A stretch of 64,000 nt of DNA from Cephalotus follicularis (Eukaryota > Streptophyta > Magnoliopsida > Oxalidales > Cephalotaceae), in contig BDDD01002250.1 in NCBI GenBank assembly GCA_001972305.1, forward strand, positions 124,001-188,000, written 5' to 3'. The notes under the pieces were generated by a model. The model was given only the letters and a program-made list of their open reading frames with translations, had not been told where the DNA came from and did no database searches. This document shows, in pieces, positions 1 through 64,000 of this stretch (position 1 is the first letter of the stretch; every line of letters starts with the position of its first letter). Made by a program: the position numbers and the translations under genes.

Positions 1-638
1 GCCTCATCGACCCATCCTTCTTCTTGACAAACAGAACAGGTGCTCCCCACGTGGAAACACTAGGTCGAATAAAACCCTTATCGATCAGGTCTTGCAACTG
101 CAATTTCAGTTCCCTCAATTCTTCAGGAGCCATTCTATACGGTGCTTTAGAAATAGGAGTTGTACCTGGTATAAGGTCGATAACAAACTCCATATTTATC
201 CTTGGTGGCAAAGACCCCAAGTCATCAGGAAATACATCTGGAAATTCGCTCACAACTGGAATTTCCTCCAAGCTCACGCCTTTCTCTTTCCTTCGATCAA
301 TCACATAGGCCAGATATCCCTCGTATCCCTTCTCTAGGTACCTCGATGCTCGAATGAAAGATATGATCGGTGTCGAGAACCCCTTGTCTCCCTTGAACTG
401 AAAAGTCGTTCCATCGGGCAGACAAAAATCCACAGTCTTATTCTAGCAATCCATGCGAGCACGGTGTGCTGATAGCCAATCCATCCCCAATATAACATCG
501 AAATCACGGATAGGGAGCACAATCAAATCTGCATACAAGGGAATCCCTACCATAGACATCTCACAACTCCTATATACCGAGTCAGTATACATGGAAGTCC
601 CAGTCGGTGTACTCATATCAAGTATGTATGACATGCAG
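1..638 (-). pseudogene. Element E pol: protease C-terminal half and reverse transcriptase N-terminus
   Basis: Translation on the minus strand from 638 down to 1 gives the second half of a Ty3/gypsy aspartic protease with the conserved VILGMDW block, then the protease-RT linker, then the first RT motifs ([30 protein letters not shown]). The frame is continuous apart from one TAG just after RARMDC, where related copies have a tyrosine-asparagine stretch. The reading frame continues from 4828-6145 across the inserted solo LTR A1. The catalytic RT motif and everything downstream lie outside the window. The product would be part of a Gag-Pol polyprotein acting in a cytoplasmic virus-like particle, but this copy cannot make it. 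Confidence 0.85.
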
Positions 639-1389
639 TGTCACACCCCGTTCCCATAACAACAATAAAAGTGGTGGCAATCAACATATAAATCCGGCTT
701 ATGAATATTACCATAAATTTAAAACTTTCCATATCCATTAACAACTTGCGGAAGCATATAATATAAGCTGAATCATAACGCAACATGCATCCCATACTAC
801 ATGCTACAATAGTAAACATCATCAAAGTTAACTGCCCTCAAACGGAGCATGAACAATATTCATTATTACAACCATTCATTTATTACAATGATCCATTAAC
901 ATTTCTCATAAGTAAAAACAACATAAAACTCCATTCGATCCACGGAGCTCAAAGGTAACAATTCGCTGCATCAACCTGAAATCAATCTGAAATTGTAGGG
1001 GGTTAGCCTTTGTCCTCACTCCGCTAAGTATAAATACAGTTTGGTTTCAATGATAATGCATGTCATGTATGAATGCACAGTGATGCAGTACGGTATATAT
1101 AACAGTATATACATATATGTATCTATATATGCATATTCACAGTAAAGGTGCAACCCGTTAGGGCTACATCAACACAATCACGGTCATGTCCTCAGCGGAC
1201 CAATCACAATCATGTCCTCAAAGGACCAGACAATCCATCAGTTATGCCTCAACGGGCCAACAATCCAGTCCGAGTCCGATATCTACCACCCGAAGGTTGG
1301 TAGTATCACATATCGATGCTAACCGGCACGTAGGAGGGGAAAGCTCGATCAAACAATCAATCAAACACGTCCAAAGGACCAACCACTAC

Positions 1390-1690
1390 GAAGCGACGCT
1401 AACCGTCCCAGACCAGAAAAGCTCGCGGCTATCTGGCCCCAAGCTGGGAAAGCTCGCCCCATGTTGATACTAACCGTCCAGGGATAGGAAAGCTCACAGG
1501 CTAACCGGCACATGGCTAGGAATAGCTCGACCATCCATCAGCTAACCGTCTCGTGGTGCTAGGAAAGCTCAACAATCCAAAGATGCTAACCGGCCCCGAG
1601 CTAGGAAAGCGCGTAGCTAACTGTCCCGTGGTGCTAGGAAAGCGCGTAGCTAACTGTCCCGTGGTGCTAGGAAAGCTCACAATCAATCAA
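1390..1690. repeat. Degenerate 30-40 bp tandem repeats in LTR A1
   Basis: Variants of 'GCTAACCG(T/G)CC...GCTAGGAAAGC(T/G)C' recur about every 30-45 bp. One unit (AGCTAACTGTCCCGTGGTGC followed by TAGGAAAGC) appears twice back to back at about 1615-1680. The same minisatellite is present in the A2 LTRs (about 42070-42370 and 48245-48545), with unit number differing between copies. Confidence 0.75.
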
Positions 1691-2081
1691 TAACATCCAC
1701 GTTACTAGCACGGCGGCTAAGTAACAACAATAAATACACGGTAAACGATACTAGCACGGTGGCTAAGTACCAACACTATTCACAATCACTATAACAGTGC
1801 AATCACAGCACACACAATACCATTCAAGTATTTTATAGATATAAATACTTGCAACATATATATTTGTCAATATATATAACAATCCTTTTGGAAAACATAC
1901 TTTTCCCTATAACAATGATTTAATAAACCATTTATACACTTCTAAAATGAAGAACATTTTAGAAAACAGGTGATAGCTCAATCAACAATTGTATGCAACG
2001 CAAACATATGCTCAATAATGCAAACGGGCTCTATTCGCGTCAACATACACCATATAGGCGTTAATGTTCAACCCAATCACT

Positions 2082-2335
2082 TAAGCGTCGCCGCTTAACT
2101 CTTAGCGTCAATGCTTTCAACCAGAAACTTTACGCGTCAACATCCCATCCCTTTTGTGTCGATGCTATGAGGTAGGAAGCTCAGGCGTCAACGACACACG
2201 TGTCCATTCTCACACACAACGAATCGTGGCATCGACGTTTTCTGTAAGCGTCGACGTTTATCGCGAATCAGGACTCATTGTCCGTATAACAATCCATAGT
2301 GTCGACGCTTCTTTCCTAAGCGTGGACGGTTAAGC
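2082..2335. repeat. Palindrome array, GCGTCGACGC type (LTR A1, first unit)
   Basis: A cluster of GCGTCGACGC-like words and half-sites such as AAGCGTCGCCGCTT, GCATCGACG, AAGCGTCGACGTT, GTCGACGCTT and AAGCGTGGACGG. Paired sites are about 20 bp apart. Confidence 0.75.
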
Positions 2336-3324
2336 GAACCAAAACACGGTTCCTTCAACACGTCTCAAAACCAATCGGACTCAATCATAAAAGACATGCC
2401 ATTCAATCTGCAATCATTGTAAAACGCAATATGCATTACAGGTTAACTATTCATAGCAACCCAAACAGAATCACAGTCACACAATTCACAATCCGCAACC
2501 CAAGCATTTCATTAATAGCAATACAATATTATTGAACTCAAACTTGCATGTATAGCTTCCCCTACCTTTGATTCCAAGTTAGGAATCGCAGTATCACCAG
2601 CACAGTCAAGTCGCAGGTTCAATTGCCGAACCCTTCCCAGAAACCGTTGAACCGAACCCGGTTCTCACCAATTGATCAGTTCCTCACTGCCAAATCCAAT
2701 TGCCGCTTGCACACTGCACATACAACACATTTCTGTTAAGTTCGACTCACAAAACATTTCCGTCGCCGAAACGCCGGCCGGATTCCGACCAACACAACCA
2801 GACGATGAAACACCCATCAACGGGTTCCACATTGAATGGTCTACTCAAAACCAGTCAAGACTCATCGGGAATCGACGCCGAACGTCACGCCACAGCCGGC
2901 AGTGAGTTGCGACTCACTGAGTCAACTCGCCGGACCTCCACAGGTCCGATCACCACCCAAAAATGCCACACATTCACCAGTCCTACACAGATACTAGCAC
3001 GGTGGCTAAGTACCAACACTATTCACAATCACGATAACAGTGCAATCACAGCACACACAATACCATTCAAGTAATTTATAGATATAAATACTTGCAACAT
3101 ATATAATTGTCAATATATATAACAATCCTTTTGGAAAACATACTTTTCGATATAACAATGATTTAATAAACCATTTATACACTTACAAATGAAGAACATT
3201 TTAGAAAACAGGTGATAGCTCAATCAACAATTGTATGCAACGCAAACATATGCTCAATAATGCAAACGGGCTCTATTCGCGTCAACATACACCATATAGG
3301 CGTTAATGTTCAACCCAATCACTT

Positions 3325-3580
3325 AAGCTTCGCCGCTTAACTCTTAGCGTCAATGCTTTCAACCAGAAACTTTACGCGTCAACATCCCATCCCTTTGGTG
3401 TCGATGCTCTGAGGTAGGAACCTCAGGCGTCAATGGCACACGTGTCTATTCTCACACACAACGAATCGTGGCATCGACGTTTTCTATAAGCGTCGACGTT
3501 TATCGCGAATCAGGACTCATTGTCCGTATAACAATCCATAGCGTCGACGCTTCTTTCCTAAGCGTCGATGGTTAAGTGAA
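3325..3580. repeat. Palindrome array, GCGTCGACGC type (LTR A1, second unit)
   Basis: This is the duplicated version of the array at 2082-2335, with its own substitutions. The word AGCGTCGACGCTTC at about 3540 keeps a perfect GCGTCGACGC core here, while the first unit has GTGTCGACGC. Confidence 0.75.
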
Positions 3581-4827
3581 GCAAAACACGGTTCCTTCAA
3601 CACGTCTCAAAACCAATAGGACTCAATCATAAAACACGTGCCATTCAATATGCAATCATTGTAAAATGCAATATGCATTACAGGTTAACTATTCATAGAA
3701 ACCCTAACAAAATCACAGTCACACAATTCACAATCCGCAACCCAAGCATTTCATTAATAGCAATACAATATTATTGAACTCAAACTTGCATGTATAGCTT
3801 CCCCTACCTTTGATTCCAAGTTAGGAATCGCAATATCACCAGCACAGTCAAGTCGCAGGTTCAATTGTCGAACCCTTCCCAGAAACCGTTGAACCGAACC
3901 CGGTTCTCGGTAATTGATCAGTTCCTCACTACCAAATCCAATTGCCGCTTGCACACTGCACATACAACACATTTCTGTTACGTTCGACTCACAAAACAAT
4001 TCCGTCGCCGAAACGCCGGCCGGATTCCGACCGACACAACCAGGCGATGAAACACCCATCAACGGGTTCCACATTGAACGGTCTACTCAAAACCGGTCAA
4101 GACTCGCCGGGAATTTGCACCGAACGCCGCGCCACGGCCGACAGTGAGTTGCGACTCACTGAGTCAACTCGTCGGACCTCCACAGGTCCGATCACCACCC
4201 AAAAATGCCACACATTCACCAGTCCTACACATCCATGGCCGTGACTCGCCAAGACTCGGCGCCAAAAGCGCTGTCTCAGGCGGCCGTGAGTCGACTCGCT
4301 GAGTCGACTCAGTCAATTGATTCTGGCCGTTTCCGGCCGAATCACGCCTCACCGATGGTCGAAATGGGTAGAGCTAGTCCTCTAGACCAAAACACACACC
4401 ACCCGCGATGCTAACGGCGCCGGGAAAGAGGCGCGACAGTGGCGGGGAGAAGAGAAGAAAAAGAAGAAAAAGAGGAGGAGGGGGAAGGGCTTACCGGCGA
4501 CAGTGGCGGGCGCGCTATGCGTTCGTGTCTCCCCCTTTCTCTTTTGTTATTTTTGCTTTTCTGGTAAAATACTAAGGTATGGGTCCCGATTTTTCCGCGA
4601 ATCGTGACATAAATTTTCCAAACGACCACCAAAATAATCGCAATAAAAATGCGAACATACGGGCTTTATTGTCGCGCATTAAAAATAGATTTTATTAGCC
4701 GTCTTAGCTAACACGATTACGACTTAAATGCGTAATACCTTTTTATTACTCCGGGCTCTATCGATTTTATCACGACTGTACACGCACCAATTTCATAATA
4801 ATTATTTATGAAATTCGGGGCGTTGCA

Positions 4828-6145
4828 TGGAGTCAGGGGTAACATCTAAGCAAGATGCAAAACGTGCAGATATAAAAGAATGTGATGCTCCAGAATCCAT
4901 CAGTACTCTAGCAGAATAACCATATATATACAGAGTACCTCCAACAACAGAAGTTGACTCTGGAACCTCTGTCTGAGTAAGTACAAAAATTCTACCTTTT
5001 GCGATGCCCTTGCCGGTATCCCTCCACTGTGACGGTCCCGCCGCCGCACCGCTGCTACTCCCCGGTCCAGTAGGCGTTGTAGTAGGACTCTTTGGACAGT
5101 CCTTAACTGAATGACCAGGTGCCCCGCACCTCAAGCACCAACCATTAAATCTCCAGCAATCTTTTTGTTGGTGGCCTGTACAACCACAGTAAAAGCAACC
5201 TCCAGATCTAGCATTACTCCCGTGGCTAAGAGTACCCTGTGAAGCTGTCTGTTGAGACTTGTTCTTCAACGACTTCGTCGGAGAACCCCCATCCTGCCAC
5301 TTTGACGATGCCGGTCGGGACTGTGTAGGACTCTGTTTACTCTCCTTTGCACGAGCTCTCTCAGCTCGGTCCTCGCTGGATATCGTCTCCAACAGTCTTG
5401 CTTTTTGAGCAACCTCCACAAAAGTCCTCAGCTTCATAGCTCTAATCCTCGACCGAAGATCCGGTCGCAAGCCTCTCAGGAATCTCCGAATTTTCGTCTC
5501 CGCATCAGCTACCAGATAAGGTGAATGTCTGGCTAGCTCCATGAATCTTGCCTGATATTCGGCCACAGTCATCTCCCCTTGACGCATCTCCAATAGCTCC
5601 GTCTCTCGTCGCTCTTGCTCAATACGTGGAACATAAGTCTCCAGGAATTCTGTTTGGAATCTGTCCCAAGTGTCGTCCAATCTCTGTGATTCCCATTTTG
5701 CTTTAACCATTTCCCACCAATGAGTGGCCTCACCCCATAGGTGGTACACAACAAACTTCTATTTCTGGGCGTCAGTACAGTCCATCACCTCAAAGATCTT
5801 CTCCAGATCTTGCAACCATCTCTCAATAATCATAGCATCAAGTTCTCCCTTGAAGCTGGGTGGATTCAGCCTCATGAACTTCTCAATATCTCTCCCAAAA
5901 TAGTTACCATCCTCTCTCGGGCAGTGGTCGGGAGCCCTATGTTGCGGTCGAGCTTGCGCGTAGTACTAGCGCATCTCCTCCGTACTAGCCCTGTTAAAGG
6001 CCATATGTTGCTGAAAATAGTCTGCAATCTGAGCCATTGGATCTCTGTCATCTTGGGGAATATTCATCCCTTGCGGAACATTTGCTTCCTCCGGGGCATT
6101 AGCCTTAGCAGCTCTAGCCCTAGATCAAGTTCTCCTTCGGTCCAT
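4828..6145 (-). pseudogene. Element E gag and protease N-terminus
   Basis: The start is taken at the ATG at 6145 (MDRRRT...), 97 bp downstream of the PBS. The same MDRRR start is seen in the gag remnant of element A2. The frame shows a Ty3/gypsy capsid region (WEMVKAKWESQRLDDTWDRF, EYQARFMELARHSP, RRFLRGLRPDLR) and two CCHC zinc knuckles (CFYCGCTGHQQKDC and CLRCGAPGHSVKDC). A short linker leads into the protease with the catalytic MDSGASHSFIS near 4890. Three stops (TGA at codon 7, then two TAG before the capsid region) break the N-terminal part. From about 5750 to 4828 the frame is open for 315 codons. LTR A1 interrupts the protease about 17 codons after DSG. Confidence 0.88.
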
Positions 6146-6241
6146 TTTCCTATAAGAAGATTGATGGTCAGTCGCGACTTTTAGGAAAAAAAATTCATTA
6201 GTTGCCAAGGAAAGTATCCTAGCTAAGCATATATGGAATAT

Positions 6242-6253
6242 GCTCTGATACCA
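6242..6253 (-). other. Primer-binding site of element E
   Basis: The minus strand reads TGGTATCAGAGC, complementary to the 3' end of initiator tRNA-Met. It lies 4 bp inside the end of the 5' LTR. This fixes the orientation and the LTR boundary at 6258. Confidence 0.9.
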
Positions 6254-7158
6254 CTCTTGTCACACCCCGTTTAAGCGAAACGACATATAAGCAGTAAAGG
6301 CAATTAACACATAAAATACAGCTCATGTAAAATCCATAAAATTTAAACTTTAACCAGAAGTCAGCTGCGGAAGCATAAATTCCTAAGCTGTAACCCATAA
6401 CGTGCATCCCATACTACACGCTACTCAAATACATGCCCATCATTGTTAATCTCCCACAAACGGAGCGTGATCACAATACAAGTTAAATTCCATCGTAAAT
6501 TAAACCCATAAGTACGGTACATTAAAATTCCTTTAACAACTCAGTTTATTACATAACAGGAGAACAGTAAAACTACTGGCAACTCCCAGCCCCACGCTAC
6601 ACTCCCACTCCTGTCCCTACTTCAGGCAACCGAGCGAGGCAACAGTACAGTGAGTTACCCAGCCATATTCCTGGCCCCTAGGTCAACCCTGCCACTAGCT
6701 GGTGCTGGAAACCTCCGCCATGCAACTAGTGACTCAAGCACAAACACATAGCAATTCTCAGAGCAAACAGTGAATTCAAGTATTAACAGTGCAGTACATT
6801 AGTGATCGTTTAGATCCACAATAGGCAGTTCATTTCAAAATGTTTTGAATCGCATATCATTTGAAATATTCATTTTCAGTAGAAAATATTCTTTGAAACA
6901 GTTCAGTATGTGGGAAATTACTCCCTCAGTATGTTCAAAAATATAATAAGATTCATTTCATATTTTCGTACTCAACATAGCAGTTTTATATGCATTTCTA
7001 AAGTAATAACTTAGAAATCATAAACCAATTTCAAACAGTCAAGAACAGGCAGTAAAACAGTACATATGCGATGCATACAAATGCTCTAATGCATCCTAAG
7101 CGAAAACGGGATCGTTGAGCATCAAACCGTAAAAACTGTCCAAACAGGGCTTTAAAAT

Positions 7159-7350
7159 GTCGGCGTTTATTCCTCAGGCGCCGACGCTTATGTGCCTTAA
7201 GTGTCGTCGTTTAGTCTCTTAGCGTCAGCGCTTTCAGTTTCTAAGCGTCGATATCTACTCCTTCAAACGTCGACGTTTAAATGCATTTCAATATATAATA
7301 CACAGTTAACAGAGCGAAGCATCGACGGTCATTACTTAGGCGTCGACGGT
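7159..7350. repeat. Palindrome array, GCGTCGACGC type (LTR E, distal)
   Basis: Sites include GGCGCCGACGCTT, AGCGTCGAT, AACGTCGACGTTT, GCATCGACGG and GGCGTCGACGG. Spacers are variable and neighbouring sites are about 20-25 bp apart. Confidence 0.7.
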
Positions 7351-8132
7351 TTAAAACAGGGGTCGTCTTCTACCTCTTGACATGGCTAACCAGTGACATT
7401 TCCATGCATATAGTATGCATTCCAACAGGTATAAAGCACATAAAACGGTCATGCAATATCATGTGACACACCCAGTACAAGGTAGCATCATTCTAATGAC
7501 TAAAAACAGATCATCAAGCTATGAAATTCATGCATGAACATCACTGGACAAACACTAAGCATTGAACTCAAAATACAATTATAGCTTCCCCTACCTCTGG
7601 CCTCAAGTTAGAAGCCAAAGTCCACCTCTTTTAGTATTCCACGAAGTCACTTGAGTCCCCAGGTACGGCTTGGAAGCTCCCTGGTTTGTCCTAGTAGCTG
7701 GTGTGCAAGCTCCAAGCTTCCTTGCTCAACAATGGTTGTTAAGTCTCTCTCTCAAGTTCTCTTGATCTCTTTTACCACTCACAGAGTCTCTATCAAGTCT
7801 CTGGTTCTTTATCAGTAACACAGAAGGCAACAAGGGGGGGTGAGGGTCGACTCTTATGCCACCCTCCTTTGTTTTCTTCTGCCAAAACAACCAGATTAAC
7901 TCCTCCCTTTCCATGCTAACCAGGTGCAACAGGTGTCATTGTCTTCCTCCTCATAGGCCATGCACTAGAGGATTCTTTCTCTTCCCCATGCCCTGTTTTT
8001 GCAGGTATGTCTGGCAACACGGGCATGCATCGCCACGTTCTTAAACGTCTGCCACGATGCCTGATAAAAGGCAAGAAAACACCTCCCTGCGACACGTTCA
8101 TCTGCTGTCATGAATGTGCAGAACATGTCGCA

Positions 8133-8234
8133 AAGCGTCGACAGTTACATGTAGGCGTCGGCGCTTATATGTTGTATTTAAACGCACGTTTTAACGGCTT
8201 AAGCGTCGACGCTCCAAGTCTAGGCGTTAGCGCT
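8133..8234. repeat. Palindrome array, GCGTCGACGC type (LTR E, proximal)
   Basis: AAGCGTCGACAG, GGCGTCGGCGC, AAGCGTCGACGCT and GGCGTTAGCGC occur in two pairs. The two members of each pair are 20-21 bp apart. Confidence 0.75.
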
Positions 8235-8425
8235 TTAACCCTAAAACTGTGCCATTTTACCAAAACACATAATTAACATTCCCCTCACAATTGGATTCCA
8301 ATTCCTTCATCATTAGTGTTTGGGAAACATCATCAAATTTAGAAAAATCCATCACTTTATTAATTTCACAAATAAAATACATTTACACTGTGAAATTACA
8401 ATTCATGAAAATTACGGGCGTTACA

Positions 8426-9258
8426 ATTCTGGAGCATCGCATTCTTTTATGTCTGCACGTTTTACATCTTGCTTAGATGTTACCCCTGATTGCATGTCAT
8501 ATATGCTTGATGTCAATACACCGACTGGGACTTCTACGTATATTGACTCGGTATACAGGAGTTATGAGATGTCTATGGCAGACATTTCTTTGTATGTAGA
8601 TTTGATAGTACTACCTATCCGTGACTTCGATGTTATACTGGGGATGGATTGGCCATCAACACACCGTGCTCGCATGGATTGTTATAATAAAACTGTGTAT
8701 TTTTGTCTACCCGATGGAATGACATTTCAGTTCAAGGGAGACAAAGGGTTCTCAACACCGATCATATCCTTTATCCAAGCATCTAGGTATTTAGAGAAGG
8801 GATGCGAAGGATATCTGGCTTACGTAATTGATCGAAGGAAAGAGAAAGGTTTGAGTATGGAGGAGATTTTGGTTGTGTGTGAATTTCCAGACGTATTTCC
8901 TGATGATTTGGGGTCTTTACCACCGAAGAGGAGTATGGAGTTTGTCATTGATCTTGTTCCTGGAACGGCTCCTATCTCTAAATCACCTTATCTGATGGCT
9001 CCTACCGAGTTACGAGAGTTGAAGTTACAGTTGCAAGACCTGATTGATAAAGGTTTTGTTAGACCCAGTGTTTCTCCGTGAGGTGCGCCTGTGTTATTTG
9101 TCAAGAAGAAAGATGGGTCGATGAGGCTTTGCATCGACTACAGGATGCTGAATAAAGCAACTATCAAGAATAAGTATCCTTTACCCCACATCGAGGATTT
9201 GTTTGACCAGTTGCAAGGGTCAAGGGTGTTTTCCGAACTCCATTTGAGATCGGGTTAC
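8426..9258 (+). pseudogene. Element F pol: protease and RT N-terminus
   Basis: The frame starts at the serine of the catalytic Asp-Ser-Gly (SGASHSFMSARFTSC; the Asp codon was split off by element E). It continues through VILGMDW and [14 protein letters not shown], then the linker VPGTAPISKSPYLMAP into RT. At 9079 a TGA replaces the conserved tryptophan of SPWGAP, a single G-to-A change from TGG. RT then continues ([40 protein letters not shown]) until LTR G interrupts it at the LRSGY motif. The product would be the polymerase polyprotein of a chromovirus; here it is a relic. Confidence 0.88.
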
Positions 9259-9378
9259 TGTTGACGTTTTAGTCTCAATCCTAGTTTTGATGATAACATA
9301 TTTGCTTTTAACAAGTTTACTTTATGTGCAAGATACTTAACAAACTCACAAAATGCAAAAAGACAGTTTCACATGAAA

Positions 9379-9973
9379 CACATCGACGCCTTTAAAGCAC
9401 TGGCAGTTACAGGTAGTTATTCAAGAAAGACATCGATCTCATTCTCAAAAGACATCGACGTTTTTAGCATCAAAAGTTACAGGTCGATTTTCAACAAAGA
9501 CATTGATCCCTTTCAGAGAAGACATCGACGTCTTTAGCCCAGAAAGTTACAGGCTATTTTCATTCAAAGGCATCGATCTTTTTCAGTGAAGACATCAACG
9601 GTTTTCATCAAAGACATCGATCCCTTCAGAAAGACATCGATGTGTTTACTGCTTCAAAGTTACAGGTTGTTTCTGAACAAAGACATCGAGTATATCCTAC
9701 GAAGACATCGACTCCAAAGTAAAAGACATCGTTCCCTTTTCAAAGATATCGATGTGTTTCTCATAACTTCTATTTTTCCAGAAAAGACATCAATGTAGTT
9801 TGAAGACATCGATGTGTTACTCATATCTTCAAAGCCTGGCCACAACTCCAGAAAAGACATCGACTCCATTTATAGACATCGACGTCTTCACACAATATTA
9901 CACCCTGAATGCTAGCAACGGCTAGTTAACTGATGAAGACATCGACGCTTATCAAAATACATCGACGTCTTTA
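9379..9973. repeat. Palindrome array, GACATCGATGTC type (LTR G)
   Basis: About 20 sites of the form AAGACATCGA(T/C)GTCTTT and variants. Close neighbours are 20-22 bp apart (for example the GACATCGAT sites around 9430-9460 and 9565-9640). A second short word, AGTTACAGG, separates groups of sites at about 9405, 9475, 9545 and 9657. Confidence 0.85.
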
Positions 9974-10067
9974 CTCCAACGTCTACATAACAGAGTTTAC
10001 AGCAAATCATCAGTTTTTCAATTCAAAATCTCCATGATTTATGCAATGGATGCATGGATTGTTTGGC

Positions 10068-10076
10068 TATATAAAT
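10068..10076 (+). promoter_or_regulatory. Probable TATA box of LTR G
   Basis: TATATAAAT in the context GGCTATATAAATGAGGG, about 170 bp before the LTR end. This is the usual place for Sirevirus-like LTR promoters. The palindrome array lies upstream, in U3. Confidence 0.6.
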
Positions 10077-10237
10077 GAGGGTCCAAGGCTTTTGAAAACA
10101 TCAAGAAACAAAGTAATCAAGCAAGATACATTCTACAATACCAAAGTGCTCTTAAGCTTCTCCAAAAAGCTTCATAGCTTTACTTTCTGAATTTCTTTGT
10201 AATTCTCTCTTGTTCTTTATTGTAAGCCAAACCTACA

Positions 10238-11957
10238 GCTGAGAGTAAGGGAAGGAGGAGACATTGAGAAGACTACCTTCTGGACACGGTAAGGTCACTA
10301 CGAGTTCTTGGTGATGCCGTTTGGTGTTACCAATGCACCGACAACTTTCATGTCATTGATGAATGACGTATTCCGGCAATACCTACATCAGTTTGTCATA
10401 GTGTTTATTGATGACATACTGGTATACTCGAGGAGTGAGGAGGAACACACTCATCATCTAAGGCTGGTATTGCAGGTTCTCAGAGAGCATCAGTTGTACG
10501 CAAGTTCGGCAAGTATGAAATCTGGCTTGATCATGTGATCTTTCTCGGTCACATCATTTCTGAAGAAGGCTTGATGGTGGGTTCGTCAAAGACTGAAGTT
10601 GTGCAGGACTGGCCATAATCGTAGAATGTGACGGAGGTGCGAAGCTTCCTTGGATTGGCGGGGTATTATCGGAGGTTCATCAAGAGCTTTTCGAGGATAG
10701 CCGTGCGTTTGACTAGACTGGCCCAGAAGAAGAATTTATTTGTTTGGGATGAAGATTGTGAAGCTAGTTTCCATGAGCTAAAGGATTGGTTGGTTTCTGA
10801 TCCTATCTTAGCATTACCTGATGGTAATGAGGGTTTTGTAGTCTACAGTGATGCATCGGGTAAGGGCTTGGGTTGTGTGTTGATGCAGTGGGCAGAGTGA
10901 TTGCATATGCCTAGAGGAAGTTGAAGCCCTATGAGGTAAACTACCCGACGCATGACCTTGAACTTACAACTATTATCTTTGCCCTTTAGAAGTGGAGGCA
11001 CTATCTTTACGGGGCACAATTTGAAATCTTTACAGATCATAAGAGTTTGAGGTACCTGTTCTGCCAGGATACACTGAACATGAGGCAAGGAAGATGGGTA
11101 GAATTCTTTAACGATTATGATTGCAATGTTCAGTACCATCCGGGGAAAGCGAATGTGGTCACTGATGCATTAAGTCGCAAGGCCATGATTGTCAGTGCGA
11201 TGGTGTCACAATGGAAGATGTTAGAAGACTTCCAAGAGTGGTTCCCATTTAATCAGTTACCTGGAGTCTTTATGGCTAGCATGAGAGTACAGCTAGCCTT
11301 CCTTGATGAAATAAAGAACGCTCAATTACGTGATCCTGAATTGCAACAGATTCAAGAGAATCTGGACACGGGGTCTAATTTTCGGGTACATCCCAATTGT
11401 GTTTTAAGATTTAGGGGATGGGTGTGTCTTCCGAATGAACATGATTTGAAGAGTGAGTTGCTTTACAGGGCTCATAAATCTCAGTACAGCATTCACCCTG
11501 GAAGCAAAAAATATACCAGGACATGAAGAGGGATTACTGGTGGCCTAGCATGAAGCGAGAGATTGCCGAGTACGTCGCGAAGTGTTTGGCTTGCCAGACA
11601 GTTAAGGCCGAGCACCAGAGGCCGGAAGGGTTATTACAGCCGTTGCCAGTGGCGGAGTGGAAGTTGGAACACATAACTATGGATTTTGTTTCAGGATTTC
11701 CGCTGACTAGACATCGTCACAATGCAGTGTTGGTTATCGTGGATAGACTCATGAAGTCAGCTCACTTTCTACCCACTCATGTCAAGGATTCGGTGAGCAA
11801 GTTGGCTCGGTTGTACGTCAAGGAGATCGTAAGACTGCATGGTGTTCCCGTAAGTATCATTTGTGATAGAGATGCTATCTTTACTTCCAACTTCTGGAAG
11901 AGATTTCAGACAGCTTTCGGGACGAAGTTGAACTTGAGTACTGCCTTCCACCCTCAG
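10238..11957 (+). pseudogene. Element F pol: RT C-terminus, RNase H, integrase N-terminus and core
   Basis: RT resumes with [19 protein letters not shown] and the catalytic FIDDILVYS. Stops and a frameshift follow (about 10295, 10538, 10617), then NVTEVRSFLGLAGYYRRF leads into RNase H ([40 protein letters not shown]). Integrase has the zinc-binding part ending CLACQ and core aspartates in MDFVSGFP and ICDRDAIFTSNFW. A TGA at about 11524 splits the integrase N-terminus. Solo LTR B1 interrupts just after FHPQ. In the family, this enzyme set copies the RNA and inserts the cDNA in the nucleus; this copy is defective. Confidence 0.88.
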
Positions 11958-12343
11958 TGTAGCACCCGGAATTTTATTATATAAAAGAATGACCGCTGGA
12001 CTAGACCGGATGCTAGACCGAAATCGTTTAATGGAAATTGGGACCAAAATGTAATACTGTTATTGGACTGGAAATTGAGTTGAATGGATAAGTAATATTT
12101 TGGGATTGAATATTTATATTTGGCTTTGGGCCAAATTATGATAAATAAAGGAAGGCATAGAACTTGGGCTTGAAAAGTGTTAATCTTGATATTGGGCTGA
12201 TTGTTATAATGAAGAAAGAAGGATATTGGGCCAAATTGGATTAAAGGATAAAATAAAGAAATGTGGACTGTCCTCGGCAGCCCACAGAATGAAGGAAATT
12301 GCTGGAATTGTGGAGTGAATTCTAGATCCTTCCATCTGGTGGC

Positions 12344-12350
12344 TATAAAA
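12344..12350 (+). promoter_or_regulatory. Probable TATA box of LTR B1
   Basis: TATAAAA in the context GGTGGCTATAAAAAGGGAAG. It is conserved in the second family B copy (41096-41102). Confidence 0.65.
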
Positions 12351-12739
12351 AGGGAAGTGAGAGTGGAGTGATGGCTGTTGGCAAATTGGTAATGAAAGAG
12401 ACTAGGAGGACTACCATTGGGTGAGCCAAGGAAGAAGAGCCAGTGGAGACAAGGAGCAATTGAAGGAAGCATACTGGAGCTCACCAAATCCAGGTAGGTT
12501 CTACTACCTACTCAGTGTTTTATTGTTGTGTGTATTGTTTATGATAATAATACATGCTCAGACTAGGATTAAGTATAAGATGAGAAGATAAGTGATTGTA
12601 GTGTATTTCTATGGTCCTCTGCAACTGATAGATGTTAGATTTAGTGAGTAGTGAGCCTTATGCCCTTGATGGCGTCCCCTGGCACCTTATATGCGTCATG
12701 AATATATATATATATGTGGGAGCGCATTACTGTACTTCG

Positions 12740-13640
12740 ACAGAATGCATCCTAGCGTATCAAGTGAGTACCAGTACATGCCGAGCATGCGTCCAATGCA
12801 TGCATCGTCCTCTACCATGCATGTGCTGAGGTGCCACCACTATGTGTCAGGGTGCTGCCGTCGTGCACCAGAGGTGCCGACGTGCTGCTGCCACTGTGCG
12901 AGGCGCCATTGTTATACACCTGAGGACGTCAGGTCGAGCTCACCACGGTGTACTGCATGTGACCTGTGCATGCAACGGTGCCGAGCTCCCATAGTAAGGA
13001 CGCCCGAGGTGCCACGTACAGAGGATGTCATTGTTCTCTGCACGCGTTCCACTCTCTATGAATGCCCAAGGAGGCAAGACGCTGTGGTGACAAGAGCCGA
13101 GGTGCCAGGCTGGGCACTCCATGCGTCCAAGATGCCATGGCTGAGCACCCTAGGTGCCGAGGACATCCACTGCCCCCTTGCATGCGTCCCATGCATACCC
13201 AGGGTCACGAGAACGCTAAGGTGAGCTCGTTCTCTGCCATTAGGGCCAATTGCGCCGAGCTCACCTACTGCCATGCGCGAAGTGCACACGAGCTATCCCC
13301 TGCCATGGCGTAGTGCGTACCAGACGAACCCAAGGGTGTATCGCGAGCATACGCTAGGATGCCGAGTAGCGCCAATGACTATAGCACATGTGCAACACGG
13401 TGCCGAGCATCCTCCATGCGTGCACGTCATCCTCTGCCCTGCATCCGAGAGAAATATAATGACCACTGTGTTGGCGTGAATCCTCATTCTCTACATGACA
13501 TGGCGCCGAACAGTGTTCAATGCATGTATCCCATGCATGCCATGGTGCCAGAGCACGTTTATCCCAAGCTGCCATGCGCCTAGTGCTCCTCTGCATGCCC
13601 GAGCTTGCCCAGTGCATGTCCAGTACATGAAATGATGGCT
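12740..13640. repeat. GCATGC/'gccgag' repeat region of LTR B1
   Basis: Degenerate repeats built from GCATGC, ATGCATGC, 'GAGGTGCC' and 'GCGCCCGAG'-like words. GCATGC and TGCATGCA are palindromes. The unit structure is clearer in the second copy (50945-52065), where some units are 22 bp long. Confidence 0.65.
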
Positions 13641-13924
13641 CCCAAATAGTGTCCCTTCATGCGCTCGGGCTTATACTTGTTAGGTGGCGTGGTAGAGTGA
13701 ATAAGTGATTATTTCAATGACAAGTGCAGTGGAAATGATGATAAGGGTAGTAAAAATGGGTGATGAAAAAGGGAATTATAAAAAGGGATGATAATTGCAA
13801 AGTTATAATGTAATGAATGATTTCAATGTAGTGTAATAAAATGATAAAGGCAGACCTCACAAGGAAATGTTAATATAGTGTTATTGTAAAGTTAGGGATG
13901 TTAATGTAATCTACTGTACTGTAC

Positions 13925-14100
13925 CGGATCACCAACCGAGATGAGCCTATGGGATCACCGACCGAGATGAACTGGTAAGCCTATCTTTGAGATGAGCCTG
14001 GAGGATCACCGAGATAGCCAATGGATCATCGATCGAGATGAGCCGTCGGATCACCAATTGAGATGAGCCGACTGATCACCGACTGAGATGAGCCACACTG
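13925..14100. repeat. Degenerate tandem repeat in LTR B1
   Basis: About six units of 'GGATCACCGACCGAGATGAG' with changes, spaced 27-35 bp apart, followed by short TTAATG repeats. LTR B2 has a diverged counterpart near 52280-52410 ('GGGTCACC...GAG'). Confidence 0.7.
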
Positions 14101-14908
14101 ACTAAATGTTAATGTTAATGTTAATGTTACCGTTACCGTATAGTGTTTATGTTCCTCTCCTCCGCCTATAACGCCTAGAGCACATTTATTGCTCTTCCTA
14201 CAGCCGAGGAACCCGAGGTACCGGTCTGCCTAAAATGAAATGACTATTACTGTCCCGGCTCCTCTGCCTTAACGTCTGGAGTGCGTTATTGCTCCTCATT
14301 TAGTAGGGGATACCGAGGAAGGATTTATTGTGAAGGTTAATGATTTTGAATGACTGTTAGTGACTATAGTGACTGTTAATGATTGCTAAGGAATGATACT
14401 GAATGGATCGTGCTATTATTGACTGCTAGTGACTGTGAACGATTGTAGTGAATGAATGAAGTGTTATACTGTTATTATTGCATCTCTTTCACATTGCATA
14501 TGCTTGCTGCATCTGCATTTCATAAATGCATGGTGGTAGTTCCTACATGACCAGTGGTCGCTGACCCATTGCATTTTAATGTAATGGGTCAGGTACAGGT
14601 GGAGCTTTGCAGCAAGCTAAGGATTGAAGCCCCGGGTGAGTCTCCTCCCACTTATTGCAGTTCGACGACCCAAGAAGTATAGTGATAAATTATTGTATGA
14701 CCTGCCGATTTGTGGCATAGCTTATATATATGAATAGTATTGTACAAACGGGTTTTATCCACATAAGTGATATTTTATTTGGACTGTTCCGCATGCATTA
14801 TATTGTTTTAAATGTCTTAAATTTATTCCGCTGAATATTGGTAATGAATGGTACTATCGTAGCGCGTCAAACCTTGGGGGTTGACCCTTGGGGTTTTGGG
14901 GCGTTACA

Positions 14909-15668
14909 CTCAGACAGATGGGCAGTCTGAACGTACCATCTAGACCTTGGAGAATAAGCTACGGGCTTGCATTATCGATTTTGCTGGTACATGGGAGGAT
15001 CACATTCCTTTGATAGAGTTTTCTTATAATAACAGCTATCCTTCCAGTATCGGCATGGCACCGTTTGAAGCACTGTATGGGAGGAAGTGCAGATCTCCTG
15101 TTTGTTGAGATTAGATCGTGGAGCGACCCTTACTCGAGACCGAGTTGGTGGAGGAGAATTCAGAAAAGATCAAGGTGATTAAAGAGAAGCTGCTTGTTGC
15201 TCAAAGCTGGCAGAAGAGCTATGTGGACAGTGTCAAGCGGAGGCCTTTGACCTTCAATGTTGGTGATCATGTGTTCTTAAAGATATCACCATGGATGGGC
15301 GTGCAAAGGTTTGGGAAAAGGGGAAAATTAGCTCCATGCTATATTGGTCCTTTTGAGATTTTGGAGAGAGTTGGGGAGGTAGCCTACCAGCTTGCCTTAC
15401 CTCATGCACTGTCAAATGTGCACGACGTCTTTCATGTGTCTTTGCTGAGGAGATATATCCCGGACCCGTCACATGTCCTGCATTATGATACTATTCCTGT
15501 ACGAGATGACTTATCTTGTGAGGAGTTGCCTGTGCCGATTCTAGATTGGAAGACACAGACTTTGAGGAACCGAACCATTTCTATGGTAGAGGGCAGTTCC
15601 ACCGACTGGATGAAGCCACTTGGGAACATGAGGATAATATCCAAGAGCGTTACCCGCACTTGTTCTAG
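14909..15668 (+). pseudogene. Element F pol: integrase C-terminus and chromodomain
   Basis: The frame resumes after the TSD with TDGQSERTI, which holds the catalytic glutamate of the D,D-35-E integrase triad, then a TAG where related elements have glutamine. [25 protein letters not shown] and two more stops follow. From 15118 a long open stretch gives the GDHVFLKISPW.GVQRFGKRGKLAP..IGPFEI..RVGEVAYQLALP module and FHVSLLRRYIPDPSH. After TISMVEG a one-base shift leads into DEATWEHEDNIQERYPHLF and a TAG at 15666-15668. That tail is the chromodomain C-terminus, which in chromoviruses targets integration to marked chromatin. Confidence 0.88.
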
Positions 15669-15700
15669 TACTGTTTTTAATTTCAAGGATGAAATTCCTT

Positions 15701-15714
15701 GAAGGAGGGGTGGA
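15701..15714 (+). other. Polypurine tract of element F
   Basis: GAAGGAGGGGTGGA lies immediately before the TGTAACGCCC start of the 3' LTR. It primes plus-strand DNA synthesis in this family. Confidence 0.9.
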
Positions 15715-15904
15715 TGTAACGCCCAGGAATTTCATACTTTGTAATAATTTAAATTCTAATGTAACCTTATCATGGAATTAATGAGAATAATGAAATTCCT
15801 GACTTTGATGATGTTTTCCAAACTCTAATGATGTTGATTTTGGACTAGGAATGTTCAAGAAATGTTAAATTTCAAATTGAAGCAAAACGGCGCAGTTTTA
15901 GATT

Positions 15905-16045
15905 AAAAGCGTCGACGCCTTTGGGAAAGCGTCGATGCCTGCACAGCAAAGATGCACACATGAACCATGCACATGCACGTCGACGCCCTTTAGGTAAAAT
16001 GCTATAAGCATCGACACCTGCATGTAAACGTCGACGCTTTGCGTC
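15905..16045. repeat. Palindrome array, GCGTCGACGC type (LTR F, first cluster)
   Basis: AAGCGTCGACGCC, AAGCGTCGATGCC, CACGTCGACGCCC, AGCATCGACACC and AACGTCGACGCTT. The first two sites are 20 bp apart. Confidence 0.8.
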
Positions 16046-16807
16046 ATGGTTTGATATGCACAAACAACAGATAAACATGTCGCATGGTGGCATGTTTGTG
16101 CCACTTATAAGGCATTTTGGCAGGCACTTTGGAAACGTGTTATGCATGCAATGTAACGTCTGACTTGCCAGGACTGTAAAGGAACTGAAAGGAAGGGACA
16201 TGTGAGTGTGCATGGACTGGGAAGAAGGAGAATTTGACACATGTTGCACCAGATTGCACAAGAAAGAGAGAGGAAGGAAATGGTGGGTACATGCAAGTGA
16301 AACAAAACGAGAAATGGCATAAAGTCAGCTCTCTCACCTCACTCTCATCTGTTACCAAAATCCAGAGATCCTAGAGACACTGTGAGTGACAAAGGAGAGT
16401 AGAAAATTAGAGAGAGGAAGCCCAACCACCATTGTTGAGCAAGGGAGAACTTAGAGCTTAGACAATGACTGTGGAATGAACCAGGGAGCTTTCAGGACAA
16501 ACCTGGGGACTCAAAGTGACTGATTGGATACTAAAAGAGGTGGACTTTCGGCTTCTAACTTGAAGCCAGAGGTAGGGGAAGCCATAATTGTATTTTGTGT
16601 TCAATAATTGGTGTTTGTTCAGTGATGTTTATGCATGGATTGAATGGCCTGTTGAATTGTTTTTGGTCACTGAAATTATCCCAGGTTGTGCTGGATGTGT
16701 AATATGATGTTGCATGTCAGTTTTCTGGGCTTTATACATGTTGGATTGCATGTTATTGTGGTGAAATTGTTACTGGTTCGTCATGTCGGGAGGAAGAAGA
16801 CGACTGA

Positions 16808-16962
16808 CGCTCGAAAACGTCGACGCCTTTGGTAAGCGTCGACGCTTTGTACTGTGAACTGTGTTTTATTTACTGAATGAGTTTTAAACGTCGACGCCTA
16901 TGGGAGGAGACATCGACGCCTAGCCACTAGAAAGCATTGTCACTATGGGACAGAACGTCGAC
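16808..16962. repeat. Palindrome array, GCGTCGACGC type (LTR F, second cluster, split by H)
   Basis: AACGTCGACGCC, AAGCGTCGACGCT, AACGTCGACGCC, ACATCGACGCC and AACGTCGAC at the H insertion point. The array continues at 32504-32555 beyond H (TCGACGCTT, GCGTCGACACC, ACGTCGATGCTT). Confidence 0.8.
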
Positions 16963-18079
16963 TGTAATACCCTGTTTGCCTGTACGTATTTTCTTACGGG
17001 TTTTATCTGTTTCGTTTAAGTATTTGTCTGCTTTATTTTGGGTTCATGTTTTGGGCTGACTGATACCAACCTTGGTTTTGGGCATGTTAGTATGAATATT
17101 TGATTGGTAAAGTTTAAGTCATTTTATTTACCACAAACCAATTTTATAAAATGCATAATTATAATTTTATTTTAAAGCAAATTATTTTAAAACTTCTATT
17201 TCTTTTTATTTTTCCATAATCCTTTTTAATTCTTTCAATCTCTTTCTCTCTCTCTCCCTTATCTCTCCCGCCACTCTCTCCTCTCATTATTTCCCTCCCG
17301 TAATCTTCTCCCTCTTTCCTTCTTCCCTCCTTGGAAATCTGCATATATTCCTTATCCAAACAGATTTGGTTTTCCTTTTTGCTATCCTTTCCCGTTTTGC
17401 TTCCTTTTGCTATTTATGTGAGACGATGCCATTGAGTCGGCTATCTCTTCCTGTATATTGCTGCTGCCGAACCTGCTGTGTCATTGGAGCTGTGTTTTCT
17501 GTAACTCTTACTCCTTTAATAAGGTTAGTTTCATCAAGGTTCAATTCAGGAGTTGTTTATTGTTATTTGAATGGCATTGTCAAAACTTTGAGTGTATGTT
17601 TCTCTCCTTTGATTCTGTCAAGCAGCTGTGTTCTTCTTCAGTTAGTGTCGCCATTGCAGGTTAGTTTGTTGCCTTTTTGGGATGATTATGCTGTTAGTTT
17701 TATCAAGAAATTGTTTGGCATGTATAGGGTGCTAGACAAGGTTTTGTCTTGATTTCTACCTTCTTGTTTTCCTATTAAATAAATCCTGTGTTTATAGCAA
17801 TATGTAGACACCTAGGAAGTGTTGTATAATCTGGTTTTGATGCATGTAATCATGATAAGTGGACATAATTGGGTTATGCATTTGTATGTTATGGTTTAAG
17901 TTCCGGTCTGTAATAACCCCAAATTCAATTCGTGTACATTGTAATAATGATTAATAAAATGTGCACTCATTTGAATTTAATGTCCAATTATTAAAATTAG
18001 TGATTGGTAATTGCTTGGGATGAATGGAGATGCAATTTGGTGAAAATCAAACTTAAGAAACCCTAAAATAGCCATTGAC

Positions 18080-18215
18080 AGCTGACTGCCCCAGGGGGGG
18101 AAGTCGACTGTCTGGTTTATGAAGGTGCAGCCGACTGTCACAGGGGAGCAGTCGACTGCCAGATTCGTGTTGTGGGCAGTAGACTGCCAGTTGAAGACAG
18201 TCGACTGGATCGGTA
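18080..18215. repeat. Palindrome array, CAGTCGACTG type (LTR D 5', first cluster)
   Basis: Sites: CAGCTGACTG, AAGTCGACTG, CAGCCGACTG, CAGTCGACTG, CAGTAGACTG and CAGTCGACTG. The 3' LTR counterpart is at 28045-28178, with a few different site mutations. Confidence 0.85.
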
Positions 18216-19245
18216 CAGAACAGGAGTCTGTGCATGCCTGTTAAACTGAACCAAGAGGAGATTGCATGGTGGGCAGGTGTCACACGAGACAGGAGCTGCC
18301 AGAGCATGCAAAAAGGCATGCTTGCATGTCCTCTATTCCCTCTGCAAATTGCAGACCTGAAACCTGCAAGAATCAAAAGAGAGAAAGGTGAGAAGAAAGA
18401 GGTGCATGTGAGAGAGAGAGGAATGAGAGGAGCTGAGTTAAAGAACTCTGGAAAATTCAAGGCTTATATCAGCTGTTGAATTGTGATATGAGTGTTAGAA
18501 ACACTGAATATTGAGGAGAGTTGTTGGAAATTATTGAAAGCTTGCATTGGGGAGATAGGAGAGCTCAAGGAAAGAGGATTGGAGCTTTGGACTCTTGGTA
18601 AGTTTCCAAATTCAAACTTACTGTTATTGTACTGATAGTGTAAACTGGGAGGATGTTCGCTATCTTCTGTTAATGTTTAAAGTTAACAATCTTTAAATGG
18701 AATTAGAATTGATATTGAAAAGGAGTAGGAAATATGTAGATGGAGCTTAGAGAATTGTTACTAGGCCTATGATTCCATTAGGGTTGCTGTTATAATTGTC
18801 TCTAAGCATGTGTATACTGGATAAACACATATACACTTCTGTAACATGAAACATGATGGTTACTAGAAGTAGAAGTGAATAATAGGAAAGTATTGATAAT
18901 GGAAGTTTAAGACTTAAGGAACTAGTTATAAGCTGTTGTTGAAGTAGTATTGCATCTGGATAACTAGTTAATCTCCTGGTTAATGACTGAACCTTAATGC
19001 ATGTACTGTATAGAGTAATCTTGCTGGAATTAAAAGATTGTTGGAGAAGGACTTTGGAAACTCAAAGAGATAGATCATTCCAATAGATCTTGGGATAGCG
19101 ATTTAAGGTAGGGGTAACGATATGTTATGGAAGATATGAGTATGCATATCATGTATGTTTATTTCCTGCATGATTACATGTGTTGAAATTGGTTGGAAAT
19201 TGAACTTGAATTGCATGAACTGGTACTGCCTGCATTTTCTGGGCA

Positions 19246-19370
19246 GAAGCAGTCGACTGTTCTTCATGACAGTCGACTGCTCAACCCTATCCAGTCGACT
19301 GCCAAGGCAAAGCAGTCAACTACTCAACCAAGGCAGCCGGCTACTCTTGAAGGCAGCCGACTGTCCTGGA
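19246..19370. repeat. Palindrome array, CAGTCGACTG type (LTR D 5', second cluster)
   Basis: Six sites with measured start-to-start steps of 20, 22, 21, 21 and 20 bp. Sites are CAGTCGACTG three times, then CAGTCAACTA, CAGCCGGCTA and CAGCCGACTG. The spacers differ in sequence. The 3' LTR counterpart is at 29210-29328. Confidence 0.9.
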
Positions 19371-20088
19371 TAAAATTGGCTAATATAGGTCTGTTTGGAC
19401 CTCAATTTTGAATGTAATTCAACTTGGCCTCCATTTGGATGACTACAACAGTTAACACTGGCCTGATATACAATTACATTCCAAAACTAAACAATGTACG
19501 CACTCTTTGTGAGAGTTGCATATGAAGTGACTATGTAATGCTATTCTTTGTGAATCCTTGCATTGCTACTGATTTGTATTATTGCTACTGAATATGCCAC
19601 CTATCATATTAGTATATACAGTTTTGGTGTCATTTAACACCACTATCACTTGTATTTCGATAATTGGAACCAACTATGGGCTATGTACCCAAATTATGAT
19701 ATCAACTATCATTTTCAAATGGATGATTATTGCCAAATGAACTACTGATTTTTCCTCCTAAATGAAAGGTACCTACTGTTTTGTTTCCAAATTGGAAACC
19801 ACTATTGTACTGATATCGTTTTCCTCATAAGAGATGTACGATCACTGAAATGTTATATGTTTCTAAAGAAACATCTTTTATATTGCATACTATTGGTATA
19901 TGTAATATTACTATTGAACTGCTTGAATTATTTGTCTATGCTTACTGCCGTAGTTTAGTGATGGAGGATATCACTGACTACGGATGTGATTCTGGGTGCA
20001 AGGAGTTGGCCAGAGTATCACCCAAACTGATCTGCATTGCAGATCTTATTTGTTAAACTACCCGCCAACGCCGGTAGTAAATGTTACC

Positions 20089-21936
20089 TGTAACACCCCC
20101 AATTCAGTGGGAGTCGTCACGGTTCCTAATCCGAGACTAATCATAACCTATCTTATAACATGGCTCATTTTATTCCTTTTTATCAATTTATTAACTTAGC
20201 ATGTATTCATATTTAACTATAAATCAAGGTTCGCCTTTATTCTTATTATCAAGTTATTAACTCATCTTTAAATCAAATTGCGTGATGATCTAAAACTTAA
20301 CAATTATAATATAATATTGGTCTAGCAACTTTATTCAAAATATGAAACTTAAACATAAACTAGAAGTTAAAACATAAACCAAAAACTTAAACATAATTCT
20401 AAGTCAAAACTGAAAAACGTAATATAGTTCTAATAGAGGTCCTAACATGACCATAAAATAACTAAGCCAAAAATGAGTCCATCCCCTAAGTGTTCCTTAT
20501 CATAGGTGGCATCTCGCTCATCACACATTGCCCGGACGCTGTCCCATAGTACCTGCCGCATGGAAACAAAAACGCGGTTGAGCAAACCTCAGTATGGATA
20601 TAGAATCATAAAACATAAAACGAAAAATTTTAAGATAGAAAATACCTGAATATCATATACCTAAAGCATAAAATTATTTAACATATTTTCGAAAAGAACG
20701 AAGGTGAGTAGTCATACAATCAATTCAAAACGAATATCTAACTTTCAAAAACGTTATTCAATTTCAAAACGTAACCAAAGTTCAAAACAGTATCCAAATC
20801 AAATGTTCAATTTACTTTAACGTCAAGCAAGTTAAAGGTTTTAAAATAAAAATTTATCCGATTTCATAATCTCATCATAGAGATCCAAATATATCACAGA
20901 GACTTATCCGATTCCAATATCTCATTACCGAGATCCAAAGCGCATACACATATGCGAAGGCACAAGGGGTTCATGAGGCCCACATGCCAAACAGAAAGAC
21001 GTGTACGGCACTACACAATCAATCTCCAAAATTCGAATCCAAAACATATCAAAAACTAGAGTATACCCATACGCCTCTATCACAAAATCGGATCCATAAA
21101 TCCACCTCATGGGATTTATTCAAAACAAAGAGAGACACCATAGTCAAATCACACTGCTACAGAAGTTTCACGTCCCCGTGCCAGGCCTACGCCGTGCCTA
21201 TGGTACCTCCATAGGTAGGAAATATCTCTATGTGTATCCTTATTTTGAAAACATCACTTTATTTCTAAAAAACAATTTAAAAATGTAATCACATTTTCTA
21301 AACATTTTCTGGACATAGCAAAATCATTACGTAACATCAGCTCATTTATTTTTCAACCATAAAGAGAAGATCGTATCATGACATATCGTAAAACATAACA
21401 AATTCTATAAAACGAGATCATAGATTAAAACTGATTTTAGTTTGATAAACAGACAGTCAAAGAACGAAAGCATCCGCACTTTAATTATAAAAAGTAAAAC
21501 GGGACAGTTTCAATAAAATCGGATAGCCAAAGAGCAGAAAATCCGTACATTATTCATAAAGTAAAACTATATTTTTACCATAATAAAAATAGTAGGAGGG
21601 TGTCAAAGAAACGAAGATCTGTACCTTAAACGATCACAAAAATAACTTTACGAATTGATCAACAATTAAAAGTCCCTCGAAGCACAACAATCTAAAAGAT
21701 ACAATACATTCATACAAGGGTTCAAAATCACTTTCAACCATCAAACAGTAATTTAACAATGCTTAAAACATGCTCCAATTCATTACAAAACCAAACGGAT
21801 GACAAAACTTGAAACCAGAAAATTTCTGGGCAATTCCAGTCGACTGCATGAGGGTCCAGTCGACTACTCAAAGGTGGCAGTCGACTGTGTGGCATAGGCA
21901 GCTGACTACTCAACTGGGTATGAATCCAGTCGACTG
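20089..21936 (-). repeat. 3' LTR of element C, truncated
   Basis: It matches the end-proximal part of the 5' LTR (22387-24235) nearly base for base. It stops inside a CAGTCGACTG site, where gag sequence begins. The palindrome array here spans 21835-21940. Confidence 0.9.
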
Positions 21937-21940
21937 GGCT
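21835..21940. repeat. Palindrome array, CAGTCGACTG type (LTR C 3', truncated by deletion)
   Basis: Sites CAGTCGACTG, CAGTCGACTA, CAGTCGACTG, CAGCTGACTA and CAGTCGACTG, the last fused to gag. Confidence 0.85.
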
Positions 21941-22221
21941 GAACTAAAAGACTGCGGCCTTTGCTTTTGGAACCGCTTGAGCCAAACATATGCAGGAATG
22001 TCGGGCTGGTCCCCATTTTCTCTATCAACCTGAACATCAGCGGGTGCATTTTCCGCTGAGACTTGCTCTTGGCGTCCTTGATTTTGCATGGCATGAATCA
22101 GTCGATCTATTTCTTGAGCAACTACCTGTTGCACTAACTCTTCAACCGTAGGCTCGTTCCGCACTTCTTCATGAGTCTCAGTTGGTTCGTTTCCTTGTGG
22201 GGTATTCCTTGCTCGCACCAT
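21937..22221 (-). pseudogene. Element C gag N-terminus, truncated
   Basis: The ATG at 22221 lies about 150 bp after the PBS. About 95 codons are open (MVRARNTPQGNEP...ELVQQVVAQEIDRLIHAMQNQ...YVWLKRFQKQRPQSFSSAQS). The final residues are the usual entry to the Ty3/gypsy capsid region (K/RPxxF). The frame then runs into 3' LTR sequence and stops. This is the matrix-like N-terminal part only. No capsid domain or zinc knuckle remains. Confidence 0.8.
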
Positions 22222-22370
22222 TTACGAAACATAAATCCAAAACATAACACAACAACAAAGAACCACGGTTAAAACAACAAACATGTCAGAAAGATCACAA
22301 CAAAAAAAAAATCCTAACCCAATCACACAGGTCAAACCTAGACGGGTCTTCTAAGGAAAGCAAAACCTAT

Positions 22371-22382
22371 TCTCTGATACCA
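22371..22382 (-). other. Primer-binding site of element C
   Basis: The minus strand reads TGGTATCAGAGA, 4 bp from the LTR end. It matches the initiator tRNA-Met complement except for the last base. Confidence 0.85.
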
Positions 22383-22386
22383 TTTC

Positions 22387-25300
22387 TGTAACACCCCCGA
22401 TTCAGTGGGAGTCATCACGGTTCCTAATCCGAGACTAATCATAACCTATCTTATAACATGGCACATTTTATTCCTTTTTATCAATTTATTAACTTAGCAT
22501 GTATTCATATTTAACTATAAATCAAGGTTCGCCTTCATTCTTATTATCAAGTTATTAACTCATCTTTAAATCAAATTGCGTGATGGTCTAAAACTTAACA
22601 ATTATAATCTAATAATGGTCTAGCAACTTTATTCAAAATATGAAACTTAAACATAAACTGGAAGTTAAAACATAAACCAAAAACTTAAACATAATTCTAA
22701 GTCAAGACTGAAAAACATAATATAGTTCTAATAGAGGTCCTAACATGACCATAAAATAACTAAGCCAAAAATGAGTCCATCCCCTAAGTGTTCCTTATCA
22801 TAGGTGGCATCTCGCTCATCACACATTGCCCGGACGCTATCCCATAGTACCTGCCGCATGGAAACAAAAACGCGGCTGAGCAAACCTCAGTATGGATATA
22901 GAATCATAAAATATAAAACGAAAATTTTTAAGATAGAAAATACCTGAATATCATATACCTAAAGCATAAAATTATTTAACATATTTTCGAAAAGAACGAA
23001 GGTGAGTAGTCATACAATAAATTCAAAACGAATATCTAACTTTCAAAAACGTTATTCAATTTCAAAACTTAACCCAAGTTCAAAACAGTATCCAAATCAA
23101 ACGTTCAATTTACTTTAACGTCAACCAAGTTAAAGGTTTTAAAATAAAAACTTATCCGATTCAATAATCTCATCATAGAGATCCAAACATATCACATAGA
23201 CTTATCCGATTCCAATATCTCATTACCGAGATCCAAAGCGCATACACATATGCGAAGGTGCAAGGGGTTCATGAGGTCCACATGCCAAATAGGAAGACGT
23301 GTACGGCACTACACAATCAATCTCCAAAATTCGAATCCAAAACATATAAAAAAATAGAGTATACCCATACGCCTCTATCACAAAATCGGATCCATAAATC
23401 CACCTCATGGGATTTATTCAACAGAAAGAGAGACACCGTAGTCAAATCACACCGCTACGGAAGTGTCACGTCCCCGTGCCAGGCCTACGAAGTGCCTATG
23501 GTACCTCCATAGGTAGGAAATATCTCTCTGTGTATTCTTATTTCGAAAACATCACTTTATTTCTAAAAAACATTTTAAAAATGTAATCACATTTTCTAAA
23601 CATTTTCTGGACAGAGCAAAATCATTACGTAACATCAACTCATTTATTTTTCAACCATAAAGAGAAGATTGTATCATGACATATCGTAAAACATAACAAA
23701 GTCTATAAAATGAGATCATAGATTAAAACTGATTTTAGTTTGATAAACAGATAGTCAAAGAACGAAAGCATCCGCACTTTAATTATAAAAAGTAAAACGG
23801 GACAGTTTCAATAAAATCGGATAGCCAAATAGCAGAAAATTCGTGCATTATTCATAAAGTAAAACTATATTTTTACCATAATAAAAACAATAGAAGGGTG
23901 TCAAAGAAACGAAGATCCGTACCTTAAACGATCACAAAAATAACTTTACGAATTGATCAACAATTAAAAGTCCCTCGAAACACAACAATCTAAAAGATAC
24001 AATACATTCATACAAGGGTTCAAAATCACTTTCAACCATCAAACAGTAATTTAGCAATGCTTAAAACATGCTCCAATTCATTACAAAACCAAACGGATGA
24101 TAAAACTTGAAACCAGAAAATTTCTGGGCAATTCCAGTCGACTGCATGAGGGTCCAGTCGACTACTCAAAGGTGGCAGTCGACTGTGTGGCATAGGCAGC
24201 TGACTACTCAGCTGGGTATGAATCCAGTCGATTACTCAAAGGGTGACAGTCGACTACTCAAACTGGGTAGCATCCAGTCGGCTGGAACAATGGTCTAGTC
24301 GAATGTTGAAGGCAAACAGTCGGCTGTTCTGGGCGACAGAACAGCAAAAACACAGCAATTCAACTCCAATTTCCGGTTAAAACTCCATTATCACAATACC
24401 AGTTGATTTTAAACACGTATATAGGTCTTATGTGACTTAACCGTGGCATTTAAAGTCAAGAAATCATACAAGGGTGATCTTACTTTTAAAGGAAGCAAAA
24501 TTCTATTTCCTAGCATGCTTAACTACTAATCAATTTCCTGTTAAACACTAACTAACAAGTTTAAAACTTGTTTACCGCCATTATTAGACTTTCCAGGACT
24601 TACTAACGATCTCATAACAGTAACAAATCATACATAGCAAGAAATCAAACTAAGACCCACTAGCAACCACATAAACATGCATTGGATATCATTAAACTAA
24701 TTCTAATTCTTAAGCCACAATAACAGAGGAAGACCAACCTGGTATGATGATCAAAGGAGAACAAGACGAATATAATTCTTGCAGGTACGGTTCCCAGGAA
24801 CAATGACACATAATAGAGGCATGCAATGACTAATGGCATATATATATATCACTTAGAAAAGGCAAATTAGGTCATGCTAAGTCAAAAAGGAAGTCAAAAT
24901 CTGTTATAATAAGGAAAAGGAGCAAAATTTCGGGATTGTGGGTGAGAATTGAGGGAAAGAAATCAGTTTTTGTGAGGGAGAAGGAAGAAAAACGGGAATG
25001 GAGGGAGAAAAATAGAAAGAAAGTCTTTTATTTGCCAAAATACAATATTTATTCCCATTTTTAAAATCCTTTTGTATTAAAAACCAATTTTGATCATTTA
25101 AAAATACCAACAACAATTATTACTCATTTATAATTACATTTTATCAATTATCCAAAGGCAATATAATTGGTTTTTATAAAGCCCAAAATAAAAGGATTTG
25201 TTTTCCAATTAAAACAATTTCACCACGTTAATAATAAAAACCAATTTAATATTTATACGAAATATAATTCAATTAATTTTACCTATTCATGTACATAGTC

Positions 25301-25458
25301 CGATCAATATTCACTAGCCTAAATTTAACGTCTTTAAGCATAAAAGCCCGAATTATTATTCACCAACCATATAACAAAATAAAATTTCACAATATGCACA
25401 CCGACATAAAATCAAGCAATAATCCAAAAATAGGCACACGAACAAACGGGGTATTACA
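22387..25458 (-). repeat. 5' LTR of element C
   Basis: On its own strand it starts TGTAATACCCCG (25458) and ends GGGGGTGTTACA (22387), 3072 bp. A palindrome array lies at 24133-24325. The same family appears as solo LTR H and as the fragment 54601-56349. Confidence 0.92.
24133..24325. repeat. Palindrome array, CAGTCGACTG type (LTR C 5')
   Basis: Nine sites with steps 20, 21, 21, 28, 22, 28, 21 and 21 bp. The sites decay from CAGTCGACTG to variants such as CAGCTGACTA, CAGTCGATTA, CAGTCGGCTG and TAGTCGAATG. Confidence 0.88.
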
Positions 25459-25463
25459 TTACC

Positions 25464-25685
25464 TGCCTGTCATCTTCGGAGCGAAGGTGATAGTTAGGTG
25501 GTGCACAGTTGGTGCTAGGAGTTAGCGACAGGTGACACCCAACAACTGTATGAATTGATTGTACCGTAGTGCGGTATTCTTGCATATGTATTGTTGATGG
25601 CCACTTGGCATGATTGCTTATTTATTGGCTCATTAAATGTTATTTTGATATAAACTGTCATACATGTTGCATTCATATATTCCTT
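25464..25685 (+). repeat. 5' LTR of element D, resumed and truncated
   Basis: It matches 30045-30272 of the 3' LTR up to ATATATTCCTTA. It then switches to unrelated sequence, so the last roughly 390 bp of the LTR, the PBS and the gag start are deleted. Confidence 0.9.
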
Positions 25686-25704
25686 ACATTTCATCCGACA
25701 ACAG

Positions 25705-26097
25705 ATGACTGCTAATGCCACTCACATGGAGGAAATGCAGCGATTGTACATTCGAGCACAACAGGTCAGACAACCTTCTGGACGGTCTAGGCGAGCTTCC
25801 AGACAGCACCGACAGACTGCTACTCGAAATGCTTGTCGTTCCAGAACTTCAATCCGAAGCCGCAGTCCAAATTTTGGAGGATGTAAATTTTGTGGTCTTC
25901 TAAATCATGAGGAAACTAAATGCTGGAAGAAGACAGGAAAGTGCCTGAGATGTGGTTCGTCTGATCATTTCATGAGAGAGTGTCCCCGTATGAAAACTCA
26001 ACCAAGTAATGATGGAGCTGGTGGAAGCAGCACAGCTGCTCAACTGCGAGGAGATACTGGCAAAAGAATCATGCAAGGTAAGGTTATACTCACCTAG
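25705..26097 (+). pseudogene. Element D gag: zinc-knuckle fragment
   Basis: An open frame of 130 codons. An N-terminal helix-like part (MEEMQRLYIRAQQVRQ) resembles the early gag of the A2 remnant. A basic Arg/Ser-rich stretch and two CCHC knuckles (CKFCGLLNHEETKC, CLRCGSSDHFMREC) follow, then a linker ending RGDTGKRIMQGKVILT and a TAG. The capsid part between the N-terminus and the knuckles is missing. The knuckles bind genomic RNA in intact relatives. The piece ends where the protease should begin. Confidence 0.85.
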
Positions 26098-26305
26098 AGG
26101 TAATATGATGTTATCATTGCTCATGTATCGATTGACCCTATAACCATATACTCATGCATTGCATCATATCATGTACAACTTGCATTACATCACTGTTTGT
26201 GTACACATGTTTTGGAGGCAAGTGCTCCAACTAGTAAATGCTTGATGACCGATGCGATAATGGAGGATAGTGCGACCCCGATTGTGAGATTTCAGCATTG
26301 AATTA
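26098..26305. other. Unassigned filler between gag and RT of element D
   Basis: About 200 bp AT-rich sequence replaces the protease. No protease motif and no similarity to other parts of the window are visible. It may be filler DNA from double-strand break repair. Confidence 0.5.
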
Positions 26306-27318
26306 TTGCCTGGAACTGCTCCTATATCCAGAGCACCGTACCAAATGGCTCCTGCCGAACTGAAGGAGTTGAAAGTTCAAATACAAGATTATCTTGACAA
26401 GGACTTTATCAGACTGAGTGTATCACCATGGGGAGCACCGATTCTGTTTGTGAAAAAGAAGGATGGATCGATGCGGCTATGCATTGATTACAGGCTGTTA
26501 AATCAAGTGACTGTGAAGAACAAGTATCCTCTGCCACATATTGAGGAATTGTTCGATCAATTACAAGGATCAACTGTATTCTCCAAGCTTGACCTGAGAA
26601 CAGGCTATCATCAGTTGAGGGTTAGAGAAGGTGATGTGGAGAAGACTGCATTTAGAACCAGATATGGGCACTACGAGTTTCTGATACTGCCTTTTGGTTT
26701 GAGGAATGCTCCTGCAGCCTTTATGTGTCTGATGAACAGAGTGTTCCAACCTTACCTGGACCAGTTTGTCATTATATTCCTAGATGACATCCTGATCTAT
26801 TCAAAGAGCATTGAGGAGCACATGCAACATTTGCGGATTATATTGCAGACACTACGGAACGAACAGCTATACGCCAAATTCAGCAAGTGCAAATTTTGGC
26901 TGGATCATGTGACATTCCTAGGTCATATTGTGTCGTGTGAAGGATTGTTGGTGGATCCTTCGAAGATCGAGAGTATTGTTGATTGGTCCTAACCGAGGAA
27001 CGTTACGGAGGTTCGTAGTTCTTGGGATTGGCTGGCTATTACCGAAGATTCATTGAGGGATTTTCAAAACTTGCTACACCACTGACACAGTTGACTCAGA
27101 AGAAGTCCAGTTTTGTGTAGGATGATTCTTGTGAGGCAAGTTTCCAAGAATTGAAGAGTCGGTTGATTTCGGCTCCAGTGTTGGCATTACCGGAGGGTAA
27201 TGAGGGATTTACTATCTACACTGATGCTTCTGGGAAAGGATTGGGATGTGTTCTTATGCAACATGGCAGGGTGATTGCATACGCATCAAGGAAGTTGAAG
27301 CTGTACGAGGAAAATTAT
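26306..27318 (+). pseudogene. Element D pol: reverse transcriptase and RNase H N-terminus
   Basis: Open from [15 protein letters not shown] through all RT motifs: [75 protein letters not shown], catalytic FLDDILIYS, and [14 protein letters not shown] follows at 26992 (VDWS*). NVTEVR...GLAGYYRRFIEGFSKLATPLTQL and the RNase H start ([31 protein letters not shown]) come next with a frameshift and a TAG. The RT itself is intact over about 228 codons. RNase H is cut near YEENY and joined to the integrase C-terminus. Confidence 0.9.
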
Positions 27319-27828
27319 CGGAGATGATCAAGAAGAGACTGCTAGCTGCACAGAGTCGGCAGAAGAGTTACGCCGATATCAAGAGAAGGAAGCTAGAGTT
27401 TGAGAAGGGGGATCACGTTTTCTTGAAGATTTCGCCTTCGAAAGGGATACACCGTTTTGGTCTTAAAAGGGAAGTTAGCTCCAAGGTATATTGGACCTTA
27501 TGAGATACTGGATAGAGTGGGGGAGGTAGCATACCAGATTGCACTACCACCTAGTTTGTCGGACGTGCATAACGTATTCCATGTCTCCATGCTACGGAAA
27601 TACGTACCCGACCCATCTCACATTTTGAGCTATGACCCTAGATTCATTAGCCCGAGATTGACTTATGAAGAAAGACCGACGAGGATTGTGGATCGCACGG
27701 AAAAGGTTATGAGGAACAAGACCATACCTATGGTCAAAGTGCTGTGGCGGTTTCACGGAGCGGAGGAAGCTACGTGGGAACGTGAGGACGAGATGAGGGA
27801 GACATTTCCCCACTTATTCGGAATGTAA
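27319..27828 (+). pseudogene. Element D pol: integrase C-terminus and chromodomain
   Basis: The frame starts at [22 protein letters not shown] and shifts once near HRFG/LKR. It then gives KGKLAPRYIGPYEILDRVGEVAYQIALP, FHVSMLRKYVPDPSH and a chromodomain tail (VLWRFHGAEEATWEREDEMRETFPHLF) before the stop at 27826-27828. The zinc finger and D,D-35-E core are absent. In relatives this tail contacts chromatin. The joint with RNase H leaves no integrase activity. Confidence 0.88.
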
Positions 27829-27861
27829 TGTAGGGGCTAAATTCGAGGACGAATTTGCTTT

Positions 27862-27874
27862 AAGGAGGGGGGAA
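27862..27874 (+). other. Polypurine tract of element D
   Basis: AAGGAGGGGGGAA lies directly before the TGTAATAACC start of the 3' LTR. Confidence 0.9.
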
Positions 27875-30658
27875 TGTAATAACCGCAAATTCAATTCGTG
27901 TACATTGTAATAATGATTAATAAAATGTGCACTCATTTGAATTTAATGTCCAATTATTATAATTTGTGATTGGTAATTACTTGGGATGAATGGAGATGCA
28001 ATTCGGTGAAAATCAAACTTAAGAAACCCTAAAACAGCCATTGACAGCCGACTGCCACAGGGGGGGAAGTCGACTGCCTGGTTTATAAAGGTACAGCCGA
28101 CTATCACAGGGGAGCAGTCGACTGCCAGATTCGTGTTGTGGGCAGTCGACTGCCAGTTGAAGACAGCCGAATGGATCGGTACATAATAGGTGTCTGTGCA
28201 TGCCTGTTAAACTGAACCAAGAGGAGATTGCATGGTGGGCAGGTGTCACATGAGACAGGAGCTGCCAGAGCATGCAAAAAGGCATGCTTGCATGTCCTCT
28301 ATTCCCTCTACAACTTGCAGGCTTGTAACCTGTAAGAATCAAAAGAGAGAAAGGTGAGAAGAAAGAGGTGCATGTGAGAGAGAGAGGAATGAGAGGAGCT
28401 GAGTTAAAGAACTCTGGAAAATTCAAGGCTTATATCAACTGTTGAATTGTGATATGAGTGTTAGAAACACTGAATATTGAGGAGAGTTGCTGGAAATTAT
28501 TGAAAGCTTGCATTGGGGAGATAGGAGAGCTCAAGGAAAGAGGATTCGAGCTTTGGACTCTTGGTAAGTTTCTAAATTCGAACTTACTATTATTGCAATG
28601 ATAGTGTAAACTAGGAGGATGTTCACTATCTTCTGTTAATGTTTAAAGTTAACAATATTTAAATGGAATTAGAATTGATATTGAAAAGGAGTAGGAAATA
28701 TGGAGATGGAGCTTAGAGAATTGTTACTAGGCCTATGGTTCGATTAGGGTTGCTGTTATAATTGTCTCTAAGCATGTGTATACTGGCTAAACACATATAC
28801 ACTTCTATAACATGAAACATGATGGTTACTAGAAGTAGAAGTGAATAATAGGAACGTATTGATAATGGAAGTTTAAGACTTAAGGAACTAGTTATAAGCT
28901 ACTGTTGAAGTAGTATTGCATATGGATAACTAGTTAATCTCCTGGTTAATGACTGAACCTTAATGCATGTACTGTATAGAGTAATCTTGCTGGAATTAAA
29001 AGATTGTTGGAGGACTTTGGAAACTCAAAGAGATAGATCATTCCAATTGATCTTGGGATAGTGATTTAAGGTAGGGGTAACGATATGTTATGGAAGATAT
29101 GAGTATGCATATCATGTATGTTTAGTTCCTGCATGATTACATGTGTTGAAATTGGTTGGAAATTGAACTTGAATTGCATGAACTGCTACTGCCTGTATTT
29201 TCTGGGCAGAAGCAGTCGACTGTTCTTCATGACAGTCGACTACTCAACCCTATCCAGTCGACTGCCAAGGCAAAGCAGTCGACTACTCAACCAAGGCAGC
29301 CGGCTACTCTTGAAGGCAGCCAACTGTCCTGGATAAAATTGGCTAATATAGGTCTGTTTGGACCTCAATTTTGAATGTAATTCAACTTGGCCTCCATTTG
29401 GATGACTACAACAGTTAACCCTGGCCTCATATACAATTACATTCCAAAAGTAAACAATGTACGCACTCCTTGTGAGTGTTGCATATGAATTGACTATGTA
29501 ATGCTATTCTTTGTGAATCCTTGCATTGATACTGATTTGTGTTATTGCTACTAAATATGCCACTGTCATATTAGTATATACTGTTTTGGTGTCATTTAAC
29601 ACCACTACCACTTGTATTTCGATAATTGGAACCAACTATGGGCTATGTACCCAAATTATGATATCAACTATCATTTTCAAATGGATGATTATTGCCAAAT
29701 GAACTACTGATTTTTCGTCCTATATGAGAGGTAGCTACTATTTTGTTTCCAAATTGGAAATCACTACTGTACTGATATCGTTTTCCTCATATGAGATGTA
29801 CGATCACTGAAATGTTATATGTTTCTAAAGAAACATCTTTTATATTGCATACTATTGGTATATGTAATATTACTATTGAACTGCTTGAATTATTTGTCTA
29901 TGCTTACTGCCGTAGTTTAGTGATGGAGGATATCACTGACTACGGATGTGATTCTGGGTGCCAGGAGTTGGCCAGAGTATCACCCAAACATATCTGCATT
30001 GCAGATCTTATTTGTTAAACTACCCGCCAACGCCGGTAGTAAATGTTACCTGCCTGTCATCTTCGGAGCGAAGGTGATAGTTAGGTGGTGCACAGTTGGT
30101 GCTAGGAGTTAGCGACAGGTGACACCCAACCACTGTATGAATTGATTGTACCCTTGTGCGGTATTCTTGCATATGCATTGTTTATGGCCACTTGGCATGA
30201 TTGCTTATATATTGGCTCATTAAATGTTATTTTGATATAAACTGTCATACATGTTGCATTCATATATTCCTTATCATGCATTATCTTCCTACTTAGCCAA
30301 GTGAGGACAACGGCTAACGCCTACAATTTCAGATTAAGCGAAGATGTTGGAGTTGCTGCTGAAGCTTGGAGAGCTTCTTATATTTGATTTAAGGTTGTTA
30401 TTTTTGTGATGTTGTACTATTTTGTATTGAACGGTTCATACCTCGTTAATGTTGTACTTCCGCTTGTAAGGATAATTTATTTGAATTGTAACCGCACGTA
30501 GTATAGGATGCGTGCAGATGACTTAAGTTATATTTTGGCTTATTGAATGCTTCCGCATATTATTTTATGATTTGTTAAATGAATGCTGGAATATATTCAA
30601 TTACTGATATCACCACATATGCTTGTCTTAACGTAAACCAAAATAACGGGGTGTGACA
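27875..30658 (+). repeat. 3' LTR of element D
   Basis: A complete 2784-bp LTR, TGTAATAACC to GGGGTGTGACA. It carries palindrome arrays at 28045-28178 and 29210-29328. The GAGGACAACGGCTAACGCC box (30303) and the GCTTCCGCA box (30549) lie close to its end, as in the LTRs of A, E and F. Confidence 0.92.
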
Positions 30659-30837
30659 CGGTCACTCTTAAATAATTCGCTGTCAATATGTTCCTGTCAA
30701 ATTCAGTGTTATAACATCGTTTTACATGCCATACAAAGTTGTTTTTGATGTTGGTAATCTTCTCGTGTTGAAAAATCTGAGTTTTGGCAACTAGATTGCA
30801 CAAGACTGCACTAAACTGCTATTCTGTCACCCAGAAC

Positions 30838-31045
30838 AGTCGGCTACCCATATGAACAGTCGGCTGTTTAGTATGAGTAGTCGACTGTCTTGTGTAACAG
30901 TCGAATGTTTTGTATTGAGTAGTCGACTGGAACCCTGTCACTGTCGACTGCCTGTAGTCCAGGTTATGTAGTCGACCGGCCCTGTTGTGTAGTCGACTGC
31001 CACCCCTTGGACAGTAGATTGGATCCCTGAAACAGTCGGCTGGTT
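30838..31045. repeat. Palindrome array, CAGTCGACTG type (LTR H)
   Basis: About ten sites, many degenerate (CAGTCGGCTG, CAGTCGAATG, TAGTCGACTG, TAGTCGACCG). Steps in the first half are 20, 21, 20 and 22 bp. Confidence 0.85.
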
Positions 31046-32508
31046 TGTCCTGTAACTTTCTGTTTTCATCCATTTGCTCTTCCGATGAATCCGGGTCTGT
31101 TTTAAACATCATTATGATTCTGTTTTGTGCCCAAAATGAATTTTAGACCCTTATTTGAATATTGTTATGTTGTATAGATTATTGTGCTACGTAAGGCAAA
31201 TAGATTTATCGGATATTCGTAAGTTAATCTGTGATCGCATAAGGTACGAATTCTATCGTTCTTTGGCTATCTGATTTCATTGAAACAATTCAGTTTCACT
31301 TTTATGATTAATGTACGGATATTCTGCTCTTTGCTACTCTCTTCGATTTTAGCGAAATAAAATCAGTTTTGGACATCCGAATTATTTGAAATAAATTCAG
31401 TTTTATGAACTTGTTTTAAGTATATTTCGTATGCTTTGAAATAAGTCTGTTGATATTTTACGGAAATGAAAATTTTTCTGGCTTAATGAATTCAGCTGTG
31501 TTATGTTTACGAAATGCTATGCAAATGTCTCTTTATTGTGAAAATAAAAGAGTTGCCTTTGGATTATGAAAGTATACGTTATGTGAAACTATATCGTTTG
31601 AGAACGATTTATGATTATGTTTTGGGAAACCTTTCTATGTGGTTTAATTGGTTTTGATGAAATCAAAGTTTTGAAATGGTGAAATACTGAGCTTTTGTAC
31701 CCACCTATGGGGCGTACCATAGGCATGCTGTGGGCCTGGCACGGGGGCATGACACCTTTCGTAATGGTGTGATTAGTTTACGGCGTCTCACTGGGATATC
31801 CTTGGATAGGATTTGTGATTGAGGCGTATGGATCTATCCTAGTTATATGTTTTGGGATATGTTATGGGAATTGTATGTGTAGTGCCGTACACTGCAATTC
31901 TTTTGGCAATGTGGATGTCGTGAATCCCTTGCTACTATGTGTTTCTGATATGTTATGTGTTTTGGTGCTCAGTTATGGAACCTATGTTTTAGAAAGGTAT
32001 GCTTTATGTTTTCAAAGCTATGAACTTGGTTTATATGTTTTGCCGTGGGCATTTACAAAGTATGTTTAAACTATTTTATTGCTTAAGATTTCTGTTTAAA
32101 AGCACCTTTGAAATCTTCTTGCTTTAAAATATCGTTTACTGTTTTACATTCTATATTCGTACTGAGGTTTGCTCAGTCGTGTTTTTGTTTCCATGCGGCA
32201 GGTTATCAGGAGCAACGGGGCAATGTGTGATGAGAGTGACTCTTTTGTGTCTGAGGATCATCTAGGAGCTATTACTTTGAGTTTATGTGGTCATAGTGGA
32301 ACCTGTTTAATGAACAATATGTTAATTTCAGTTTATGACATTGGTTATGAATAAGTTTCCGTTTATAATCAGATTCAGTATGTTATTAGTTATGCTTTCA
32401 ACCATCACGTACTTAATAAAGATGAACTTTTCTAGTATGTTTTGTTATGTTAAGTTTTTGTTATATGCATCTGTAGCGACTCCCACAGCTCGGGGGTGTT
32501 ACATCGAC

Positions 32509-33876
32509 GCTTAAAGGACATATGCGTCGACACCTTAAGAAAAACGTCGATGCTTTAGAGTCCTGTTTGGACAGTTTTTCCGATTTTGACACCAGATGAT
32601 CCCGATTTCGTTTAGGATGCATTTGAGCATTTGTATGCATTGCATATGTACTATTTACTACCTTTTTAATAATTGTTTATGAACTGTTATGATTTCTAAA
32701 TTGTTATATTAATTTAGAAATGCGCATATGAGTTTGAAAACTACTCTGTTTGATTTCGAAAAAATAAAATGAGTATTGTTGTACTTTCGAACATACTGGG
32801 AAAGCAATTTCCACAACTGAAACTGTTTAAAGTATTTTCTATCTATTGGAAATACATATTTCAAATGTTTACAACTTTCGAAAACATTTTGAAATGAACT
32901 GCCTGTTATTGATCTAACGATCACTACTGCACTGTTTACTATACTGTTTACTGCACTATTACTGTGGCTATTCACTATGTTTGCTCTGTGAATTTACTGT
33001 GTTTGTGCATGAGTCACTAGTTGTGTGGCGGGGACTGCTAGCGTTGGCTAGTGGTAGGGTTGACCTAGGGGCTAGGAGTTGGCTGGGAAACTCACTGTAC
33101 TGTACTGTTGTCTTGCTTGGTTGCCTGGAGAAGGGACCGAAGTGGGAGTCCAACGTGGGACCAGGAGTTGGCGGCGTTGTACATACTGATTGCCTGTTTG
33201 TGGTCCCTTTGCGGACTTACTGTACTGTTTACTGGTCCTTTTCGGACATTACTATGCCTATCGATGTAGCCCTGGTCGGGTTACTACTGTACTGTTATTG
33301 CATACATATATTTCCACATATATGTCCCTACTGTTATTTTACTATACTGCTAACTTATATATTTTTTCATATATATATATATATATAAACTGGTAATTCT
33401 ACTACACTTCATCATCTATGCATACATTTCACGACATGCATTCAATGTTGATCCCAAACTACTTTTATGACTTAGCCGAGTGAGGACAAAGGCTAACCCC
33501 CTACTTTACAGATTGATGTGGTGGACTGGCTTTGTGAGTCAGCATGGATGAAGTACAAGTTTTAATAATTTCTTTACTAGGGGTTATGTCCCTTTGGGTG
33601 TTGTGTACTGTATTTTCCGATTACTTGACTTATGATGATACTGGTAATGTATTTTGGATCACGCTCCGTTTTTTGCGCTTTTAACAATGACAAACATGTA
33701 TTTTGTAACGTGTAGTATGAGATGCACGTTACGTGTTTTCAGCTTATGAGTTTTAATGCTTCCGCAACTGATATCTTATTTGAATAGTTTAAATTTTATG
33801 GTATTTGCATAAGCTGAATCTTAATATTAATTGTCTTTACCACTTTATGTGTGTTTATCGAAAACGGGGTGTGACA
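32509..33876 (+). repeat. 3' LTR of element F, resumed
   Basis: It continues the palindrome cluster and then the downstream LTR part: GAGTGAGGACAAAGGCTAAC (33478-33497), ATGCTTCCGCAACTG (33757) and the end AACGGGGTGTGACA (33876). An (AT)n run lies at 33368-33387. Together with 15715-16962 the LTR is about 2616 bp. Confidence 0.87.
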
Positions 33877-35117
33877 ATGGCCTCCTCCATCGGCGCAGAT
33901 GAAAACTCTAAAAATTTCTTCAATCACTGCCCATTTACCTTGAACACATCTTCAGTACCTAGCTTACAAATCCCAAAAACACCATGTGAGAAAACATTTT
34001 TAACAACATACGGACCATCCCAACGGGATCTCAATTTTCCAGGAAACAAATGTAAACGTGAATTATATAAAAGAACCTTATCTCCTAGTTCGAAATTTTT
34101 TCGCAAAATCCGCGCATCATGAAAGTCCTTTGTCTTTTCTTTTGAAATCTTCGCATTGTCATACGCATCATTTTGAATTTCTTCTAACTCAGATAATTGA
34201 AGTGCACGATAACTACTCGTAATGTAACGATCAAAATTAAATTGTTTAATATCCCAAAAGGCTCGATGTTCTAACTCCACGGGAAGATGACAAGCTTTAC
34301 CGTACAAAAGCCGGTAAGGAGATTGACCAAGGTCAGTCTTGAAAGAAGTTAGATAAGCCCATAAAGCATCCACAAGTCGCGTGGACCAATCCTTTCTATT
34401 GGGGTTGACTGTTTTTTTGAGAATTTACTTAATTTGGTGATTAGATACCTCAACTTGCCCACTTGTTTGTGGATGATATGGTGTAGCGAGCTTGTGAGTG
34501 ATCCCATACCTTTTCATATGGGCTTCAAAAGAATGATTGCAAAAATGCGTACCCCTATCACTTATAATGGCACGTGGGGTGCCAAAATGAGAAAAGATAT
34601 GTTCCTTGAGAAATTTTATAACGACGAAGTTGTCATTGGTTCGACAAGGAATCGCCTCTATCCACTTTGAAACATAATCAACTGCTAGAAGGATGTAGAG
34701 GTTCCCAAATGAGTTGGGAAACGGACCCATGAAATCAATACCCCAAACATCAAAAATTTCAACCATCAAAATTAATGTCAAAGGCATGATATTACGTTTT
34801 GTCACTCAGCCTAAAGATTGACAGGAAGCACAAGCCCTATAGTACTGAAAAGCGTGTTTAAAAATGGTCGGACAATAAAAACCACATTGTAAAACCTTGG
34901 CCGTCGTCTTGGTTGGGCCAAAATGGCCACCGCACGCCTGATCATGACAAAAAGATAGAATTGAGCGATGCTCATGATCAGGGACACATCGTCGCAAAAT
35001 TAAATCAGGACATGCTTTGAAGAGATAAGGATCATCCCAGAAAAAAATGTTTTGCTTGCAAAAGAAACCGACGCTTATCTTGAGAAGACCACTCGGACGG
35101 TACATTACCCGTAACAA
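33877..35117 (-). pseudogene. Element I pol: integrase
   Basis: Read from 35117 downwards. The zinc-binding part (HDQACGGHFG...YYRACASCQ) is followed by the core with aspartates in [11 protein letters not shown] and ISDRGTHF and the glutamate in [16 protein letters not shown]. The C-terminal block ([70 protein letters not shown]) ends at FKVNGQ. The D,D-35-E residues are present, but stops separate the zinc part, the core and the C-terminus (about 34806, 34425 and others). The product would insert the cDNA. Confidence 0.9.
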
Positions 35118-36645
35118 GATAATTCACTATGTCCGCATACCATAGTTCGCTCTCCACGCGCATAAGCTGCTAATCAGGAAAACTTTCATTAATCGGACCA
35201 TGGACCTCGGGTGCATTGGAGAGTCGAGATAAATGGTCAGCCACAAAATTCTCAGTTCCTTTCTTGTCTCGAATTTCAACGTCAAATTCTTGAAGAAGCA
35301 GAACCCATCGAATAAGACGTGCTTTAGCATCTTTCTTACTCATTAAGTACCGAATCGCAGCATGATTAGTATACACAATGACATGTGATCCTAAAAGATA
35401 CAATCGAAATTTCTCAAGTGCAAAGACCACAGCTAAGAAGTCCTTCTCAGTGGTCGTGTAATTCAGTTGCTCGTCTAAAAGGGTCCAACTTACAGAATAA
35501 ATGACGTGAGGCAATTTATTCATTCTTTGGCCGAGAACAGATCCAATGGCACTATCGGAAGCATCACTCATAATCTCGAAAGGCTCAGTCCAAATCGGTG
35601 CTTGAATAATAGGAGCGGAGATGAGCTCCTTCTTTAAGTGGTTAAATGCTACAAGGCACTCGTCAGAGAAAATAAAATCTTGATCCTTTGCTACGAGCGA
35701 AGTCAAGGGATGTGCTACCTTGTTCAAATCCTTGATGAACCTACGATAAAAACCAGCATGTCAGAGGAATGCTCGGATATCTTTCACATTGCGAGGTGGA
35801 GGCAAATGTTTGATGACTTCTATTTTCGCTTTATCTACTTGAATTCCTTATTTTGACACTACATGCCCAAGAACGATCCCTTTCTTCACCATGAAATTAC
35901 ACTTTTCCCAATTTAATACCAAATTCTTCTCTCGACTTCTTTCAAGTACTAATTTTAGGTGATGAAGGCATTCAGAAAATGAGGAACCATTTACAGAGAA
36001 GTCATCCATAAAAACCTCAAGAAAGTCTTCCACCATGTCAAAGAAAATACTCATCATGCTCGTTTGGAAGGTAGCGGGGGAATTGCAAAGGCCTAACGAC
36101 ATGCGTCGGTATGCAAATGTTTCGAAAGGGCATGTGAATGTAGTTTTCTCTTGATCTTGCCGAGCAATGGGAATTTGATTTTATCCGGAGTACCCATCGA
36201 GAAAGCAGTAATACTCATGACCAGCCCACCTATCTAGCATTTGATCGATAAATGGAAGGGGAAAGTGATCCTTCCAGGTGGCTGTATTTAACTTGCGGTT
36301 GTCAATGCACACCCTCCATCCAGTTTGGATTTTAGTAGGAAGTAAGTCATCGGTGGAGGACTGTACTAGCATCACTCCGGATTTCTTCTGGAGCACGTGG
36401 ACTGGACGCACCCATTGACTATCCGAAATGGGATAAATTATCCCATTGTATAGCCACTTCAAGATTTCTTTTTGTATGGCTTCTTTCAGCAAGGGATTTG
36501 CTCTTCGCTGAAGTTCTCTAGAAGGTTTGGATCCTTCTATGAGATTTATGCGATGCTCGCAAATAGAAGGGTTAATTCCCTTGATGTCAGCCATCGTCCA
36601 ACCGATTTCCTCTTTATTTTCTTTGAGAAGGTGAATAACCTCCTC
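35118..36645 (-). pseudogene. Element I pol: reverse transcriptase and RNase H
   Basis: RT motifs in order: INPSICEHRINLIEGSKPSRELQRR, PISDSQWVRPVHVLQKKSG, GWRVCIDNRKLNTATWKDHFPLPFIDQMLDR, YCFLDGYSG, MSLGLCNSPATF, catalytic VFMDDFSVNG, KGIVLGHVVS. RNase H starts at the [22 protein letters not shown] connection (ISDA... present as [16 protein letters not shown]) and ends near [11 protein letters not shown]. Interruptions: stops after the GYSG and HVVSK blocks, and one in the [10 protein letters not shown] connection. Confidence 0.9.
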
Positions 36646-37391
36646 TTCCTAACTGGGAGTAAGATCAGATGAAATGATAACAGGAAGAGTTTGGTTTTCA
36701 CCTAAGAACGAGTATTTCAACGTAGAAGGCAATTCCTTGAGTTCAAGTTTCGGCGGCTCTTCGATTGATGGTTTGGTTAAGGATGTGGACAAGGGGCTCA
36801 CTGGCTCTAATGGCTGCATACTAAACACATCAACGAAATCGCCACCATCGACATCCTCTAAATCCAGCATGCAGTCATTAAAATTTTCATCAAAATCAAT
36901 GTCAAAGTGCGTATCAATGTAATCGGGAAATGCCTGGATTGCGTTCAATTCATCAAAATCGGCATAATGCTTACCCAAACGAAAAACATTAAATTCTACG
37001 GACGTATTTTCGAAGCTTAATTTCATCAGACTATTTCAACAATTGATTAACGCATTACTAGTTGCTAAGAAAGTTCTACCAAGGATAACTGGAATTTGAT
37101 CATTTAGATTTGCAACGGGCTGGGTGTCCAAGACAACAAAGTCGACGGGAAAGAAAAACTTGCCAACCTTTATCAACACATCCTCAATTTTTCTTCCCGG
37201 TACCTTCATAGACCTATCCGCTAATTGCAATGTCATCGTGGTTGGTCGTAACTCTCTGAGTCAAAGTTTTTCATACACCGATGGTAGCAACAAATTCACA
37301 CTTGCTCCTAAATCGAGCAAGGCATGCTCAATTTTGGTGTTTCCAATAACACAAGAGATTGTCGGGCAGCTGGGTACTTTGGCATTGTGGG
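36646..37391 (-). pseudogene. Element I protease and protease-RT linker
   Basis: Two open stretches. The first (37236-37036) is the protease C-terminal half ([53 protein letters not shown]). The second (37026-36649) is an acidic linker (FDIDFDENFNDCMLDLEDVDGGDF) ending in the block before RT (LPSTLKYSFLGENQTLPVIISS). The N-terminal protease half with the catalytic aspartate (about 37391-37240) is broken by stops and shifts. Confidence 0.82.
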
Positions 37392-39297
37392 TTATGAAAA
37401 CATTGCACTAATATTAGCTACCAAGAAAACCTTTTTGGGGGTTTGAAGGATCCTCATTTTAGTGCATAAGTCTTTTAGGACTTTTGCGTAAGAGGGCACA
37501 TGTTCAATGGCTTCAAGCAATGGAATATTAATTTGGACTTGCTTAAATGTTTCGATGATCTTTTCCATCGCGGGGGCTTTCTTGCTTTGCAATCTATTTG
37601 GAAAGGGAGCTGGTGGGTCAAATGAACGCTCGGGCGCCTCCACCGACTGTTTCTTTTTATCATCCTATTTCTCCTTCCTCGATTCATCTTGCGCATTTAA
37701 TTGCGTTGGTTGCACCGATGGGTCAACCAATTGTTCTTGTAAATTTTCTTGCGCCAAGGATTCCTCCATTTGCTCGCTCACATTTTCTATTTGATCCACT
37801 GGATGGTATTCATTTCCACTCCTTAGGGCAAAAACTTGTTTTGATGGATCTGAGGAGGAAGCTGAATTTTGCGGATTTAATGGTTGTTGAGTTTGAGCGG
37901 AATGGTTGAAGGTAGTCCTAGGGTTCGGGTCAGGTTGGGAAGGCATTTTTCCTTTTTCTTTCTCATGGAGAGCGGATGCTAGTTGTGAAATTTGTTTTTC
38001 CATGTTATGCTAACTAGTCATCATTGTGCTCATAAGAAGTTCTACGCTATTTTCTAGTGATGAAATCCTAGATGTATCATCCCTTTGGTTTGACAAACCT
38101 GATGTTTGTTGATTAGGAAAATGATTTTGTGGTGGGAAGGATGGTCGAATATTATTCAAATTTGGGGGAAACCTTGGAAAGGTCTGTTGTGGTGCAGACT
38201 GGATAGGAAAGCTCAAAGGTTGTCCCAAAAAATTTGAAGGTGGGGCACCAACGCTAGAAGGCTGCCCAGAAAAATTGGAATTTGGACCCGAAAAACCTGA
38301 TTGTCCTCTCATGTTTTGCCCTTGACTCCATGAGAAGTTTGGAGGATTTCTCCAACACGGATTGTAAGTGTTACTATACGTGTTGTATTGGTTCATTGCG
38401 GACACATTCTCAGGAGCAAATTGATTGTTAATATAAATTTGGCATTCTTTAAAAACATGATTTGGGGACTGGCACTAAGAACACATAGAGGTGCTTTGAT
38501 CGAGTTGATTTACTTGCATGCCTAAAGTAGCGATTCTAGTCTAGTTAAGCGACTTTCTAGCTGCGCCTCCTTAGCAACTGTTCCTTCTATAACGCACCCT
38601 TTACTCGGTAAAGCTCTCTAGGAGACTTGAGTTGACTCCCACTCTCTAGTTCGCTCACCCAAATCTAAAAGGAAATTCCACGCCTCATTTTCATCAGTGT
38701 ACGAGTTGAACCCATCAGGACACATAGATGATTTGGCACAAATGCCAAGTGTTCAAACCATGACGAGGACACTCTAAAAGAGGATCCTTAAAACGTTCCA
38801 TACACCGAGAAAATGATTCATTTGGTTTTTGACGAAACTGGAGAATGTCAATCCTAATTTTATTAGTTTTATGAAGCGGAAATAGTTTCTTTAGGGACGA
38901 GACAGTGAAATGGTCCCATGTAGAAATAGAACCATTGGGGAGACTACAGAGTCACTTTTTAGCTCCATATTTCAATGAAAAATTTATGAAACGCAATTTG
39001 TTTGCGTCATCCGAGAGTTGCTGAAGTTTCATGAGGGCGCATACCTCCTCGAACTCGTGGAGAAAGAGATATGCATCCTCATTGGGTAAACCATGAAAGT
39101 GGAAGAATGATAATGAACTGAGATTTCAACTCGAAATTGTTCTCTTGAGGAGAAAGCAACAGGATACAGGATGGTTGCGCTATCCTTGCGGGATAGAATC
39201 TATCGCGAAGAGTTTGAATTGGTCGCTCGTCCGCCATTTGTGTTTGTTGAATATTTTGCTCAAGACGGTTATTCGTGCCACCTACCCACTCAGTCAT
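37392..39297 (-). pseudogene. Element I gag (Athila type)
   Basis: The N-terminus starts near 39297 (MADERPIQTLRDRFYPARIAQPSCILL). The capsid region is recognisable in broken frames down to about 38750 (HEFEEVCALMKLQQLSDDANKLRFINFSLK, STWDHF, RFRQKPNESFSRCMERFKDPLLECPRH-like). The glycine/asparagine-rich part NQYNTYSNTYNPCWRNPPNFSWSQGQN, a glutamine/proline-rich tail and a C-terminal block (INIPLLEAIEHVPSYAKVLKDLCTKMR) follow. No typical CCHC knuckle is intact; a CSxCQSPNHVFKECQ-like remnant is visible near 38470. Gag would form the particle shell. Confidence 0.82.
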
Positions 39298-39573
39298 AAA
39301 CTAAAAAACTATCTTAACATAAATCTAAACTACAGCAAAAAAACGTTTTCTTAAAGTTAAACTAAATTATTAAAGCTTATGCAGAAAATTAACTTAGCAA
39401 AATTAGGGTTTCTTTAAAGCTTATGCAAAGGTTATAAGAGTTTGTTGTTAAAGCTTATGGAATTCCCTAATTAAACTAAGCTAACAAAATAACAAGAAAG
39501 GCAAGAAAAGAAAAATGCAACACAAATAAATACTACGAATCAGTCAAATAAATTTAAACTAATTTAAAATGTT

Positions 39574-39591
39574 TCCCCAGAAACGGCGCCA
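39574..39591 (-). other. Primer-binding site of element I
   Basis: The minus strand reads TGGCGCCGTTTCTGGGGA, close to the tRNA-Asp complement used by Athila and Tat lineages. It lies 6 bp from the LTR end. Confidence 0.88.
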
Positions 39592-39597
39592 AAAATT

Positions 39598-41058
39598 TGT
39601 TCACTTAAAAAGAATGTTTTAAAAGTTATAGCCGCAAGTACACGGATCATGCAGTAACGGGTCGAACGCAGGGAAACGTTAAACTAGTTGTAATATATCC
39701 AACCTAGGAGAATTATGCAAATTCAAGGTTTAATTATGAAAACAACTCCTAATTATGCAAAATAATTTAAATAATCAAAACAGGAAAGGAAGGCGTCGAT
39801 GATAAAAGACACTGAATTTAAAACACCAAGAAATAAAGTATGCAATTTTAAAACTAATCAAAACAATGAAGAAAAGTGAAGAAAAAATATAATTAAAAAG
39901 CGGTTTTAGGGTATAGAAACTCACCATAGATTGTATTGAAAAATTCCATTTAATTGAACGATCATACCTTGATAACCAGTGGCAGCTAGGTCTATACGGA
40001 GTGCGACGATGATGACAAGACATATGAGTAGTCATGCTAGGTCTATACGAAGTATGAAAACGGCGGCAAGACGTATGAGTAGACATGCTAAGTCCATACG
40101 AAGTGTGTTCGTTGTGACAAACCGTATGAGTAGACTCCATTGATTGAATTAAGCACCATTTATTCACCAATTTCATATTCACCGACAAGATGTTTGTGGA
40201 TTTTAATCATACAGACAAAGTGTGTGTGAAGGCAGAAAAATTGAAGAACAAATCAACTATTCAAGGATTCTTATTGATGGAATTGAAACAATAACACTCT
40301 AGGCTTTGTTCTAACCCAAAAACCTTAATGAGTTTAGCTACTAAACATTGTAAAATAAAATTGATAAAGAAGAAAATAGGGTTTCTACCAGCCTCAACAC
40401 ACTGAATTTGGCCAGCCTTGCATTGTTTTTATACTACAAAACTGATCAAAAACATAAATAAATCAATCTTAGTTACAAAATCTGGCAAAAAATCTAACTT
40501 TCTATTTCTGCTGCAGAAGAAGACGTCGACGCCTTTGGTTGAAGGTCGACGCGTTTGCAAAGAATCACGTTTTGCTGAGATGAAAGACTTCGATGTTTTG
40601 GAGAACACATCGATGCATTTTGGTCCAAAATCTACAAGTCAAATTTGCACAAAGACATCGATGCGATTAGTGAAAGACATCGATGTCTTTCTCATAGCAT
40701 TTGAAGGTAGGCTGCAATCCCAGAAAGGACATCGATCCGCAACAAAAGACGTCAATTTGTTTCCCACAAACCCAGAAAAGGCATCGATCCTCATGAAAGA
40801 CATTGATGCATTTAACTCTGTTTCTGCAGAATTTGTCAATTCTTTAATCTTTAATCTTTCAAACTCCAATTTGCACAAGTTTGGGTAGTATTCATGCACT
40901 TTAACCCTTTCGCTCTTGTACCTGAAAATGAACATAACACAACCAAAGTAGTCTATTCCAAGCATAAAAATATCACAAATAAATCATTAAAAAAAACACA
41001 TTTTTATGGTAAACACAAACTAATGCCCAACTCACTTTATAATGCAAATAGCCATACA
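39598..41058 (-). repeat. 5' LTR of element I
   Basis: The LTR ends at 39598 on its own strand (…GAACA) next to the PBS. Its start is placed at TGTATGGC (41058), because family B LTR sequence begins just beyond; this edge could be off by up to about 10 bp. The length of about 1.46 kb fits Athila. It carries a mixed palindrome array (40518-40812). The stretch 39598-40500 holds no coding similarity. Confidence 0.75.
40518..40812. repeat. Palindrome array, mixed GTCGAC and ATCGAT types (LTR I)
   Basis: It starts with GACGTCGACGCC and GGTCGACGCG (20 bp apart) and continues with ATCGAT-type sites: ACATCGATGCAT, GACATCGATGCG, GACATCGATGTC (22 bp apart), ACATCGATCC, GCATCGATCC and ACATTGATGC. This Athila LTR therefore shares the word used by the copia-like LTR G. 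Confidence 0.85.
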
Positions 41059-41095
41059 AGTGTCCAGGAAATTCCAGAGAATTGTACTGGTTGGC

Positions 41096-41102
41096 TATAA
41101 AA
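41096..41102 (+). promoter_or_regulatory. Probable TATA box of LTR B2
   Basis: TATAAAA in GGTTGGCTATAAAAGGAAAG, the same context as in LTR B1. Confidence 0.6.
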
Positions 41103-41318
41103 GGAAAGAGAGAGTGTAGAGACGGGTTGCTGATAATTTGGGGAGTAAAAGAGACAAGGAAAGCTATCTGGGGGCAAAAGGAAAGGGAAGTGAAAGCAAA
41201 GGAAGTGTGCTAGAGCTCATCAGTTCTAGGTAGGTTCTACTACCTACTCAGTACCTGTGTTTTATTATAGATGTTATGCACTGGTTTTATTGGCTAGATT
41301 TAATGTATGGAATAAGTG

Positions 41319-44300
41319 TGTCACACCCCGTTCCCATAACAACATATATAGTGGTGGCAATCAACATATAATCCCGACTTATGCAAATTACCATAAATTT
41401 AAAACTTTCCATAACCATTAACATCTTGCGGAAGCATTTAAATATAAGCCGAATTATAACGTAACATGCATCCCATACTACATGCTACAACAATAAACAT
41501 CATCAAAGTTAACTGCCCACAAACGGAGCGTGAACAATATACATCAATACATCGATTCATTTATTACAATGATCCATTAACATTTCTCAAAAGTAAAACA
41601 ACATGAAACTCCATTCGCTCCACGGAGCTCAACAGTAACAATCCGCTGCATCAACCTGAAATCAATCTGAAACTGTAGGGGGTTAGCCTTTGTCCTCACT
41701 CGGCTAAGTATAAATACAGTTCAGTTTCAATGATAATGCATGTCATGTATGAATGCACAGTGATGTAGTACAGTATATATAACAGTATATACATAAATGT
41801 ATCTATATATGCATATACCCAGTACAGGTGCAACCCGTTAGGGCTACATCAACACAATCACGGTCATGTCCTCAGCGGACCAATCACAATCATGTTCTCA
41901 AAGGACCAGACAATCCATCAGTTATGCCTCAACGGGCCAACAATCCAGTCCGAGTCCGATATCTACCACCCGAAGGTTGGTAGTATCACATATCGATGCT
42001 AACCGGCACGTAGGCGGGGAAAGCTCGATCAAACAATCAATCAAACACATCCAAAGGACCGACCAATACGAAGCGACGCTAACCATCCCGGACCAGAAAA
42101 GCTCGTGGCTTTCTGGCCCCAAGCTGGGAAAGCTCGCCCCATGTCGATACTAACCGTCCAGGGCTAGGAAAGCTCACAGGCTAACCGGCACTTGGGTAGG
42201 AATAGCTTGACCATCAGTCAATGATGCTAACCGGCCCCGAGCTAGGAAAGCGCACAGCTAACCGTCTCGTGGTGCTAGGAAAGCTCAACAATCCGAAGAT
42301 GCTAACCAGCCCCGAGCTAGGAAAGCGCGTAGCTAACCGTCCCGTGGTGCTAGGAAAGCTCACAATCAATCAATAACATCCACGTTACTAGCACGGCGGC
42401 TAAGTAACAACAATCAATACACGGTAAACGATACTAGCACGGTGGCTAAGTACCAACCAAGTTATTAGCACGGTGGCTAATAATCAGCAAGTTATTAGCA
42501 CGGTGGCTAATAATCAGCAAGCACAAGCATTTCACAGCACAAGTCAAGCAATTACATATAATTACTTGATCAAATATATTTGTTTAAAATATATTATTCC
42601 GTTCACAAGTTGTAATAAGTTACAAAACTTAAAACAATACATTTCTCGTCTTTGGAAATACTTCCCCAAACATTTTGAAAACATATATATTCATATGTTG
42701 ACAAATATACATTTTCACACAATACATTTGGTTTCATAATCAAACCTTTAAAACATTTCTCTGTCATTGGAAATACTTCCCCAAACACTTCAAGTAATTT
42801 ATAGATATAAATAATTGCAACATATATATTTGTCAATATATATAACAACCCTTTTGGAAAACATACTTTTCCATATAACAATGATTTAATAAACCATTTA
42901 TACACTTCTAAAATGAAGAACATTCTAGAAATCAAGTGATAGCTCAATCAACAAGTGTATACAACACAAACATATGCTCAATAATGCAAACGGGCTCTAT
43001 TCGCGTCATCATGCACCATATAGGGGTTAACATTCAACCCAGTCACTTAAGCGTCGCCGCTTAACTCTTGGCGTCAATGCTTTCAACCAAAAACTCTACG
43101 CGTCAACATCCCATCCCTTTGGCGTCGATGCTCTGAGGTAGGAACCTCAGGCGTCAAAGGCACACATGTCCATTCTCACACACAACGAATCGTGGCGTCG
43201 ACATTTTCTGTAAGCGTCGACGTTTATCACGAATCAGGACTCGTTGTCCGTATAACAATCCATATCGTCGACGCTTCTTTCCTAAGCGTCGACGGTTAAG
43301 CGAACCAAAACATGGTTCCCTCAACACGCGTCAAAACCAATAGAGTTCAAGAACACAACATACGTCATTCAATTCGCAATCATCACAAAACACAATATAC
43401 AGGACAGGTTAACTATTCATAGCAATCCTAACACAGTCACACAATTCACAATCCGCAAACCATGCATTTCATCAATGGCATTACAATATTATTGAACTCA
43501 AACTTGCATGTATAGCTTCCCCTACCTGTTACAGCAGCACAGTCGGGCCGCAGGTTCAATTGCCGAACCTTTTCGATAGTTGTTGAACCGAAGCCGGTTC
43601 TCGCCAATTGATCAGTTCCTCGCTGCCAAATCCAATCGCCGCTTACACACTGCACATACAACACATTTCTGTTACGTTCGACACAAAAAACATTTCCGTC
43701 ACCGAAACGCCGACCGAGTTCCGACCGACAAAACCAGGCGACGAAACACCCATCAACGGGTTCCACATTGAACGGTGTACACAGAACCGGTCAAGACTCA
43801 CCGGGAATCAGCGCCGAACGACGCGCCACAGCCGGCAGTGTGTTGCGACTCACTAAGTCAACTCGTCGGACCTCCACAAGTCCGATCACCACCCAAAAAC
43901 GCCACACATTCACCAGTCCTACACATCCATGGCCGTGACTCACCAAGACTCGGCGCCAAATGCCGTGTCTCAGGCGACAGTGAGTCGACTCACTGAGTCG
44001 ACTCATTCAACTGATTCCGGCCGTTTCAGGCCGAATCACGCCTCACCAGTGGTCGAAATGGGTAGAGCTAGTCCTCTACACCAAAACCCAGGCCACCCGC
44101 GACGCTAACGACGTCGGGAAACGCTGGGAGGAGACGCGCACAATGACGATCGGCGAGAAGAAAAAAGAAGAAAAAGAGAAGAAGGGGGAGGAGGTTACCA
44201 ACGATTGGAGGCCCTGGGTTGACCGGCGTGCTCTCCCGGTCCGGTAGCTGGCTCCGGCGTCCTCTCCCGTTCTCTCCGCCGATCTCTCTCCCACACTCTC

Positions 44301-44685
44301 TCGCCATCTCTCCCTGCAGGCGCACAGAGCGCCTGCGTTCTTTTGTTGCACAGGCGCGTGATGCGCCCATGTGTGGTCTCTCCCTCCCTTTATTCTTTGC
44401 CTCCTCCTTAGTATTTTCTAGTAAAATACTAAGGTCTGGGTCCCGATTTTTTTTGCAAATCGCGACATAAATTTTCCAAACGACCACCAAAATAATCGCA
44501 ATAAAAATGCGAACATTCGAGCTTTATTGTCGCGCATTAAAAACAGATTTTATTAGCCGTCTTAGCTAACACGATTACGACTTAAATGCGTAATGCCTTT
44601 TTATTATTCCGGGCTCTATCGATTTTATTACGATCGTACACGCACCAATTTCATAATAATTATTTATGAAATTCGGGGCGTTACA
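41319..44685 (-). repeat. 3' LTR of element A2
   Basis: On its strand it starts TGTAACGCCCCG and ends GGGTGTGACA. A 10-bp inverted repeat lies near the start (AATTTCATAA 44647-44656, TTATGAAATT 44664-44673). A GCGTCGACGC array (43045-43310), a pair of GAGTCGACTC sites (about 43982-44007) and a minisatellite (42070-42370) are inside. The 106- and 140-codon minus-strand ORFs recur in both LTRs simply as LTR copies. Confidence 0.92.
43045..43310. repeat. Palindrome array, GCGTCGACGC type (LTR A2 3')
   Basis: AAGCGTCGCCGCTT, GGCGTCGATGC, GGCGTCGACA, AAGCGTCGACGTT, TCGTCGACGCTT and AAGCGTCGACGG. Members of the two last pairs are about 20 bp apart. Confidence 0.8.
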
Positions 44686-44698
44686 TCCTCCCCTCCTT
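44686..44698 (-). other. Polypurine tract of element A2
   Basis: The minus strand reads AAGGAGGGGAGGA directly before TGTAACGCCCC. It is preceded by the CTCGGGACGAGATTTC motif usual in Tekay-like elements. Confidence 0.92.
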
Positions 44699-47084
44699 AA
44701 AGAAATCTCGTCCCGAGATTCCCTAGATTAAACATGTGAAGGTAGAATGCCTTCACTTCTTCCTCACGTTCTAAGTGGCTTGCAACCACAGCTCATCCAC
44801 ATCAAACAATTCATAAGCATACGATCCGCAACCACATGGTTTATGACCGCACAATCCATAACCGTTCAATCTGTATCCGTTCAATCTGTAACAATACCAT
44901 ATTCATATCACTGGGTCTCCAAGAACCCATCACATCACCAATTATTATTCAGCAACTCCAAATAACTCCAATTAACACTTTATCAATCATATCACATCTA
45001 CGGAATAATCAATCGAATACGTTTCAACTCTTATAATCTCCCAAAAATTGGGCATGAAGTATTCATTTACAGGACGATGCCCCCTGTAAAGAAAACAGAG
45101 TTTATATATTCACACTCCCGAAGGAGGAATCAGCAGTTCACAAATGGGCTCAGCCCTCATCAAACCAAAATTTAGATCCGAATCATCATACTGATACCTC
45201 AAGTAATGAATCCATTAAAATCAAACTCTTAAGATTTCTCGAAATTTCGGCATGAAGTATTCGTTTATCGAACTCCATGCCACCTGATAAACCACGGTTT
45301 ATATGTTTTGGGGTTTAACCCTCATATCTCATCACAATCTATATGCTAGGGGCTCCGCCCACACCAGACTACATCACAATTAAATCAAGTATATCATTTT
45401 CATGCGAAAGGACAATCCTTTCAATACCCTCAACGATGGGCTTGATCATATCCAATAATACCATACGCATGCGAAGGATAATCACGTCAAAATCCCAAAT
45501 GATGGGTCTGATCATATCCAAATATCATACATCGATCAAATGACGCACTGTCAGATGCCGGCAGGTCCAATACATCAACACACATTTATATTCTCGCACT
45601 GCCACAAGCCGGCAGGTCATATAATGTACAATAACAATCCTCAAAATATCAGTTCCCTTACCTTATTCATATAACACAAGATAAGTTGGAGAAATATAAT
45701 TTCTTACCATGCGCTTGTCTTGACTAATCACTATAGCTGTCATATGAACCTGAACCTGACCACTTCATCTCAATGAAACAGGTCAGTAACCAATGGCTGT
45801 GTACAATATACATATGTAATGAATGCGTGCCAAGGTGTAGCAGATATATACAAAATATCAATCATGTGAGATGCATACAAAGCATGAGAGATGTGAACAA
45901 TGTCATTTCACATTTATATAAGTCATAACACAATACGTCATCAGTAACTCTACCATATACTATCATCCGGGGCCTTTCATCCCGTATCAATCCATGATTG
46001 GGCTTTATCCATTACACTTCACATCCGTTTACGGTCCATAGCCGTTTACGGTCTATATCCATTCACAATTCGTATCCGTTTACGACCCACAGCCGTTAAC
46101 GGTCAATACCAATTTACAATCCATGTCCGTTACGGCCAACAGCCGTTCGCGGTCCATATCCGTTCACTCTACCAGGAATCTAGATGCTAACAACATGTGT
46201 AGTTCACATCTAACGGTCCACTAAATATATATACTGTCCCATACCAGCACATATAAGTAGTTGGCCGCCCTATCAGTTCACTCGCAATCTAGTCCGAGCA
46301 TCCACGCAATGCCCATCTATTCGATAACAGTCCATTCGACCACTATCCGATCGATAACGACCCATTCGGTCACTATCCATTCAACAGCGATACATTCGAT
46401 TACTAACCGTTTGATAACAGTTCATACGATCGCTAACCGCTCAACAACGGTTCAAACAAGCAGTATCCGTTCAATAACGATTCACACGATCGCTAACCGC
46501 TCAATAACGGCCCATACGATCGCTAACAGCTCAACAACGACCCATACGATCGCTAACCGCTCAACAACGGTTCAAACGATCACTATCCGTCCAATAACGG
46601 TACATTCGATCACCAATAGTTCAACAACGGTCCATTCCGATACGATGCGATCGATAACGGTACAATACGATCCATGATGACACACTAGCCATTGGCAATG
46701 ACCATTCATATTCTATTCCGATCAACCAATATTCGATACGGAAACTTTTCTGACAACACTTATGTCTTTCGGCTCATCCGATCGACCACTTAGCCATTAC
46801 GACTTATTCGGTTGGTCACTTGGCCATTTCGGACTTCAAAGCCCTCACTGTCACTTCATTCGATGTATCCCGTAGGAATTCGGGAGGTCTGCCTTCTTGA
46901 GGTCAACCTTTCAGGCAAGTCTAGACTGCTTAGCAGCTTTAGGCACTATTTCGAAGGCTTAAACATTAGCCTGATCTCAATCAGAATCAAAATCCATGCG
47001 AAACCGGGCAGTTTCACTAAAACAGGGCTATTGGCGTCAACACCACCCATTAGGCATCGACGTCATCACTCTAGGTATCTACGT
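44699..47084. other. Noncoding internal region of element A2, repeat-rich
   Basis: No pol domain is recognisable in any frame. The part 46015-46675 is a degenerate short repeat with CCGTTTACGG, CCGTTAACGG, ATCGATAACG and CGATCGCTAACCG words about 20-30 bp apart. Nearby are two copies of a GCCGGCAGGTC motif (about 45558 and 45610) and two of a CCGTTCAATCTGTA motif (about 44862-44890). The 138-codon ORF at 46261-46677 is an artefact of the repeat (Thr/Ile/Ser-rich). Confidence 0.75.
46015..46675. repeat. Short palindromic repeat region inside element A2
   Basis: Repeated CGATCG, ATCGAT, GTTAAC and CCGTTAACGG words in degenerate units such as CGATCGCTAACCGCTCAACA. The units are about 20-30 bp. 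Confidence 0.75.
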
Positions 47085-47323
47085 TCATATCAGGCTCTTC
47101 CAAAACGGTCTCCATCATGCCGCGAAACATGGTCAGGAACCATGTGATGTGGCTATGCTTGTGCATACAATCGACGCATATCCTCCACGTTTGCAGCATT
47201 CGCAACCATCTGCTGCTGGAAGTAATCCGCTATACGGCTCATAAGGTCCGTTCTGTCATTTACTTCCTCAGGAACGCTTCCATTAGCGGCTCAAGGCCTT
47301 CCGCGTTTTCTCCTTCTATCCAT
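47085..47323 (-). pseudogene. Element A2 gag N-terminal remnant
   Basis: The ATG at 47323 gives MDRRRKRGRP, a TGA at codon 11 (probably from CGA), then NGSVPEEVNDRTDLMSRIADYFQQQMVANAANVEDMRRLYAQA and a TAG. The start and the IADYFQQ block match the gag of element E (MDRRRT..., QIADYFQQHMA), and the last part matches element D (MEEMQRLYIRAQ). Nothing of capsid or zinc knuckle follows. It supports a chromovirus ancestor for this element. Confidence 0.82.
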
Positions 47324-47472
47324 TTTGTTTCCTATAAGGAAAGATATCATGGTTCATCTCGAGGAAACAATCGTTAATTACCAAGGAACCTATTAGCCTG
47401 GACAAGTTCCTTCATCCAATTATTTAGTTGCCGAGGATAGTATCCCAGCGATAGCTTATAAAAGGAATATAA

Positions 47473-47484
47473 GCTCTGATACCA
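47473..47484 (-). other. Primer-binding site of element A2
   Basis: The minus strand reads TGGTATCAGAGC, 4 bp from the 5' LTR end (47489). Confidence 0.92.
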
Positions 47485-47488
47485 CTGT

Positions 47489-50400
47489 TGTCACACACCG
47501 TTCCCATAACAACATATATAGTGGTGGCAATCAACATATAAACCCGACTTATGCAAATTACCATAAATTTAAAACTTTCCATAACCATTAACATCTTGCG
47601 GAAGCATTTAAATATAAGCCGAATTATAACGTAACATGCATCCCATACTACATGCTACAACAATAAACATCATCAAAGTTAACTGCCCACAAACGGAGCG
47701 TGAACAATATACATCAATACATCGATTCATTTATTACAATGATCCATTAACATTTCTCAAAAGTAAAACAACATGAAACTCCATTCGCTCCACGGAGCTC
47801 AACAGTAACAATCCGCTGCATCAACCTGAAATCAATCTGAAACTGTAGGGGGTTAGCCTTTGTCCTCACTCAGCTAAGTATAAATACAGTTCGGTTTCAA
47901 TGATAATGCATCTCATGTATGAATGCACAGTGATGTAGTACGGTATATATAACAGTATATACATATATGTATCTATATATGCATATACCCAGTACAGGTG
48001 CAACCCGTTAGGGCTACATCAACACAATCACGGTCATGTCCTCAGCGGACCAATCACAACCAAGTCCTCAAAGGACCAGACAATCCATCAGTTATGCCTC
48101 AACGGGCCAACAATCCAGTCCGAGTCCGATATCTACCACCCGAAGGTTGGTAGTATCACATATCGATGCTAACCAGCACGTAGGCGGGGAAAGCTCGATC
48201 AAACAATCAATCAAACACGTCCAAAGGACCAACCAATACGAAGCGACGCTAACCGTCCCGGACCAGAAATGCTCGCGGCTTTCTGGCCCCAAGCTGGGAA
48301 AGCTCGCCCCATATCGATACTAACCGTCCAGGGATAGGAAAGCTCACAGGCTAACCGGCACATGGGTAGGAATAGCTCGACCATCAGTCAATGATGCTAA
48401 CCGGCCCCGAGCTAGGAAAGCGCACAGCTAACCGTCTCGTGGTGCTAGGAAAGCTCAACAATCCGAAGATGCTAACCGGCCCCGAGCTAGGAAAGCGCGT
48501 AGCTAACCGTCCCGTGGTGCTAGGAAAGCTCACAATCAATCAATAACATCCACGTTACTAGCACGGCGGCTAAGTAACAACAAGTTATTAGCACGGTGGC
48601 CAAAATCAACAAGTTATTAGCACGGTGGCTAATAACCAGCAAGTTATTAGCATGGTGGCTAATAATCAGCAAGCACAAGCATTTCACAGCACAAGTCAAG
48701 CAATTACATATAATTACTTGATCAAATATATTTGTTTAAAATATATTATTCCGTTCACAAGTTGTAATAAGTTACAAAACTTAAAACAATACATTTCTCG
48801 TCTTTGGAAATACTTCCCCAAACATTTTGAAAACATATATATTCATATGTTGACAAATATACATTTTCACACAATACATTTGGCTTCATAATCAAACCTT
48901 TAAAACATTTCTCTGTCATTGGAAATACTTCCCCAAACACTTCGAGTAATTTATAGATAAATACTTGCAACATATATATTTGTCAATATATATAACAACC
49001 CTTTTGGAAAACATACTTTTCCATATAACAATGATTTAATAAACCATTTATACACTTCTAAAATGAAGAACATTCTAGAAATCAAGTGATAGCTCAATCA
49101 ACAAGTGTATGCAACACAAACATATGCTCAATAATGCAAACGGGCTCTATTCGCGTCATCATGCACCATATAGGCATTAACATTCAACCCAGTCACTTAA
49201 GCGTCGCCGCTTAACTCTTGGCGTCAATGCTTTCAACCAGAAACTCTACGCGTCAACATCGTCAACATCCCATCCCTTTGGCGTCGATGCTCTGAGGTAG
49301 GAACCTCAGGCGTCAACGGCACACGTGTCCATTCTCACACACAACGAATCATGGAGTAGACGTTTTCTGTAAGCGTCAATGTTTATCATGAATCAGGACT
49401 CGTTGTCCATATAACAATCCATATCGTCGACGCTTCTTTCCTAAGCGTCGACGGTTAAGCGAACCAAAACACGGTTCCCTCAACACGCCTTAAAACCAAT
49501 AGAGTTCAAGCACACAACATACGTCATTCAATTCGTAATCATCACAAAACACAATATACAGGACAGGTTAACTATTCATAGCAATCCTAACACAGTCACA
49601 CAATTCACAATCCGCAAACCATGCATTTCGTCAATGGTATTACAATATTATTGAACTCAAACTTGCATGTATAGCTTCCCCTACCTGTTACAGCAGCAAA
49701 GTCGGGCCACAGGTTCAATTGCCGAACCTTTTCGATAATCGTTGAACCGAAGCCGGTTCTCGCCAATTGATCAATTCCTCGATGCCAAATCCAATTGCCG
49801 CTTACACACTGCACATACAACACATTTCTGTTACGTTCGACACACAAAACATTTCCGTCGCCGAAACGCCGACCGGGTTCCGACCGACACAACCAGGCGA
49901 CGAAACACCCATCAACGGGTTCCACATTGAACGGTGTACACAGAACCGGTCAAGACTCGCCAGGAATCGGCGCCGAACGCCGCGCCACGGCCGGCAGTGA
50001 GTTGCGACTCACCTAGTCAACTCGTCGGACCTCCACAGGTACGATCAACACCCAAAAATGCCACACATTCACCAGTCCTACACATCCATGGCCGTGACTC
50101 GCCAAGACTCGGCGCCAAACGCCGTGTCTCAGGCGACAGTGAGTCGACTCCCTGAGTCGACTCATTCAACTGATTCCGGCCGTTTCTGGCCGAATCACGC
50201 CTCACCAATGGTTGAAATGGGTAGAGCTAGTCCTCTACACCAAAACCCAGGCCACCCGCGACGCTAACGACGTCGGGAAACGCCGGGAGGAGGCGCGCAC
50301 AGTGACAATCGGGGAGAAGAAAAAAGAAGAAAAAGAGAAGAAGGGGGAGGAGGTTACCGTCGATTGGAGGCTCTGGGTTGACCGGCGTGCTCTCCCAGTC

Positions 50401-50844
50401 CGGTAGCTGGCTCCGGCGTCCTCTCCCGTTCTCTCTGCCGATCTCTCTCCCACTCTCTCTCGCCATCTCTCCCTGAAGGCGCACAGAGCGCCTGCGTTCT
50501 TTTGTTGCACGGGCGCGTGATGCCCCTGTGTGTGGTCTCTCCCTCCCTTTATTCTTTGCTTCCTCCTTAGTATTTTCTAGTAAAATACTAAGGTCTGGGT
50601 CCCGATTTTTTTTGCAAATCGCGACATAAATTTTCCAAACGACCACCAAAATAATCGCAATAAAAATGCGAACATTCGAGCTTTATTGTCGCGCATTAAA
50701 AAAAGATTTTATTAGCAGTCTTAGCTAACACGATTACAACTTAAATGCGTAATGCCTTTTTATTATTCCGGGCTCTATCGATTTTATTACGATCGTACAC
50801 GCACCAATTTCATAATAATTATTTATGAAATTCGGGACGTTACA
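47489..50844 (-). repeat. 5' LTR of element A2
   Basis: A 3356-bp copy of the 3' LTR. The end is TGTGTGACA instead of GGTGTGACA, through one substitution. It carries a palindrome array (49200-49462) and GAGTCGACTC-type sites (about 50140-50165). Confidence 0.92.
49200..49462. repeat. Palindrome array, GCGTCGACGC type (LTR A2 5')
   Basis: Counterpart of 43045-43310. Several sites are decayed here (GAGTAGACG, AAGCGTCAATG) while TCGTCGACGCTT and AAGCGTCGACGG are intact. There is a 9-bp duplication of GTCAACATC at about 49252-49268. Confidence 0.8.
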
Positions 50845-50849
50845 AAGTG

Positions 50850-53194
50850 AGTGAATGTATGGAATGCGTATGATTTTCCCCTGGGTACAATGGGTTGGAG
50901 TAATGGACACTGTTGGAAATAGGAATGTTTTGAGGCGTGTAATATCGAGCATGCGCCTGGCATCTACGCGCCAACATCCCGAGCATGCATCCCAAGCATG
51001 CAGCGTTGCGTGCCAACATCCTGAGCATGCATCCCAATAATGCAGCGTTGCACGCAACATCCCAAGCAAGCATCCCAAGCATGCAACATCGGGGGCAAAT
51101 ATCCCGAGCATGCATCCGTTTACCGAGCATGCGCCTGGCATCCATGTGCCACCCATGCTACACATCCCTGCATGTGTCCAAGCAATGGCATCCTGAGATA
51201 CCGAGATGGAGTTTAAATAAGTCATGCTCCCAAGGTGCCGAGGTGTGCCATACATGCACCTGGGTAGCGTTCCCGAGCTGCCAAGGTGCACCATACATGG
51301 GCCTGGGTAGCGTGTCCGAGGTGCGCCCTGGAGGTGCGCCATACATGCGCCAGGGTAGTGTGACCGAGATGGCGTCCAAGCCCGAGAACACTATGTCCCG
51401 AGCATGGAGTGGCAAGTGACCGAGCTCTCCAATGCCATGCACCGAGGTACCATATGCTAGAGGCATGAGCATGCACAGTGGTACATCCTAGCCCACCATG
51501 TGCCGCACATGCAGAGGAGCCATTGCCAATGCGTCCGAGGTGCCAATAGTGTTGAGCATGGCTTTCTGCTGCTAAGATATGTCCGAGGAGAATGCAACGT
51601 AGGCGCCCGACCATTGTCACCATGCGCCCGAGGTTCCATTGCCATGCGCCCGAGGTGCCATTGCCATGCGCCTGAGGTGCCATTTCAAAGCATGCAATGG
51701 CGCCGAGCTCCCCACAGTGAATGTCTGAGGTGTCAAGGATGCAAGGTACCGAGCTCTCTCTCCCTGTTGCATGTTCGAGGACATGCGTCCGATGAGGTAC
51801 CAGTGTAGTGCACCTGAGTATGCATGCGCCCGAGCTGTGCGTCACAGTGCTCCATGCATGCTGATCAGTGCTCCCAGGCGAGAACCATAAAATGCGACAT
51901 AGCATGTACTCGACCATTGCACCCTCAACATGCATACGAGCCATAACTTGTGACCGAGATGGTGCCCAAGCATGCATGCATCCTGAGCATGCATGAGAAG
52001 GCGTCAGAGCATGCGTACGTCTGAACAGTATGCCGTGTGCATGCGCCATGTACTCGTGCATGTAAATGCATGTGTCCTAAACATGCAAATATGCTGACGT
52101 GAATGGGTGAATAGAATATTGATGTGAAAGATAAATGAATGTAGTTAATGAAGGCAAACTAAGTGAAATAGTGGTCAGACCTATTAAGGTCACGAGCTCC
52201 CAGCTCTAGTCCAATATATGGTAGTGTACTGTAATGTAGTGTAGTGTAGTGTAATGTAATGCAATTTAATGTACTGGGTCACCACTGAGTTGAACCAGAA
52301 AGTGTCATGCAATGTACTGGGTCACCACTGAGCCTAACCAGAAACTGTAGTGTAATGTACGGGGTCACTGACTAAGCTGAACCAGAATCGGGTCACCGGC
52401 CGAGTTAAACTTGAAAGTGAATGAATGTTACTGTATAGTGTAATGTTAAGTATAAATGCTAAGGTATGGCCAAGGGAAATGTAATTATGAATGTTCTCTC
52501 CTCTCCCTTTAACGCCTAGAGCGCGTATATTGCTCTTCCTCAAGCCGAGGAATCCGAGGAACCAAGTCTGCCTAAGGAATGTATTGCTGCCCCACCTCGG
52601 CTTGCTAGCCTTTAACTTCTGGGGCGCATTTCCTACTCCTCCCTAGGTGAGGCAAGCCGATGAATGATATAAGTGACTCTAATGATTGGATGGATGGTAT
52701 GAATGACTGCTATTGATTATTGAATGATATGGACATTGTATTGTACTGTTAAACGGTTATTGCATCTCTTATTTGCATTGCATATGCTTGTTGCATCCGT
52801 ATTTCATAAATGCATTATGGTAGTTCCTACATGACCAATGGTCGCTGACCAATTGCATTGTAATGTAATAGGTCAGGTACAGGTGGAGCTTCACAGCAAG
52901 CTGAGGATTGAAGCCCCGAATGAGTCTCCTCCCCCTTATTATAGTTCGATGACCCAAGAGTATAATTATATTGAATATTGTATTACAACCTGGCAGCCTG
53001 TGGCAGAGCTTTTATGAAATGTATTGTATAACACTGGGTTTGTCCACACAAGTGATGTTTTATTGGATTTTCTCCATGCATAATCATATTGTTAAATGTT
53101 TTAAATTATTCCGCTAAATTGTTATAAGGATCGAATGGTACTGTTGTAGCGCACCAGGCCTTGGGGGTCCACCCTTGGGGTTTAGGGCATTACA
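50850..53194 (+). repeat. LTR B2, second part
   Basis: This continues 41059-41318 after element A2. It holds the GCATGC region, CG-rich words, the GAGCCCCGAATGAGTCTCCT stretch near 52909, and the terminal GGGTTTAGGGCATTACA. Large ORFs on both strands (for example 51222-52061 minus) are products of the repeat composition. Confidence 0.85.
50945..52065. repeat. GCATGC/'gccgag' repeat region of LTR B2
   Basis: Frequent GAGCATGCATCC, GAGCATGCGCC and CATGCGCCCGAGGTGCC words. Around 51616-51680 three units of CATGCGCCCGAGGTNCCATTGC follow each other at 22-bp steps. Confidence 0.78.
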
Positions 53195-53198
53195 ATTT

Positions 53199-53210
53199 TG
53201 GTATCAGAGC
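53199..53210 (+). other. Primer-binding site of element B2
   Basis: TGGTATCAGAGC, 4 bp after the LTR end at 53194. It matches initiator tRNA-Met. Confidence 0.9.
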
Positions 53211-54039
53211 CGTAGGTTCTTCTATACTGGATACACCTGTTGGAATGGCTCTATGCGGATGAAATTGATTGGAACAATTTAGGGTCGCCTTTTAAAAATT
53301 TTCATCTAACTAATCTCCAGTGAATGAGACATTCAGAAACCCTAAACCCATAATTGTCCCTATAGGCCCTAGGATCACTAATTAAGCTTTCAAATGAACC
53401 AATTGAACATTTCCAAGCATCAAGGTTTCGGCCATGGAGGAGGGAATTTACAACCCTAAGCATAAACAATCAATTACATGGACTAGGGTCACACACAAAA
53501 CCCTTATGTCCATAACCTCCAAAACCCGAACCGTAGGCATGAAAAACCCTTAGGGTTTTCAAAGGTTTTTACAAGGAAATATTAGGGATTGTCTAGGGTA
53601 TACAAACCCTAGCTCACACCCGAAATTTCTAACCCATACAATTCAAACAATCTAACCCTAAAAGGAAAGGATTATATACCATCACCTAAGGTCTTCCACT
53701 CCTTCCGTGAAATGCTCCCTCTGCACTTTGATCCAAGCATCCATCTCCTCCATAATGCTCCATGAATATGCTGCCTCAAGCATGTAGGAAGGATGGAGGC
53801 TTATGTGTTTAAATCCTATACTAAAATCACTCAAGATAAAGGTTGGATGCAAAGCAGAAACAACCTCCACCTTTAGTGATCATGGAGGGTGAAAGGAAAT
53901 TGGTTTGTTCTCCTCTCTTAAAGAGCACCAAGCTCTTGGTTTTTCTCTCAAAGCTGAGAGCTCCCACGGCAAGAGAAGGAAGAGAGAAAGAGAGAGCTTC
54001 AATGGGTTCCATTGAGAGAGAAATGTGTGGTGTGTATTT
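53211..54039. other. Unidentified fragment, possibly LTR of a minus-strand element
   Basis: The first roughly 70 bp may be leader of B2. The rest contains many AACCCTA-like words and, on the minus strand, a pyrimidine-rich leader-like stretch (TTTCTCTCTCAATGGAACCC). No protein domain or LTR end was recognised. ORFs of about 60-79 codons here have no support. Confidence 0.4.
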
Positions 54040-54575
54040 TGTTGGCCTTTGCCACCACGTTTAATTGTATTTACATATGTTATTTTGATGATTAACAAAC
54101 ATAGATTACTTGTATGCATGATTCTTCAAGTTATAACTTCACATACTCACTTGATCTTATGTCCAAAGTTAGTCAGCCGACAACTCCGATTTATTCTTCA
54201 ATGTCTTGGATGACATACTAAAACGTGTTAACTACCGTCAGCCGACCTAAGGGACCGTCAGCTGACCTGGGGGACCGTCAGCTGACCAGGGGACGAAGTC
54301 AGCCGACCTAACCCACATTTTACAATGTCTTCGAAGACGGACTTAAACATGGGTACCGTCAGCTGACTACGGGACACTGTCAGCTGACCTAAACGGACCG
54401 TCAGCTGACCTGGGGACACCGTCAGCTGACCTAACAACAAGGACGTCTAAGACCCAAAACCAACTTCTACGTCAGCTGATGTAATGAAACCTTCAGTTGA
54501 GGATTGGAACCGTCAGCTGACCTAAAGAGAGGTAAGCCGACCTTAACGGACATAGACGTATTTGTAAGAACCGTG
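54040..54575 (+). repeat. LTR fragment K1, Sirevirus-like copia
   Basis: It starts TGTTGGCCTTTGCC and contains TTTTGATGATTAACAAAC, a usual early motif of Sirevirus-type LTRs. Bases 54043-54170 equal 57846-57973 with a single mismatch. A GTCAGCTGAC array follows, up to the assembly gap. Confidence 0.7.
54171..54545. repeat. Palindrome array, GTCAGCTGAC type (LTR K1)
   Basis: About a dozen sites GTCAGCTGAC or GTCAGCCGAC. Measured steps are 20, 20 and 21 bp near 54238-54300 and 21, 21 and 21 bp near 54358-54431. Spacers are mostly 'CTNNGGGACC'-like. Confidence 0.9.
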
Positions 54576-54600
54576 NNNNNNNNNNNNNNNNNNNNNNNNN
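54576..54600. other. Assembly gap (25 N)
   Basis: A run of 25 N. The sequence changes from a plus-strand Sirevirus-like LTR to a minus-strand C-family LTR across it, so the true distance and order are unknown. Confidence 0.99.
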
Positions 54601-56349
54601 ATACTTGTTGCATGCCTTAATAAGAAAGAAACCACGAGGATAAAAAAATATAAAACTAATATTTTTACTCTAATAAAATCAATAGGAGCACCAAAGAAAG
54701 AAAAATCCGTACGTTATTCATAAAAAGAGAAACGGGACAGTTTTAATGAAACCAGATAGCAAAAGGGCAGAAAATCCGTACGTTATTTATAAAAATAAAA
54801 AACTGAATTTATTCAGATAAAACCGAAGGAGATATCGAAGAACGAAAAATACGTACGTTATTCAGAAAATAAAACTATATATTTTTATTTACTACAGTAA
54901 AACAGATAGGAGGGTATCAAAGAAGGAAAAATCCGTACAAAACATATTTTAATTTATTTTAGTGAAAACCAAGAATGAAGAGTTCGTACTTTATTCTTAA
55001 AGTAAAACTATCATGAGTAAAACTATCTTTTTTTTTTATCATAATAAAACAAATAGGAGGGTATCAAGGAACGAAAAATCCGTACCTCATGCGATCACCA
55101 AAATAACTTTACGAATCGATCAACAATTTAAAAGTTCCTCGGAGCACAAAAATCTAAAAGATACAATACCATTCATACAAGGGTTCAAAAATCACTTTCA
55201 AACATCAAACAACAATTCAACGATGTTCAAAACATGTTCCAATTCATTCGACAAACAAACGGTAAAACATAAAACCAGAAAATTTCTGGGCAATACCAGT
55301 CGACTGTAACAGGGTCCAGTCGGCTACTCAAAGGGTGGCAGTCGACTGTGTGGCATAGGCAGTCGACTACTTCAACTAAGTGTCGACTACTTTAACTAAG
55401 TATGAATCCAGTCGGCTGGAACAGGGGTCCAGTCGACTGTTGAAGGCAAAACAGTCGGCTGCTTTGGCAGGCAGTCGACTGTTCTGGGCGACAGGACAGC
55501 AAGAACAATGCAATTCAATTCCAATTTATGTTAAAACTCTTGTTACAACACTACCAGATGATCTCGAATACTTATATAGGTCCTATGTGACTTATTGGTT
55601 GCATTTAAACACCAAGAATCAAAAGGTTCATGCTTTTGGTGATCATACTTATAGGGAGAAGCAAGTTTCAATGTTTATATGCATAATTCCTTTACTAATT
55701 TTCTGTCAAACACCATTTAACATATTCAAACCTTTTTGTATCATTAGGAGACACCTCCTAACTTCCTAACAATTTCAGAAAATCAATACAACATGCATGG
55801 CAGGGAGCAAATAAAACCAACATACACTAACCTTCATGAACATGCAATTTTGATGATATAAAACAAATTCACTATTATGCCACATTCACAAAGGAAAAAC
55901 CAACCTGATGTGATGAATCAAAGAAGACAATAACAGGTTCTCTTCTTGCAAATTCGGCTACCAAGAGAGAGACGAACATTTAAAAATACCAACAACAATT
56001 ATTATTTATTTATAATTACATTTTATCAATTATCCAAAGGCAATATAATTGGTATAATAAAACCCGAAATAAAAGGATTTGTTTTCCGATTAAAACAATT
56101 TCACTACGTTAATAATAAAAATCAAATTAATATTTATAGGAAATATATTCAATTAATTTTTCTATTCACGTACATAGTCCAACCGTATAATATCAAAACA
56201 ATAAATCATATTCTAATAAATATGAAAAACCCTAAGTTTAAATTCACATAACCCAAAGCACACCTTTTGCCAAAACAAAATATGGCAACACAACCAATAA
56301 ATCATAATTAAAAATCCAAAATATGCACGTGAACGAACGGGGTATTACA
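54601..56349 (-). repeat. LTR fragment C2 (C family)
   Basis: It matches the 5'-proximal part of LTR C (about 23800-25458), with the end GGGGTATTACA at 56349, i.e. a TGTAATACCCCG start on the minus strand. The left part is cut by the gap. It is inserted in the reading frame that continues at 56350. Palindrome array at 55296-55490. Confidence 0.85.
55296..55490. repeat. Palindrome array, CAGTCGACTG type (LTR C2)
   Basis: CAGTCGACTG, CAGTCGGCTA, CAGTCGACTG, CAGTCGACTA, a partial GTGTCGACTA duplicate, CAGTCGGCTG, CAGTCGACTG, CAGTCGGCTG and CAGTCGACTG. Steps are about 20-22 bp except around the small duplication at about 55380. Confidence 0.85.
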
Positions 56350-57261
56350 ATATACCCTAGGCTAGTGAAAATGTTTTATGCCAATTTAGCATCCTCCACC
56401 ACTTGCATTGCCAATTCATTTGTTTTAGGAACTCCTATCTGTATAACTCCCGATTTAATTGCCGAAACATTAGGAATTCCAAATGAAGGCATTACTAATT
56501 TTCATGATATTGGTAGAACGTAGGCCCTAGGAATTTGTCTAGAACAACCTAATGTCAATCCACTTTTGAATGTGGCTAGTGGTCATTTGCCAATTGCCTC
56601 TAGGATCATTCTACTTCTTGTTACCAACACTTTTTTTCCAAAAGAAGGATCACACACTCTCCCCTCCGAGCGCGACCTTAAATTCGTCGCTTGTGTTAAG
56701 AACGGAACCCCAATTAACCTTCCCTATCTTATTGTCAACCACCTTTTGTCTAGACCGAATCACACTCCATATCCTATGCTTCTTAGTAGGATCATTTCGA
56801 CTGTCCTTGCTTCATTTAACATAGATATTCTGGATGATGAGCAAAGTATCAAACCTACCCATAAGCAATTAGTGAACAAGGCAGGCCTTAGATTGTGTGG
56901 CATTGTATTTGAGGAAGGAGAATGGGTCAAGATGCAAGGAAGAGGTAGACAGCCAGTAAGAGAGCAAGCGGATGTTAGGGCTGGGGATGATGATGAGGAG
57001 GAGGAGGACGATCCTCAACAGTATGAGGTGCGACCTAGTGCTGGACCGGGCAGCAGCAGCAGCAGTAGACCCACCCTGGACTCACTTCTAGCCAGGATGG
57101 ACCTTGCTCAGGCAGATATTGAGTATCTCAAGGGCCAAATGCACCAGTTGGGTGAAGGACAAACAAATCTTGCTCAGGATCAAGCCGACATCCTTCGAGG
57201 CCAAACCAACATCCTTGAGTTGCTTCAAAACGCCTTTCCTCAGCACCCTCCACCATCTTGA
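56350..57261 (+). pseudogene. 'Putative plant transposon protein'-like ORF with coiled-coil tail
   Basis: One frame, broken by LTR C2 on the left and by a TAG at 56521-56523. The first part (RLVKMFYANLASSTTCIANSFVLGTPICITPDLIAETLGIP) and the second (HLPIASRIILLLVTNTFFPKEGSH, INLPYLIVNHLL, PYPMLLSRIISTVL) resemble the plant transposon-associated family Pfam calls Transposase_32 (from memory, not searched). An acidic Asp/Glu stretch, a serine run and a likely coiled coil (LLARMDLAQADIEYLKGQMHQL...QADILRGQTNILELL) follow to the stop at 57261. It lies upstream of Sirevirus-like polypurine tracts, the place where Sireviruses may carry an extra, env-like ORF. No signal peptide or membrane segment is obvious in what remains. 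Confidence 0.6.
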
Positions 57262-57537
57262 GCTTACATATGCATTATCATGTTTTTCTAAGTGTCTTTT
57301 GGAAACTTTGCTTATGTAATATCTTTAGTTGTTTTTGAAGTGTGAAAGACAATGTGTTGATGTACTTAATATTTTTAAGCTTTTAATGACAATATGCTTT
57401 TGGTTTATGTATGGAATTACAATGTGTATCATATTATTGCTTTAATCTTGTGGTTAATGTGATTGCTTATGCACTTCAAGTTTTTGTATATCTCTTATTG
57501 CATTGAGTTTATTGATAAAATTGTATAGGAATGCATA

Positions 57538-57625
57538 AGTTGAGGGGGGAGCTCTTCAATCCGTGCTATGATTGAGGGGGAGCTTCCGTCTCTCTTTTTG
57601 TTGGTTGACAAAAAGGGGGAGAGAT
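57538..57625 (+). other. Multiple polypurine tracts, Sirevirus-like
   Basis: Three G-rich tracts: TGAGGGGGGAGC (57541), ATTGAGGGGGAGC (57571) and GACAAAAAGGGGGAGAGA (57607-57624). Repeated tracts before the 3' LTR, with the TTGACAAAAAGGGGGAG form, are characteristic of Sireviruses. Confidence 0.75.
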
Positions 57626-57841
57626 ATATTATTTTGCACATTGCATTGAAAGGTTGCATATACATTTTGGGAATATATATGCAAATATTGCATATTGATG
57701 AGATGGCTTGAAATCTTGCATTGAGCAAGTGTATTTTGTTATGACAAATGCATTGGATATGCCTATATTGGTAAATTTGGACTTTGGAACTAAATTGGGT
57801 AAAATTTGTCAATATTTATGCAAAATATGCATGTTTTGTCA

Positions 57842-58434
57842 ATCATGGCCTTTGCCACCCCGTTTAATTGTATTTACATATGTTATTTTGATGATTAACA
57901 AACATAGATTACTTGTATGCATGATTCTTCAAGTTATAACTTCACATACTCACTTGATCTTATGTCCAAAGTTGTGCCAAGAATGTTTATGCAGATACAG
58001 GCAATTCCAGCCGACTGGAGAGAAATCCAGTCGACTGCCAACGTTAGGAGTCGACTTCCAAAGTTATGTAGTCGACTGCATCTTCAACCAAAACCCAGAA
58101 TCTGTAGGAACAACAATCCAGTCAACTGCCACAGGGGTCCAGTCGACTGCCAGGCAAATCCAGTCGACTGTCACAGGGCATCAGTCGACTGCCATGGGTA
58201 CAAATTCAGGCAGAAGCTTCTGTAACATTTTACACCCAATCCAGCCGACTGAAGCAGGGGAACAGTCGACTGCCAGGGGGTCCAGTCGACTGCCAGGGAA
58301 TCCAGCCGACTGCTTTCTAAACCCTACACTCTTTACATTTCCGCAATTGTGTGTTTATGTTTATTGAATTATTTTGTGGTATTTTTGCTAGTAATTTTTA
58401 TAAGTCTATTCACCCCTCCTCTAGACTTCCTACA
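57842..58434 (+). repeat. 3' LTR K2, Sirevirus-like copia
   Basis: The end is well supported (ATTCACCCCTCCTCTAGACTTCCTACA, shortened here to its key CACCCCTCCTCTAG at 58411-58424, end 58434). The start is uncertain between 57626 and 57846. I place it near 57842, where the match to K1 begins. The sequence 57626-57841 is AT-rich and noncoding. The CAGTCGACTG array is at 58008-58318. Confidence 0.65.
58008..58318. repeat. Palindrome array, CAGTCGACTG type (LTR K2)
   Basis: Twelve sites in three groups. Measured steps are 20, 20, 21; then 21, 21, 21; then 21, 20, 20 bp. Sites are CAGTCGACTG, CAGCCGACTG, CAGTCAACTG and similar. Confidence 0.92.
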
Positions 58435-59756
58435 TATTTTTTATAAGATATATGCCTTATATCTTTTTAATTCCTTAGCCACCAAGTAAAGTCTTTACTT
58501 AGCCATTAAGCAAATTTTACTTAGCCACCAAGCTAAGTAATCAACACATTTTCTCTATCTTTTAGACACCACATGGGCAGCCAAAAGGAGGCATAAAAAT
58601 GCCTCAAAAAATTCGGTCAAAAGGAACATTACACATGCGCCTTTGAAAAGTCCACAAAAATGGGCTTAGCATATTTACAATAACGCCATAAATGAAATCA
58701 CTTTGAAGCAACCATGAACCTAGCCAATTTAAAGCATAAATTCGGCCCAAATGGGATGGTGAATCCCTAGCCCAATATTGTATAAGACCATAAGCACTCT
58801 CCCTAAAAAAATACCCAAATGCATTCGTTAGTGGCCCTTTGCTTGGAACATATCATTATGGTGATGCTTGAACTCATTTAAATGAAATGATATGTTTAGC
58901 AAATGAAATATTCTTTTGTAAAGTAACATCTTCCTTAGATGTTATCCTTTCACTAAAGGATATGTCACCTGACATATCAACCTGTTCCAAAATCAGGCGG
59001 GACCCGAAAGCTAGGTTGGTTCTCGGTACAAATGATATATTTCCCAGAAATCCTAGAAATCTGGTACGACTATCCCGATAGTCCAAGACTATCCTGTAGC
59101 CCCGGTGTGATCTCCAATCACCCCCAGATCCGTGTACACCACGTCTATCATTCGTTAGCCAGTTAAACCTGTACTTTATCACTGTCATCGGCACATGTGT
59201 CGTGTATCCCTTATCATCTTGACTCCGATCGCGACTAGGGTTTGGATTAATGTCACCCCTGGGTAAAACATGATAACTATAATTCCATGAACATATTGAG
59301 ACTATGAGAGATATCCCAAGAAACCTCTCGTTCCCAATATCCCAGTGTCCAGCCGAAACTTCAAGTCATCAATGGTCACAGATGTTATAGAGCTTATAAC
59401 CTTCAACACAGGTGTGATGATCCCATCTTGCGTACTGGCCCATACATCTCAATGCAGCTCACACAAGGCCTAAAGACAACCTTTTTGTCAGCACGTGGCT
59501 AGTGCTGGGGAAGGAGGAAATCAAAGCAAAGTAGTTACTGTACAATGCATGCCAGCCGCTCTGGTCTAAGGGCACAACGTAAATCATGTATGATCTACTA
59601 GTCACCTTTGACTAAACACTATCGTGAGAAATGGAACTCTATTGACAGAGGTGTTGACTCTCCAAATAGATAACCTATGGTGGGTCAGTTCCGTGTCATG
59701 CTCTAGGCATCCACTTGCATCAGCTTTAGGTAAACCCAAATGGCAATGAGATGATC
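58435..59756. other. Unidentified sequence left of the CACTA element
   Basis: Noncoding in all frames. It is continuous with 63688-64000 once the CACTA element is removed (GAGATGATC/CATCCCCC). The start has a short repeat (TTAGCCACCAAG, TTAGCCATTAAG) at 58480-58535. It may be part of another retrotransposon, but I found no LTR end, PBS or coding motif. Confidence 0.4.
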
Positions 59757-60180
59757 CACTACAAAAAAAATGGGGCTACGACGAGGGCACTTCCCCTCGC
59801 CGTCCCCTCGCCCTTGAGGGCACAGCGAGGGGAATACACCCTCGCCAATTTACTCCTCTCCATCCACTACAGAGAGGGTACGACGAGGGTGGATTCCCCT
59901 CGTCGTCCACTGCCCTCACCACAGAGAGGGTGTGGCTAGGGCAGTCTCCCCTCACCACGGTGCCCTCGCCATGGTGAGGGGACGTCCGATACCCTCGTCA
60001 TACCCTCGCCATGGCGAGGGTATGGCTAGGGCCCTGGAATGCCCCTCTCCTTGCCTCCCTCGACGTGCCCTCGCCATAGCAAGGGCATGGCGAGGGTTTA
60101 TGCCCTCGCCGTATACAGTTGCTGCAGAATGCCCTCGCCATGCCCTCGCCGAGCCATCGCCATTCTGCAGATTCTGCTGC
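59757..60180. repeat. CACTA left terminal and subterminal repeats
   Basis: TIR followed by about 18 copies of CCCTCGCC or GGCGAGGG in both orientations. Some are head to head as CCCTCGCCATGGCGAGGG (about 60004-60021). In En/Spm such motifs bind the element's own protein. Confidence 0.88.
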
Positions 60181-60460
60181 AGGAACTATCAGTAGAATCT
60201 ATGCCCTAAACTCCAAGCAAAACCTGCAATTCATTTCAGCAACAACCACAATAACAGTTTATATTTTACAATTCTCAGCAGTAGACACATTTCATTCATT
60301 CTTAACTAACAAAACAATGGAAAAAAGTTTTGTCAGCATTTTATAAAAAGGATAATATGTCAAATATTTTCCCCTTGGCCACCTGCAAGTCAAATGGTAT
60401 TTCGAATTAGTTTGAAACACAAATTAAGTTTATTAATCACCATAATCATAAATTTAGTTT

Positions 60461-61406
60461 ATTACTTACCCCAATCTGCAGCTGTCTCTCCATTGTGTGA
60501 CTGCCGCCAGTGTAGGTGGTGTGTGCTTCGTTCACCCTATTGACGGCATTTGTTCTTGCTTGCTTCTAAAAATCCTCGGACAACCACCTGTTCACCATTT
60601 CATCCCACACTGGCCGTGGTATCTCTGCAGGGCCATGCTGCATGCACTCCAGGCTCATCTGCTGCACCCCAGTGCCTGTCATTGCCTTCCTCCTATAGTT
60701 ACGCATCCATTTTGGGTAATTATCCTGCGCGTAACTGTGTGCATCAAATGGAAGAAATTGGAAGTACTCCTACAAAACATCAGTGCCAAAACAATTAGTC
60801 GGTCAAAAAAACCTAAATAATATTTACGATAAATTGAAATAGTTTTACCCACCAATAGTTTCTCCCACAGTAGTTCCTTCTCTGCATTAGAGGCCACTGG
60901 CTCCAAGTGATCCATGGCTGTAGTATTCTGCTTTTGATGATGGACGCTATCGTGTTCTTCACGTCCATCTCCTCGAAACACCTGCAATTAAACAAAAAAT
61001 TATTAGCACATACATCATAGGTTAGGTTTAAAAACATGTACTCAAATTACTAGTCACTTTACCCATTCGGACTGATATGCCGAATAGGTCTAGCGTCAAC
61101 CCCCTGCGGGGGCAAGTCCGCCTCCCTACTAGCTCCACTCATCTGTCGCTGATGGGAACCTGATTCAAAAACATGGTTACATTTCACTGTCAACATATAT
61201 AATAAAATATAACAAAAAAGCTTCAACAATACGAAAAATAGTCTAATGTCAAATATTGTAACATAACAAATTTTCTTACTAGCACTGGGAACATCGATAT
61301 CCTGCTACTGTGACTCCAGCTCCATGGAGTCCGGCTCGGGATGTGTAGAAATTGAGGGTGTGCTAGAGTCTCCACGGATAGAGAGATGCGAGACTCTCCG
61401 AGGCAT
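60461..61406 (-). pseudogene. CACTA second gene, Ptta/En/Spm (Transposase_24-like)
   Basis: Predicted from 61406 (MPRRVSHLSIRGDSSTPS) with a likely donor at 61279, exon 61159-about 61065 (SHQRQMSGASREADLPPQGVDARPIRHISPNG), exon 60981-60849 and exon 60769-60470 (EYFQFLPFDAHSYAQDNYPKWMRNYRRKAM...RPVWDEMVNRWLSEDF). Exon joints use GT..AG. The blocks IIKSRILQPWITW, EKELLWEKL and VWDEMVNRWLSEDF followed by NRVNEAHTPTLAAVTQ suit the second protein of plant CACTA elements. A TAG in exon 1, a frameshift inside exon 3 and a TAG after SEDF show it is not functional. It continues upstream or downstream in unclear exons. Confidence 0.6.
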
Positions 61407-61559
61407 ATCTACAAGAACTCACCATATTTAAAAATGATACAAACTACATACAGTTGTCCTACTATATATTATCAAATTACAATATCGTGTCACATTAGAA
61501 CATTAAGAATACTATTGCAAACAGTACTTACTACATATACTACACTATTAACTTACAGT

Positions 61560-62921
61560 TTAATCCATGCTATCAATATCCATGTCGTCCTGACTATCAG
61601 AATCATATTCCATCACTCCGTCCTCCTCTTTCGTGTCAGAAACATCGTATTCCCATTCGTCTTCCTCGTCATCCGTATTGTCACGGTCTGACGTAGGATC
61701 TCTTATTCGAACATCTGGAGACAATACTACCTCCTCCCATTCGTCATCTCCTCGAAGGGAATCTTGACTTTCAGGTCATAAATCAGCTATAAATGACCGT
61801 AGTGGATCGGTCGCGACATCTTCTTGCAATGTCATATCCATACCCAAATCATCGCCATCTTTTTCCTCATAATCAAGAAGGGTGTAGGAATTTCTGGGTT
61901 TCATTTTTATTATAGTCACCCACCCTTTGTACCTACGATCATTGGAAATGCTAGGTGCATAGAACACCTACATAGCCTAACTCGCTAGCATGAACGGCTC
62001 GTATGTGGGGAGTTCCTTTTCTGGGTTCAGCCGAATAATCCCAAACTCGTCAACTTTGGTACCTCTCTCCGAAGTGTCAACCCAATCACACTTGAATAAA
62101 ACAACATTGTTGTCTTTTCCATAGAAATCGATCTCCACGACGTCGACCAAGGCTCCGTAGAAGTCACTGCAACTTTCATTCCAAGTGCTTCCCTTGATCA
62201 TTACACCCCAATTTTGAGTTGTTGAGGTCCTCGATGCATCTCTCGTGTGAAACTTGTACCCGTTGACACATGCAACTATCTTTTTGTAGCCTAATCCCAA
62301 TGTCTTCATAATTTGTTTCAACTTGTAATAAGACGCCGGCAACTTCTCGTCTTCAGGCATTCCGCTCTTAACGATCTGAAGAATTTCCTTGGCCCCTTCA
62401 TTGGGAATCCTATACTTGGACTTGACATTCATGAGTCGCGTCATCATAGACAGCTTCGTGCATTTTTTACAACCATTCCACAACGGTTCATCGGCATCCT
62501 TAAGCAGGTCGTAGAACTTCTTTGCATTGGGGTTCGGAAGTTCATCAGCCGTCTCGTCATGTTCACCAGTGTCAAAATCAAACCCCCCGGCATCCATTAC
62601 GAGATCAACAAAAGGATTGCTCAGACCCGAGGGGTCTGGCTGCTCTACTGCAGCCCGACGGCGTTCCCTCCTTTCCCCATGTTCATCCCACAACGTGTCA
62701 TGTGGGGTGAAACCCTTCTTCAACAAATGTAACCGCACTTCAGATCGAGTTCCAAACGCCCTTAACTTGCAACGGCTACAAGGACATTTTGTCTTACTAT
62801 CCCAGACAAAATCTTGGTTTGAAAATGCAAAATCTAAGAAAGCGAGCACACCCCTGTTAAATTCCTCCGTTAGTAACCCCCGGAAAACCCGTCTACTCAT
62901 CCGACTCCTGTCAACAGACAT
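61560..62921 (-). pseudogene. CACTA transposase gene with catalytic domain deleted
   Basis: Open for 314 codons from the ATG at 62921. Residues about 1-90 match the transposase-associated N-terminal domain (MSRRVFRGLLTEEF..., CPCSRCKL, LLKKGFTPHDTLWDEHGE). Residues 120-222 continue normally (KFYDLLKDADEPLWNGCKKCTKLSMMTRLMNVKSKYR, ASYYKLKQIMKTLGLGYKKIVAC). At about residue 224 the frame passes straight into the C-terminal domain usual after the catalytic core (VNGYKFHTRDASRTSTTQNWGVMIKGS...DFYGALVDVVEIDFYG..VVLFKCDWVD). Two TAG (probably from CAG) follow at LAS.AM.VFYAPS and a TGA near 61775. An acidic tail runs to a TAA at 61560. The core (DDE) domain is absent. Confidence 0.8.
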
Positions 62922-63529
62922 TTTTTCTACAAGCAGGGTAGAAGATTGTTATATTCAAGTATAATTTTCTCGATATGCATTGACTGAAGTGTATCTCACC
63001 ACCTTACTCTAAAAGGTATGGCCCTATCCCATTCCCGACTACGTACCTCCACTAATATCGTTATCCCGCGTGCATAGTTCACTCCGAGAAAATTTTGGCA
63101 GCATCTCCCCACGGTTCCTCAAACACACAAATTAAACTGAATTGATCGGTTTAATTATGCATCCGAGGAACATGTTTAAGAAGTGTAACCGAAACTTTCT
63201 TGAAGCAAATTATGTACACAAGATAACGATATATCCTACAGTGGACATACGTATGCGAGAACTGTCCGAACTGGACAATTCATGATTCACTCCTATTGAA
63301 CGAATCATGAACAATTTAGAACTAGAAATCGATACCTGGATTCGATGATTGGAGGTTGGATCTGGAGCTTGGAGCACTACTGAACTGGTGTGATTGTGCT
63401 TGGAAATCAAGGAGAGAAAGGGAGCAGCGACAGGGAGAGAGGGGGAGAGCAGGAGTAGCGGCGGGAGGGAGGAAAGGGAGAAAAGAAAGAGAGAAAGAAA
63501 AAAAAGGAGATGTCGGCAATTTAGGGTAA

Positions 63530-63684
63530 GCGAAAGGCAAGGGCATGGCGAGGGCAATTAATGCCCTCGCCATGGCGAGGGTAACATTTCCCTCGCCATT
63601 CTCTTTTTAATTAAAAAAATAAAAAAATTGCTCAACGGCGAGGGGATCACTTGCCCTCGCCATTGACCCTTTTTTTTTGTAGTG
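63530..63684. repeat. CACTA right subterminal and terminal repeats
   Basis: GGCGAGGG and CCCTCGCC motifs, including the head-to-head CCCTCGCCATGGCGAGGG (63563-63580), then the TIR. Sequence 62922-63530 between gene and repeats is a noncoding leader, C/T-rich on the minus strand. Confidence 0.88.
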
Positions 63685-63687
63685 ATC

Positions 63688-64000
63688 CATCCCCCACACA
63701 CAAGAGGGCAAGTATAATACGGCAAGTCTTTGCGATTCATCAATTGCCCAATGAGAGTGAACCTATGACTTGGAACATTTTGTCACAACGGAGTAAGGAT
63801 CTCATTCTCATAACCTCTCAGGCATGAGATCCAACCATTTATGGACAGGGCACTATATGTGTATTCAGTTAACATGGTGATTAACTGATCCGATTCAACG
63901 ATTTGGGATTGATGCATATAGCTAAAATGCCAATCTTTCATGAATATGCACAATATAACATGAATGGAACTAAGAATGTATTGAAAAAGAGTGTATCATA
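63688..64000. other. Unidentified sequence right of the CACTA element
   Basis: It continues 58435-59756. No coding similarity, LTR end or repeat was recognised in these 313 bases. Confidence 0.4.

Follow-up and report, generated by a model that had tools for sequence, protein, structure and literature searches.

Arrays of TCGA-centred palindromes, usually stepped by about 21 bp, in several groups of LTRs of Cephalotus follicularis: candidate dimer-binding sites

The window analysed here, a 64,000-nucleotide stretch of the Cephalotus follicularis genome, raises the question of why short palindromes should recur at steps of about 21 bp in the LTRs of its retrotransposons. We consider it somewhat probable that these arrays are cis-acting, dimer-binding DNA sites of LTR retrotransposons, grown by duplication of about 21 bp and kept by selection. 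The combination of a concrete decamer with a spacing offers a handle for finding a binding factor and for testing whether regulators are shared among families.

Spacing and core of the palindromes

Palindromes of at least 8 bp, pure A/T left out, were counted in the 51,650 bases remaining after duplicate LTR copies and the stretch K1 (treated below) were masked, with 200 local dinucleotide shuffles as the null. Pairs at a lag of 20-22 bp, not all independent because related diverged arrays were retained (E with G and F; H2 with B; C with J), numbered 16 against 1.65 +/- 1.34 in shuffles (maximum 8), and the same masked window gave 11 against 1.58 at lag 41-43, 10 against 2.73 at 48-52 and 15 against 2.71 at 68-72. 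Autocorrelation thus bears out the palindrome steps originally reported, and the step series quoted for arrays D and K2 were reproduced. The 20-22 bp excess stems from TCGA-centred palindromes: 54 were observed in the masked window against 11.1 expected, two of them are joined in 13 of the 16 pairs at that lag, and the remaining 144 palindromes yield 2 pairs.

Two TCGA-centred decamers recur, CAGTCGACTG and RCRTCGAYGY. Steps of 20-22 bp make up 34 of the 43 in the six CAGTCGACTG arrays; the RCRTCGAYGY arrays are less regular, consisting mostly of doublets 19-22 bp apart with about 40-60 bp between doublets. The proposal that this step places the sites on one face of the DNA is retained only as a partial rule, because eight of the nine steps outside 20-22 bp lie 6-8 bp beyond a multiple of 10.5, about two-thirds of a turn off phase, and the steps accord with a period of 7 as well as with one of 10.5 (R 0.79 versus 0.69). 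A coding origin was rejected, since steps of 20 and 22 would break a reading frame; an array frame tested as protein gave no significant match among 75 candidates. Decamer pairs were absent from viral contigs and occurred in 13 bacterial stretches without sign of relation.

Array-bearing LTRs and a stretch written backwards

Each version of the decamer occurs in one set of Ty3/gypsy, chromovirus-like elements and also in another set, which is unassigned and does not resemble the first. In the first of these sets, CAGTCGACTG occurs in D, E, F and G:

27875..30658, plus strand: D LTR, 3' copy, TGTAATAACC...GTGTGACA (self-alignment, sequence, motif positions)
28045..28173, plus strand: array D1, CAGTCGACTG class, 6 sites, steps 22, 27, 21, 28, 21 (left copy 18079-18207)
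29213..29326, plus strand: array D2, CAGTCGACTG class, steps 20, 22, 21, 21, 20 counting AGCCGGCT (left copy 19250-19363)
22387..25458, minus strand: E LTR, TGTAATACCCCG...GGGGGTGTTACA, then GAAATGGTATCAGAGA (sequence, motif positions)
24135..24326, minus strand: array E, CAGTCGACTG class (partial copy 21837-21936)
30837..31042, plus strand: array F, in diverged E-related sequence, 10 sites, steps 20, 21, 20, 22, 21, 28, 21, 22, 21
55297..55481, minus strand: array G, in an E-related LTR starting near 56349

The left copy of the D LTR begins at 17909 and is apparently interrupted by element E; within its D2 array, steps of 20, 22 and 21 lead to 19313 and one of 41 to 19354, the latter divided into 21 + 20 by the additional site AGCCGGCT at 19335-19342. 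Its domains identify D as a Ty3/gypsy, chromovirus-like element: RVT_1 at 26288-26992 (Pfam, 5.8e-38), with Ty3-G Gag-Pol as second-best solved structure for this RT (1.1e-51), and, just upstream of the 3' LTR, SH3_Tf2-1 (6.6e-24) and a Chromo match below its 25.1-bit cut-off (4.4e-4, 20.6 bits). The view that such arrays occur in Ty3/gypsy, chromovirus-like LTRs and are not solely a matter of Sireviruses is supported. The coding part of element E seems reduced to the beginning of a gag-like frame (21910-22221, no Pfam match); homology of its array flanks to D2 (z 7.5) places it in the chromovirus-like set, and its LTR is followed by GAAATGGTATCAGAGA, presumably a Met-tRNA-type primer site. 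Array G is preceded, some 100 bp upstream, by a TATA-like box, so that this array may be transcribed and not serve as an upstream enhancer.

RCRTCGAYGY, in turn, is found in A, B and H and, as its second set, in C and J:

43195..43295, minus strand: array A, RCRTCGAYGY class, steps 19, 51, 21 (copies 2229-2257, 3471-3550, 49424-49454)
7157..7349, minus strand: B sites, sparse, apparently in an LTR upstream of a minus-strand Ty3-type gag
15909..16037, plus strand: array H, RCRTCGAYGY class; a Ty3-type integrase end lies immediately upstream
16817..16919, plus strand: array H2, RCRTCGAYGY class, steps 19, 52, 22
9380..9988, plus strand: array C, RCRTCGAYGY class, in an insertion of about 1 kb splitting a Ty3-type RT
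40523..40809, plus strand: array J, RCRTCGAYGY class, related to C

Pfam matches to gag, protease and Ty3_capsid at 4802-5758 (A/B) and to SH3_Tf2-1 in the frame 15115-15702 (H) mark these elements as Ty3/gypsy; their coding domains gave no chromodomain match. The insertion bearing array C spans about 9259-10237, and we infer that it is an LTR.

The second set for CAGTCGACTG is K2, whose surroundings require separate description:

58008..58312, plus strand: array K2, CAGTCGACTG class, 12 sites in fours, steps 20,20,21 / 50 / 21,21,21 / 60 / 21,20,20
54171..54575, no strand assigned: K1 "array", 405 bases apparently reversed without complementing, adjoining the N gap
54576..54600, no strand assigned: assembly gap, 25 N
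54601..54660, no strand assigned: possible right-hand backwards fill
56524..57261, plus strand: open frame of the K element, weak PF20167 match (28.3 bits, cut-off 45)

K1 had been counted as an independent array with a palindrome of its own, and it does read as a regular array of GTCAGCTGAC. That palindrome, however, is CAGTCGACTG read backwards: merely reversed, K1 matches K2 over 340 of its 405 bases at 97.9% identity (E 1.6e-168), whereas as written it has no match in the rest of the window and reverse-complemented its best is 23 bp (E 0.89, not significant). Complementing alone gave weaker matches, the best of them 69% over 112 bp at E 9.5e-7, which is what a palindrome array that has been reversed should give. 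The reversed copy, moreover, starts exactly at the N gap and extends the forward K1/K2 repeat in register (57973/57974). To our knowledge, no process acting on DNA inverts the order of bases in a strand without complementing them, and no paper on reversed gap fills appeared among the matches listed. K1 is apparently an artefact of the assembly record, DNA written backwards, and a genuine independent array at this position is scarcely credible. Beyond the gap, 54601-54722 aligns with itself read backwards at 84% over 125 columns, and 54601-54660 reversed weakly matches the E LTR (E 0.008, against 0.10 as written). An assembly record may thus hold sequence that is probably in no cell and that mimics new biology.

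The nature of the K element was pursued through the interval between K1 and K2, where frames of at least 85 aa were listed and two (55380-55769 and 56524-57261) scanned against Pfam, neither with a gag-pol match. The latter frame has homologues in Cephalotus follicularis of up to 94% identity, and the available text of PMC11728184 links PF20167 to Athila ORF1. Of the traits of a Sirevirus, multiple exact AGGGGGAG PPT octamers near the 3' LTR are present, two in number, at 57575 and 57614; the last is followed by AGATATAT, and sequence common to K1 and K2 starts only at about 57846. Another Sirevirus trait, a final PPT placed 10 bp before the 3' LTR with an AT/TG junction, was not found.

How many separate occurrences these arrays represent was judged from spacer alignment (132 comparisons, 60 shuffles each, the best 24 of the 132 being listed). 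By spacer homology the arrays, lying in LTRs or in insertions that resemble LTRs, form about four groups (D2/E/F/G; A/B/H2; C/J; K2), with D1 and H outside them and within LTRs already counted. The original prediction placed arrays in almost every retrotransposon family; several LTR groups do carry them, but eleven independent families is an overcount (its letters I and C2 were not matched to coordinates). Nor does each family have its own palindrome: there are two decamer classes with one TCGA core, K1 being K2 reversed. Similarity of spacers between groups is at most marginal (D2-C reversed, z 4.2; C-H reversed, 3.4; K2 with D1, 4.0, with G reversed, 3.4, with D2 reversed, 3.1), and these scores leave room for shared ancestry of some arrays. 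D1 and H show a common register, with five of five H sites within 2 bp (a 1.2% chance for this single pair alone); no meaning is claimed for it, as many pairs are possible and the flanks are without homology (score 37.5, shuffle maximum 47.5).

Conservation of sites and readings of the arrays

In 33 CAG-class units, anchored on TCGA alone, the columns adjoining the core are A in 32, G in 31, C in 32 and T in 31; information content is 1.5-1.7 bits at the two positions flanking the core to either side, against -0.05 to 0.35 for spacer columns (0.5-0.6 in the three that directly follow the site). Sites also exceeded spacers in identity in all five pairs of diverged relatives with at least 100 aligned columns. 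With sites called in the first-named sequence, the counts were 50/58 (86%) versus 105/169 (62%) for E-F, 52/59 versus 106/152 for F-G, 58/70 versus 106/154 for C-J, 47/57 versus 74/109 for H2-B and 35/39 versus 62/85 for D2-E. Fisher p ranged from 0.0004 to 0.03 for the first four, whichever member called the sites; D2-E was significant one way only (p 0.027 called in D2, 0.32 in E). Closer copies had no better conservation of sites (E-G, p 0.18 and 0.72; K1 reversed against K2, p 0.48), and in the short A-B alignment of 77 columns a site bias was not significant (p 0.38, 0.25). The proposition that the palindrome is conserved and the spacer is not therefore stands within arrays and between diverged relatives, and fails between closer copies.

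Such a pattern fits the dimeric DNA-binding factor that had been proposed. Each two-fold symmetric decamer would bind a protein dimer, a host transcription factor or chromatin factor with a putative effect on transcription; arrays would grow and shrink by duplication of units of about 21 bp, which would account for the usual step; and selection would hold the decamer while spacers drift. As each version occurs in two sets, several families of elements are probably served by a single factor or by two that are related. That unrelated LTR lineages share two versions of one TCGA palindrome code on the same grid of about 21 bp is a bolder proposition, which we rate as unlikely; if true, a common dimeric factor, host-encoded or element-supplied, would switch whole retrotransposon communities on or off. 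A CBF/DREB-like factor, whose site we take to be RYCGAC, would fit CAGYCGACTG, fails at ATCGAT sites and is not claimed.

Neutral minisatellites of about 21-bp units, without function, would suit the 20-22 bp units (67-95% matches) that Tandem Repeats Finder reports in several arrays and the absent site bias between closer copies. We find this quite improbable: the decamer is kept across units whose spacers are near random, groups whose spacers are at most marginally similar have the same core, and diverged relatives keep sites over spacers despite CpG in the sites. Action in RNA, where palindromes might pair as hairpins or between molecules in packaging or dimerisation, or feed small-RNA silencing, accords with the available portions of PMC5311732 and PMC10760457, in which palindrome clusters of maize Sirevirus LTRs are small-RNA hotspots. 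Folding of eight array stretches gave z from -1.4 to -5.5 against shuffles, seven of them below -2, but any palindrome array is expected to fold well. Site variants do not support the hairpins or kissing loops once offered as an alternative. The commonest is T>C, which produces CAGCCGACTG and makes up 12 of the 43 substitutions counted over 49 sites, with examples in five of six arrays; in RNA it would set A against C on pairing with the consensus. Transitions that would break such pairing number 21, against 14 G-U-compatible transitions, ten of these outer C>T, and the G-U-compatible core change A>G is confined to three sites of array F. We regard an RNA-level role as doubtful.

Equally doubtful, in our estimate, is recruitment of an element-encoded or borrowed anti-silencing factor that removes DNA methylation, by analogy with Arabidopsis VANC. 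According to the available text of PMC5735166, the targets of VANC21 are dense arrays of a motif nine bases long, situated in the non-coding parts of VANDAL elements, and these arrays accumulate and evolve as tandem repeats form. In the present arrays, too, a short conserved motif goes together with a tendency to tandem repetition, and the motif version varies between array groups; the VANC21 motifs, however, stand in a single orientation in that text, and ours are palindromic. The model of a Cephalotus homologue of the K open frame (PF20167) was unusable (mean pLDDT 46.8).

Relation to known systems

Tnt1/Tto1-type Ty1/copia LTRs carry repeated stress-response boxes and resemble the present LTRs in having repeated cis elements; their copies are fewer, and they are not known to show a grid of about 21 bp or TCGA palindromes. 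The VANDAL/VANC system shares dense non-coding motif arrays, spread by tandem repetition and a family-specific motif version; it differs in belonging to DNA transposons with a known element-encoded binder and in single-orientation motifs that the available text does not describe as palindromic (PMC5735166).

Closest are the Sireviruses, for which the available text of PMC2829016 gives palindromic repeated motifs upstream of the promoter as an LTR feature, reported as specific to them among the Ty1/copia elements compared and absent from classic Ty1/copia. The likeness extends to many palindrome copies, a constant core with varying outer bases, a nearby TATA box and TCGA-centred consensus motifs in CGGTCGACCG (Vitis) and ACAATCGATTGT (Tnd-1). 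The Sirevirus core, however, is CGG-CCG in 12 of 13 elements, Tnd-1 being the published exception, whereas here it is TCGA throughout; that text mentions no fixed spacing, whereas the usual step here is about 21 bp. The C insertion fits the Sirevirus plan, its palindromic sites lying upstream of a TATA-like CTATATAAAT at 10067, about 80-100 bp after the last of them; its core is ATCGAY and not CGG-CCG. In the texts available we found no description of chromovirus LTRs with palindrome arrays that are centred on TCGA or stepped by about 21 bp, which does not establish their absence from the literature. Unlike the published Sirevirus case, the present arrays lie in Ty3/gypsy chromovirus-like LTRs, and to these their common core would extend a feature published, in the text available, as Sirevirus-specific among the Ty1/copia elements compared.

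Two classes of TCGA-centred decamer

The short palindromes recurring in these LTRs resolve into two classes of two-fold symmetric decamer, CAGTCGACTG and RCRTCGAYGY, located as follows (window positions, forward strand; letters denote retrotransposon families or their arrays).

28045-28173, array D1 in the D LTR, CAGTCGACTG class
29213-29326, array D2 in the D LTR, CAGTCGACTG class
24135-24326, array E, CAGTCGACTG class
30837-31042, array F, CAGTCGACTG class
55297-55481, array G, CAGTCGACTG class
58008-58312, array K2, CAGTCGACTG class
43195-43295, array A, RCRTCGAYGY class
7157-7349, array B, RCRTCGAYGY class
9380-9988, array C, RCRTCGAYGY class
40523-40809, array J, RCRTCGAYGY class
15909-16037, array H, RCRTCGAYGY class
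16817-16919, array H2, RCRTCGAYGY class

The first class comprises 49 sites at two or fewer mismatches, with 34 of 43 start-to-start steps falling in 20-22 bp; sites of the second occur mainly as doublets, 19-22 bp within and about 40-60 bp between doublets. When units were chosen on TCGA alone and columns compared within arrays, the two bases flanking TCGA on each side proved nearly invariant in the CAGTCGACTG class, amid near-random spacers, and the RCRTCGAYGY class displayed weaker conservation reaching out to an AAG...CTT-like frame.

Palindromes of at least 8 bp, other than pure A/T, were counted in the 51,650 bases remaining after duplicate LTR copies and the supposed array K1 (discussed below) were masked, and compared with 200 dinucleotide shuffles within 500-bp blocks. 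Total palindromes rose modestly (198 vs 166 +/- 14). Pairs at 20-22 bp numbered 16 against 1.65 in shuffles (maximum 8), a count in which pairs are partly non-independent, since the diverged relatives E/F/G, H2/B and C/J were all retained; the excess anticipated in the original prediction is thus present, and the steps it quoted for D and K2 were exact on re-measurement. Lags of 41-43, 48-52 and 68-72 bp likewise exceeded shuffles. TCGA-centred palindromes (54 vs 11.1 expected) supplied 13 of the 16 pairs, the remaining 144 palindromes yielding two; the 20-22 bp excess is restricted to the TCGA-centred set.

Arrays H and D1, of different classes, have a common site register (0,20,68,99,119 vs 0,22,49,70,98,119); a search for homology between their flanks found none. 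Repeats of CAGTCGACTG at 21-23 bp steps also occur in bacterial loci L007, L010 and L012 (and L002, L009, L011), among them three contigs from a single Myxococcales MAG; these are presumably unrelated repeats or operators.

Reversed sequence beside an assembly gap

K1 (54171-54575), formerly counted as an array, is K2 reversed. A direct repeat (54043-54170 and 57846-57973, 99% identical) precedes both, K2 continuing from 57974. Beyond it, the 405 bases of K1 gave no match as written and at most a chance-level match when reverse-complemented (E 0.89). Plain reversal without complementing aligned 340 of these bases with 57974-58313 at 97.9% identity, and the reversed string begins directly beside a gap of 25 N (54576-54600). 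Complementing without reversing gave weaker matches (best E 9.5e-7, 69% over 112 bp), which is what an array of palindromes written in reverse would be expected to do. Sequence left of the gap, from 54171, is almost certainly written backwards, and that on the right, to 54660, may be too, the signal of reversal being weaker there. We take the backwards stretch as gap-fill sequence reversed by software; a 25-N gap is typical PBJelly output, and the fault is possibly genome-wide.

Site conservation and putative function

Site and spacer conservation between related arrays (percentages with sites called in the first-named array; p values with sites called in the first- and second-named arrays, respectively)
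E-F: sites 86, spacers 62%; p 0.0004, 0.0022
F-G: sites 88, spacers 70%; p 0.0035, 0.002
C-J: sites 83, spacers 69%; p 0.019, 0.013
H2-B: sites 82, spacers 68%; p 0.032, 0.012
D2-E: sites 90, spacers 73%; p 0.027, 0.32

The claim that palindromes are conserved and spacers are not therefore holds for these diverged relatives, in one direction only for D2-E, and fails for E-G (p 0.18 and 0.72) and for reversed K1 against K2 (p 0.48), where no site-spacer difference was found. Such a lack would be expected with selection on active elements and drift in dead copies. The A-B alignment (77 columns) is too short for this contrast.

A fixed symmetric decamer amid drifting spacers is the expected appearance of dimer-binding site arrays, and such sites are our leading reading of the arrays, one in which we infer every functional step. 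The spacing would be most simply explained by the size of the unit that is duplicated. Sites need not be strictly phased on the helix, because steps of 27-28 and 49-50 bp are offset by roughly two-thirds of a helical turn; the earlier proposal that sites share one DNA face is partly supported. Pairing of the palindromes in RNA, also raised originally, gains no support from the site variants, although the arrays fold stably as RNA. Anti-silencing arrays of the VANC kind are a fair alternative to the dimer-site reading.

Element identity and comparison with known LTR palindromes

When sites were masked and the spacers aligned, E grouped with G, F and D2; B with H2 and A; and C with J. The arrays thus form about four groups, of which two are Ty3/gypsy sets and the others are C/J and K2. 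Marginal between-group scores arose among 132 comparisons (D2-C reversed, z 4.2; K2-D1, 4.0; C-H reversed, 3.4; K2 with G reversed, 3.4, and with D2 reversed, 3.1). The two chromovirus-like sets are firmly Ty3/gypsy and their chromovirus membership is one we infer, because D encodes a Ty3-type RT and an integrase SH3 fold, its chromodomain match falling below threshold, and A/B and H retain pieces of Ty3-type gag or integrase. C is an insertion of ~1 kb interrupting a Ty3-type RT.

The window is plant DNA full of nested LTR retrotransposons, and the array results given here come from it alone. A 1.24 kb tandem duplication (1747-4231, copies 95.8% identical) lies within an A-family LTR, and an A-family LTR pair (41319-50844, 96% identical) encloses a 2.8-kb internal region with 15- to 90-bp tandem repeats (46006-46672) and no frame among those examined, of 150 aa or more; this element is possibly non-autonomous. 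Back-to-back GAGTCGACTC palindromes, 13 bp apart, occur in A-family sequence at 4288-4310, 43982-44004 and 50141-50163. A transposon piece at 61977-62948, matching Transpos_assoc and DUF4216, we take to be CACTA (En/Spm)-type.

The features of the K element do not assign it to one lineage: it has two exact Sirevirus PPT octamers, yet a junction not of Sirevirus type, and its open frame (56524-57261) weakly matches a family tied to Athila (PMC11728184). Of 344 homologues of that frame, the 120 listed, up to 94% identical, all carry the name of Cephalotus follicularis, which makes this species the best candidate for the host.

In the part of the literature examined, we found no description of comparable arrays in chromovirus LTRs, of a TCGA core common to several LTR groups, or of a ~21-bp palindrome grid. 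Palindromic repeated LTR motifs are already established for Sireviruses, and were termed Sirevirus-specific among the Ty1/copia elements compared (PMC2829016). Two of the 13 published Sirevirus motifs are TCGA-centred (PMC2829016), whereas TCGA is the core of the arrays in the window.
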